Assembly: GCF_026151205.1 (NCBI RefSeq) | Contig: NW_026971775.1 | Span: 60,312 to 124,311 of the forward strand | DNA: 64,000 nucleotides | Source of the DNA: Bolinopsis microptera | Lineage: Eukaryota; Ctenophora; Tentaculata; Lobata; Bolinopsidae | Reading direction: 5' to 3' | Shown here: positions 1 to 64,000 of the stretch, in pieces | Layout of the letters: each line of letters begins with the position of its first letter | Position numbering within the stretch: the stretch's first letter is position 1 | Translations under genes and position numbers: made by a program | The notes under the pieces: generated by a model | Told to the model about the DNA's origin: nothing | Database searches by the model: none | Seen by the model: the letters and a program-made list of their open reading frames with translations, nothing else

Positions 1-518
1 TACTAGTTAACATAATAAAACTACTAGTTACCATAGTTACACTACTAATTACCATAGTTACACTACTAGTTACCAAAGTTACACTACTAGTGTCTAGTAA
101 CCATATTTACTCTACTAGTTACCATAGTTACACTATTAGTCACCATAGTAACACTACTAGTTACCATCGTTACACTACTAGTTACCATAGTTACACTACT
201 AGTTACTATAGTTACGCTACTAGTTACCATAGTTACACTACTAGTTACCATAGTTACACTACTATTTACCATAGTTACACCACTAGTTACCATAGTTACA
301 CTACTAGTTACCATAGTTACCATAGTTACACTACTAGTTACCATAGTTACACTACTAGTTACCATAGTTACACTACTAGTTACCATAGTTACACTACTTG
401 TTACCATAGTTACACTACTAGTTACCATAGTTTCACTACTAGTTACCATAGTTACACTACTAGTTACCATTGTTACACTAATAGTTACCATAGTTACACT
501 ACTAGTTACCATAGTTAC
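1..518. repeat. 21-bp tandem satellite (CTACTAGTTACCATAGTTACA family)
   Basis: About 24 degenerate copies of a 21-bp unit built on GTTACCATAGTTACACTACTA run from the window edge to the unique sequence near 518. The period is a multiple of three and the unit has no stop in several frames, so long open frames on both strands here are artefacts. The same unit recurs at 16925-17060, 38340-38410, 56060-56100, 61200-61372 and 62058-62090, and variants of it form the arrays at 47200-48390 and 49165-53685. Confidence 0.95.
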
Positions 519-727
519 AGTTGGGCTGAAATAAAATGGAAAAAGTTTAACCATATTGGTGGACATTTTTTTTTCTTCAACGATCTTCCAGCAAGAAGAT
601 TTAAGATGACCGATCGCCAGGACTTTTGTCCTCGAAATGGCTCCTTTTCGTCACCAACTTTGTTCTTATCGGCTAGATAGAGAACTTAGTTTTTGAGTCA
701 TCGACAAACAAATTCCATTTCGTGCAG

Positions 728-1246
728 ATTGGAAATTGTTTGAAGCAACTCTAATACATGAAGTGAACGGGACAGTTATTGGAACAAGAGAAGAAGGTTT
801 GCTCGTTGTAAGTTTAGTAAATAAGACAAGTGGAGAAAAGATGAACGGGACCGTTTGTCCTGGTAACTTTAATTGGTACACTGCTAATACGTTCTGTCGC
901 TACCTTGGAAACGAACAGTGTGGGGCAGCAAACCGAACAATTACTGGAATCTCATTTCCGAGTGAGTTTTTTATTACATTTTTCTTCTGAACATTGATAT
1001 TAAGTTTAAACACGGTACGTGGTAATATTTATATTACGAGGGTTTGTAAACCCAGGTAAATTTTTGCAACCAATAATATAATTCAGGCCGTTTTTATTAC
1101 AACAAACAATAAAGTCAATGATACTGAATGAATTGATCTGCAAAGATATTAACAACAAAGATACAAAATCTGAATGCTTTGTAAACGTTTCAACAGACAG
1201 TTGCAGAAACAATCAGAGTGTGTGGCTGTATTGTACCAACGAAACA
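728..1246 (+). pseudogene. SRCR-like exon pair, probable remnant or paralogue of the downstream GPCR ectodomain
   Basis: Two exon-like stretches (728-961 after a CAG acceptor; 1087-1246 after TTCAG) match, exon for exon, the SRCR-like exons at 7204-7444 and 7554-7705. The shared pattern is W.L..A, GT, GLLV, NK..G, NGTVC, FNWY.A, FCR..G, then C....VWL.C and NETG against C.HEDNIWLHC and SNTG. This resembles the scavenger-receptor cysteine-rich fold (GTVC, then A..FCR.LG, then W..C). Exon 1 ends at GTGAGT leaving one base, while the open frame of exon 2 needs two, so the junction is out of frame by one. The second donor (GTTATG) is also weak. No 7TM follows before 1.4 kb of dispersed repeats. 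It could be a decayed copy, or a working exon pair with an unseen alternative splice. Confidence 0.55.
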
Positions 1247-1439
1247 GGTTATGTACTCCTATTTCATACCATGTGACTTTTCAGATTATGACAGAAGTTA
1301 TAATTAATTCGAATCATGTACTATGTATTAAATCATGTGTATTTTAATATACATACCTTACTCGGGAATATTATAGCGGGTTAATTTATGACTGGGAAAA
1401 TTAATGACCGGAAAAAATATGGCGGACTTTCCCAAAACC

Positions 1440-2436
1440 CGCCAAATTATCCCGGTCATGTATTTACCGGTGGCCGACCTTTCAAGTTTTTTTTCAGAGG
1501 TCAACATATTACAATGCTGGCAAGCATTACCGTCGCCCTTATATTCACAATACTATTTACCCCCTATACTAGTATATCCCCTTTATTGTTTTCCAGGCAT
1601 TAAGACTCATCGAAAGTAGTTCAGCAGGCATATTTAAGTTCAAAACATTCTAATTCAATGTTAAAGATGACAGGAATAAGAAATAGTTATGTGGAGGTTT
1701 TTAAGAAATTTGCGCAAAATACGCGCCAGCATGTTATACGAAATTAGGTAAAAACCCCAAAATCGCCATATTCAGGTGCCTTAAAAACCATGTTAAAATT
1801 GAGTTAGAGATCTTTGCAGGGCGTCTAGACCTTGTCCAAATCGACTGTAAAAAAATTGTTGTTTTCAGGAGTATCGGGAAGTGGGTTTTCTGGAACCCCT
1901 GTTTTACAACAGATTGTCGTGAAGCATATCACAGTGCTGGCAAGCACGACCGTTGCATTTATTGTGGGTATACTATGTACCCCATTTACTATTATATCCC
2001 CTTTACTATTATACCCCCTTTACTATTAAACCCCCTTTACTATTATACCCCCTTTGGTACACGTTACAAGCCTCTTTCGTGCACGCGAAGCGTGCACTCC
2101 GGCCGCCGCCTCCGGCAGGAGTTTTTCAGGCATTAAGACTCATCAGAAGTCGTTCAGCAAATTTATTTTTAGTTCAAAACATTCTAATTTGATGTCAAAG
2201 ATGACAGGAATAAAAAATAGTTATGTTGAGATTTTTAAGAAATTTGCATAAAATACTCGCCAGCACTGTTATACGAAATTCGGTAAAAAACCCAAAATCG
2301 CCATATTCAGGTGCCTTAAAAACCATTAAAATAGGGCGTCTAGACGTTGACCAAATCGACTGCAAAAAAAAGTTTCAGGTTTCAGGAGCATCGGGAAGTG
2401 GGTTTTCTAGAACCCCTGTTTTACGATAGATTGTCG
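1440..2436 (+). repeat. Dispersed repeat family A, two tandem copies
   Basis: Copy 1 (about 1440-1921) and copy 2 (about 1922-2436) share the same blocks: GCTGGCAAGCA, a run of CCCC-TTTACTATTATA motifs, CAGGCATTAAGACTCATC, a block ending AAATTTGCGCAAAATACGCG, and GGGAAGTGGGTTTTCTGGAA. A third copy lies inverted at 6093-6520 and a fourth directly at 21736-22165. No coding capacity and no clear terminal inverted repeats were seen. Probably a non-autonomous transposable element. Confidence 0.8.
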
Positions 2437-2446
2437 TTATACATAC

Positions 2447-5045
2447 ATATTCAGGGATAGACGCTTTGCCAGTCAATTGTAGCCTGTATTTAATTGTCCA
2501 TAGATTCAAAAGTATAAAAGATACAGCCATTTCCGACCACAGGTCTTGAAAATAATTGTTTACACTTTAGTTTACATTGAATAAACAAATTATTTGACGT
2601 CATGAACACCCCTTGATGACGTCATCAAGTTAACCGTTTTTAAAACTTGATTTTTGACAAAGTAATAACTTTTAAAAATGATTTTACACCATTAAAAAGT
2701 AATTGTATTCAAAATCTGAGGAAATTTTTACCTTAGATAATTGTTCAAGCATTCTGAAAATCTACCGGAAAGTTTTTCTAGCTTGCTCCTTCATAAAGAT
2801 ATTCGTCATTGAAGTTTGTGCTTTTTTGAAGAATTATTTTATAAAAACGTCAATTTTGCGATTTAGTATTCTCTGGTGTTGGGCCATGCCTTGGGTTGTG
2901 GAGCTCAGTTCTGCTTCCTAAAAGTATAAATTGTGCATTAGGCTGGTTTTAAAGTTAAAAATCGAAAAGTTGCACACGTGGGGACACGCCCAAATTGATA
3001 GAAAATTGCTAAAATCACTGAAAATTGCTGTTTTCGTCATTTTCTGTCAACTTTAGAGTGCCGTTGTGATTACAGTTCTTCTTGAAATACTTTGAATCTT
3101 TGCATGCTTATCAAATTATGTATAAACCAATTACATGCAAAAATTTACGGCGATTCAATATTGGATGCGCACGCAACGTCCGCTCAAAGTTTGCACGTGC
3201 GAAAGGTGAGAATTTTGCTCATTCGTGATTTCCAAGAAATTCTGCTTTGCCACGACAGTTTAATGTCAATATAAATAAATTTAATGCCAACTTGAATGAG
3301 TATTAAGTGGCATATTCAGTCATTGATCGACCGATATGCTTACCTAAACACAAGGAAATGTTTTTAAAGGAAAAATTTCGAAATTGTTGAAACTTCCTCC
3401 TTATTAATGAAGATATCAGTTTATATTTCGACTTTATAAAGTACCCTGACATTATAATCAAAAAGAGATGATATTTGACCAAAACCCATAATCATGGGTA
3501 GAGTGGACCGCTGCCAGTGTCTCTCTTTCCCAAACAAAAGGAAATGATATTAATTTGATTGACCGTTCTCAAATGCAAAATGATACCGAGAATGAAATCG
3601 GTCGCTCGCTTTTCCCATTCATTTACAATTGTAATAGAGTAATAGATTAAAAAGAACTACCCAAAGGCAGCTGTACTCGGCAATAAAGATTCAATAAACT
3701 TCAGCTAATTCAATAAGTAATAACTACCACCCTTACCCCGAAATACTAGGTATCGACCCGAACGCAACCCAAAGAGATTTTTACAGCATCTGATTGATGT
3801 ACCTAATCAATCGAAACTTATTACAATTCGTAAGCCGTGAATGATGTATATGATGTATAGACGCTTTGGCAGTCAATTGTAGCCTACATTTAAGTGTCCG
3901 TAGATCCAAAAGTATAAACGATACAGTCATCTCGAACCACAGGTTTTAAAGATAATCGTTTAAACTTTAGTTTACATTGTATTGAAAAATAATTTAACGT
4001 CATCATCATCACTTGATGACGTCATCAAATTAAGTGTTTTTAAAACTTGATTTTTGACAAAGTAATCATTTTTCAAATCGATTTTACACCATTAAGGAGT
4101 AATTATATTCAAAATCTGAGGACATTTTCATCTTAGATAATTGTTCAAGCATTCCGAAAATCTACCGGAAAAGTTTCCTACCTTGCTCCTTCATAAAGAT
4201 ATTTGCTATTGAAGTTAGTGCTTTTTTAAAGAATAATTTTATAAAAACACAAAAGTTGTGAATTAGTATTCTCTGGTGTTGGGCCATCCCTTGGGTTGTG
4301 GAGCTCAATTTTGCTTCTTAAAGGTGTAAATTGTGTTATAGGCTAGTTTTAAAGTTAAAAATCAAAAAGTTGCACACGTGGGGACACGCCCAAATTGATT
4401 TAAAATAGCTAAAATCACTAAAAATTTTGATTTTCACGATTTTTATCAATTTTGGAGTCCCCTTGTGATCCAAGTTCTTTTTGAAATCTTCTGAAACTTT
4501 TCATGCTTATCAAACTATATATTAAATACCACTATGCAAAAATTTACGGTGATTCAATATTGTATGCGCATGCAACGTCCGCTCAAAGATTGCACGTGCG
4601 AAAGGTGAGAATTTTGCCCATTCGTGATTTCGAATATTTTTTGCTTTCCACGATATTTAAATGGCATTATATATGAATTTAATGCCAACTTGAATGAGTA
4701 AAAAGTGCCATATTCAGTCGGTTATCGACAAATATACCTACCTAAACACAAGGAAACGTTTTCAAAGGCAGAATTTCGAAATCGTTGAAATTACCTCCTT
4801 ATTAATGAAGTTTCGACTGTGTAAATTATTCTGACATTATAATCAAAATGAGATGATATTTGACCAAAACCCATAATCATGGGTAGAGTGTACCGCTGCC
4901 AGTGTCTCTCTTTTCAAAACAAAAGGAAATGATATTAATTTGAGGAACCGTCCGCTAATGCAAATTGAAACCGAGAATGAAATCGGTCGCTCACTTTTCC
5001 GATCCCATTTAATAATGAATAAGCTTTATTACAACTAGCAGGAAC
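2447..5045 (+). repeat. Dispersed repeat family B, two copies
   Basis: Copies at about 2447-3665 and 3850-5045 run in parallel, with shared landmarks: TATAGACGCTTT, the palindrome TGATGACGTCATCA, TTCTCTGGTGTTGGGCCAT, GCACACGTGGGGACACGCCC, GCACGTGCGAAAGGTGAGAA and AATCGGTCGCTCGCTTTTCC. Another copy lies at 22190-23350, directly after a family A copy as here, so A and B may be parts of one composite element. Neither carries an open reading frame of interest. Confidence 0.8.
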
Positions 5046-5344
5046 CCGTCTAACCCTAAAGTGGTGTCAAGACTCAAGAGACTAAAATAATTATTACCTA
5101 TTTAATTCGCGTTTTTGACACCACTTGGGGGTCCAAATTTTGGGCTCTAAAACTCCTATTTCTTGGTCAATTTTTTATTTTTTCATGCTGATTTGAAGGC
5201 CATTAAAGCATTTGACCCAGTCAAAAAAGTTTCAGTTGTATATCTTTTACGGTTTTTGCGGAAAGTCGTGTTAAAGTTGATGCCGTGGTGTCAGTAAAAT
5301 GGTACAGATATATATGTATATATATATATCGTCTCGCTTTATAT

Positions 5345-5755
5345 ATAGTAAGATTCGTAAGCCGTGAATGAATGGGAAAAGCGAGCGACCGATTTCATTC
5401 TCGGTTTCAATTTGCATTAGCGAGCGACCGCGATTTCATTCTCGGTATCACGTTTCCTTGTGTTTAGGTATGCATATCTGTCGATAACAGACTGAATATG
5501 GCATTAAATTTACATATAATGCCATTTAAATATCGTGGGAAAGCAGAATATATTTGAAATCACGAATGAGCAAAATTCTCACCTTTCGCACGTGCAAACT
5601 TTGACGGATGTTACTCGTCTAAATTTCTTCGAAGTAGCGCGCGCCGCTTTCTTCTCGACGGCAAGTGCTACGAAGCTAGTAGCGCGCGCCGGGCCAGATC
5701 ATTAACAATGGTCAAGTGCAAACTTTGAGCGGACGTTGCAACTTACTATAAACAA
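5345..5755 (-). repeat. Family B 3' part, inverted and rearranged
   Basis: The reverse complement of the family B end (GGGAAAAGCGAGCGACCGAT, TCTCACCTTTCGCACGTGC) lies here, interrupted near 5605-5715 by a short GC-rich block containing AGTAGCGCGCGCCG twice in direct orientation. With the direct copy at 3850-5045 it makes an imperfect inverted pair about 300 bp apart. The intervening 5060-5340 holds unique-looking A+T-rich DNA. Confidence 0.7.
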
Positions 5756-5774
5756 GAAAATAATTTAACTGAGA

Positions 5775-6090
5775 ATGGTATATCTGAAGATATACCATTT
5801 GGGTTGGCTAAAGTCTATAAAATGTGTATAGATATACCGGTTTTATAGAAGATACGTTTCTTGAAGGTGGTATATCTGCAGATATACCATTTTGTTTTCA
5901 TGATCGTTAAAAGCTAAAATGGTATATTGTAACGTATACCAGTTTTGGAAAAATAAAATTTCACTTTTTTTCAAAAATTTCTTCAAAATTGTTCAAAAAA
6001 AGTTCCAAAGATGCACCTTTTCACCCTGAAGACTATGTGCTACCTGCGCAAAATTGGTATATGTTCAGATATACCAGTTTTGCATGTGGT
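5775..6090. repeat. Cluster of short palindromes GGTATATCTGCAGATATACC type
   Basis: At least four perfect or near-perfect palindromes centred on GGTATATCTGAAGATATACC, GGTATATCTGCAGATATACC, GGTATATTGTAACGTATACC and GGTATATGTTCAGATATACC are spaced 50-140 bp apart. They sit between family B and the inverted family A copy. Each could form a short hairpin. No gene is seen here. Confidence 0.7.
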
Positions 6091-6092
6091 CC

Positions 6093-6520
6093 CTCATATA
6101 TATCACGACAATCTGTTGTAAAACAAGGGTTCCAGAAACTAAACCCACTTCCCGATACTCCTGAAACTTGAAATTTTTTAACAGTCGATTTGGTCAACGT
6201 CAAGACGCCCTGCAAAATTTCAGATCTAGCTAACTCAATTTTAACATGGTTTTTGAGGCACCCGAAGATGGCGATTTTGGGATTTTACCTAATTTTGTAT
6301 AACATGCTGGTCCGTATTTTGTATTTTGCGCAAATTTCTTAAAAACCTCCACATAACTATTTTTTATTACTGTCATCTTTAACACTGAATTAGAATGTTT
6401 TGAACTTAAATATACCTGCTGAACTACTTTCGATGAGTCTTAATGTCTGGAAAACAATAAAGTCTGGAAAACAATAAAGAATATAATGGCAACGGTAATG
6501 CTTGCCAGCATTGTGATATA
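6093..6520 (-). repeat. Dispersed repeat family A, inverted copy
   Basis: Reverse complement of the family A unit: ATCACGACAATCTG, then CCACTTCCCGATACTCCTGA, then AATGCTTGCCAGCATTGTGA. It ends about 33 bp before the first GPCR exon found (6553), so the intron upstream of that exon has been invaded by repeats. This may hide the 5' exons. Confidence 0.8.
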
Positions 6521-6552
6521 AGGTCCGTGTTGCTCAACACATTTCATTCCAG

Positions 6553-7705
6553 TTATATAACTTACAAATCAACAGATAAGTGGAGCCCTGTTGTTGATAA
6601 CGAACGTATCACTGCTGATCTGGATACTTCTTACCTGCACCTTAGAACTATCAGCACTGTGGGTAGTTGGGAGCGTATAGTGATATCTTTCTTTAGTGAG
6701 GGAGGAAGCGGAGGAAGTATTGGTATCAGTACTCCTGACAACTATTTTCTCTTCTCTTGTCAGATACGCAACGCTCGCTTCGAGAGTCTAGTACCTGCAG
6801 ATACAGATAAACACTGGGTAGTAGAGAGACGTGGCTACGGGATCATAGTATATTGTAATGGAAAACAGGTACTCAACATAACAGCATCATTTGAAACGTG
6901 TAGTGATGTAAGATGGAACACTGTTTGGGGAAGAGAAGTGAGCAGAATGGAGCTTAGAACATCCAACGTTACCTCTTATTATAATATAGGTGAGTGCTTT
7001 GGTAGTATAGTACAGAAGTGGGTGACAATGTAATTATTTTAAGAAGTGTAGTTGAATTTCTATTTTAGACATTGTTTGATCCGATACTGCAATCCATTGT
7101 ATCATTAAACCAGTCATGGGAGGATCAATGAATGTTGAATGAGGGTAAATTCGCTTTTTTAAAAAATATGATTCTTCACTAACTGCTATCATAATCGTTT
7201 CAGAGCGTGTATGGGAGTTAGAGAGAGCATCTCCTATCAACATGGTGACTGGAACGAAAAGACTTAATGATAGCGGGGGTCTTTTGGTCGCAACATTTTT
7301 TAACAAGCAAACTGGTAAGGTGAAAAATGGAACAGTTTGCAAGGAAGCGTTTAACTGGTATTCGGCACAGCTTTTTTGCCGGTCAATTGGACATCACTTC
7401 TCAGACTGGGGAAGTTACCCGAGAAACATGAAATATGTTCCTGAGTGAGTTTCATCTATATGTCAACATTTTAGTTTCTGTTGCAATGGAAATTCTGTAT
7501 TTTTACTATTTTGAACATCCGAAAATTCCACTCCCAACCATTTATTCATTCAGGGATTGGCTGAAACGAACTGACATGTCAATAGTAATGGGTGACGTAA
7601 GCTATAAAGAGAATGATATTGACATATCAGATTGCGATTACCGCATTTTGAAACGCAATTGTCAGCATGAGGACAATATTTGGCTCCACTGCTTTAGTAA
7701 TACAG
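6553..7705 (+). CDS. GPCR gene 1, ectodomain exons: beta-rich module plus SRCR-like domain
   Basis: Three exons: 6553-6989 (after TTCCAG), 7204-7444 and 7554-7705, with donors GTGAGT, GTGAGT and GTATAG. Splice phases join perfectly to each other and to the exon at 7902. From 6553 to the stop at 11098 the joined frame is 1341 codons plus stop. Exon 1 encodes a beta-rich module with W, G and C landmarks (SWERIVIS, KHWVVERRGYG, IVYCNGKQVLN, WNTVWGREV). I do not recognise a named family for it, though from memory similar YCNG..VLN modules occur in uncharacterised invertebrate ectodomains. Exons 2-3 form an SRCR-like domain (NGTVC, FNWYSAQLFCR, NCQHEDNIWLHC). These parts would be extracellular. 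The start codon and signal peptide are not visible; upstream is repeat DNA. Confidence 0.85.
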
Positions 7706-7901
7706 GTATAGTTAACCTTAAAAAGTTATAAGCTTAAACTTATCAATAAACTTTCTAATTAAGTTACGATTTATTTCATTACACAATTAGTACTAAATAG
7801 CCCGTATAAGCGCTACGACATGAAAATAAAATAATAGGGCATTAGCTGATGGATTTTCGTTTTCGATCTATTTTTCAAAATAACAACATTCCACTGTTCA
7901 G

Positions 7902-10900
7902 GATGTGTCGACGAAATTTTGCAGCAATCAAACGAAAATTGTACTGTGACTAATATCGGCGGATTTTTGAGATACTTGTGTTATGATGAGAGTAGAAAAG
8001 AGTACTTTCACAAGTGTGCTTATTCGAAAACCACCTATTATGTAACAGGCACTGCAGAGAGTAACACACTCTTTAGTGTCTCTACTGTCTGTAAAAATGA
8101 CCCGTATGGTTATCAGGCATGTGGTTTTTATACGAAAATAAACTTACAGAACATTTATTTCTGCGGAGGTTATTTTAGGAATGATACAAATCTAGAAGTA
8201 CAGCAGTTTGTAGAGTGTGACCAGAACTGTAGAAGAAATTCTGGCGAGGAATCATCACAGAGCTCCATCGACGGGAACAACAAATTGCCGTGTAACGACA
8301 AATGCAAAGTTGGCGACTGTAAGGATGAGAGTGTATGTGAGGGTCACACATACGGAGTTTATTGTGTTAGTTATTTTGGAAATCGTTATATACCTGTATC
8401 CTGGGTTTGTGACGGAGCTGCTCATTGTGATAACGGGGAGGATGAGAAGCACTGTAACAACACCACATTACCAACCTGTATACATTATGCTGTGAAAGTG
8501 CAGCAGGGAAAGGACATTACAGTCCCCATATTTAACTACACCAGGTGTAGTGTATTTGATATCAGTGGTAAATACTCGTACGATAACACATATCCGTACC
8601 GGCACATAAGACGTTATTCGTACTGTTACGGATATCTAGACCAGACAAATTGCACTGATGTAAACAGAGTGGGTGGTTACTGTTTGATCAATGGTTTCAT
8701 GTCGAGTATATCAAAGTACGTGTTCTGTGGAAGTGAATTTAAGCTGATCAATGAAAAGATTAGTCTCTGTGACGATAATCTAGAAAACGATTGTAGGTCA
8801 ATATCTGCGGACTGTGTTGTTCACAAGCACAAACTCTGTGATGGAGTTAGTGACTGTGAAGATAATAGTGATGAGACCCTTGACATATGCCACCTAACAA
8901 CAGTGGGATTCTTCAACTGTATTCGTAGTTTTGGTGGCGATAGAAATATAACAATACCCATAAAATGGATAATGGACAACCAAACCGATTGTCTCAATGG
9001 AAAAGATGAAAAAAGAAACCTTTGGAAATATTGTGGAGAGAAAAATGATTTGACTTATAGAGTTGTCTTAGGAGACAAAACCTGCCAGGATATTTTGTTT
9101 TGTCCTGGAGATTCCGATCAAGGCTATGTTGATTTTGACTTTCTTTGTGATGGTGTAAACTCTTGTGAGATTGAAAATGAGGTCTGCAGAATTTCGCGAG
9201 ATTTCCCAAGTATCAATACGACTGCTGTGAATGAAAGATGTGCTGGACGAGATTTATGCAAATCATTGGACTCTAAAAATTTAACATGTCATATACGGGA
9301 ATATCAGGGGCCAGCAGGATCTGCTTTCGGTGTCAATATAATGCTCAATGTGCCGTCCTTTCAAGTAGACTGCAATAGTCTTTTCGGTGAATATTATGTG
9401 TTTATCAGTTGCTTGGGTTTATGCTTAAACTCCACGTGTCCTATCCAAGACACTTTTCTAGAACATGATTCATGTCGTGGTCAGTATCCTGACCGAGTCA
9501 AAACTCTGGCAAACAACAATAAACTGACTTTTGTGACAATGTCCGATGTAGGTGAATATGAAAATACAATTTTCCAATGTAAGAATACTAAATGTTTAAA
9601 GTACAGCCAAGTTTGCGACCTTGTTGATGACTGTGGTGACATGTCGGATGAACGAAACTGTACAAATCATATAGTTTGTGAGAATACAAACAACCGGACA
9701 GATCAAGTAAAAGAGCACTTGATATCTCATTCTCAGAAGTGTGATGGTAGATTTGATTGTTTTGATCTTTCAGATGAATGCAATCTAGAGTGTGGCAAAG
9801 AAATCCTCCAAAACTGGTTCTTGAAACTTTATTGCTGGTTGTTGGGCCTCTTAGCAGCAATTTTTAATATCATCACCGTGTGCAAAGTAGCGAGTTGTAT
9901 TAAAGACTCTGAAACAAGAAGCAATCTATACACTACAGTACTAATTTGTGTAATCGGAATGGGTGATTTCCTTATAGGTGTCTACTTGATCGTACTATCA
10001 GTATTCGACAGCATTATTTTCGGAGAGGATTATTGCAGGAAGCAAGCTGAGTGGTTATCAGGAAATTCTTGTTCTGTTCTTGGAGTTATCAGCACTGCTG
10101 GATCACAACTTTCTTTATTTTCGATGACTCTTTTAAGTTTGATCAGGATGTGGGGAATTCTGAACAGCTCTCTTAGAATGAGCGTTCCAGCCCGTGTCAA
10201 TAAAAGAGCAATAGCAAAAGGTATTGGGATCGTTATTGGAATCGTTACTGCTTCGCTATCAGTGGCAATCATACCATTGGTCCCCGCCTTAGAGGACTAC
10301 TTTGTGCAAGGTTTCTTCTATGATCCACTCTACAAGCTATTTATCGGATTCCCGAACAAAATCAAGCATATTAAAATTCTTCAAGCATACTACAAAACTG
10401 ACAATTTGTTGGCAAATACAACTTGGGCTAAGATTGGCGAGAAAGTTGATGGAATGTTCAACCAAAGCTTGAGTAGAAGTGCAGTTCACTTTTATGGAAA
10501 TGATGGTGTGTGCCTCTTCAAATATTTTGTTCGAAGTGACGATCCTAGAAGAAACCGTATAACATCGGATTTAAAAACAGACATGAACGACGTGAAAGGA
10601 AATATGATAGTCTGGCTTATGCTGGGAGTCAATCTTTTCTGCTTTGTGGTGATAACTGTGTCTTATTTGATGATCAATATTATATCTCGGAAATCATCAA
10701 GGAATTCTGGGCAAAATAGCAATCCAGATGCTGTCCGCAGAAACCGAGCAATACAGACCAGGATTGCGCTGGTCATAGCCACAGATTTCGCCTCTTGGGT
10801 TCCATTTATAATCATCAGTGGGCTCCACAATCTCGAAACAATTGATGCTACAGATTGGTACGTGAGCTTCGCTATGATAGTACTACCCCTCAATTCGGTC

Positions 10901-11098
10901 ATAAACCCTTTACTATATAATAACACTCTCAGAGAGTTGTTTGGTGAAGCTTTCAGAAATTTTGCTGCTAGATGTTCGAGAGGCGCTACATCTTTAAGAT
11001 TGCAACTGCAAGTTACTGCAGTAGAAATGGGAGATCAAATTGAGGGAGCATCGCAAGTAAGAGCAAACGAAGATATCGTCGTGGAAACGCCAATTTAG
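7902..11098 (+). CDS. GPCR gene 1, large 3' exon: LDLa repeats and LGR-like seven-transmembrane domain
   Basis: A single 3.2-kb exon (acceptor TGTTCAG at 7901) ending at TAG. Residue numbers here count from 7919. A Cys-rich ectodomain holds about five LDL-receptor class A modules, seen by the Ca-binding CDG..DC..G.DE pattern: WVCDGAAHCDNGEDEKHC near 163-180, then near 299-324, 394-423 (degenerate), 553-581 and 604-621. Seven hydrophobic segments follow: TM1 about 635-660, TM2 668-700 (GMGDFLIGVYL), TM3 716-745, TM4 767-790, TM5 894-922, TM6 945-970 (TDFASWVPF), TM7 980-1005 with NPLLY. The TM2 and TM6 signatures resemble glycoprotein-hormone/relaxin-type (LGR) receptors, but no leucine-rich repeats are present. 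The TM3 arginine is flanked as LIRMW, without the usual acidic residue. Extracellular loop 2 is about 100 residues long. Likely a peptide- or protein-sensing receptor at the plasma membrane; the ligand is unknown. Confidence 0.93.
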
Positions 11099-11159
11099 AT
11101 GGAATCATAGACCTACTAATTATAAGGTGAGATTCTACAGATTTACATAAAATGCTTTA

Positions 11160-13840
11160 TTAACCCATTAGGGACGATAGGGTCGTTTACGACCCACCTT
11201 TTCTAGAGGCTATAGAGGACAAACCATAATACTAAACGCAACGAATCTTTCGCACATATGCTCAAAATTTATTGGGCTACATTATTGACTTTCCAGTCGA
11301 GACCCAATTAATTACTAACAACTAAATAATTAGGCTAATTAGTCGTCATAATTGGAAAATATTTCACTTTACTTCTTGCCTTGATTGGGACATTAAAACT
11401 TTATGTAGGCTTATTTTGTTGAGGACAAAATAGTTGCGGGCAACGATTTCCTTGAGACATATGAAAAGCCCGTGATAATCAGATGTTCACAAACAGAGCT
11501 AGACGCTGTTTACTAACTGCGGTCGCATACGACCCACTCGTCCGGGTCGCAAACGACCCATCACGGTTTTTCGGCTTTAACTTCTGAAACAAAGACGTTA
11601 GGATAAAATGAAATAAAAAGCATAAGTTAAAAACATATGGTCAATACTGTGTGACTCTAACTTTTTTAAAATAAAGAATTTGGGTCATTAACGACCCACT
11701 CGGCTCACTTGCTTATTACTACATATGTCCATGTAACTTCTTGAATTCAGCCTAAAGCATGACATCATAAGTTCAAAATCGCCTCTCAGCAAGTGATAAT
11801 CATCATAAACTGCGAAAAATCGGTTAAATGGGTCATTAGCGACCCACTAAGACCACAAAATTGATTAATTAAATATAATGTTGTCAAACTTTTACAAATA
11901 TTAGTATAAAAACATGTTATATCTTGGTCATTACTCCTGTACGTTGATTTAACTTTTAAAATCGATCAACTGGGTCAATAACGACCCACTCGGAAGTTGA
12001 ACCACCTCATCAATTATTATCAGTATCATGCTGTTCCACCATCAAGAAAGACACTCGTAGGTCTTAATTCCACGCAAACCACGGGTGGCTGACTACTAGC
12101 CCTTCTGAGATCCAGGGCCAACTGAAGGGCCGTCATCACTCATCAAAGAGCTGCGAGAATAACACTACTGCATTTGCCTGGAGTTGCGTCCTGACATTAA
12201 TACTATGGTGCGTGGAAATCTGTACCGAAAGGACCGTGGCCGTGCCGCAAAAGAAAAGGAATCGGCCCTCGTTCCTAACTTGCTAGGTAATAGCCATGCT
12301 GTTGTTGTTGCTTATTAGATTCTGTTACCTTTTTCGTCAATTTCGAATCTTGGTAAACGACCTGCTACAACCCACCGCTTGAGACCCAGGGTCCCACGGT
12401 GATCAGATCATGTCACTCAAGAAAAATCCCCTGAACGAAGTATACGAGATATCATGTAACCTTGGGTAAATACTGAAAGACGAGTGGTCAAATTGCATAT
12501 TCTAATCCAACATGCCAATATGTTTTTTTCATTCCTAGAAAGTACGAGAATAACTAAACAACCGCTGCATTCAGATGGCTACATCTACAGCTCTGTGAAG
12601 AAGGACAAGGAAAAAGCCCCCCCCCCCCCCCCCCCCCATTTGGCTGGCGGTGCTGCAACCTGCAATCTCTCAGACAACTACCTCGTTTTGGGTAACAAAC
12701 CCCGCAGCAACGAGGCAGCTTTCAAAACGAAAACAAGTATTACGTAATCGGCCGAGAGGGAGGGGAGTTTCCAACTGATTAAGCTTGTGTAATTTTGACA
12801 TAATAGCTATGTGGTGGGGGGGGGGGGCGTAAAAATTGTCCAATAAGTGATAAAGGAATATATGAACGGCCCCTAAGAAGTAAAGAAAGGGAGCGGCGAA
12901 GAGAGTAGATGCAGCCATCGGAAATCTGAATCCAGCAGTTGTATAGTTCTTCTTGGACGTTCTAGGAATCGGGAAAAGATAGGCATGTTGTTTGCTGTCT
13001 CACGACATTACGGTCGTGTACTAACAGCTGATAAACTCACCTACCTATCAATCCAATTCTGCCCATTATTCGTCAGTCATTGGGTGACGTGATCTGCAGA
13101 TTACCGTGAGACTCCAGATCTCAGAAGGGCTAGTAGTCAGCCACCCGTGGTTTGCGTGGAATTAAGACCTACGAGTGTCTTTCTTGATGGTAGAACAACA
13201 TGATACTGATAATTAATGTCGTGGTTCAACTTCCGAGTGGGTCGTTATTGACCCAGTTGATCGATTTTAAAATTTAAATCAACGTACAGGAGTAATGACC
13301 AAGATATAACATGTTTTTATACTAATATTTGTAAAAGTTTGACAACATTATATTTAATTAATCAATTTTGTGGTCTTAGTGGGTCGCTAATGACCCATTT
13401 AACCGATTTTTCGCAGTTTATGATGATTATCACTTGCTGAGAGGCGATTTTGAACTTATGATGTCATGCTTTAGGCTGAATTCAAGAAGTTACATGGACA
13501 TATGTAGTAATAAGCAAGTGAGCCGAGTGGGTCGTTAATGACCCAAATTCTTTATTTTAAAAAAGTTAGAGTCACACAGTATTGACCATATGTTTTTAAC
13601 TTATGCTTTTTATTTCATTTTATCCTAACGTCTTTGTTTCAGAAGTTAAAGCCGAAAAACCGTGATGGGTCGTTTGCGACCCGGACGAGTGGGTCGTATG
13701 CGACCATAGCTGTATCTTTTAAAGTAAACGAGATACAGATTAGCTTTTTTGGATATCTCATTTTTGCTGTAAAGTGACCTAGTGTGTTAAACGGCATCAA
13801 AATCGGCAAACTTTAAAACTCGTCGTCCCTAATGGGTTAA
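11160..13840. mobile_element. Non-autonomous piggyBac-like element with 600-bp inverted repeats
   Basis: TTAA at 11160-11163 and at 13837-13840 flank a 14-bp perfect terminal inverted repeat CCCATTAGGGACGA. TTAA target duplication with a CCC terminus is the piggyBac hallmark. Inside, about 11520-12130 is the reverse complement of about 13085-13705. The arms carry repeated short palindromes of the type GGGTCGTTAATGACCC (about six per arm). The middle (12130-13085) has poly-C and poly-G runs (near 12617 and 12815) and no transposase. It sits 62 bp after the GPCR stop codon. An AATAAA lies beyond it at 13891, so it may lie inside that gene's 3' UTR. Confidence 0.88.
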
Positions 13841-13849
13841 AAACTGTTA

Positions 13850-15340
13850 ACATCAAGATGAATCTTCAATGTACATCTTACATTGTAAAAAATAAATGTG
13901 TATGATATAGATGTAATTATGTAGTTATGTGTATAAAAATGATGGCTTAACAGTTAACACTATCATCGACAGTGTAAAACCTTTAATTGGTCATCAGTGA
14001 TTGACATAAACATTTCCAATCTCAGGACTATTGCATGATAAAGTGGATGGACACTATTTGCTTTCAAGCCACAGCATGATCACAACAATGGCTTAAATGA
14101 AGATGTTGAAAATATTAGTGCCCAGGAACTGTAAAGCTGTGATAAATGACTGACTAGTCGTTAATTCAATATTTTTATGTTCCACGAATTTATAGTCGTT
14201 GGTTTTTTAAACAAACCATTTTCCGTTTGAGCAGCTATACTGTAAGTAGATGGAAATATTTTAAACGGGTCATATCCTGTCCAAACCCAGGATGCATAAC
14301 GTGAAGAATTCGTTGTAACTTTGTATGAAAAGAATTGATATATTATGTGTACTCTGGTGGCACGTGACAGAAATTAACCGATCAAAATATCGAGTAACCA
14401 TGGTAACGTATTTACTAATATACTATAAAACTTTAAAATATTATCGATTTTTCACTGTTATTTTTAGTACTACTCTTAGGGAGAAGAGTTGTTTTATATT
14501 TTTAGCAAATATCCTGGAAATTATTCTACTCAGTGTTACTTTCTACTTCTAGTTTTTGGTTTACTTAATTGTCTCACTTGTTTCGCCAGCCCATTTTTAA
14601 GTTACATAATACTTAAATAAAGACTTCAAATATAATAGGGAGCATTTTAACTAAAATAACGCAGTGTTTCTGATTATAATTATAAGGGACACCTAAAAAT
14701 AAATACGGTATCATTTCGGCTCACATCATATTTGACTGCCAGGTCGGAGTATCCGTTTTAATTAAAGTGCCGCATCATGGTTACTGCACCATAGTCATTC
14801 AATTATTCAGAGTGCCACACTTTTTTCAATGTGCCGCATGTATGAGTACTTTTTAGAGTGCCGAAAGTTATGCGGTACTAGATAGTAGATAATCTGTGGT
14901 GTAATACTATAATGGTGCTCTCCCCGACTCGCAACCAGCAGGTTAATCTGGTTACCATGGTTACTCTGGTTACCATGGTTACTACACCATAGTAACAGAG
15001 TAGTCCAGGGTGTTTGTACAGTTTGCCAAAGCAAACATTTTTAGCATTTTTGTTGCTCTTACAAAAGTGTTTGCATTTTGGCCCTCCTGTACGCGAGAAA
15101 GTCTGGATTTCCTTTTGACTTTTAATTTCCTGTTCTCTGTCATACTTCGCCCTGGAAACGTAACAGTTAAGATACTATACAGGCTACCGGACAACTGAAC
15201 CCAATTTGAGAGAACTATAGCGTTCTCATTAGTAATACACTCAGTCGCTTGAGCTACGCATATTTACCTTCGTGAGACAAGCACGTAAATTAAACAACTT
15301 TTCCTTATTTTGACCGAACGATATCCTTTCCATCGTTTAA
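13850..15340. other. Intergenic, no gene seen
   Basis: A+T-rich sequence with no supportable exon. About 14238-14330 holds a short dispersed repeat (CATATCCTGTCCAAACCCAG, TTGTAACTTTGTATGAAAAG) that recurs at 18682-18772 inside the Ig-receptor gene. Short TTACCATGGTTAC palindromes lie near 14950-14995. Confidence 0.6.
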
Positions 15341-15364
15341 TAAGCTAGACCATCGGCCTCCATC

Positions 15365-15611
<247 letters not shown>

Positions 15612-16510
15612 TCCTTCTCTCAAGCTGCGCACATGCTAGCTCCAGAGTGTATAGGAGTTTATGTTACAGTGTAGAGGAGTTTATCTTACAGTGAAATACA
15701 GAGACTGACCTCAGTCCCATTTCCTGGTTTAGTTTAGCTGTCTCTAAATGTACTGTGATTTACTGTTCTATTTGCTGTTCTATTTTCGTGATTATATATC
15801 GCTTGTTAAGGTGCTATTTATGCCGTTATCTTTAAATTCTGATTATTTTTAGACATTAGGTATTTATGTTTTAGTACGGATTTTGTTGTCTTACGTTCCC
15901 CATTCGTTCAGGAACTATTTATACTTGTAGTTAAAATAAACTTTTGAAACTATCTTAGCTTTCCAAAGGCTACCCACAAATGAAGTCTCGTGCTTGAATA
16001 GTATAGAAAATGAAGCTACAGTTTGCGTGAGTAAAAAACTCAAAATATCTCAGAACAGTAAACTAAAATAAGACACAGTGTTTTTCCAGTAAATTGAGGA
16101 ATGAAGAACTAACAATGAGATAAATCGATTATCTAAGTTTCGATTGTTTTGCCTTTTAATTCAGTGTCTATCGAAGAAACTGAAAAAAGAGCAATAACAA
16201 ACTTTCCGGATTGCAACATTGCCATGTTCCGAAAATAATCGCCGCGCTAACAAAACATGCGCCATTCTTTAAAGTATTCGCCATGTTGTGATTTATTTGC
16301 AATGCTGCGCGCAAATGATGCAAATATTTCATAAGGAGGCAATAAATCAGCTACTTTAAAGCTATAAAAACAAGTTACTCTGGTTACCATGGTTACATGT
16401 AAGTATAACCAGTTATCTCTCTCAGACTTGTAGCAGTGTTGGTGGTTCAGACTGCAAGTGTTGATGTCTTCCATCTGCTCGCCCAGCCTGCCAGGTCTGT
16501 ACACCTTTAC

Positions 16511-16674
16511 ACACAGGGGGACTAAAGTGCTAAGAAACTGCTGCTAACTGCTGCTAACTGCTGCTAACTGCTGCTAACTGCTGCTAACTGCTGCTTATAA
16601 CTGCTGCTAACTGCTGTTAACTGCAGCAGTTAGCAGCAGTTTCTTTGCACTATAATAGTCCCCTGTGTTATACA
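16511..16674. repeat. Hairpin element with CTGCTGCTAA tandem core
   Basis: The left side (ACACAGGGGGACTAAAGTGC then AAGAAACTGCTGCTAACTGC) is matched by its reverse complement at the right (GCAGTTAGCAGCAGTTTCTT then ATAGTCCCCTGTGT). The left arm is expanded by tandem CTGCTAACTG copies. This looks like a small MITE-like foldback whose arm became a minisatellite. Confidence 0.8.
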
Positions 16675-16820
16675 GAGATAATTTGATTTTAGTGTGAGGT
16701 TCGATATTTATATGTCCAATCGAATACTTCATGATCATTAACCCATTATGCTTTAAAACGATTATGATCGACTTCTGGTTGATTTCATTACAGTGTAATG
16801 ATATGATTGAAACGTTACAG

Positions 16821-19800
16821 CGTGACTGTGGAGGTTGGAAAACCGTTCAACCTAACATGTGTTGCCCCAAACGGAGAGAACACGTTCCAGTGGTTCCATG
16901 AGGAGTCCATACCTAATGGGTTAGTTATACTACTAGTTACCATAATTACACTAATACTAGTTCCAGTGGTTCCATGAGGTGTCCATACCTAATGGGTTAG
17001 TAATTAGTCCATACCTAATGGGTTAGTAATACTACTAGTTACCATAGTAACACTACTAGTTACTAATGCTCTAATGGGTTAGTTATACTAAGAATACTAG
17101 AATTTGAGGCGTCCATACCTATTATTATTACCTAATGGGTTAGTTATTTATTACCTAATGGGTTAGTTATACTGTATATATATATATAATAACATCTATA
17201 ATGGGTTAGTTATACTATATATATACTACTACTACTATGTCGGAGCTAAGTCCGATCTACGCCAGAAAACCCCCTCCATATATCCCTGTCCCGCATCAGG
17301 GTTCGCAGTTCCTCTTTAGAGTTTGTCCCAACTTCCTTCAGTAACATAGTTATACTAAGAATACTAGAATTTGAGGATTCCCTAATGCTCTAATGGGTTA
17401 GTTATACTAAGAATACTAGAATTTGAGGATTCCCTAATGCTCTAATGGGTTAGTAATACTAAGAATACTAGAATTTGAGGATTCCCTGATGCTCTAATGG
17501 GTTAGTTATACTAAGATTACTAAAATTTGGTACAACACGTCTCTAACACGTCTCCAACACATCTCTAAAACGTCTCTAACACGTCTCTAAAACGTCTCTA
17601 ACACGTCTCTAACACGTCTCTAACACGTCTCTAACACGTCTCTAACACGTCTCTAATACGTCTCTAACACGTCTCTAACACGTCTCTAACACGTTTCTAA
17701 CACGTCTCTAACACGTCTCTAACACGTCTCTAACACGTCTCTAACACGTCTCTAACACGTCTCTAACACGTCTCTAACACGTCTCTAACACGTCTCTAAC
17801 ACGTCTCTAACACGTCTCTAACACGTCTCTAACACGTCTCTAACACGTCTCTAACACGTCTCTAACACGTCTCTAACACGTCTCTAACACGTCTCTAACA
17901 CGTCTCTAACACGTCTCTAAAACGTCTCTAACACGTCTCTAACACGTCTCTAACACGTCTCTAACACGTCTCTGACACGTCTCTAACACGTTTCTAACAC
18001 GTCTCTAACACGTTTCTAACACGTCTCTAACACAGGGTGATGGCTACCCCCTACACTGGAGCTGGTAACGGTTTATCAGCTGTTCTCTCAATTCCAGCAG
18101 CTGAACAAGCTGACGGGGGTTTTTATCAGTGCAGAGTTACGTCCGGAGATAACATCATTTACAGTGATGTAGCCACTGTCTCTCTTCACTGTTAGTTGCA
18201 TAGTGTTTACTTCTTTATATTAAGTCACTGTGTTTAACCTTCTTCTATTTCCCATATTACATTTATTTATTTATTAATTATATTAATAATTATGTAATTA
18301 ATTATATATTTATTAATATAAATAATTATGAATATTCCCGTAGATTTCTCAACGATAACAGCTCAAGTGAAAGCAGTGTCAGTAAACTCAGCAGCAGGAG
18401 CTGTCAGGACCACACTACCCTGTAATATTCCGTCTAGTGTCAGTTCTCCTGCAGCCAAAGTACATTGGTACAAAGGTAGGTCTATAGTTAGCATTTCCAC
18501 TGGATATTGTTTAGGATTATATTACCTATTCTTTAAGACTTTCTTTGAAGATTCTTCCTTTGAGATTTTCAGGGTTGTTAACGATAATTTTCTTCATAAC
18601 AATAAAAATCACTATAATAACATACTAATTAAACTAATTACAACACTACAAATTTATTACATTTATTGAGTATTATATAACGCGATGGAAATATTTTGAG
18701 CGGGTGATATCCTGTCCAAACCCAGGATACATGTAACATGAAGACTTTGTTGTAACTTTGTATGAAAAGCATTAATACTTTATAACTATTTTTCAGACAA
18801 CATATTGGTGGAGAAGATAAACGCGTTTGTTGTTCACGCCAACACCTTACTCAAAGTGGAATCTCTTCCCAGCATTTCCATCACTGACAACTCACTGGTT
18901 TGTCCTCAACACACGTATCTACTTTATAATGCTACTAGCAATATTCTGATCTTACAGCAACATCGATGGTAGTTGTGAATATAACCTTTCCTGGGGACCC
19001 CCAATATGTAGATATTATGCTTAGTTTGCATAATACGTAGATATTATGCAAGCTCGCATAATATTTAGATATTATGCTTAGTTTGAAAACAGCCTTGTAA
19101 CTTAAAATGACCCATTAAGTACTAAGCAATATCTAATAACAGCCTTGTAAAGTTGTAACTTAAAATGACCCATTGTAACTTAAAATGACCCATTAAGTGC
19201 TTAGCAATATCTAATAAGCACTCTACAAGGTCCTGTTCAACATAAAGAAGGAAATGGCCGGACAGTACAGGTGTGAGGCTGAGGTGACTAGTGATCACAT
19301 ATCTGTGAAGAAACAAACTGTGATGACCTACAATCTCACTGTCTCTAAAGGTAACATGTTTATCATAGTAAAATAATAGTGAAATAATAGTGAAATAATA
19401 GTGAAATAATAGTGAAATAATAGTGAAATAATAGTGAAATAATAGTGAAATAATTACATTTTGTTTACACATCTTGTATGGAATATTCTAATTTACCCCG
19501 TTATCCCTAACTTGGGTATTTCTTCAGAGTTCGGAGATGTTAACTACAGTTCCACCACCCTGCTTGTTAACGGAGGTTCAGTAACAGCTGGAGAGACTGT
19601 TACACTGTGTTGCGGTACTGTCGGGTATCTTAACGGTAAGTGTACAGTGGGGCACTGTGTTGTGGTACTGTCGGGTATCTTAACGGTAAGTGTACAGTGG
19701 CCGGGCACTGTTTCCAAATCAGCCAAAAAGAAACAGAATCTTAAATCAGGGAAAAATTAAAGTTACAACTTGTGGGTATGATTAATTTTTTAACCTCAAA

Positions 19801-22800
19801 CAAGTCAATCATAATACACTAAAAACTAAACAGAATTAATATAATTATTATTAGGACCTACTTCTCACTAACTAATCATATATTAAGACAATAAAACTAT
19901 CGGACTACGATGTATGGGGACTTGCCACCCCATGGAAACATTCAAATATATTCACTCTGTTATATCGTTTCCTCAAACTATTTGTTATATGTGTTGATAG
20001 TATTAAAACTGCTTAGTACTTATCACGGTTCTTTTGCGATAGTCAAAACGCGACAACTAGCGCTGGATGGCGACAACTAGCGCTATCCAGCGCTAGTTGT
20101 CGCCATCCAGCGCTAGTTGTCGCTATCCAGCGCTGGATAACGCTGGCCAGCGCAAAATATATATGTTCGATAATTGTCGCTATCCAGCGCTAGTTGTCGC
20201 CATCCAGCGCTAGTTGTCGCCATCCAGCGCTAGTTTTCGCCATCCAGCGCTAGTTGTCGCTGGCTATGCGACACTGTCGCACGCGATAGTTTGCGATGGC
20301 CAGCGCAACTGGCCATCGCAGAAAACAGTTCGATAACTAGCGCTGGATAGCGACAACTAGCGCTGGCCAGCGCTGGCCAGCGCTAAGCGATAGCCAGCGC
20401 TGGCCATCGATATCCAGCGCAAATTTTTTGCGCTATTACTCGTCAGCTAGCGCTGGCCAGCGCTAGTTGTCGCTATCCAGCGCTAACCAGCGCTAACCAG
20501 CGCTAACCAGCGCTAACCAGCGCTAACCAGCGCTAACCAGCGCTAACCAGCGCTAGCCAGCGCTAGCCAGCGCTGGCCAGCGCTAGCTGACGAGTAATAT
20601 CGCAACTATATTGCGCTGGCTGACAAGTAATACTAATATCGAGCGTGCTAAATCACTCTACAGTCGATCTTCGAGATTGTTCTAAAAGGGCCCCCGATGG
20701 TTGTAACCAACTTCAATCGATGTATTTTCGGACGCTAATTCCGAATCAACCCCCATGGGCCCATGACATAGGGTTAAAATGCTCTCCTGACGAGATATTG
20801 GCGAAAAACTGTACATGTATCGATCACGTGATATGACCGTATAAGGAAGTTAGTTTAATTTCTCGTTATTGTTAGGGTTTCAGCAAATGTTTTTGTTAAG
20901 GATTGGGTTAGGGTTAGGGTTGAAATCAGATTAGAGGGTTAGGGTTTCGAAAAGTCGTTCAGAACCAGCTAGAGTCAGAGAATGGGTTAAAAAAGTCACG
21001 TGACAGTCGAGTGTAAAGTGATTAATCATCATCCAAGTAATATCGCAAGTATATGATTTTGATACATTGCGCTGGCTAGCGCTGGCTACCGCTGGCTAGC
21101 GCTGGCTAACGCTGACTAGCGCTGGATAGCGACAACTAGCGCTGGCTAGCGCTGGATAGCGACAACTAGCGCTGGCTAGCGCTGGATAGCGACAACTAGC
21201 GCTGGATAGCGACAACTAGCGCTGGCTAGCGCTGGCCAGCGCTGGCCAGCGCTAGCTGACGAGTAATAGCGCAAAAATTTTGCGCTGGATATCGATGGCC
21301 AGCGCTGGCCAGCGCTGGCTATCGCTTAGCGCTGGCCAGCGCTAGTTGTCGCTATCCAGCGCTAGTTGTCGCTATCCAGCGCTAGTTATCGAACTGTTTT
21401 CTGCGATGGCCAGTTGCGCTGGCCATCGCAAACTATCGCGTGCGACAGTGTCGCATAGCCAGCGACAACTAGCGCTGGATAGCGACAACTAGCGCTGGAT
21501 GGCGACAACTAGCGCTGGATGGCGACAACTAGCGCTGGATAGCGACAATTATCGAACATATATATTTTGCGCTGGCCAGCGTTATCCAGCGCTGGATAGC
21601 GACAACTAGCGCTGGATGGCGACAACTAGCGCTGGATAGCGCTAGTTGTCGCCATCCAGCGCTAGTTGTCGCGTTTTGACTATCGCAAAAGAACCGCAAT
21701 GGGGTGGCATGTGCCTCAATAAAAATATTACAAACATTTATCACAATGCTGGCAAGCATAACCGTTGCCCTTATATTCACAACACTATGTACCCCCTATA
21801 CTATTATATCCCCTTTATTGTTTTCCAGGCATTAAGACTCATCGAAAGTAGTTCAACAGGTATATTTAAGTTCAAAACATTCTAATTCAATGTTAAAGAT
21901 GACAGGAATAAGAAATAGTTATGTGGAGGTTTTTAAGAAATTTGCGCAAAATACGCGCCAGCATGTTATACGAAATTAGGTAAAAAACCCAAAATCGCCA
22001 TATTCAGGTGCCTTAAAAACCATGTTAAAATTGGGTTAGAGATCTGAAACTTTGCAGAGCGTCTAGACCTTGTCCAAATCGACTGTAAAAAAAATTTCAT
22101 GTTGCAGGAGTATCGGGAAGTGGGTTTTCTGGAACCCCTGTTTTACAACAGATTGTCGTGAAGCTATATATGTATATATATATGTATATATGTATAGACG
22201 CTTTTGCAGTAAATTGTAGCCTACATTTAAGTGTCCGTAGATTCAAAAGTATAAAAGATACAGTCATTTCGAACCACAGGTTTTAAAGATAATTGTTTAT
22301 ACTTTAGTTTACATTATATCGAAAAATAATTTATCGTCATCATCATCACTTGATGACGTCATCAATTTAAGTGTTTTTAAAACTTGATTTTTGACAAAAT
22401 AACAACTTTTCAAATCGATTTTAAAGCATTAAGGAGTAATTTTATTCAAAATCTGAGGACATTTTCATCCTAGATAATTGTTCAAGCATTCTGAAAATCT
22501 ACCGGAAAGTTTTCCTACCTTGCTCCTTCATAAAGATATTCGCTATTGAAGTTTGTGCTTTTTTGAAGAATAATTTTATAAAAACACAAAAGTTGTGAAT
22601 TAGTATTCTCTGGTGTTGGGCCATCCCTTGGGTTGTGGAGCTCAATTTTGCTTCCTAAAGGTCTAAATTGTGTTATAGGCTAGTTTTAAAGTTGAAAATC
22701 GAAAAGTTGCACACGTGGGGACACGCCCAAATTCATTTAAAATAGCTAAAATCACTAAAAATTGTTATTTTCACGATTTTTACCAACTTTGGAGTCCCGT

Positions 22801-25800
22801 TGTGATCCAAGTTCTTTTTGAAATCTTCTGAAACTTTTCATGCTTATCAAACTATATATTAAATAACACTATGCAAAAATTTATGGTGATTCAATATTTT
22901 ATGCGCACGCAACGTCCGCTCAAAGTTTGCACGTGCGAAAGGTGAGAATTTTGCTCATTCGTGATTTCGAATATATTCTGCTTTCCCACGATATTAAAAT
23001 GGCATTATATATGAATTTAATGCCAACTTGAATGAGTAAAAAGTGCTATATTCAGTCTGTTATTGACAGATATGCCTACCTAAACACAAGGAAACGTTTT
23101 CAAAGGTAAAATTTCGAAATCGTTGAAATTACCTCCTTATTAAGTTTCGACTGTGTAAATTATCCTGACATTATAATCAAAAAGAGATGATATTTGACCA
23201 AAACCCATAATCATGGGTAGAGTGAACCGCTGCCAGTGTCTCTCTTTTCCAAACAAAAGAAAATGATATTAATTTGAGGAACCGTCCGCAAATGCAAATT
23301 GATACCGAGAATGAAATCGGTCGCTCGCTTTTCCCATTCATTCACGGCTTACGTATTGTAATAAAGCTTATTGAATGGGAAAAGCGAGCGACCGATTTCA
23401 TTCTCGGTATCAATTTGCATTTGCGGACGGTTCCTCAAATTAATGTCATTTTCTTTTGTTTGGAAAAGAGAGACACTGGCAGCGGTTCACTCTACCCATG
23501 ATTATGGGTTTTGGTCAAATTATTATATCAATTTATCATTAAATATTTCAACAATATCAATAACTTATGGTTGATTCTTCACACTTAGAAAAATATATTT
23601 AAAAAATTTACTCTGCACTAAAGAATAAATAATTTATATTATGTAAATCAACTATATTATCTCCCCATCTTCTCATAGTCATTTTATCAAAGCGGTAGAA
23701 ATCCAAGTATTTTTTAATACGCGGTGCGCAAGGAATTCCGTTGAAAAAAAAATGAAAAAAAAGAAAGTATGTTTGCAGGTGAGGTACCCACCTACACATG
23801 GTTCACATCCAGTGAAGGAGGAGGATCAGTGCAAATAACAACAGGGTTAAGTGACTTTGGGAGGACTCTAGCGGTCACCACGACCAGCTCTCAATCTTAC
23901 TCTTGTAGATCCTGCTTGGGTGATTCCTGTCAGAGCAGCGCTGTTACTGCTAGTGTTACACCAGGTAAACCGTTACTGCTGGTGTTACACCAGGTAAACC
24001 GTTACTGCTAGTGTTACACCAGGTAAACCGCTACTGCTAGTGTTACACCAGGTAAACCGTTACTGCTAGTGTTACACCAGGTGTTTGTTTGTTTGGGGCT
24101 GGCTTTTACACCAGTCAATGTTTACTCAAAATATATAATAATTGTAATAATCAATATTAATCCCCGAAGGGCACGCAAATTACATGCCATGAAACTCATA
24201 GTTATTTCGTCTAGATTTTATCAGTTGATTCTGATGACCCTGATCTGCAAACACATTTAAAAGCTTAAACGTTTGTGGACACGTTCATTGAAGTTTGAGG
24301 AAATTGGTAAATTTCTAAAACAGCGTTTTTGACGATAGTGGTTTAATTTTAACAATTATTAATCTAGCGTGTTCATAAGTTCTGAACATTAGCCACGTGA
24401 CCCATACTCCCATATGCACTGCTCAAAAATAAAATGTATTGCTTTTAGGCACTATTATGTAAAAAATGTCACATTTTTGTGACATTGTTTACCATAGCTG
24501 CCCAATTAGCATTTTTTGGTCTAAAATATAGTAGATTAGGTCAATCTAACAATTATGATACAATGTAGGCCTAAAGGGCAGTGATCGAACGGCTTTAAGG
24601 CAACATTTCGTAAACTTTGTCACACTCAGAATACGGGACCTCTTTTCTACTGTGAGGTGTCCTCAAAACCCTTTCAACTCATTATTTGATAGTTCTTCTG
24701 CCAATCATAGCCCTAAAATATGTTGTTTTGGAAAATTAACAAATACATGCACTTGGCTATTGGGAAATGATGTAAATTCTGTCACATTATATGGAATTTG
24801 AAATTCTGGGTGAATTTCCGAAATCATTTATATCTGATTTTGGTTTGGAAGGCGGGAAAACTCTATATGAGGACGATACACGGATACAGTTGATTGAAGT
24901 ATAGGGCAGTTGATGTAAACATCGTCACAAAATGATACGAAATCGTAAATGGACACGTTCATGTTGAAGTTTAAGGATATTGGTAAACCAAAAAAAAAAT
25001 AACGTGTTCAGAAGTTCTGGACATTAGCCACGTGACCCATACTTCCATATACACGGCTCAGAAATAAAATTTATTGTTTTTAGGCACTATAATGTAAAAA
25101 ATGTCACATTTTTGTGACTGTGTTAACCATAGCTGCCCAATTAGCATTTTTTTGGTTTAAAATATAGTAGATTAGGTCATTCTAACAATTGTGATACAAC
25201 ATTTGGCTAAAGGGCAGGGATCGAACGGTTTTAAGGCAATATTTCGTAAACTTTGTCACACTCAGAATACGATACCTCTTTTCTACTGTGAGGTGTCCTC
25301 AAAACCCTTTCAACACATTATTTGATGGTTCTTCTACCAATCATAGCCCTAAAATATGTTGTTTTGAAAAGTTAGCAAATACATGCACTTATTGGGAAAT
25401 GATGTAAATTCTGTCACATTAGGGTAAAGCACATAATTTTGTCATTTTTTGGCAATTTTCCGACTGCCTGATATAAACCATGGGTTTTAACCTCGTCTGA
25501 AATTCCGATTTAGATGAAACCTCCACCATGTTATAGTAGACAGTCTAGGCAAGTTCTATCACAAAAATGATCGAAATTGCTGGGGTTGAAGATGTTCAAA
25601 AAAATTATTTTGAAAAAATGACAAAATTAGGTGACTTTACTTAATTTTGTCGCCCCGAACCTAATTTTGTCACTTGAAGATTGTGCAAAAAGTAACCGTT
25701 TCTCGGTATTTTAGACTACCTGGATGCATCATTCGAGCGCTTTTTTACCAACATTGACCTCAAAAATCCCAAAGATATGATGTTTTCATAGTTTTGTAGC

Positions 25801-28800
25801 TTGATGAAAAGATGACACTTTTTGGGTATATAATCTTAGAAAATAGCCCCCAAATGCCCCTGAAACCACTGGTATCTTGAAAAACAATTGGTTCTAGGTC
25901 TAGGTTGAAATTTTCATGTCTGTAGATAGATCACTTGCTTAGTAATTTCATCAATTATTTTTTTAGTCATTTTAGATTGAAAAAATCAGATTATCCACCT
26001 CGGCGAAAATATGCTATTATAAGTGTTATGCTATTATAAGTGCCTTATACATATCCTATGGGCAAAAAAACTTCAGAATAGTTGTATAAGGCCATTTTCA
26101 ACACAATCTGTGATTTACAAGAAATTTGAGAAAGGTCGATTTTTTTGACAAAATTAGGTACTTTTGGCAAAATCGAACCTAATTTTGTCACCCTCTGTAA
26201 CTTAAACAATAATTGCGCTAGAGACTTGAAAATTTGTACGTATACTTCTGCTGTAGAAGATATTTGAAATATGCAATGGCATGAAGCTAGCTCAATTACT
26301 TTTGAAATAGCAATAAATCAAAATTTTGAAAATTCCTTAAGAAAACCTTAAGGATCTTATTTATTTTTCGGGTTAACAGTTTCGCCTTCATTTTTGACAC
26401 AGATGCAAAAGAGCTAAAAACTTAAACTTTGTAGGAGCAGTTTCAGCAAAGTCTAAGCTTTCTTTTTATACACAAACCTTTTCTTTCAAGCTGAAATTCC
26501 GAGCCGAGGCAGTTTTTCAGAGCAAAATGACAAAATTAGGTACCCTGACAAAATTACGTGCCTTACCCTATATGGAATTTAAAATTTTGGGTAAATTGCC
26601 GAAATCATTTATATCTGATTTTGGTTTGGAAGGCGGGAAAACTGTATATAAGGACGATGCACGGATAGAACTGATTCAAGTATAGGGCAGTTGATGTAAA
26701 AATTGTCACAATAATAATAAGGGCAGTTGATATGAAAGAAAATCTATCTAACTAATGCAATGGCTGATGAGACGAAATTTACATTTTTTTTGAACTTATT
26801 TTGAAGAAACATGCCTCGATTAGAATTCAATATTCTTCCAGGAATTATTAGTAGGTTATTATTCAGCAAATCAGAACTCAAGTTTAACAATTCTGAGTTT
26901 AATTTTACTAAGTTACCGAAATGTGACGAAATTCACTTTTCCTGCCCCAACAGTATAATTTCAATGTGATGAAAAATGGGCATGGGTTTCTATATTTCCT
27001 TATCTCTGAATTAATCATTTCAAACTATAATTAGGACTGTTGATGTGAAAGAAAGTGTATCTAAATTTTACAATGACGTATGTGACGAAATTTACATTTC
27101 TTGACCCTATTTTGAAGAACCATACCCCGATTAGAATTCAATATTCTTCCAGGAATTATTGGTAGGTTATTTTTCAGCAAATCAGAACTCAAGTTTAACA
27201 ATGCTGAGTTTGATATCACTAATTTACCGAAATGTGACGAAATTTACTTTTCCTGCCCCAACAGTATAATTTCAATGTGATGAAAAATGGGCATGGGTTT
27301 CTATATTTCCTGTATAAATCCATTCCAACTATAATAAGGGCAGTTGATATGAAAGAAAATCTATCTAACTAATGCAATGGCTGATGTGACGAAATTTACA
27401 TTTCTTGCCCCTATTTTGAAGAATCATACCTCAATTAGTATATAATGTTACTTTATCACCATCACTATGTCGATAAATTAGTTATTTTGCCAACACGGAG
27501 CAAATAAAGTTATTATTTTTTTTTGTGACGAAATTTACAAATTTTTACCCTGTTCAGGTGTTGAAATTTATCCAATGTTAACATATCACATTATCACTGC
27601 CATATAATAATTTATATGACCGGCGTATGGTTGAAATATTGTTAATTGACCCATAGTACGTAATATAGGGTGTTTAAGTTGGTATACTAATATTTACTCA
27701 ATTTCACACATGTTGAGATATCATACAAATTTATGTGACTAAATTTACCTTTTTCTGCCTTCTGTATTTGTATTTGCCTATAACAATGAAATATGTGAAC
27801 AATTCCAAACACATTCAGCTCACAAAATAATGCTAGACTGTTCGGCATTTCTTGTCAGGATGTCATAAACATCCCTCATATAAATTTCTTAAATGTGTGA
27901 CAGAGTTTACATGGAGCTACCATTTAAGGAAAAAAGTCGCTAAATATGTAGATAATAGTCATATACAGCTATTCTATGAATTGGAAATTCGAAAATTTGG
28001 TCAAACACGGCAACAAGGGGTCCATATAAACTCCGTCACGTTTTTATAGTGTGACAAAGTTTACAACTCACTGCCGGGCGCATTTAATCGATATCTTATC
28101 GTCTGATATAGATATCGTTATGCGACAAAGTTTATCTAGAGGATGAAACGATTATCTTAGGGTAAGAGGGTTTATATAGTTTCATAGTGTGACACATTTT
28201 ACATCATCGTGCCGTTCAGTAGGGTCACTAATATTTACCAATATCCTCAAACTTCAATGAACGTGTCCTTATATAAAATTCTTTACTTGATAATACTGTC
28301 GTAGGTGTTTTATCAGTATAGGTTTGCGCTAGTTGGCAGTGAAATATGGAATGTGCTGTCAGGATGGCACGATAAGTGATTTAGATGGGACACTGATATA
28401 ATAGTGAAAGTTGAGCTGCATATAATAGGTTGCTATTAAGTGTCGGCTGTTCTAACGGTGTGCTAACTATTCTCGGTAGTTGATTTGTTGAGTGCCTGAT
28501 CTTGCTGATTTACGTAGCCCGGGTAAATTATGTAACAGAAAAGTTGGCCATTCTTCATCGTTTCCTGTGCTTTGTAGTTCTATCATTACACGCTTTGCTG
28601 ATTTCTTATAAATGCTTATTGAGAAAATGCTAGATGGGCAAGTTATGCGATTAATGTTGTGCTCGGTAATAGCTAATATAGGACCTTTATACAGAACACT
28701 AGCGCGTAGATCTGGTTGAGAGTACGTTGTTAGCCAGTCGATATTGTCGTCATAAGATGTGCCATACTTTGGTAAATCGGGAGGAAATAAGTCTTTTATT

Positions 28801-31800
28801 GACGACGGCAGAAGGCCAGGCATGTAATTTATCTTGTGCGTAAACCGTTACTGCTAGTGTTACACCAGGTAAACCGTTACTGCTAGTGTTACACCAGGTA
28901 AACCGTTACTGCTAGTGTTACACCAGATAAACCGTTACTGCTAGTGTTACACCAGGTAAACCGTTACTGTTAGTGCTACACCAGGTAAACCGTTACTGCT
29001 AGTGTTACACCAGGTAAACCGTTACTGCTAGTGTTACACCAGGTAAACCGTTACTGCTAGTGTTACACCAGGTAAACCGTTACTCAATAGACCACTATTT
29101 AATATTACATAACAAACCGGCTAAAATAATATAATACGGGAAAGTGAAAATGCAATTAACTAGAAAACATTCAAATGTAAAAATGAAATAACGCTGAAAT
29201 GGTAACCATGGTAACGAAATGTCCCTCTCAGCTGCTACTAAGATAAAGTTCACTGCTGTTCCAGCAGACTACTACCTTCACGAGGATGGAGTGACACAGG
29301 GAGCTATATCTCTTACTTGCACTACTAATCTAGGAGAGGTTTGTAGTAAAACATCAAATAAAACAGGCGGGAGACACTGCACGTGATGCCCTTATAAGGA
29401 GACATGATATATCAAACTTTAGTTTTGAGATGACGTAACTTTAGCTTTTTTTGGTTCCTTCTAATTTCTTCGACCTTTTAGTTAAAGAAAATGTATTGTT
29501 ATTTATGATTGAGACATTAACCCAAGATTTGGTTACAGGGTAACTGGATCAAGAATGGTGTTTCTGTCTCATTCCCTATAGACCAGCCCAACCCAGCTAA
29601 TTCTGGAATATACCAGTGTTATGTGAAAAACAGTGACTCCTGGCTCATGAAGTCTACTCAAGTCCTCGTTACTGGTGCGTTATAGGGACACTTAGCAGTT
29701 ACACTTAGTTGAGTGTGATGATAGTGGAAGTGAAATGTAGAAATTTTAGCGCTAGATAACATCAAGCGCTAATAACACAACAGTACATTAAAAAATAAAT
29801 ACATTTCAGAAAAGTTGTCAGTGACAAATAACACAACAGTACATTAAAAGATAAATACATTTCAGAAAAGTTGTCAGTGTCAGTGACAAATAACACAACA
29901 GTACATTAAAAGATAAATACATTTCAGAAAAGTTGTCAGTGTCAGTGACAAATAACACAACAGTACATTAAAAGATAAATACATTTCAGAAAAGTTGTCA
30001 GTGTCAGTGACAAATAACACAACAGTACATTAAAAGATAAATACATTTCAGAAAAGTTGTCAGTGTCAGTGACAAATAACACAACAGTACTTTAAAAGAT
30101 AAATACATTTCAGAAAAGTTGTCAGTGTCAGCGACGGCCCCAAGTGAGCTGAACACTACTACTAAAGGATCTGTTTCTTGTACAGTGGGTGGCTACCCAG
30201 CTCCTGAGGTAACCATCTTCAAAACAGATCTCAACAAGGACGACACAGTGAGTACATTATAAGCTTGGTGACACGTTTTTGCTAGTGTTGGTGACACGTT
30301 TTTGCTAGTGTTGGGGACACGTTTTTGCTAGTGTTGGGACACGTTTTTACTAGTAGTTAGGGCACGTTTCTTGCTAGTACTTGGGGACAAAAAACGTGTC
30401 CCCAACTACTTTGGGGCACGTTTTTGCTAGTGTTGGGGACACGTTCTTGCTAGTGTTGGGGACACGTTTTTGCTAGTAGTTGGGGCACGCTTCTTGCTAG
30501 TACTTGGGGCACGTTTTTTCTAGTACTTGGGGCACGTTTTTGCTAGTGTTGGGGACACGTTTTTGCTAGTAATTGGCGACAAAAAACGTGTCCCCAACTA
30601 CTTTGGGGCACGTTTTTGCTAGTGTTGGGGACACGTTTTTGCTAGTATTTGGGAGCAAGTTTTTGCTAGTATTTGGGAGCACGTTTATGCTAGTAGTTGG
30701 GGCACGTTTTTGCTATTAGTTGGGGACGGATTTTTGCTAGTATTTGGGATCAAGTTTTTGCTAGTAGTTGGGCACGTTTTTTAGCAGTTGGGGCATGTTT
30801 TTGCTAGTACTTGGGGGCACGTTTTAGTTGGCGACGTTACTTTATGGCTATCTTTGCGACATGATATGGATCAGATTAGAGTTATCATAAAGAGGTTGGA
30901 AAATAGATTTGCCTTCACTCAAAATACCATGATTTCCTGTAATGTAGTTTAATTATATCACTTTACTTTAATTATAAACCTCCCAGAACATGGTAGCGTG
31001 TGCAGTAGACAAGGCAGATAAAACAAATTGTATTGAACGCAGTGGAAACTCTTACTCGGTTGAAATTGATCACAGTGATCTTGAGTCGTCGGGTAAGGGA
31101 GTGTTTTTTATTTGAAAATTCAATTAATTATTATATATATAAATCGAGCGTTATATTTCAACCATGCAAAATTACGATGACATATTTTGATATACTAATT
31201 GATAAATGGTACTGCAATATAAGTTGCTTAATGTTTGGCCGGATGACAACTAACAAGAAATCAAACATATCATAAATAATTATAAATATTTTGCTCATTA
31301 CAATTCTGTAACAACTGAGAACAAAAAAAACAGTATGTTGAGAACTTTCCAATACTTTTATAAATGATAATTAAAAACATGACGTTATAAAGCAATGAAA
31401 TGGGTTATAATATAGTTTTTATGTTCCTCGCAGTAACTCTATTATTACACCACACCAGGGACATACACGTGTAAAGTTCACCACAAGTACAGGCTATCAG
31501 ATGGGTCAGCTGTTGAGAAAGCTGACGAGAAGTCTGCTCCTGTTGCTATAGGTTTGATAAAACGGAGCTCTTATAGATGCTACTTGAACTAACATCATTC
31601 AAGTCTGTTATAGGGTAGCACTTATAAATGCCAATTATTGAAACCTCGAAGAATACAATAGAATGTTGAAACAATTTGGATGGTAAAATATTAGTGTACT
31701 TATATGGCAATACTCAATGCCCAATTATGTACGCATTGAAATACATATTCAGCAAAGTTTCCTCCTTTAGTTTACTACTTCTCCTTCTTTAGTGTTCCCA

Positions 31801-34800
31801 GTGGATGTGTACTCCTTAACCACCACTCCTTCTTTAGTGTCCCCAGTGGATGTGTACTCCTTAACCACCACTCCTTCTTTAGTGTCCCCAGTGGATGTGT
31901 ACTCCTTAACCACCACTCCTTCTTTAGTGTCCCCAGTGGATGTGTACTCCTTAACCACCACTCCTTCTTTAGTGTCCCCAGTGGATGTGTACTCCTTAAC
32001 CACCACTCCTTCTTTAGTGTTCCCAGTGGATGTGTACTCCTTAACCACCACTCCTTCTTTAGTGTCCCCAGTGGATGTGTACTCCTTAACCACCACTCCT
32101 TCTTTAGTGTTCCCAGTGGATGTGTACTCCTTAACCACCACTCCTTCTTTAGTGTCCCCAGTGGATGTGTACTCCTTAACCACCACTCCTTCTTTAGTGT
32201 CCCCAGTGGATGTGTACTCCTTAACCACCACTCCTTCTTTAGTCTCCCCAGTAGATGTGTACTCCTTAACCACCACTCCTTCTTTAGTGTCCCCAGTGGA
32301 TGTATACTCCTTAACCACCACTCCTTCTTTAGTGTCCCCAGTGGATGTGTACTCCTTAACCACCACTCCTTCTTTAGTGTCCCCAGTAGATGTGTACTCC
32401 TTAACCACCACTCCTTCTTTAGTGTCCCCAGTGGATGTGTACTCCTTAACCACCACTCCTTCTTTAGTGTCCCCAGTGGATGTGTACTCCTTAACCACCA
32501 CTCCTTCTTTAGTGTCCCCAGTGGATGTGTACTCCTTAACCACCACTCCTTCTTTAGTGTCCCCAGTGGATGTGTACTCCTTAACCACCACTCCTTCTTT
32601 AGTGTCCCCAGTGGATGTGTACTCCTTAACCACCACTCCTTCTTTAGTGTTCCCAGTGGATGTGTACTCCTTAACCACCACTCCTTCTTTAGTGTCCCCA
32701 GTGGATGTGTACTCCTTAACCACCACTCCTTCTTTAGTGTCCCCAGTGGATGTGTACTCCTTAACCACCACTCCTTCTTTAGTGTCCCCAGTGGATGTGT
32801 ACTCCTTAACCACCACTCCTTCTTTAGTGTCCCCAGTGGATGTGTACTCCTTAACCACCACTCCTTCTTTAGTGTCCCCAGTGGATGTGTACTCCTTAAC
32901 CACCACTCCTTCTTTAGTGTCCCCAGTGGATGTGTACTCCTTAACCACCACTCCTTCTTTAGTGTTCCCAGTGGATGTGTACTCCTTAACCACCACTCCT
33001 TCTTTAGTGTTCCCAGTGGATGTGTACTCATTAACCACCACTCCTTCTTTAGTGTTCCCAGTGGATGTGTACTCCTTAACCACCACTCCTTCTTTAGTGT
33101 TCCCAGTGGATGTGTACTCATTAACCACCACTCCTTCTTTAGTGTCCCCAGTGGATGTGTACTCCTTAACCACCACTCCTTCTTTAGTGTCCCCAGTGGA
33201 TGTGTACTCCTTAACCGCCACTCCTTCTTTAGTGTCCCCAGTGGATGTGTACTCCTTAACCACCACTCCTTCTTTAGTGTCCCCAGTGGATGTGTACTCC
33301 TTAACCACCACTCCTTCTTTAGTGTCCCCAGTGGATGTGTACTCCTTAACCACCACTCCTTCTTTAGTGTTCTCAGTGGATGTGTACTCCTTAACCACCA
33401 CTCCTTCTTTAGTGTCCCCAGTGGATGTGTACTCCTTAACCACCACTCCTTCTTTAGTGTTCCCAGTGGATGTGTACTCCTTAACCACCACTCCTTCTTT
33501 AGTGTCCCCAGTGGATGTGTACTCCTTAAGCACCACTCCTTCTTTAGTGTCCCCAGTGGATGTGTACTCCTTAACCACCACTCCTTCTTTAGTGTCCCCA
33601 GTGGATGTGTACTCCTTAACCACCACTCCTTCTTTAGTGTCCCCAGTGGATGTGTACTCCTTAACCACCACTCCTTCTTTAGTGTCCCCAGTGGATGTGT
33701 ACTCCTTAACCACCACTCCTTCTTTAGTGTCCCCAGTGGATGTGTACTCCTTAACCACCACTCCTTCTTTAGTGTTCCCAGTGGATGTGTACTCCTTAAC
33801 CACCACTCCTTCTTTAGTGTTCCCAGTGGATGTGTACTCATTAACCACCACTCCTTCTTTAGTGTTCCCAGTGGATGTGTACTCCTTAACCACCACTCCT
33901 TCTTTAGTGTTCCCAGTGGATGTGTACTCATTAACCACCACTCCTTCTTTAGTGTCCCCAGTGGATGTGTACTCCTTAACCACCACTCCTTCTTTAGTGT
34001 CCCCAGTGGATGTGTACTCCTTAACCGCCACTCCTTCTTTAGTGTCCCCAGTGGATGTGTACTCCTTAACCACCACTCCTTCTTTAGTGTCCCCAGTGGA
34101 TGTGTACTCCTTAACCACCACTCCTTCTTTAGTGTCCCCAGTGGATGTGTACTCCTTAACCACCACTCCTTCTTTAGTGTTCCCAGTGGATGTGTACTCC
34201 TTAACCACCACTCCTTCTTTAGTGTCCCCAGTGGATGTGTACTCCTTAACCACCACTCCTTCTTTAGTGTCCCCAGTGGATGTGTACTCCTTAACCACCA
34301 CAACTGGAGAGTTACAGTACGGAAGTGAAGCTACCTTTACCTGTAGTGTTAGGGGAGGCAGAGCTCCTTACAAAGTTGAGATGAAGGTTAGTTAATATAT
34401 TTAACTGTCAGTTTTATTACATGATCTGTATCTTGGTTCCTTTTCTCAAAAAACTGCAGAAGGAGAACGCTCTTCAGTAACCAGCACAACAGTCCTGTCA
34501 TGTATATGTTCATATACGAATTTATATATCTATCATATTATGACCTCCTGATATCTTCAGTTTGGTAGTACTTTGGTATACGTGTTCAGCAACAATGACA
34601 ATGAGCAGAGTCAGGGGGATGGAAAGTGTGTGGGAGATTACGTGAAGACTTGCTTCGGTAGGTTTTGAAATCTGGTTTAATATTATGTTTATTATAAAGT
34701 TATAAGCAGCCATGACAACCATGATGGTACGATTCAACGTTTTTAAATAAAATTATAATATATAAATTTGGCTAATTTTGGTAAACAGTTTTAATTGCAG

Positions 34801-37800
34801 TTTATTTTAATGATTTCAATGAATATTGTGTCTAGTCCAATGATTTAGATACATTTTATGTAAATTCCTAAATCAAATGGCCAATCGTTTTATTTCAGGT
34901 AAAGTTTCCAGCGTAAACTACAATCACGAGGGAGAACTGAGCTGTACAGGTTACAACGTGGCGGGTAACTTGACTACATTCTCAGATTCAGAGAGCCTCA
35001 CAACCACTGTCTGTAAGTAATACTTTATATTACTTATAAATACTCGCGTCATAACACGTGCACGCGCGTCACAACACGTGCACAACACGTGCACATCACA
35101 ATTCACAATACAAGTGCGCTTATGTAGAAAGTGAGTAATGACGTCATACTGCAAGTGAACGAATTGTCGAAATCTTTACCCGCAATTGAAAACTGAATAG
35201 TTCTTTGGATATAATGATTGTGGTGATAGTTTCAAATGGTGTGTAACTGTGTGAGATCTAGATCTTCTTAATAAGACTGAGATATTTGTAATCAAGTCTA
35301 AGCTTAATCTTATTGTGTGATAGTGGAAACACTCAACATCCACGCCACCATCATGTAACTATGACACCACTCAACCTACAAAATTCGACGAGGATGGGAT
35401 TCGAACCCACGCGGGCATTGCCCAATGGATTAGCAGTCCATCGCCTTAACCACTCGGCCACCTCGTCCTCATTTAGAACCACATTTTCAATTTATTTTAA
35501 GCCGCCATCATGTAACCATGCCCCCATTAAGCCAACAAAATTCGACGAGGATGGGATTCGAACCCACGCGGGCATTGCCCAATGGATTAGCAGTCCATCG
35601 CCTTAACCACTCGGCCACCTCGTCCTCATTTAGAACCACATTTTCAATTTATTTTAAGCCGCCATCATGTAACCATGCCCCCATTAAGCCATCAAAATTC
35701 GACGAGGATGGGATTCGAACCCACGCGGGCATTGCCCAATGGATTAGCAGTCCATAGCCTTAACCACTCGGCCACCTCGTCCTCATTTAGAACCACATTT
35801 TCAATTTATTTTAAGCCGCCATCATGTAACCATGCCCCCATTAAGCCAACAAAATTCGACGAGGATGGGATTCGAACCCACGCGGGCATTGCCCAATGGA
35901 TTAGCAGTCCATCGCCTTAACCACTCGGCCACCTCGTCCTCATTTAGAACCACATTTTCAGCCCGGTCTACCTTTGTGCAAGTATCTGGAGATTTCTTCC
36001 CCCTCAATAACGCTGACTTGATCCTGACTTGTACCCATTATGAGAGGCCACTTTCTTTCGACCACACTGATGTCACTTGGTATCAGGTATGTTGACTTAC
36101 TCAGAAGAGTTCAGTAGTAGCAATTCTTTTGTCTAACAAGGGTTCGGGGATAATGAAATCTTTATTTCAATTAAATGATTTTTAAGCTCTTTAATTTTTG
36201 ATGGAAAATGTAAATTTTAGTGCAGAATGTTTCTTCCTTTAAATCTTTATTTTATCGTTATAAGGATGGTAAAAGTATCGTGCCTGATAGCACTGTGTTT
36301 TCTGTAAAGAATGGTCTCGGAGTTTATCAAGTGAGTTGCTATTTATAAATGAAATTTATGCAACTTTAATTTAAAAGAGTAAATGATTGTCCAAATTAAC
36401 TGATTGAGGTTGTAAAAAATACGGATTTTAGGGTAAAGTAGTAGCGGTATTCAAAGATGTAACAGCAACAACTGAAGGCTTATACAAATGCATCAGTGAG
36501 GGTGTGGAGTCTGCTGAAGTCAATGTTTATGTTGGTAGGTGGTATTAAGTAATTATATGACGTTTAATAAATTAAAGACTATCTTATTAATCATTTGGTT
36601 GATATAACTTAAGAGGAAAGACAGCGTACTGGATCCAACTAAACAGAGTAAAACAGAATTCAGTCAGAAAACTACATATTTTGTTGAAAGTAAATTGTAG
36701 TAATGTTCGATTTTTCAGCAAATGGTAAGTGGAAAGAGGATGGCAAAATCTCAAGAAACGGCTGCAGTTAAACTAAGCTGCATCATATTTATTAATTCTC
36801 ATATTTACCATGATCAAACTTGATGTTTTATATATCTATCAAGGCAGCGGTCTGTACATCGTACAATGCACCTGGTTGTTCAAGTATACTCTCTATCATT
36901 GTTAATATCTCGTTATCTCTCCCAGGAGAAGGGTTCGCTCCCTCATCCCCCCTGATGACGGTCCCAGACGGCCAGGTTGGGGTCCCAATGGATATGATGT
37001 GTGTTTCAGAGGGCTACCCTCCACCTACTATTGAGTGGATTATTTACACTAATCAGACGGTCGGGAATGTTACTGAAGTTGTGAAGGTACAACAAAGTTG
37101 TACATTTTATGCACATTTTATACAATAATAATAAAAGTCTCTGCAAGAAAAGCTATTTAGGATAATTTTTGCATACCAGTCATACTGCAGTTGAACTGAT
37201 AGTTGAACTGATAGTTGAACTGATAGTTGAACTGATAGTTGAACTGATAGTTGAACTGATAGTTGAACTGATAGTTGAACTGATAGTTGAACTGATAGTT
37301 GAACTGATAGTTGAACTGATAGTTGAACTGATAGTTGAACTGATAGTTGAACTGATAGTTGAACTGATAGTTGAACTGATAGTTGAACTGCTAGTTAACA
37401 GGGCTCTTTTTCTATTCGTACATGGAAAGGTGGATGTCACTAAATCTATTTAAAGAATATTTCTTCTTAGCAATAGCAACTTTAGTAGAGCCACCATTTA
37501 ATTAATGACCACATAATTTATTAAAACTTGCTTATAAAATTAATTATTTAGGAGAAAACCAAAACTACTTCCAAAATAAACTGGATACCAAAGTATGAGG
37601 CATCCATGAAGATCTTTTGTAAAGCTACAAACGTGAACGGAACAACAACATCAAACACTGTCCTGAGGGTTCTAATGGCTGGTTAGTGATTAACTTTATG
37701 TAGCGTGTGCTATATGGTTATTATGGTAACCATGGCAACCATACTATTATGGTTTCTTGGATACTGAAACTAATCTTGAATTTTATAATTTGACTTATTA

Positions 37801-38465
37801 TTTTTGATGAAATGCCAAATATTACAGCTGGTTTGAAGTACAAATCGAAAGTTTTAAATAATTACATTTCCAACACTGTTCAGCGGCAGTGAAAGGCAAG
37901 AAAGATTCAGAACAGGCAGCTATCATAGCTGCTAGTGTGATTGGAGGTATAATCTTGCTGATGTGTATCTTCTTCCTGGTGGTGGGCATCTGCAAACATA
38001 GAAGAGCCACTAAACACGGTGAGACTTATGCAGTTATATACGCTAATCTAACTGCGTTTATAATATTTTAGAGTCAATCTGATCGTACACTGTTGAACCC
38101 CAGGTTACTGATTTAAATCAATATTTAAACAAGTTCCTCATAGTAGTAGAACAGCTGTTGAGAGGGCTCTAAAAAAGCAGTGCAATTAGATTTGTAATCG
38201 CATTTTTTGAAACAAAACCAGTGCGATTATGAAAATAATAAGTGGCTGTCAAATAGGTCAAAAGTGGAGTTATATACCTAATGAGTTAATGCGAACAAGG
38301 ATTAACAGTTTTAATTTAAAACTTGGGCTTGATACAAGTTGTTCTACTAGTTACCATATTTACACTACTAGCAACACTACTAGTTACACTACTAGTTACC
38401 ATAGTTACACTCCAGATTTACATTTTGACTATTTCAGATCAATCAGCTGACAGCACTGTTATTGA
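16821..38465 (+). CDS. Immunoglobulin-superfamily type I receptor, ectodomain and membrane exons
   Basis: Twenty-two exons join with closed phases: 16821-16919, 18036-18190, 18344-18475, 18797-18897, 19230-19350, 19528-19635, 23779-23964, 29232-29338, 29539-29674, 30114-30247, 30987-31092, 31459-31551, 34277-34386, 34561-34657, 34899-35012, 35962-36086, 36265-36330, 36432-36534, 36926-37086, 37552-37681, 37884-38018, 38438-38465. They encode eight Ig-like domains, each split over two or three exons. Ig landmarks include NLTCVAP..FQWF, GGFYQCRV, AGQYRCEA, NSGIYQCYV, GTYTCKV, LTCTHY..VTWYQ, EGLYKCIS and YPPPTIEW. One transmembrane helix follows (AAIIAASVIGGIILLMCIF, then basic CKHRR). With tail A the frame is 1051 residues from 16822. 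Signal-peptide exons lie upstream and were not found. The layout suggests a cell-surface recognition or adhesion receptor. Functional class is inferred, not shown. Confidence 0.9.
16925..17525. repeat. Duplicated exon-3'-end/donor fragments and 57-bp repeats
   Basis: Immediately after the donor at 16919 the exon end plus donor is duplicated: GTTCCAGTGGTTCCATGAGG and CCATACCTAATGG|GTTAGT recur at 16961-17004, with shorter copies near 17006 and 17111. From about 17340 a unit of about 57 bp (TGGGTTAGTTATACTAAGAA, GAATTTGAGGATTCCCTAAT) repeats four times. These lie in the first intron seen. Confidence 0.85.
17528..18035. repeat. 11-bp array (ACACGTCTCTA)n running into a splice acceptor
   Basis: About 46 copies of ACACGTCTCTA. 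The last copies grade into TCTCTAACACAG, the 3' splice site of the exon starting at 18036, so the unit is a close match to that acceptor's polypyrimidine region. Confidence 0.93.
20026..21696. mobile_element. Foldback element 1, AGCGCTGG/CCAGCGCT palindromes
   Basis: CGGTTCTTTTGCGATAGTCA at 20026 is matched by its reverse complement ending at 21696. Arms of about 600 bp consist of scrambled GACAACTAGCGCTGGATAGC and CCAGCGCTAACCAGCGCT modules. The non-palindromic core (20640-21060) contains GGTTAGGGTTAGGGTT, TCACGTGA and the string GACGCTAATTCCGAATCA, which is also found in the core of the element at 56386-61062. There is no coding capacity. It lies in the intron between Ig exons 19635 and 23779. 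No clear target duplication was found. Confidence 0.8.
21736..23520. repeat. Families A and B, with an inverted B end forming a palindrome
   Basis: A family A copy (21736-22165) is followed by a nearly full family B copy (22190-23350). The B end is then repeated in reverse (about 23374-23520: GGGAAAAGCGAGCGACCGAT through ATAATCATGGGTTTTGGTCA), making a long inverted repeat centred near 23355. It is intronic to the Ig-receptor gene. Confidence 0.82.
23936..24080 (+). repeat. 29-bp splice-donor minisatellite, first block
   Basis: Five copies of GTTACTGCTAGTGTTACACC followed by AG|GTAAACC. The first copy is the real exon end and donor (exon 23779-23964); the next copies place identical CAG|GTAAAC donors every 29 bp (23993, 24022, 24051). 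At the last copy, ending at 24080, the sequence becomes GTGTTT where the array is interrupted. The block resumes at 28845. Confidence 0.95.
24277..28268. mobile_element. TIR element splitting the donor array
   Basis: A 36-bp terminal inverted repeat with one mismatch (GGACACGTTCATTGAAGTTT at 24277-24312 against its reverse complement at 28233-28268) bounds about 4.0 kb. The left 674 bp is tandemly duplicated (a second start at 24951). The right half contains three imperfect 300-bp repeats (near 26724, 27034, 27337) rich in GTGACGAAATTTAC and TGTCACATT motifs. No transposase frame was seen. No target duplication was recognised. The unique stretches 24085-24276 and 28269-28840 also lie inside the interruption of the 29-bp array. 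Confidence 0.75.
25422..26568. mobile_element. Nested TA-target MITE
   Basis: Bounded by TA (25420-25421 and 26569-26570), with 23-bp TIRs GGGTAAAGCACATAATTTTG / GGGTAAGGCACGTAATTTTG. The tandemly duplicated host block supplies the empty site: CACATTATATGGAATTT near 24785, against CACAT-TA-element-TA-TATGG here. A TA duplication and GGG-type TIR point to the Tc1/mariner superfamily. Internal ACCTAATTTTGTCA motifs recur in both orientations. No transposase. Confidence 0.9.
28467..28823 (-). CDS. Unrecognised 118-residue open frame
   Basis: A Met-initiated frame beginning MPGLLPSSIKDLFPPDLPKY, with ordinary composition and no repeats, just outside the TIR element and inside the interruption of the 29-bp array. 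I recognise no domain. It may be a fragment of a transposable-element protein or chance. Confidence 0.2.
   Translation of the reverse strand: MPGLLPSSIKDLFPPDLPKYGTSYDDNIDWLTTYSQPDLRASVLYKGPILAITEHNINRITCPSSIFSISIYKKSAKRVMIELQSTGNDEEWPTFLLHNLPGLRKSARSGTQQINYRE
28838..29085 (+). repeat. 29-bp splice-donor minisatellite, second block
   Basis: Eight more copies of the unit seen at 23936-24080. One copy has its donor changed from CAG|GT to CAG|AT (near 28927), and another has GTTAGTGCTACACCAG. The next real exon starts at 29232. Confidence 0.95.
29767..30113 (+). repeat. 62-bp splice-acceptor minisatellite
   Basis: Six acceptors TACATTTCAG|AAAAGTTGTC end at 29809, 29865, 29927, 29989, 30051 and 30113 (spacing 56, then 62). 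Only the last continues into the full exon 30114-30247. Using an earlier acceptor in the same phase reads into TAA within the unit, so only the last copy can give protein. Confidence 0.93.
30268..30835. repeat. Degenerate 24-25-bp array (GACACGTTTTTGCTAGTGTTGGG)
   Basis: About 22 imperfect copies in the intron between exons 30247 and 30987, with two inverted inserts (GACAAAAAACGTGTCCCCAA near 30387 and 30570). It does not copy a splice site. Confidence 0.9.
31765..34300 (+). repeat. 45-bp array, 56 copies, each with a splice acceptor and the start of the sixth Ig domain
   Basis: The unit is CTCCTTCTTTAGTGTCCCCAG|TGGATGTG plus TACTCCTTAACCACCA. The final copy is the real acceptor (34276) and the first residues (VDVYSLTTT) of exon 34277-34386. 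The period is 15 codons with no stop, and the receptor's own frame stays open from about 31792 through the exon. Thus the array could be intronic, or could encode a Thr/Ser/Pro-rich stalk of up to about 55 x 15 residues if an upstream acceptor is used. Long frames on the other five frames are artefacts. Variant positions show an 810-bp (18-unit) higher-order duplication. Confidence 0.95.
35386..35467 (-). tRNA. tRNA-Ser (anticodon GCU), copy 1
   Basis: Reading the minus strand: a 7-bp acceptor stem GACGAGG/CCTCGTC, A box TGGCCGAGTGG, anticodon loop CTGCTAA (GCT), a long class II variable arm GGGCAATGCCC, B box GGTTCGAATCC and discriminator G. A TTTT run just after the 3' end is a Pol III terminator. 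It lies antisense in an Ig-receptor intron. The conserved TTCGAACCCA strings on the plus strand give spurious peptides. Confidence 0.96.
35543..35624 (-). tRNA. tRNA-Ser (anticodon GCU), copy 2
   Basis: Identical to copy 1 over 82 nt, 157 bp downstream on the plus strand, with the same TTTT terminator. Confidence 0.96.
35700..35781 (-). tRNA. tRNA-Ser (anticodon GCU), copy 3 with one change
   Basis: As copies 1 and 2 except one substitution (plus-strand TCCATAGCC instead of TCCATCGCC). It changes the base between the D and anticodon stems (position 26, G to U). Stems, boxes and terminator are intact, so it is probably transcribed. Confidence 0.93.
35857..35938 (-). tRNA. tRNA-Ser (anticodon GCU), copy 4
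   Basis: Identical to copy 1. Its upstream spacer (on the minus strand) is truncated: the plus-strand CCACATTTTCA that leads the 157-bp spacer here becomes CCACATTTTCAG, the splice acceptor of exon 35962-36086. Confidence 0.96.
37189..37392. repeat. 12-bp array (GTTGAACTGATA)n
   Basis: About 17 near-perfect copies in the intron between exons 37086 and 37552. The long frames (ELIV or TISS repeats) are artefacts. Confidence 0.96.
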
Positions 38466-38982
38466 GTAAGTATATAGTATAGACTAGAATTTGTATAAAT
38501 TTATATATCTGGACAACAGTTTCCACAATCAAATGATTTGTTCGGATCAGGCGAAGAATCATCTTAGATGTAGTAAGATGCAGTAACTGTGGTTACTATG
38601 GTTACTAAACACTAGGAGTATTATAGAGTTATAGCAAAAGTATTGCCGTCATCAAACATCAATCATTTCCTGATAAAAATACAATTTCTGAACTCGAAAA
38701 AGCGTTAGCAGCATTTAAGAACGTCTTTATGAGTTTATGCTATACGACGACGTTACCACTGAGTTAGATATCCAATTGGCAAATTGACTGTAAACATCGA
38801 ATATAAATATTCTGATCCTCGATAACTATAGTTACACTACTGTAAGTGTAACTATAGTTATCATGTTTCATGTTTAATTCATGTTTAATTCCTGTTTAAT
38901 CCCTGTTTAATTCCTATTTAATTCCTGTTTAATTCCTACTGGTTACCATAATAACCTGAAACTCAAGCCTCCCCACTTTCAG

Positions 38983-39592
38983 AAATGGTCCGTCTAAACT
39001 AGAACGGAACTGTCTCGTGTCGTGTATAGCGTGTTGTCCTTGTTGTTTCAGATCAGAATCTTCAGAAGCGGGGGATCTAGAAGATGACAAGCCGGAAGGA
39101 AAATGGAAGTTCCCAGCCCTCCCCCGGTTCTACTTCAAGTCTAAGAAAGTAGACGGTACACCAGATGATGGAGGGAAAGAGAAGAAGGGGCCGTTTGGGC
39201 GTTGGTCTATGGTGGATATTACCAGGATGTCGAAAAGGGAGAAAATTGATGATTCTCCAAGCCCCGTCAGAAAGTCAGCTGGAGCTGAAACTAAAAGGTC
39301 TGATTCAAAGGAAAGTGATGTCCCCCCGACTGAGACCGATGACTCTGAAGCTGTTGATATCCCCGGACGATTGAAAGCTCCTGCTGTGATCCGATCTGTG
39401 TCTCACAATCCTGCTCGTGAGAACACTTCAGATGAAGAGAAGAGGAGGAGGAACAGTGCTGAGGATATACCCCTGGCAATGAGAATTAGTAATTTCTTTC
39501 AGCTGAGAAAAGATGGTCCCACTTTTGTTACGTTTAATGAGGATACGAAACAGTATGAGCGCACTTTAACCAGGACCGGGAAATCCGTTTGA
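38983..39592 (+). CDS. Ig receptor terminal exon, cytoplasmic tail A
   Basis: The acceptor CCCCACTTTCAG completes the GA left by exon 38438-38465 and opens 203 codons to TGA at 39590-39592. The tail starts with a Cys-rich juxtamembrane run (CLVSCIACCPCCF), a candidate for palmitoylation. It continues as a charged, Ser-rich, probably disordered segment with basic patches (KREK, EEKRRRNSAED), and ends in RTGKSV. No ITIM- or ITAM-type tyrosine motif was seen. AATAAA at 39631 fits a nearby polyadenylation site. Confidence 0.88.
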
Positions 39593-39630
39593 AAAACATG
39601 GAACTTATAAAAGATTTAACTGTTTCGTTA

Positions 39631-39636
39631 AATAAA
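39631..39636 (+). promoter_or_regulatory. Candidate polyadenylation signal AATAAA for tail A
   Basis: Canonical hexamer 39 bases after the tail A stop codon. From here to 40200 no exon is seen. Confidence 0.5.
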
Positions 39637-40209
39637 CATTCTCGTGAAGAGAACAAAAACTACAATGAGTTTAGAAACTGAAAAAATTTTTTCACAGTTT
39701 ATTGGAAATAAAATTGTGTGAGTGATACGTACAACATACAATGGAGGAAATTACTAAGCAGCACTTTGACTGCTTAAAGTGACAATCGATAAAACTAATT
39801 TTGTTGCTCAGCAGCGATTTGGAAAAACTTATACATATATATTTTACAATGGAAATTGTTATTCATTTAATCTATTTACTTATTTCTTTGATATTTATTT
39901 TGATTGACATTTGCTGCATCCATTTCATACAGTAAAATAAGAAAGCCTGTGTTTTAAGGGTATCAAGAAATTAACTCCTATATATAAGATCAAAATCATG
40001 AGTACTATAAATGTTAAATCGGTTCCATGCAATTGTGTGAGCAGGGCATAAATTCGTTGTAATACCAGAAATATATAAATATATATATAAATATACTGAT
40101 TAATCATTCAAAAAATGTATATTTTGCAACACGAACTGCACACATTTTTGATTTGGTGAGAATCAGTGATTTTGGTCAGAACAGAATCCCAAACAGCTAA
40201 TTCTTTCAG

Positions 40210-41307
40210 AAACAAAGACGCTGCGGCAGATAAGGTTTGTAATTTCAACACTCTTAATTGCTTATAATTTAGTAGATGAACTTTTTGCCCCAAGTGTTCC
40301 CCAGGAAATTCAATTTTGTGCCCCAGGTGTGCCCCAAGTGTGCCTAGCTAGATTATCAAATTACCTCTATATGAAATGTTTAAATGCATTGCTTATTTAG
40401 TTCTAATCAGATAATAATAATGTTAAATTCAGTTCTACCGATACTGAACTAATGTTATATATTACACCCTACTCCTTTATAAATATTGTTTATAAACTAT
40501 TCATTTCAAATTACACGCAGGAGAACCCTTATGCGTCTGTATTTACTCTACAGAAGTATAACTTTAAAGGTAATCTGAAACTGAAAAATCCCTTTACTCT
40601 TCCTCGGTCTGAACCAGAACAGGTATAATAATAGAATAATTAACAAATACCTGGTAAATACCCGGTAAATACCTGGTAAATGCCCGGTAAATACCTGATA
40701 AATACCTGGCAAATACCTGGTAAATATCTGGTGAATACCTGGTAATATATGTTACCCGTTAACCGTTAACTTTATGACTTCATTTCTAGATCTAACTATT
40801 ATTAACACTTTAATCAGACTACGAGGAGATCTACTCTGATATTAAATAGTTTGCAAACATATTTAACATATATGCACATATATGCACATATAAGCATATA
40901 TGCACATATTTAAGCACAATTTCTAAACCAGGAAGATAAGCCGGACAAGTCACAGTACGCAGAAATAATTGGCGAGGTTAAGAACAAGGAAAACATTGAT
41001 CAGGACCTTGACTACGACGAAAAAAGAAGTTCTGACGAAATTATCATAAGTAATTACCTACTTATTTTACCAATCTTTAGGGGACAATTTTCACAAAGAC
41101 CAAAACTAAGCTTCAGCTTATTTTATAAAATAATAAATGCGACCATAGTTAATAAATCTTAAATCAACTTAGAATACAAATTAAGCTGAATTGTTAATTT
41201 CCTCAGATCCTACCATTGTGGGTCCAGCTTCAGAGAAGACTATTTCCGTTAGTTCCAGTGGCACCGGGTCCCTGGTCGAAAGTAAACACGACGATGACAA
41301 AGTGTAG
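40210..41307 (+). CDS. Ig receptor alternative 3' exons, cytoplasmic tail B with ITIM
   Basis: Four exons: 40210-40234 (25 nt), 40521-40622, 40932-41049 and 41207-41307 (TAG). The micro-exon completes the same GA phase from exon 38465 (giving ENKDAAADK). All later phases close, so the whole receptor with tail B is 963 residues from 16822. The tail has NPYASV, then SQYAEI, which matches the ITIM consensus (S/I/V/L-x-Y-x-x-I/V/L), within KSQYAEIIGEV. It then has an acidic stretch and ends in DDDKV. It could alternatively belong to a separate transcript, but exact phase matching and the shared EN junction with tail A argue for alternative splicing. Confidence 0.72.
40640..40748. repeat. Short array of AAATACCTGGT
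   Basis: About nine imperfect copies of a 10-11-bp unit in the intron after exon 40622. Confidence 0.85.
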
Positions 41308-41853
41308 AATTGTATATTTCGATTAAAATGGTTTCCAGTTCGCTGGTTGTATCGACTTATAGCCGATGCTGAAGTGATGTTATATATTTAACCCTACTCC
41401 TTTACAAATATTGTTTATAAATTGGTGGACTTTCATGGATGATAGATATTTAGTTAAAAACGTGCGTCAAATTTTTTAGTTTAGCGTTTATCTGGTGGTA
41501 TAATTAGGAAGTATACAAATTTAGATTATTAGGCAAAACAATTATAAACTGAAAGTAGAAATATTTTTTACTTTTAGTTGGGTTAGTGATGGGATTAGTG
41601 ATTTGTAATTTCAGAATATTTTTATAAAACGTTTGTAATTGAGTAGAGAGGGAGTTTTATTCTGTCATGATTAAAATTTAGTAAATTTAGTGAGGATTAA
41701 CTCTAAAATAAATAAGGATAAATTCTAAAATAAATAATAAAACACAAGCTCTTATATTGATAAAGTTACACAGCACACAAAAACCATAAAGGGCCACAAC
41801 AAATACAAACATATATATTAATGTAAATATAAAATAAGTCATAACAGTTAGTC

Positions 41854-44800
41854 TCAATAACGCTCAGAGCCTGGCCACGTATGGGCACGTGTTCGTTTGG
41901 GTTTCATACCATCACTGATCCCAAATACTACTGTAAAAATCTCTTTGTTCCTAAAACAATAAATCAGAGAGTTGGAGATTGGCCAGAAAGCAATAGCAAT
42001 GTTAGAAGCTATAGAGAGTTGCACAGGTACACCTATCTGGAGTAGGTCTAACACGCTGGCGCAGAATCTTGGAGAGTAGCCAACTACAGCTGCTATGAAT
42101 ATCAGCGCTATTGTCAGGGAGCACTTCAACTTTGCCATTTTAGTGAGCTGTCCTGATACGTCTGAGGTTAGTGAGGTTAGTGAGGTTAGTGAGGTTAGTG
42201 AGGTTAGTGAGGTTAGTGAGGTTAGTGAGGTTAATGAGGTTAGTGAGGTTAGTCAGGTTAGTGAGGTAAGTGAGCTGTCCTGCTACGTCTGAGGTTAGTG
42301 AGGTTAGTGAGGTTAGTGAGGTTAGTGAGGTTAGTGAGGTTAGTGAGGTTAGTGAGGATAGTCAGGTTAGTCAGGTTAGTGGAATTATTGAGGTTAGTGA
42401 GGTTAGTGAGGTTAGTGAGGTTAGTGAGGTTAGTGAAGTTAGTGAGGATAGTCAGGTTAGTGAGGTTAGTGAGGTTAGTGAGGTTAGTGAGGTTAGTGAG
42501 GTAAGTGAGGTTAATGAGGTTAGTGAGGTTAGTGAGGTTAGTGGAATTATTGAGGTTAGTGAGGTGAATGAGGTTAGTGAGGTTAGTGAGGTTAGTGAGG
42601 TTAGTGAGATTAGTGAGCTCTCCTGACTCTTGATACATCTGAGGATGTGAAGTTGTAAAATAAACTTGTAAATATACAATTAAACAAAAAAATGTCCAAT
42701 AAAACAATAATTCATAAAAGTATAATGCTAGTTTGATTTTGAAAGGACAGGTAACAAACGGGCAACTTGTGCGTTCCTGAAAACTTTGGCACTCAAGTTA
42801 CCAATAAAAACACACCATATCTGTAAGAACATTGATCAAAAGAAATTGTTGCAACATTATACTATTATAGGTTGGTTCTTTACCGATTGTTGAAACTCGA
42901 CATGTAGCGTCATTTAGCGTCAGATGACGCTAGATGCCGCTACATGTCGAGTTTCAACTATCAGTAAAGAACCCATGGGTTTAGTTCAATCTTAGATATG
43001 TAAGATTTGACTAGGATGTTATAGTGGTAGTAGTAAACACTGATTAAGATACTCACGAGATAAAGCACCCTTCCTCAAATCGTTTAGTGAAGCCACAAAT
43101 CCAGAGATTGAGCTTTTTCTAGAATCGTGACTTGTTACACTCGGCCTCCTGTCTGATCCCTGGAATTTCAGTTATTAATTAATTAATTAATTATAATAAT
43201 CGGTTATTACTTATTGATAACTTCAAAAAAATTGAAAAAACGTCAAGATAAGAAAATTCAAAATATTGATATCAATTTAGGGATATGGACTGATTTTGTG
43301 TGACTAAGAAATAACCCGGTTACCATAGTAACACAACTAACCCTGCTATTTATCGGAGAAATATTTATCTGAAACTTTACATGTTGTTAATAGTTGTATC
43401 ATGTTGTGATGTATTGTATTTATATAATGTAGTGATTTATATTTATTTACGTCACATATCTGTACCTGATATGAGACAGAGTTAGAGAGACTGTCCCTGT
43501 AGACAGAATAGTTTACCGGGTCCGTCATTCTTCTCCTCTCTTTCTTTTTAGCTTTCCTTTGATTTACCTCTGTGATCCGCCGCTGTCGCTTTGGAGTTAT
43601 CGCAGTTCTTCCGCAGCGCTCTATCAAGATATTGAAATAAGATTAGGATTACTGAGGGGCACTGTGTAGGTAACCAGGTAACCAGGTAACCAGGTAACCA
43701 GGTAACCAGGTAACCAGGTAACCAGGTAACCAGGTAACCAGGTAACCAGGTAACCAGGTAACCAGGTAACCAGGTAACCAGGTAACCAGGTAACCAGGTA
43801 ACCAGGTAACCAGGTAACCAGGTAACCAGGTAACCAGGTAACCAGGTAACCAGGTAACCAGGTAACCAGGTAACCAGGTAACCAGGTAACCAGGTAACAA
43901 TGTAACCAGGTAACCAGGTAACCAGGTAACCAGGTAACCAGGTAACCAGGTAACCAGGTAACCAGGTAACCAGGTAACCAGGTAACCAGGTAACCAGGTA
44001 ACCAGGTAACAATGTAACCAGGTAACCAGGTAACCAGGTAACCAGGTAACCAGGTAACCAGGTAACCAGGTAACCAGGTAACCAGGTAACCAGGTAACCA
44101 GGTAACCAGGTAACCAGGTAACCAGGTAACCAGGTAACCAGGTAACCAGGTAACCAGGTAACCAGGTAACCAGGTAACCAGGTAACCAGGTAACCTTCCG
44201 CAGTAGTCTATCAAGATATCGAAATAAGATTATGATTACTGAGGGGCACTGTGTAGGTAACCAGGTAACCAGGTAACCAGGTAACCAGGTAACCTTCCGC
44301 AGCGCTCTATCAAGATATTGAAATAAGATTAGGATTAAGATGATAATTAAGTGGGTCCCAATCCCCACCGACCATTCTTCTTTGTTTTATGCCCATGTTA
44401 TACTTGCTTCATCATCTCCTTTTTATAACAACCACGGTATCTTTATTGACTAAGCGCATGTTGTAAATGTGTTGAGAAAATTTACATTTCGGTTTTTTTT
44501 GTTAGTCAGAATATGAAACGAGCTTAAACAGATAGAAGATAATAGCGTTATCTAGAGCTTCATTTCATAACAAAAATGAGGGCTTTATAGCGTGTATAAC
44601 ACCTAGAGCTTCATTGAAAAACTAACAGCGGGATCCGGGATTATCAGAATCTATCCCGCTGGCTGGCTTATTATTCAGAGGTGTGTATAATACCTAGAGC
44701 TTCATTGGAGCTGTTAAGGTCTATAAACGGTGCCTGCTTGACATTGTCCTCCGTGAAAACGTTGATTTCAATCTTGGTCACGTGTCTTGGAACCCTGAAA

Positions 44801-47800
44801 TACAATGTTTTACCATTGACAAATCAGTGAGGTAACCAGGGCAACCAGGGTAACTAGGGTAACCAGGGTAATCAGTGAGGTCGGGAGAGTGACACAAGTC
44901 GCCATCGAAGTACTGGACGCAGTATATCCGGAGAAAACTTTGATGTAATGAAAATTTTGAATATGTCCTACCGGTAGAAATATTTGAATTTCAGCTTTCC
45001 GCGACTCAAATTTCACTGAATTATGACTGAATGTTTTTGAATGACCATCTTACAAGGTCACTGAGGATGGCACAAGACTCAATTGAGGTACTCAAAGTTC
45101 TATTCCCAAAGAAAGCTTTGATAAACGGAAAATCATGAGAATATAAAAAGAGGTTGACTCTTACATTTGTTCAGCTGAAGAAGGTAGCTCGTAGGATACC
45201 TTTAACGTTGTGTTCTCAATCTCTAGCTTCTTCACAGTGAGCTGAGATCCTTTGAAAGGTAGTTCCAAGCAATTAGCCACCTCCTGCAACATTGTTCATT
45301 ATATAATATTATATTATATATAATTGTTCATAAGTTAGTTTATGATATTGCCAAAAAGTTAAAAAACAAAAGTACCAAAGATACTAAAATCAGTGCACTC
45401 AAACTAGCATCTGAAGATGTTAAATTTGTTAATGCACTTACTGGAACAATCTCACAGTCGCTAGAAGAGGGAGTGTTCCCACAGGCACTTAAAGTTGCTT
45501 GAGTTGTTCCTATATACAAAAACGGCTCAAAAACAGCAGTCTCTAATTATCGCCCCATCTCATTACTGGCAGCTTTTTCCAAAATTTACGAAAAAGTTAT
45601 GCATGCCAGACTTGTAGAATTCTTGAATCAAAATTCAAGTTTATATGAACGACAGTATGGATTTAGGGCAGGTAGATCTTGTGAACATGCACTTTTGGAT
45701 GCGCAACATACCCTCATCAGCTCATTACATAAAAAGCAAATTTCTCTTCTCCTCCTCATAGATTTTTCAAAGGCTTTTGACATGGTAGATCACAAGATAC
45801 TTCTACACAAGCTTAATCATTACGGTATAAGAGGCATCGCTAATAAATGGTTTAAGTCATACCTTACGAATAGAAAACAATATGTTTATGGAGTACCACA
45901 AGGTAGCATCCTAGGTCCTCTACTCTTTGTCCTATACATTAATGACTTACCTGGCATAAGCACACTAGCAAAGTTTATCTTATACGCAGATGATGCCAAC
46001 ATTATTATATCAGGTAACAACATATATGAGATTAAAGATCAATTGAACCTGCTGTCCCAATCTTTGGTAAAATGGGTTGATGTCAATAGATTACTTATTA
46101 ATCTCAAAAAACAAATTATATGATATTTTCCCGACAGAAGATACCTAATCTCTCCCCAGTTATCATAAACAACGTAAATATCTTGCGCTTGAACGAAGCT
46201 AAGTTCTAAGGTGTGATTCTTGATGAAAAATTAACTTGGTCATCTCACATAAAAGCTCTCAAGTGTAAAATGGCCCGATATGTTGGCATATTGTACAAAA
46301 TCAAATCATACATTCCCTTAGAAGTTAGAATTCAAATCTACCACAGTTTTATTGAATCACACCTAAACTACTGTTCCTTGCTCTGGGGTTTCACGTCCAA
46401 GACCAAAATTGAGTGTTTATTCCGTCAACAAAAGAAAGGTATCAGAGCCGTTATGCCAGGATTCGTGAATCATTTTTATAAAGATGGGATACCTCCTACT
46501 GGTACCAAATCCTTTTTCAGCAACTACTCGATCCTAACCATACACAGCATAATTTTATCTAATTCACTAATTTTCATGAATAAAATTTTCTATTTCCCTA
46601 ATCAGCTCCCTCCTCCCGTAGCAAAAACTATTCACGAAAATGTGCCGACTCGTAACTCGGACGTTATCACTGAAGCTATAGCTATGATCGGTTCAATGAC
46701 TACAATACTGCCACATATAGAAATTCAATATTCTTTAACGGCCCACTCCTTTTTGTAGACGCATCGATAGACGAAGCATTCAATTCAGTGTCATGCCAAT
46801 CGCTGAAGGCGTTCAAATCACAATGTAAGAAAACAATACTGAAGCTGCAGAGGGGGGATGATTGTGTGAATGAGTGGTCCACGAGTAAATTTCTCATCCA
46901 CGAAATCAGTGGCCTCCGTAGGTCCACAAGAAACAGAAATTCCTAACTGTTTTTGCTGCTAATTGGGGCTAAATCCAACGTCCAGAATTAAGTTTAAATT
47001 TGTTTTCTATCACTTTTATACCAAACCAAATGAATGTTATGTTTATAATCTGTAAATCTTTAAAGAGAATCTGTTTGTCGTACAGTGAAATAAATTTTGA
47101 AATTTTGCTTGACGTATTTTCCATTATTTGCAGTTTGTTGCAATTTTATCATTACATTTGTAACGTCTACATAATGTAAATTAAAGAATTAAGATGAAAA
47201 GTTGGGTATGGTAACCGGGTTACCATAGTAACACTACTAACCCTCATTCTTTAGTAGGTAGTGTTACTATGGTAACCGTGTTACCATAGTAACACTACTA
47301 ACCCTCCTTCTTTAGTAGGTAGTGTTACTATGGTAACCGTGTTACCACAGGGACAAAAGGATTTCGCGGCATGTACGAAATCGCGAAATTTCCCATTCTC
47401 CGCGACAAATTTTATGTATAGTTTAATGTATAGCCTGTTAAATTTCGCGGTACCGCGATTTTTGGCCAAAATAATCGCGAAATCCTTTTGTCACTGTGTT
47501 ACCATAGTAACACTACTAACCCTCCTTCTTTAGTAGGTAGTGTTACTATGGTAACCGTGTTACCATAGTAACACGACCAACCCTCTTTCTTTAGTAGGTA
47601 GTGTTACTATGGTAACCGTGTTACCATAGTAACTCTACTAACCCTCCTTCTTTAGTAGGTAGTGTTACTATGGTAACCGTGTTACCGTAGTAACACTACT
47701 AACCCTCCTTCTTTAGTAGGTAGTGTTACTATGGTAACCGTGTTACCATAGTAACACTACTAACCCTCCTTCTTTAGTAGGTAGTGTTACTATGGTAACT

Positions 47801-50800
47801 GTGTTACCATAGTAACACTACTAACCCTCCTTCTTTAGTAGGTAGTGTTACTATGGTAACCGTGTTACCATAGTAACACGACCAACCCTCTTTCTTTAGT
47901 AGGTAGTGTTACTATGGTAACTGTGTTACCATAGTAACGCTACTAACCCTCCTTCTTTAGTAAGTAGTGTTACTATGGTAACTGTGTTACCATAGTAACA
48001 CGACTAACCCTCCTTCTTTAGTAGGTAGTGTTACTATGGTAACCGTGTTACCATAGTAACACTACTAACCCTCCTTCTTTAGTAGGTAGTGTTACTATGG
48101 TAACCGTGTTACCATAGTAACACGACCAACCCTCTTTCTTTAGTAGGTAGTGTTACTATGGTAACTGTGTTACCATAGTAACGCTACTAACCCTCCTTCT
48201 TTAGTAAGTAGTGTTACTATGGTAACTGTGTTACCATAGTAACACGACTAACCCTCCTTCTTTAGTAGGTAGTGTTACTATGGTAACCGTGTTACCATAG
48301 TAACACTACTAACCCTCCTTCTTTAGTAGGTAGCGTTACTATGGTAACCAGGTTACCTACCGTAGTAACGCTACTAACCCTCCTTCTTTACTTACACTCG
48401 CAGCTGCCTCCCCGTTGAGGACTTGTTCAATGCTGTGTTGCAATCTTTGTGTACTCACATCTCCTGGCCTATTCACCGGCTGAAATCATACTATTCTTTA
48501 TCATAAGCACAAATTGGTATTTTAAAGTTTTTAAACCGAGTAAACATTCCAAATATGCGTTTTATGTCCCACGTAGCTAACATTTCTATATTCTATACTG
48601 ATAATCTTAAGATATGTGTTTGTTCGTTCGCATGTAATTACCGAGCGTCTTAATCAAGGAAACGGTTAGAGTTATGGGACTGGTTTTTTCGGTATAATAA
48701 ATAATTTCGACAAAACTTTGACGAACCTAAATGATAAAGGATTTTTAAATCGGTAAGAGCAGTTCTCCCCCATAACAGATTTGCTATAATATCACAATAA
48801 GGTAATTTGGCAGTGTACCTCAAGATTGCCTATCAAGTATCACTATTTCGCATCGTTTTAAAGTTTTAACTACAAATATGTAATGCGTGCTTTCGAATAT
48901 AATGAACGAACCTTCATCTTATTATATGTGCATATATAATATATATATTATATATGTACATATAATATATATATTACAATAAGCGTAACAAAGTAAACGA
49001 TGTTATTGTCCAACTAAAAGTTACATGTTAAAACGAAAATCGTCCTGGATTAGTTAGTTGAGCACTTTGCTGAAAGGAGAAACAAACATGTTTGTATATA
49101 TTACAGTATGTATATTACTCCTACCAAATCATTGTCAGACATGTGTCCAGTTTCCTTCTCTTCTTTAGTAGGTAGTGTTGCTATGGTAGTAGGTAGTGTT
49201 GCTATGGTAGTAGGTAGTGTTGCTATGGTAGTAGGTAGTGTTGCTATGGTAGTAGGTAGTGTTGCTATGGTAGTAGGTAGTGTTGCTATGGTAGTAGGTA
49301 GTGTTGCTATGGTAGTAGGTAGTGGTGCTATGGTAGTAGGTAGTGTTGCTATGGTAGTAGGTAGTGTTGCTATGGTAGTAGGTAGTGTTGCTATGGTAGT
49401 AGGTAGTGTTGCTATGGTAGTAGGTAGTGTTGCTATGGTAGTAGGTAGTGTTGCTATGGTAGTAGGTAGTGGTGCTATGGTAGTAGGTAGTGTTGCTATG
49501 GTAGTAGGTAGTGTTGCTATGGTAGTAGGTAGTGTTGCTATGGTAGTAGGTAGTGTTGCTATGGTAGTAGGTAGTGTTGCTATGGTAGTAGGTAGTGTTG
49601 CTATGGTAGTAGGTAGTGTTGCTATGGTAGTAGGTAGTGTTGCTATGGTAGTAGGTAGTGTTGCTATGGTAGTAGGTAGTGTTGCTATGGTAGTAGGTAG
49701 TGTTGCTATGGTAGTAGGTAGTGTTGCTATGGTAGTAGGTAGTGCTGCTATGGTAGTAGGTAGTGTTGCTATGGTAGTAGGTAGTGTTGCTATGGTAGTA
49801 GGTAGTGTTGCTATGGTAGTAGGTAGTGTTGCTATGGTAGTAGGTAGTGTTGCTATGGTAGTAGGTAGTGTTGCTATGGTAGTAGGTAGTGTTGCTATGG
49901 TAGTAGGTAGTGTTGCTATGGTAGTAGGTAGTGTTGCTATGGTAGTAGGTAGTGTTGCTATGGTAGTAGGTAGTGTTGCTATGGTAGTAGGTAGTGTTGC
50001 TATGGTAGTAGGTAGTGTTGCTATGGTAGTAGGTAGTGTTGCTATGGTAGTAGGTAGTGTTGCTATGGTAGTAGGTAGTGTTGCTATGGTAGTAGGTAGT
50101 GCTGCTATGGTAGTAGGTAGTGTTGCTATGGTAGTAGGTAGTGTTGCTATGGTAGTAGGTAGTGTTGCTATGGTAGTAGGTAGTGTTGCTATGGTAGTAG
50201 GTAGTGTTGCTATGGTAGTAGGTAGTGTTGCTATGGTAGTAGGTAGTGTTGCTATGGTAGTAGGTAGTGTTGCTATGGTAGTAGGTAGTGTTGCTATGGT
50301 AGTAGGTAGTGTTGCTATGGTAGTAGGTAGTGTTGCTATGGTAGTAGGTAGTGTTGCTATGGTAGTAGGTAGTGTTGCTATGGTAGTAGGTAGTGTTGCT
50401 ATGGTAGTAGGTAGTGTTGCTATGGTAGTAGGTAGTGTTGCTATGGTAGTAGGTAGTGTTGCTATGGTAGTAGGTAGTGTTGCTATGGTAGTAGGTAGTG
50501 TTGCTATGGTAGTAGGTAGTGTTGCTATGGTAGTAGGTAGTGTTGCTATGGTAGTAGGTAGTGTTGCTATGGTAGTAGGTAGTGTTGCTATGGTAGTAGG
50601 TAGTGTTGCTATGGTAGTAGGTAGTGTTGCTATGGTAGTAGGTAGTGTTGCTATGGTAGTAGGTAGTGTTGCTATGGTAGTAGGTAGTGTTGCTATGGTA
50701 GTAGGTAGTGTTGCTATGGTAGTAGGTAGTGTTGCTATGGTAGTAGGTAGTGTTGCTATGGTAGTAGGTAGTGTTGCTATGGTAGTAGGTAGTGTTGCTA

Positions 50801-53800
50801 TGGTAGTAGGTAGTGTTGCTATGGTAGTAGGTAGTGTTGCTATGGTAGTAGGTAGTGTTGCTATGGTAGTAGGTAGTGTTGCTATGGTAGTAGGTAGTGT
50901 TGCTATGGTAGTAGGTAGTGTTGCTATGGTAGTAGGTAGTGTTGCTATAGTAGTAGGTAGTGTTGCTATGGTAGTAGGTAGTGTTGCTATGGTAGTAGGT
51001 AGTGTTGCTATGGTAGTAGGTAGTGTTGCTATGGTAGTAGGTAGTGTTGCTATGGTAGTAGGTAGTGTTGCTATGGTAGTAGGTAGTGTTGCTATGGTAG
51101 TAGGTAGTGTTGCTATGGTAGTAGGTAGTGTTGCTATGGTAGTAGGTAGTGTTGCTATGGTAGTAGGTAGTGTTGCTATGGTAGTAGGTAGTGTTGCTAT
51201 GGTAGTAGGTAGTGTTGCTATGGTAGTAGGTAGTGTTGCTATGGTAGTAGGTAGTGTTGCTATGGTAGTAGGTAGTGTTGCTATGGTAGTAGGTAGTGTT
51301 GCTATGGTAGTAGGTAGTGTTGCTATGGTAGTAGGTAGTGTTGCTATGGTAGTAGGTAGTGTTGCTATGGTAGTAGGTAGTGTTGCTATGGTAGTAGGTA
51401 GTGTTGCTATGGTAGTAGGTAGTGTTGCTATGGTAGTAGGTAGTGTTGCTATGGTAGTAGGTAGTGTTGCATTGCTATGGTAGTAGGTAGTGTTGCTATG
51501 GTAGTAGGTAGTGTTGCTATGGTAGTAGGTAGTGTTGCTATGGTAGTAGGTAGTGTTGCTATGGTAGTAGGTAGTGTTGCTATGGTAGTAGGTAGTGTTG
51601 CTATGGTAGTAGGTAGTGTCGCTATGGTAGTAGGTAGTGTCGCTATGGTAGTAGGTAGTGTCGCTATGGTAGTAGGTAGTGTCGCTATGGTAGTAGGTAG
51701 TGTCGCTATGGTAGTAGGTAGTGTTGCTATGGTAGTAGGTAGTGTTGCTATGGTAGTAGGTAGTGTTGCTATGGTAGTAGGTAGTGTTGCTATGGTAGTA
51801 GGTAGTGTTGCTATGGTAGTAGGTAGTGTTGCTATGGTAGTAGGTAGTGTTGCTATGGTAGTAGGTAGTGTTGCTATGGTAGTAGGTAGTGTTGCTATGG
51901 TAGTAGGTAGTGTTGCTATGGTAGTAGGTAGTGTTGCTATGGTAGTAGGTAGTGTTGCTATGGTAGTAGGTAGTGTTGCTATGGTAGTAGGTAGTGTTGC
52001 TATGGTAGTAGGTAGTGTTGCTATGGTAGTAGGTAGTGTTGCTATGGTAGTAGGTAGTGTTGCTATGGTAGTAGGTAGTGTTGCTATGGTAGTAGGTAGT
52101 GTTGCTATGGTAGTAGGTAGTGTTGCTATGGTAGTAGGTAGTGCTGCTATGGTAGTAGGTAGTGCTGCTATGGTAGTAGGTAGTGTTGCTATGGTAGTAG
52201 GTAGTGTTGCTATGGTAGTAGGTAGTGTTGCTATGGTAGTAGGTAGTGTTGCTATGGTAGTAGGTAGTGTTGCTATGGTAGTAGGAAGTGTTGCTATGGC
52301 AGTAGGTAGTGCTGCTATGGTAGTAGGTAGTGCTGCTATGGTAGTAGGTAGTGTTGCTATGGTAGTAGGTAGTGGTGCTATGGTAGTAGGTAGTGTTGCT
52401 ATGGTAGTAGGTAGTGATGCTATGGTAGTAGGTAGTGTTGCTATGGTAGTAGGTAGTGTTGCTATGGTAGTAGGTAGTGTTGCTATGGTAGTAGGTAGTG
52501 TTGCTATGGTAGTAGGTAGTGTTGCTATGGTAGTAGGTAGTGTTGCTATGGTAATAGGTAGTGTTGCTATGGTAGTAGGTAGTGTTGCTATGGTAGTAGG
52601 TAGTGTTGCTATGGTAGTAGGTAGTGTTGCTATGGTAGTAGGTAGTGTTGCTATGGTAGTAGGTAGTGTTGCTATGGTAGTAGGTAGTGTTGCTATGGTA
52701 GTAGGTAGTGGTGCTATGGTAGTAGGTAGTGCTGCTATGGTAGTAGGTAGTGCTGCTATGGTAGTAGGTAGTGCTGCTATGGTAGTAGGTAGTGGTGCTA
52801 TGGTAGTAGGTAGTGGTGCTATGGTAGTAGGTAGTGTTGCTATGGTAGTAGGTAGTGTTGCTATGGTAGTAGGTAGTGTTGCTATGGTAGTAGGTAGTGT
52901 TGCTATGGTAGTAGGTAGTGTTGCTATGGTAGTAGGTAGTGTTGCTATGGTAGTAGGTAGTGTTGCTATGGTAGTAGGTAGTGTTGCTATGGTAGTAGGT
53001 AGTGTTGCTATGGTAGTAGGTAGTGTTGCTATGGTAGTAGGTAGTGTTGCTATGGTAGTAGGTAGTGTTGCTATGGTAGTAGGTAGTGTTGCTATGGTAG
53101 TAGGTAGTGTTGCTATGGTAGTAGGTAGTGTTGCTATGGTAGTAGGTAGTGTTGCTATGGTAGTAGGTAGTGTTGCTATGGTAGTAGGTAGTGTTGCTAT
53201 GGTAGTAGGTAGTGCTGCTATGGTAGTAGGTAGTGTTGCTATGGTAGTAGGTAGTGCTGCTATGGTAGTAGGTAGTGTTGCTATGGTAGTAGGTAGTGTT
53301 GCTATGGTAGTAGGTAGTGTTGTTATGGTAGTAGGTAGTGTTGCTATGGTAGTAGGTAGTGTTGCTATGGTAGTAGGTAGTCTTGCTATGGTAGTAGGTA
53401 GTGCTGCTATGGTAGTAGGTAGTGTTGCTATGGTAGTAGGTAGTGTTGCTATGGTAGTAGGTAGTGTTGCTATGGTAGTAGGTAGTGTTGCTATGGTAGT
53501 AGGTAGTGTTGCTATGGTAGTAGGTAGTGTTGCTATGGTAGTAGGTAGTGTTGCTATGGTAGTAGGTAGTGTTGCTATGGTAGTAGGTAGTGTTGCTATG
53601 GTAGTAGGTAGTGCTGCTATGGTAGTAGGTAGTGTTGCTATGGTAGTAGGTAGTGTTGCTATGGTAGTAGGTAGTGTTGCTATGGTTACAGCTCCACGAG
53701 AGTAGTCTAGAGAGCACTGCTGACAGTTTCCATTCACCTGTCATATTGCAACTTCCTTACAAGGTAATATCACCATAGTAGCACTACCATATAAGGTAAG

Positions 53801-56013
53801 ACTGTGATATTGCAACTTCCTTATAAGGTATATATCATTACTTACTTACTCGGTATATACAAGTATACACATTTCCATAACGGTGTAATCTATATAATCA
53901 TCATATATTTGTTGGTGGAAATATGTCGAATCAGTGAAAATTGCCAATCAAATTTTAGAAATCATTAGTGTTTTGCCAAATTTTTGATTACTGATGGAAA
54001 GTGTTAGCTGGATATCACACTTTTTAGGTAATATTATGAAGGAGCAGTGGTATCACACTTTGTAGGCAGCGACTTACTTTATTGGTGAGAGAGTATTTGC
54101 TGCCTCGACTAGACACTGGAGATTGAGTGAAAGTTGATCGATCAAATCTGAAAAATGGGTTGTGGACATTAAAATTTAAATGATCTAACTTGTCTTGATC
54201 CAACATTCGATTTAAAAACCTGTTGAAAACATATTACACCCTCTTATATAGAATAATAAATTATACTATTACTTACGATGATTCCATTCTCTCTTTACTG
54301 TGATAGTTGGCTGTTGAGGGGCTCAATGCTAATAGTGGGAACTTTATCTTCATTCTACGTATCTCCAGTAGAATATTTACGTAGAAGAAGGATAGGATGA
54401 TAGTGAGGAACGGTAACCATAGCACGTGGCACCAATAGTAACCTGTAAATATTATGAAGGAGCAATAGTAACCTGTAAATATTATGAAGCAGCAATAGTA
54501 ACCTGTAAATATTATGAAGGAGCAATAGTAACCTGGAAATATTATGAAGGAGCAATAGTAACCTGTAAATATTATGAAGAAACAATAGTATCACACTTTG
54601 ATATTATAGTAACTTTGAAATATGCGATTATAAAATTTAGATTTTTTTAAATTTACAAACAAATGAGTTAAGTGATGAGCACATTATATTAAAATTAAAC
54701 TAACAAACTTGTTATATTATCATTACCTGAAATGGGTTTGGGGTACGGTTGAGAGAAATCCGGTGAAATGCTGCACATGAACTTTCTATAGTCCTGTACA
54801 TTTACATGGTTATAATGGTTATAATGGTAACCATGTAAAAATACTTTTACAAAAGTAGTAGTACTAATGAAAGTAAGCAGTATTTAAATTATAGAGGTTG
54901 TAACTACATGTACAAAGTACATGTAGATTGTAGAGATGTAGCTATGAATTGTCACGAACAGAAAAGCCAACCTTATCAATATTGAGTATAACGAGAAAGG
55001 GAGTATGTATAAAGATAGGTAGGACCCACGCCACTGCGCACAGGAGATGAACTCTCTGTCTTGACTTTAACAGGGAACTGTATTGCAGTGGGAGCAGTAT
55101 CGCTAGGTAACGGTCCAAGCCTATAAACACTAGGAGAAGGAACGATACCTGAAACATAACCATAACATAAAGGTTATGGAACATAACCATAACATCAAGG
55201 TTATGGAACATAATCATAACATGAAGGTTATTAAACATAACCATAACATAAAGGTTATGGAACATAACCATAACATAAAGGTTATGGAACATAATCATAA
55301 CATAAAGGTTATGGAATATAACAAGGTAATGTGTAACAGGTTAAATAAACCTTAGCTCATTTTGAAGTCCTCCAATAAAAAAGCTTTTAAGCATTAGCTA
55401 AGATATATATTTGTAAGTTAAACACAAGCATTATTTATATATATATATATATATATTATTATAGATATATATTATTATAGATATACTAACCCTGGTGAGC
55501 AGGATTACAAGGACTTCAGTAGGTTGACAGGTGGAGTTGTGGTGTACCACTGGAGATGTGAGGAAACTGTGCCCTAACGCAGCTACAGCTAGCAGCATGT
55601 CCGCGACTGAAATTAAAACTCGAGTTACATTTGTTTTTAAGTATTTAGCTCTCTTGAGTGGGTCGATCATGACCAAATACCCCTTTATATAATAAAGGAT
55701 ATCGATATCATGATATCGATAAATTACTGGAGACTCTTATTTCGTCCCCAGCTCAGTAAGTTAAATTTGTTTAGAATATTTTATCAGAATTTAGCAGATA
55801 TTATGCTTATCATAAAAAGCTTTCTAAAACGTATTTTAATCCTCATCGGTGGTTTTGTGTGATTAATTCTACTAAAGGTTAGTTATCAATTAATTAATTA
55901 ATTATGTATTTTTAATTAAAAGGTTAATTATTTGAAAGCTCAGACCTGTAAGATGGAGAAGTAGAAGCTGAGCTCTTCTTTTCAAAACTTTTTTCGGTTC
56001 TCTTATAAACGCA
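41854..56013 (-). CDS. GPCR gene 2: rhodopsin-family receptor with a very long third intracellular loop
   Basis: Thirteen minus-strand exons, in transcript order: 56013-55946, 55606-55491, 55148-54972, 54793-54727, 54442-54277, 54147-54078, 53737-53690, 48479-48396, 45283-45165, 44794-44694, 43620-43466, 43159-43057, 42152-41854 (TGA). Every phase closes; 523 residues are present. They give ICL1 and TM2 (LLLLHLTVADMLLAVAALG), TM3 with DRY (GLDRYLAILLPLQY), TM4 (CAVAWVLP), a Cys in loop 2 (FMCS), TM5 (WLPFLTIILSFFYVNIL), then about 250 residues of ICL3 with a polybasic run (RKAKKKERRRM), TM6 (KCSLTIALIFIAAVVGYSP) and TM7. TM7 has NSLIY in place of NPxxY, and TM6 lacks CWxP. The end of exon 55148-54972 (AAG|GTTGGC) is the least certain junction. 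TM1 and the N-terminus were not found; a 4.7-kb foldback lies directly upstream. Ligand unknown. Confidence 0.87.
42167..42640. repeat. 9-bp array (GAGGTTAGT)n between three copies of a splice acceptor
   Basis: Copies of GAGGTTAGT flank a second copy (42262-42292) of the minus-strand acceptor region AGTGAGCTGTCCTG.TACGTCTGAG that borders the last GPCR exon at 42152. A third, degenerate copy (GAGCTCTCCTGA..CATCTGAGG) lies near 42613-42643. Long frames (SEV or LTN repeats) are artefacts. Confidence 0.92.
42874..42973. repeat. 100-bp hairpin element
   Basis: GGTTCTTTACCGATTGTTGA...ACATGTAGCG is followed by its near-perfect reverse complement CGCTACATGT...TAGTTGAAACTC-type arm ending GTAAAGAACC, with a short AGCGTCAGATGACGCT centre. 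MITE-like, in a GPCR gene 2 intron. Confidence 0.8.
43640..44330. repeat. 8-bp array (GGTAACCA)n and triplicated acceptor block
   Basis: About 65 copies of GGTAACCA (43667-44193) plus five more (44256-44294). They are punctuated by three copies of the block CCGCAG.G.TCTATCAAGATAT (ends at 43611, 44197 and 44296). The block contains the minus-strand acceptor CTTGATAG|AGCGCTGCGG of exon 43620-43466. The middle copy reads CAGTAGTC, and the outer two are intact. Confidence 0.93.
45345..47110 (+). mobile_element. 5'-truncated, inactivated non-LTR retrotransposon (CR1/Jockey-like)
   Basis: Reverse-transcriptase signatures are clear: NYRPISLL, DFSKAFDMVDH, GVPQGSILGPLLFVLYINDL and the catalytic YADD near 45985. 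A thumb region follows (GVILDEKLTW, and HLNYCSLLWG near 46365). The frame is broken by a TGA at 45500-45502, by a one-base shift near 46108 and by a TAA near 46208. The 3' end is A+T-rich (AAATAAATTTTGAAATTTTG near 47100). No endonuclease domain remains. It lies in a GPCR gene 2 intron, antisense to that gene. Confidence 0.92.
47205..48390. repeat. 60-bp self-palindromic array abutting a splice donor
   Basis: About 18 units of GTGTTACCATAGTAACACTA, CTAACCCTCCTTCTTTAGTA, GGTAGTGTTACTATGGTAAC. Each unit is itself an inverted repeat. One unit (47345-47500) is interrupted by about 140 bp of a separate palindrome (GACAAAAGGATTTCGCG...CGCGAAATCCTTTTGTC). On the minus strand the donor of exon 48479-48396 reads AGT|GTAAGTAAAGAAGGAGGG and continues directly into the array unit. 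Confidence 0.93.
49165..53685. repeat. 4.5-kb 21-bp array (GGTAGTGTTGCTATGGTAGTA)n
   Basis: About 215 copies, near-identical, with one 5-bp insertion near 51472 and clustered variants (GTCGCT at 51618-51712, scattered GTGCTGCT and GTGGTGCT). On the minus strand it starts in effect at the donor GCT|GTAACCATAGC of the 48-nt GPCR exon 53737-53690. Frames of 740-1547 codons across it are repeat artefacts. Just left of it, 48500-49160 holds no gene. Confidence 0.97.
54432..54592. repeat. 30-bp splice-acceptor array (minus strand)
   Basis: Six copies of AATAGTAACCTGTAAATATTATGAAGGAGC. On the minus strand each holds ATTTACAG|GTTACTATTG, the acceptor and first bases of the GPCR TM5 exon (54442-54277). 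Only the leftmost copy continues into the exon. Confidence 0.93.
55150..55318. repeat. 27-bp array next to the TM3 acceptor
   Basis: About six copies of AACATAACCATAACATAAAGGTTATGG directly upstream (minus strand) of exon 55148-54972. The unit (minus: ATGGTTATGTTCCAT) resembles the real acceptor ATGGTTATGTTTCAG, with the AG lost. Confidence 0.88.
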
Positions 56014-56385
56014 CTGAAAGATAGTAAAACTAATTGAGATTCGCACGGTTTATACCTGAATTAGTTACCATAGTTACACTACTCAGTTACCATAGTTACA
56101 GCCGCTGCTTATTGTGAACTGCAGTACATTGGTTAGTTGTGTACCAGATGACAGTTCTGTTTTTTACTGGTAAAAAAAGTTATTTTCCATGATTTGCAGT
56201 TTGTTGCGATTTTATCTCATTTGACCTCATTTTTTATTTAGATTTGATATATTTTCTAGTAGTTATGTTTTCAGGAGTGCCCATTGGGGTCTTTAGTTTT
56301 AACTTATTATGATGTAAACAATAAACTAGTCCATTAGAGACAATCCCCTTACGAGGGGCCTTCAATCATCAATATTCAACAGTTA

Positions 56386-59300
56386 GGCAAGTTTCCATAA
56401 ACGATATTTTATGATCGTCGCCGATAATCGCTTATTGAGCGCTTTTTCGGCGCTTTTTTTAAAAAAAACCGTTTACAATCGCTTTTTTTACGATTATAAA
56501 CGGTTCAAAAAAAATCGCTTATAATCGACTATAATTGGTGTCATAATTCAAAAAAGCGCTTTTTTGAATTTAAAAGCGCTTATAAGCGCTTTTAAGTGCT
56601 TACTAGCGTCGCTGAGCGATTTGAAAGCGGTTTTCCAGTAGGATTAGCGCAAAAAAACGGGTGGATAAGCGGTTGGCCGGATAAGCGATTCGTAGGCGCT
56701 TTTTTGAACCATTTATAAGCGATTATAAGCGCTTATAATTGGGGTGCAATTTAGCTGTTTGTAAAGCGCAAATAAAGCGCTTATAAGCGCTTTTAAAATT
56801 GAGTCAGGAAAACGCTATATTACATCTTACAACCGCTTATAATCGATTATAAGCGTTTTTTCAGAAATCGCTTATAACAGCTAATTCATCGCTATTTCAC
56901 CGCTCTTACCGCTTTTCCTATCATCCATGGCCAGGTGAGCAGGAATTAAAAAGCGCTTATAAGCGCTTTTTCGATGCTGCCCCTAGCCTGGTCGGAACGG
57001 GGTAGTGCCCGGAATTTAAAAGCGCTTATAAGCGATTTCTCAATTCCCCTTAACCTGGTTGGAACTTTCATGTGCTTTTATGAGCAACCTGGGGTGCACA
57101 GGCAGAGTCAGGATTTAAAAGCGCTTATAGGCGCTTATGATCGCTTTTCTACCGCTTTTTCTATCACCCATGGCCTGGTTGGCAAGAATTATAAAGCGCT
57201 TATAAGCGTTTTTTCAATGCTGCCCCTAACCTGTTCGGAACAGGAGTGTGCCCGGAATTAAAAAGCGCTTATAAGCGCTTTTTCAATGCTGCCACTAACC
57301 TGGTCGGAACGGGGGAGTGCCCGGAATTAAAAAGCGCTTATAAGCGATTTCTCAATTCCCCTTAACCTGGTCGGAACTTGCATGTGATTTTCTGAGCAAC
57401 CTGGGGTGCACCGGCAGAGTCAGGATTTAAAAGCGCTTATAGGCGCTTATGATCGCTTTTCTACCGCTTTTTCTATCACCCATGGCCTGGTTGGCAAGAA
57501 TTATAAAGCGCTTATAAGCGTTTTTTCAATGCTGCCCCTAACCTGTTCGGAACAGGGGTGTGCCCGGAATTGAAAGCGCATATGATCGCTTTTCTACCGC
57601 TTTTCCTATCACCCATGGCCTGGTTGGCAAGAATTAGAAAGCGCTTATAAGCGCTTTTTCAATGCTGCCACTAACCTGGTCGGAACGGGGGAGTGCCCGG
57701 AATTAAAAAGCGCTCATTAGCGCTTTTTTAATGCTGCGCTTATAAGCGATTTCTCAATTCCCCTTAACCTGGTCAGAACTGGAAATCAGTGTGCCCGCTT
57801 ATAGTTATAAGTGCTTTTCTGTGCAACCTGGGGTCACCGGCAGAATCAGGATTTAAAAGCGCTTATAGGCGCTTATGATCGCTTTTCTACCGCTTCTACT
57901 AAATCGCTTGCCCAAATTTTAAGGAAATTCTTGTGAAAAGGCCCTTTGGGGCATGAAAATGATCTATATATGTGTATTTTTGGACGCTGATTCCGAATCA
58001 CCCCCCATGACGTAGGGTTAAAATGCTTCCCTGGAGAGTTATGGGCAAAAATCCGTTTTGGTCACGTGACAGGCTAGGCTAGTAAAATACGAATTCGATT
58101 GTTTAGGGCCCGGGTTAGGGTTAGGCTTGTGGAACGGGTTATGGTTAACTTCGGGGTTATGGTTAGGGTTAGGGTTGGGATTAGGATTTATGTAAAACCG
58201 TTTTGTACGGCTGCAAAACCATAAAAACCAAAGTCACGTGAAATTTTTGGGCGAGCGAATTAGTAAAAGCCGAGTTGGACTCCAATATATGGAACAAATA
58301 TTTTACGAGTGTCACCCGTCAATTCTCGCAATCACGTTCAACATTGCGCTTCGCACAAATACGGCGCGCGCTAACATTGACTCTTAAAATAATCGGATTG
58401 CTTTAATGTTTAAGTACCCGGGTTTTTACGCTTGCAGTGGCGCCCCACCTCCCGGTGACACAGAGGCGGTACTTGTGCGAAAAAATGCTTGCAGCCTGGG
58501 CACGGATCTAAGCAATTTTATATTGGGTGTCAAAATTTTGTCCTCATATCTGCAATCTGACGTCGCGCGTGGCAACATGAATACTGCGGGCGCGCGCACG
58601 AAGGCGAGTTGATGCTTTTCTTTACTTGTGAAACAAGTGGCGCGAATTTTACCAGGTGACCCCAAGCTAGTATGTTCATAAGCATAGCCTGGCGTAATTA
58701 AACCCTCTAAACCGCGCAAATAGGCGTGTTTATGCGATTTTAAAATCAAATAATCAGATTTTACAATCTAACTCAGCGCGCGGCTCTTGTAGTGCATACG
58801 TCACTTCTTTTTTATTGGTAGTTGGCGTGCACGTGATCTTTTGCGCGGCTCTAATTGGTTCTGAACGATCACGTGAATGCTAGTCCAATGAGCATTCGCA
58901 CTTTTTTAGGGCGATGAAAGTCGTAATTCACTCAGCCCGAATAAAGATTTGGCGGAATGCAGATAATGACAGGCTGAGCGCCGCCCAGTAACGCGAATTG
59001 TAAGCACCCTGTCACCCGATCTTAAGGTGACGTACGACACTTCGTTTAACAAACTAATTAAAACGTTTTTTGTTTCCCGCTAGGCTCATTGGACCAGGTG
59101 AGCTTGCATGCTTGTGAATGTGATTGTAAGTACAGCTGTACTGTAGTTTATACCTAATTACCCCTACTGCAGAAACTGCAAAGTGCGGGAAATTTTGGGA
59201 ACCAATATATGGTTGCCAAAATCGATGGAGGGTTGGCGGCTAGATCAAAGCTCAACGGCTTTGGATTAGGGGTGGACGATAAAATAAACTTGCTCAGATT

Positions 59301-61062
59301 TTAAAATTTTTTTGTAACACTGTTTTCTAGAGACTGTGAGAATTTTCACAATACCAAATTTGTCATACCTTTTTGGAAAGATCAGTGAGTTTCGCCTCAC
59401 TAGCTGGGTGCCATTTGCTCTATCCAAAGCCCTTGCGCTTGCAGTAGCGCGCGCCCACTCACTTCTTGACGTACTTGTGAAACAAGCGCGCCCGAAGTGG
59501 CGCGAAAGCACATGGTTAGGTAATGGGAAAAGCGGTAGAAAAGCGATCATAAGCGCCTATAAGCGCTTTTAAATCCTGACTCTGCCGGTGCACCCCAGGT
59601 TGCACAGAAAAGCACTTATAAGCGGGCACTCTGATTTCTAGTTCCGACCAGGTTAAGGGGAATTGAGAAATCGCTTATAAGCGCTTATTAATTCCAGGCA
59701 CTCCCCCGTTCCGACCAGGTTAGGGGCAGCATTGAAAAAAAGCTTATAAGCGCTTTATAATTCTTGCCAACCAGGCCTTGGGTGATGGGAAAAGCGGTAG
59801 AAAAGCAATCATAAGCGCCTATAAGCGCTTTTAAATCCTGACTCTGCCGGTGCACCCCAGGTTGCTCAAAAAAGCACATGCAAGTGGGCACTCTCCAGTT
59901 CCGACCAGGTTGAAGAGAATTGAGAAATCGTTTATAAGCGCTTTTTAATTCCGGGCACACCCCCGTTCCAAACAGGTTAGGGGCAGCATTGAAAAAACGC
60001 TTATAAGCGCTTTATAATTCTTGCCAACCAGGCCATGGGTGATAGAAAAAGCGGTAGAAAAGCGATCATAATGCTTTTTAATCCTGACTCTGCCGGTGCA
60101 CCCCAGGTTGCTCAGAAAAGCACTTATAAGCGGGCACTCTGATTTCCAGTTCCGACCAGGTTAGGGGCAGCATTTAAAAAGCGCTTTTTTATTCCGGGCA
60201 CTCCCCCGTTCCGACCAGGTAAGGGGCAGCATTGAAAAACGCTTATAAGCGCTTTATAATTCTTGCCAACCCATGCCATGGGTGATAGGAAAAGTGGTAG
60301 AAAAGCGATCATAAGCGCCTATAAGCGCTTTTAAATCCTGACTCTGCCGGTGCACCCCAGGTTGCTCAGAAAAGCACATGAAAGTTCCAACCAGGTTAAG
60401 GGGAATTGAGAAATCGCTTATAAGCGCTTTTAAATTCCGGGCACTACCCCGTTCCGACCAGGCTAGGGGCAGCATCGAAAAAGCGCTTATAAGCGCTTTT
60501 TAATTCCTGCTCACCTGGTCATGGATGATAGGAAAAGCGGTAAAAGCGGTGAAATAGCGATGAATTAGCCGTTATAAGCGATTTCTAAAAAAACGCTTAT
60601 AATCGATTATAAGCGGTTATAAGATGTAATATAGCGTTTTCCTGACTCAATTTTAAAAGCGCTTATAAGCGCTTTATTTGCGCTTTACAAACAGCTAAAT
60701 TGCACCCCAATTATAAGCGCTTATAATCGCTTATAAATGGTTCAAAAAAGCGCCTACGAATCGCTTATCCGGCCAACCGCTTATCCACCCGTTTTTGGCG
60801 CTAATCCTACTGGAAAACCGCTTTCAAATCGCTCAGCGACGCTAGTAAGCGCTTAAAAGCACTTATAAGCGCTTTTAAATTCAAAAAAGCGCTTTTTTGA
60901 ATTATGACACCAATTATAGTCGATTATAAGCGATTTTTTTTGAACCGTTTATAATCGTAAAAAAAGCGATTGTAAACGGTTTTTTTTTTAAAAAGCGCCG
61001 AAAAAGCGCTCAATAAGCGATTATCGGCGACGATCATAAAATATCGTTTATGGAAACTTGCC
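56386..61062. mobile_element. Foldback element 2, AAGCGCTTATAAGCGCTTTT palindromes
   Basis: GGCAAGTTTCCATAAACGAT at 56386 pairs with its reverse complement ending at 61062. The flanks AACAGTTA (56378-56385) and AAAAGTTA (61063-61070) look like an 8-bp target duplication with one mismatch, as in hAT-type elements. Arms of about 1.5 kb (to about 57905 and from about 59520) are tandem modules (CCTGGTCGGAAC, GTGCCCGGAATT, GGCAAGAATTATAAAGCGCT) separated by self-palindromic AAGCGCTTATAAGCGCTTTT. The core holds GACGCTGATTCCGAATCA, GGTTAGGGTTAGG (58126-58183) and TCACGTGA. No transposase. Confidence 0.88.
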
Positions 61063-61199
61063 AAAAGTTATTGATTCAATAACTTTACCTGATAATGAGA
61101 CCATTACAAAGTATTCCCGAAAGAGACAGTAGAATCATTATTGAGGAAATGCCTCTAGTCAGGATCTCGTCGGGGTTGTGCATCTTGATGGGAAGTGAA

Positions 61200-61372
61200 G
61201 GTTTACAGTTACCATATTTACACTACTAGTTACCATAGTTACACTACTAGTTACCATAGTTACACTACTAGTTACCATAGTTACACTACTAGTTACCATA
61301 GTTACACCACTAGTTACCATAGTTACACTACTAGTTACCATAGTTACACTACTAGTTACCATAGTTACACGC
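61200..61372. repeat. 21-bp satellite, second block
   Basis: Eight copies of the CTACTAGTTACCATAGTTACA unit found at the window start, 130 bp beyond foldback element 2. A single extra copy is at 62058-62090. No gene is seen between 61400 and 62900. Confidence 0.95.
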
Positions 61373-62923
61373 TATACATGGGTTCTCAGTTAACTTAAAA
61401 TATCACAATATGATATCTACAAAAATAGATATACTAACAGATATCACAAAATAACTTTAAAACCATAACTAATAACGCAATGCGAGCATTAAATCGCTCC
61501 TTTGTTGTAAGCGTTCTAGCTACCTTTATAGCTCTTTATACAGCAATACAGCAGTTGTTCTATATAACCATAAAACTATAAGCGTGTCAAAGTAAACGAT
61601 GTTATTGTCCAATTAAAAGTTTCATGTGTGAACAACAATCTTCAGGGAAGATTGTTGTCCCTGAGCTGTGTTGTATAATGTTTGCCATTTTAATTGTAAT
61701 TTATAGAAAGCTCCTATTTATAAGTTGAGCACTTTTCTGAAAGTATATTGCAAATATGCAGTATGCGAATATCCAGTGAGGTCGGAATTAGTAACAAAAC
61801 GATAGCTGCATTAATAATTGTAAATACCAAGAAAGCGATTCATGATTAATTTACTACAACTGTTTTATCTCAACTAGTAACGTCACTGGTGTAATCGCTT
61901 CTATTATAGTAGCAAGAAAGTGACTACTTTGACATTAATTCTCAGCTTACAAAATATGTTGAAGTACACAACTTTAACTCAATATATAGCTGAGATAAAC
62001 CTATAATAGATAACCTACAATCTTCGTTTGGTGAACTTGAATATCTTGGAACTTGTTACTACTAGTTACCATAGTTACACTACTAGTTGAATATCTTGCA
62101 ACTTGTTAGGACCAAATAACAATATGACTCTATGATATAGACTTTACACCATGCCGGATCTAACTTTAAGAACTTGTAGAAATCATGGACCCATTAACCG
62201 GATGCTTCCGGATTTATGCCGAAAACCCATATTGGAAAGTTGGAAGAGAACACCCGATCTACACCTGCAAAGCACATTTTGATCACTTGAGCACAAACTT
62301 GGCAAAAAAGACCAAAGTAGTTGCCCAATTTGGTATCTTTCTTTTCTGTAGGCAAAATAACTGATTTTTGTCAATATCTCTACAAATACGCATTTAAGGG
62401 ATTATATTGCTTTATAAGTTGTATATAAATGTGACGTTTGCGGTCATTTTAAGCTAAAATTCAAGTCTCTACGACCTTCCTAGTTCAAGTTACCAATATC
62501 CAATGCCATTTTTTGTTCGCTGAGCCAAAAAAGTTTTTTGTCAATATCTATAAAACGGAGTACTGAAGACCTTATGTTGCTTCATAACTTGTATATAAAT
62601 GTGGCTTTTGCCTTTGTTTTAAGCTCTAGGTGATGTCTATATAACCTTCAAAAGCCAAAATACAAAAAAATCCTATATACGCGACTGAGGGTAATTTAGA
62701 AAATGTGCCATGTAGGGTTGTCTCTCGCGATACAAATTGCGGACCTACACGATTTTGGGTCAGAATGACCTAACGAAGGACCCTGTGTCGTCAGAAATCG
62801 TATACATGGAAGTGCACACTCAACTACTCCCTGCTACTAGAGAATCACACTGAGAAGGTAAAACCGAGCATTACTGAGAACTTGAGAAGGTTAAAAACTA
62901 CTGCTACTACTACTAATCTACTA

Positions 62924-63804
62924 CCTTAGTTCCCAAAAATTTGTGTGCCATTATATTGAGCACAATTTATTTGAGCCCGAAAAATTTGGGCAGAAAATTT
63001 GAACTCATTTGGGCGACCGAAAATTTGGGCACAAATTCTTCGAAAAATGAACGATTTTCCACTAAAATTTCAGTTAGATATTTGCCTTAGTTCATTATTA
63101 TTCCTTATTATTCCAGTCATTTTGCTTTCAATTTTAAGCATGTAGGTGGTAGTCTGAGTTGTTCCACATTATGAAATTTACGATCTGCCCAGTAACTAAA
63201 AAAAAAAGGTAAAAAATACAGTGATGATGGCACAGTACAAAATGATAGATATACAATAGTGATATTTAGTCTCTCAATCAGATAGTTTAGTCTACTGACA
63301 CTCAGCATATCTTATCATACCCCTTTCACATACAATTATCATTATGACGCCTCACCAGATGGTCGAAAGGTTTGGAAGAAAATTAGAAGGTTTACATCAT
63401 GATCTATCAAACTAAGCGGCACATACGCTTAGCTTTGGGGGAAACAAAGGTGTACATAATTGTGTGTAGCGAACTACTGTAAACCCGGACCAAAGGTCTT
63501 GAAGTCTAATTCCAGTTATTTCTATTCATTTAAAATATAAGCCTTTTTACTTGGTCAAGCCATGAATGACAGATTAGAAAACTAAAATTTCAAATATTAT
63601 TTCACTTGGATTATATGAAGAAAAAGCCATCTTTCTATAGATTTCAGGGCCACAGGCCAAATGCCAAAAGTTTGGTTAGCAAAAAATTTAGCATACGGAA
63701 AAGATTTATGCAATTAATTTGGTCTGCAAAAAATTTGGGCGAGAGGCCCGCTCAAATTTTTGGTCGCCCAAATTTTTGGGAATGAAGGTATGTTGGAACT
63801 AAGG
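62924..63804. mobile_element. Candidate TA-target MITE with CCTTAGTTCC ends
   Basis: TA-CCTTAGTTCC (62922) and GGAACTAAGG-TA (63806) bound 881 bp. The subterminal CCCAAAAATTTG blocks are also inverted (62932; about 63765), with several GGGCGACCGAAAATTTGGGC-type motifs inside. No coding capacity. Confidence 0.6.
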
Positions 63805-63844
63805 TATATATGAAGATAAACAACAGCAAGTAAAGTGAGATAAA

Positions 63845-64000
63845 CATCTGGTAAAATGGCCCTGATAAAAGTCTGGTAAAATGACCCTGATAAAAGTCTG
63901 GTAAAATGGCCCTGATAAAAGTCTGGTAAAGTGAGATAAAAGTCTGGTAAAATGGCCCTGATAAAAGTCTGGTAAAATGACCCTGATAAAAGTCTGGTAA
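63845..64000. repeat. 25-bp array (GTCTGGTAAAATGGCCCTGATAAAA)n
   Basis: About six copies, cut off by the end of the window. Confidence 0.93.

Follow-up and report, generated by a model that had tools for sequence, protein, structure and literature searches.

The window, that is, the whole stretch of 64,000 nucleotides that was analysed (G000:C16:60312-124311, in an assembly of 264.65 Mb and 232 contigs), contains two convergent receptor genes, predicted to encode an Ig-domain receptor and a rhodopsin-family GPCR. The gene models of both receptors are based on open frames and homology, and their junctions are predicted ones. The 24 exons of the Ig receptor and the 13 exons of the GPCR each join into one open frame with GT..AG introns, and the joined models match Pfam domains Ig_3 (E=5.1e-38) and 7tm_1 (E=3.1e-15), respectively. 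The genes, and the tandem arrays and copied segments at their junctions, are listed in Table 1.

Table 1. Receptor genes of the window and repeats located at their predicted splice junctions.
Feature	Position	Strand	Remarks
Ig-domain receptor gene (predicted)	16821..39592	+	24 exons modelled from 16821 onward; single open frame; Pfam Ig_3
Rhodopsin-family GPCR gene (predicted)	41854..55606	-	13 exons modelled; single open frame; Pfam 7tm_1
Donor 16919, exon end plus donor with near copy in intron	16890..17001	+	30-base word at 16966, 1 mismatch
11-mer array, 45 copies, ending 2 bp before acceptor 18036	17534..18033	+	
50-bp tandem duplication across donor 19635, 2 copies	19603..19700	+	
29-mer array across donor 23964	23943..24082	+	
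Second block of the 29-mer array (donor 23964)	28840..29084	+	
62-mer array across acceptor 30114	29771..30135	+	
45-mer array, 56 copies, across acceptor 34277	31781..34301	+	15-codon frame open
157-mer array with four tRNA-Ser(GCT) genes (- strand), 1 bp short of the intron end (acceptor 35962)	35344..35960	+	
9-mer array abutting acceptor 42161; exon-start copies inside or beside it	42163..42617	-	
Copies of acceptor 43620 plus exon start around an 8-mer array	43620..44337	-	
Exon-end copies of donor 44694, dispersed	44540..44700	-	
61-mer array in the intron, beginning 5 bp from donor 48396	47496..48390	-	
21-mer array, 215 copies; coding repeat or intron	49166..53686	-	
32-mer array at acceptor 53737	53738..53830	-	
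30-mer array across acceptor 54442	54433..54590	-	
27-mer array with one end 4 bp from acceptor 55148	55153..55322	-	

Tandem Repeats Finder returned 100 rows for the window, and 41 merged arrays are present in 23 of the 35 introns. The arrays are made of tandem units in head-to-tail order, which places them among minisatellites (VNTRs), a class defined by units of ∼6-100 bp. At 14 of the 70 junctions of the window an array edge lies at most 10 bp away or an array crosses the junction, and at 9 of the 70 the junction itself has copies, either in tandem or near by. Five arrays include more than 4 bp of exon, namely the 50-mer at donor 19635, the 29-mer at donor 23964, the 62-mer at acceptor 30114, the 45-mer at acceptor 34277 and the 30-mer at acceptor 54442. 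Seven others abut a junction within 8 bp, among them the tRNA-Ser(GCT) array at acceptor 35962. The four tRNA-Ser(GCT) genes of this latter array, which is located in an intron of the Ig receptor gene, are found at 35386-35938 on the minus strand in tandem units of 157 bp; about six units are present in the sister contig C17 described below.

An earlier note on this DNA had named 12 junctions at which an array starts or the splice site is copied, and ten of these sites were borne out. The exon-end word of donor 16919 recurs within the intron, again followed by a donor, and the 50-mer at donor 19635, present twice, repeats the donor at 19685. The 29-mer and the 62-mer each extend 22 bp into the exon, the 45-mer 25 bp and the 30-mer 10 bp, and the 11-mer and 61-mer arrays indeed end or start within a few bases of acceptor 18036 and donor 48396. 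Copies of acceptor 43620 were found near 44207 and 44306. The exon-end copies reported for donor 44694 are present as well, but they are dispersed and not tandem. Which acceptor is used at the 45-mer array is ambiguous because its units hold in-frame AGs. An array also abuts the acceptor that had been placed at 42152, but the acceptor consistent with the frame is 42161, and the twelfth site, donor 53690, is doubtful (see below). Further sites within 10 bp, absent from that list, are acceptors 35962 (1 bp), 53737 (0 bp), 55148 (4 bp) and 49157 (8 bp, at the other end of the 21-mer array), and donor 55491, which has a TA-rich array 5 bp away.

A second copy of the locus is present, in the opposite orientation, on contig C17. 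The 34 of 37 exons that were compared contain 37 differences in 4554 bases (99.2% identity), and we take C16 and C17 to be presumably alleles. In addition, contig C108 covers positions 7882-24079 of the window at 96-97% identity, with many single-base indels where it was read. Beyond C16, C108 and C17, the matches listed for a 280-bp query over the genome were repeat units or matches of 70-80%. Of the 37 exons, the 36 that were looked for (all but one of 6 nt) were recovered in C17 as separate matches; this is a comparison of the two copies alone, and the 21-mer region in it is ambiguous.

Comparison of the intron arrays with this copy revealed extreme turnover of copy number between genes whose exons are nearly identical. 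Copy numbers in the window and C17, respectively, are 2 and 276 for the 50-mer, 45 and 133 for the 11-mer, 13 and 21 for the 29-mer, 56 and 35 for the 45-mer, 50 and 108 for the 9-mer, 5 and 8 for the 30-mer, 6 and 4 for the 62-mer, 6 and 3 for the 27-mer and 215 and 7 for the 21-mer. For the 61-mer they are 15 and 56, leaving out a second window block of 2.3 copies. Other arrays are unchanged, such as the 12-mer at 37189 (17.3 copies in both). Altogether, 16 of the 22 arrays on a hand-made and incomplete list differ in copy number. The 29-mer array, a single block of 21 copies in C17, is split in the window by an insertion of ∼4.8 kb (24083-28839) that C17 lacks. Within intron 19636-23778, the stretch 20027-23519 contains short AGCGCT-rich arrays. 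This stretch is missing at the C17 counterpart, where the flanking matches lie 65 bases apart, and part of it matches C17 elsewhere. Outside the arrays the sisters differ by four indels of at least 10 bp, as seen in the 26 of 33 exon pairs that could be aligned (seven pairs were skipped for length). Only one of the four is a tandem duplication, an 87-bp segment across donor 18475 that is duplicated only in C17.

The sister copy bears directly on donor 53690, which the earlier note had listed and which lies beside the 21-mer array. In C17 the frame is open through this array into both flanking exons; in the window it is broken by a shift. Some of the supposed introns may thus be translated coding repeats of variable length, encoding (TIATLPT)n in the case of the 21-mer of the GPCR and (VDVYSLTTTPSLVSP)n in that of the 45-mer of the Ig receptor. 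We regard this as a real but tentative possibility, which can coexist with the interpretation given below. It is favoured by the seven units (TIATLPT) of the C17 21-mer array, which are in frame with the exons on either side, and by the 45-mer frame, which stays open in the window and in C17 alike; the 55 and 34 units parsed contain no indel that changes the frame. However, the 21-mer frame of the window shifts midway and meets 109 stops on read-through, and the open 45-mer frame extends back only to 31771, so that an acceptor in an early unit would be required. Nor is there an excess of silent changes among the array variants; comparing silent with replacement variants in these two arrays was rejected as a decisive argument, the variants being too few.

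To what extent the arrays are positioned non-randomly depends on the null that is chosen. When arrays were re-placed at their present length, 4.3-6.7 of the 70 junctions were expected to be crossed by an array or to have an array edge at most 10 bp away, against the 14 observed, and in the per-array form of this null 12 touching arrays were observed against 1.9 expected. This re-placement was rejected as the main null because the arrays themselves have lengthened the introns, so that it exaggerates the effect. We therefore used collapsed introns, in which each array is reduced to one unit and a segment of unit length is dropped randomly among the positions that overlap the intron; the limit for touching a junction was 8 bp. 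This founder null was applied to 34 of the 35 modelled introns, the 21-mer 'intron' 49158-53689 being left out as doubtful.

Under the founder null the 12 touching arrays of the window compare with 6.0 expected (p 0.006), or with 8.4 (p 0.08) when insertion-free lengths, taken from the sister contig for the two large introns only, were used. The arrays that span a junction agree with this null (5 against 3.5, or 5.1 with insertion-free lengths), and the excess is in those that abut one (7 against 2.5, p 0.008; 3.2, p 0.034, insertion-free). Within 20 bp of a junction there are 16 arrays against 11.4 expected (p 0.054), and within 8 bp of acceptors 8 against 4.2 (p 0.042). Pooling all 109 introns, those of the loci described next included, gave 18 touching arrays against 12.0 (p 0.03), or 14.4 (p 0.15) insertion-free.

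For an independent sample, family searches supplied six loci for myosin (L048-L053, with 30 arrays in 49 introns) and three further ones for Ig proteins (L056-L058, with 8 arrays in 26 introns), giving 75 introns and 38 arrays. Another 28 of the 30 loci obtained in the 7tm_1 search served only for codon training because they are mostly single open frames. For a glutamate-receptor frame, kainate and AMPA receptors were the best among the 60 PDB matches listed out of 246. The exons were obtained with a small splice-and-codon model, which on the window genes gives exact ends for 18 of the 24 and 6 of the 13 curated exons and places false exons inside arrays. Introns were accordingly kept by hand, where they lie between exons that read as myosin or Ig and their phases agree, and doubtful parts were left out, for instance the duplicated-exon stretch of L048, 3891-4291 of L050 and parts of L052, L053, L056 and L057. 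In three joined myosin pieces compared with PDB myosins, 17 of 19 exon borders had, by our reading, no gap in the alignment within five residues, and the other two had a small adjacent gap; this check covered 19 of the 75 introns. Read by hand, the myosin borders behind the edge crowding described below appear mostly sound. In L048 (∼2586-3089) a myosin exon is present in two tandem versions (LVRCNPVLEAFGNAKT[IL]KNDNSSRFGKFIRIHFG), which resemble mutually exclusive exons.

In the nine other loci the arrays touching a junction within 8 bp equal expectation (6 against 6.0, made up of 3 against 4.0 in the myosin loci and 3 against 2.0 in the Ig loci), and no excess of junction-spanning arrays was found in their 75 introns (2 against 2.7). 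Arrays with more than 4 bp of exon amount to 5 of 39 in the window, 2 of 8 in the other Ig loci and 0 of 30 in the myosin loci. Junction-spanning examples in the other Ig loci are an acceptor-spanning 15-mer array in L056 and a clean new case in L057, a 41-mer present four times (2652-2815, reverse strand) that spans the donor at 2679. Array edges do crowd the intron ends at somewhat greater distance. Of the six distance limits tried, 4, 8 and 12 bp gave no excess in these loci, and the excess appears at 16-30 bp: 15 arrays within 16 bp against 8.1 expected (p 0.003), and 17 within 20 bp against 9.1 (p printed as 0.0 from 20,000 simulations). By side, the latter are 10 against 4.5 at acceptors (p 0.006) and 7 against 4.5 at donors (p 0.15). 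Hence the earlier view that array edges are not random within introns holds for loci other than the one on which it was based.

The second part of that view, that exon-intron boundaries are preferentially duplicated, is not supported. Junction words are copied at 9 of 70 junctions of the window against 18.4 of 70 for random intronic positions, exon interiors being at ∼1.8%, and at 10 of 218 junctions over all loci against 24.1 expected from intron interiors. Since spanning arrays are at expectation and junction words are copied less than intron interiors, the boundaries are not preferentially duplicated. Duplication frequency over exon, junction and intron is a gradient without a peak at junctions; junctions are no hot spot of duplication, and arrays mostly stop just short of the boundaries. 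The premise that ordinary minisatellites would start randomly and seldom meet junctions was too strict, the median length of the introns being 184-342 bases. Two look-alikes are thereby separated: duplication of junctions, which is not above chance, and the crowding of arrays at intron ends, which is.

How spanning arrays may arise was studied by reading microhomology by hand at seven spanning founders (five in the window, one in C17 and one in L057; 16919, 44694, 43620, 42161 and the L056 15-mer were left out of this set). At five of the seven, exon and intron share a direct repeat, of 8, 6, 6, 5 and 3 bp: TACTATTG at the 30-mer, CACTGT at the 50-mer, GTTACT at the 29-mer, CAATA at the 41-mer of L057 and CTG at the 87-bp duplication of C17. 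No clear direct repeat was found by hand at the 62-mer and 45-mer founders. Repeats of at least 5 bp at four of seven founders have a p of ∼7e-8 under a simple base-match model with alignments made by hand, and a trailing partial array copy can mimic microhomology. Because exon and intron share direct repeats at these founders, slippage or microhomology-mediated duplication is suggested as their origin.

Taken together, these results are probably best explained by ordinary minisatellites of a repeat-rich genome that occupy its short introns as far as the splice signals, with no process aimed at splice sites. Judging from the breakpoint sequences, slippage or microhomology-mediated tandem duplication would copy the segment between two short direct repeats. 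A splice site would be carried along wherever the exon edge holds one of these repeats and the intron its partner. Since the splice-site copy next to the exon would keep it intact, the change would be nearly neutral, whereas duplications within exons would be removed; arrays bearing splice sites would then be tolerated because the exon-proximal site survives. Unequal exchange or further slippage presumably causes the rapid expansion and contraction that is seen as differences in copy number. The arrays would fill the introns until constrained splice signals are met, and this may be why edges pile up, as observed, within ∼20 bp of junctions and chiefly at acceptors. No recognition of the junction would be required.

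Several results count against this explanation. Copy number differs between the window and C17 for all 10 arrays that touch a junction, as opposed to 6 of 12 others (p 0.015), a comparison that is based on the hand-made list and confounded by array length. The tandem indel at donor 18475 spans a junction, and in the window both the abutting arrays and those within 8 bp of acceptors are in excess. A local process at intron ends might instead found arrays preferentially, for example by slippage of the acceptor pyrimidine tract or by transcription-coupled damage; seeding by pyrimidine tracts near acceptors could be the main rival explanation of the edge pile-up in particular. The crowding within 20 bp in the other loci, above all at acceptors, agrees with such a process, as do the array-bearing junctions of the window under the present-length null, its touching arrays under the founder null and the independent junction-spanning arrays of L057 and L056. 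Against a process of this kind, junction-spanning arrays show no excess, intron interiors are duplicated more often than junctions, the other loci equal the null within 8 bp, and walls formed by splice signals would produce edge crowding too. We consider it unlikely, though well worth keeping in mind.

The present arrays have a close parallel. Human genes in segmental duplications contain minisatellites with units of ∼30 bp, some of them at exon-intron boundaries, which can change splicing (PMC2812944, 2009). The likeness is in boundary minisatellites that vary between near-identical gene copies; transcript support is available there, whereas our data are sequence alone and the arrays reach hundreds of units. 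The present arrays are, on that basis, probably of the same kind and are unusually large. Among the titles listed in the literature searches made here, no other dealt with arrays at exon-intron boundaries. In the potato RdRp gene a tandem genomic duplication of intron-exon structure made a new intron (PMC4974935, 2016, which also recounts the AGGT duplication model of Rogers 1989). The two cases share a junction-spanning tandem duplication that carries splice signals, but a new intron arose in potato, whereas here, among the 36 exons looked for in the sister, no modelled exon-exon border was found to be missing, the 21-mer region aside. Similarly, the intronic VNTR6-1 of TERT, reported to affect splicing (PMC11830802), resembles the present arrays in being a polymorphic minisatellite in an intron of a gene.

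Arrays of splice sites may also make receptor isoforms haplotype-specific, alleles differing in their isoform repertoire through array length alone. If true, a single Ig receptor gene, with up to 276 tandem copies of one donor and with 35-56 acceptor units in frame, each of 15 codons, could yield proteins that differ in stalk length, but on present sequence evidence we think this very improbable.

Finally, the earlier note had raised selection for redundant splice sites. All 272 parsed units of the 50-mer in C17 retain GTAAG, other positions varying by up to 27%, and GTAAGT lies wholly within the invariant half of the unit (p 0.014), which again counts against the explanation preferred here. 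Likewise, CTTTAG is intact in 55 of 55 (window) and 34 of 34 (C17) units of the 45-mer, most positions of which are invariant. In the 29-mer array of C17, by contrast, the donor word is intact in only 17 of 20 units and varies at 0.06 per site against 0.008 elsewhere in the unit. With this faster decay, and with only ∼2 copies of the 50-mer in the window and C108, retention of redundant sites as a back-up is not general and is highly improbable as the explanation of the arrays. With one splice donor repeated in tandem twice in one copy of the gene and 276 times in a near-identical one, the locus is a striking natural case for studying how exactly splice sites are chosen.

Two other features of the window may be mentioned. 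The segment 45300-46950 (minus strand), within an intron of the GPCR gene, resembles by eye the remnant of a retroelement reverse transcriptase. At 11521-13705 there is a large inverted repeat, the arms of which were seen in the sequence and also as inverted matches via C108.
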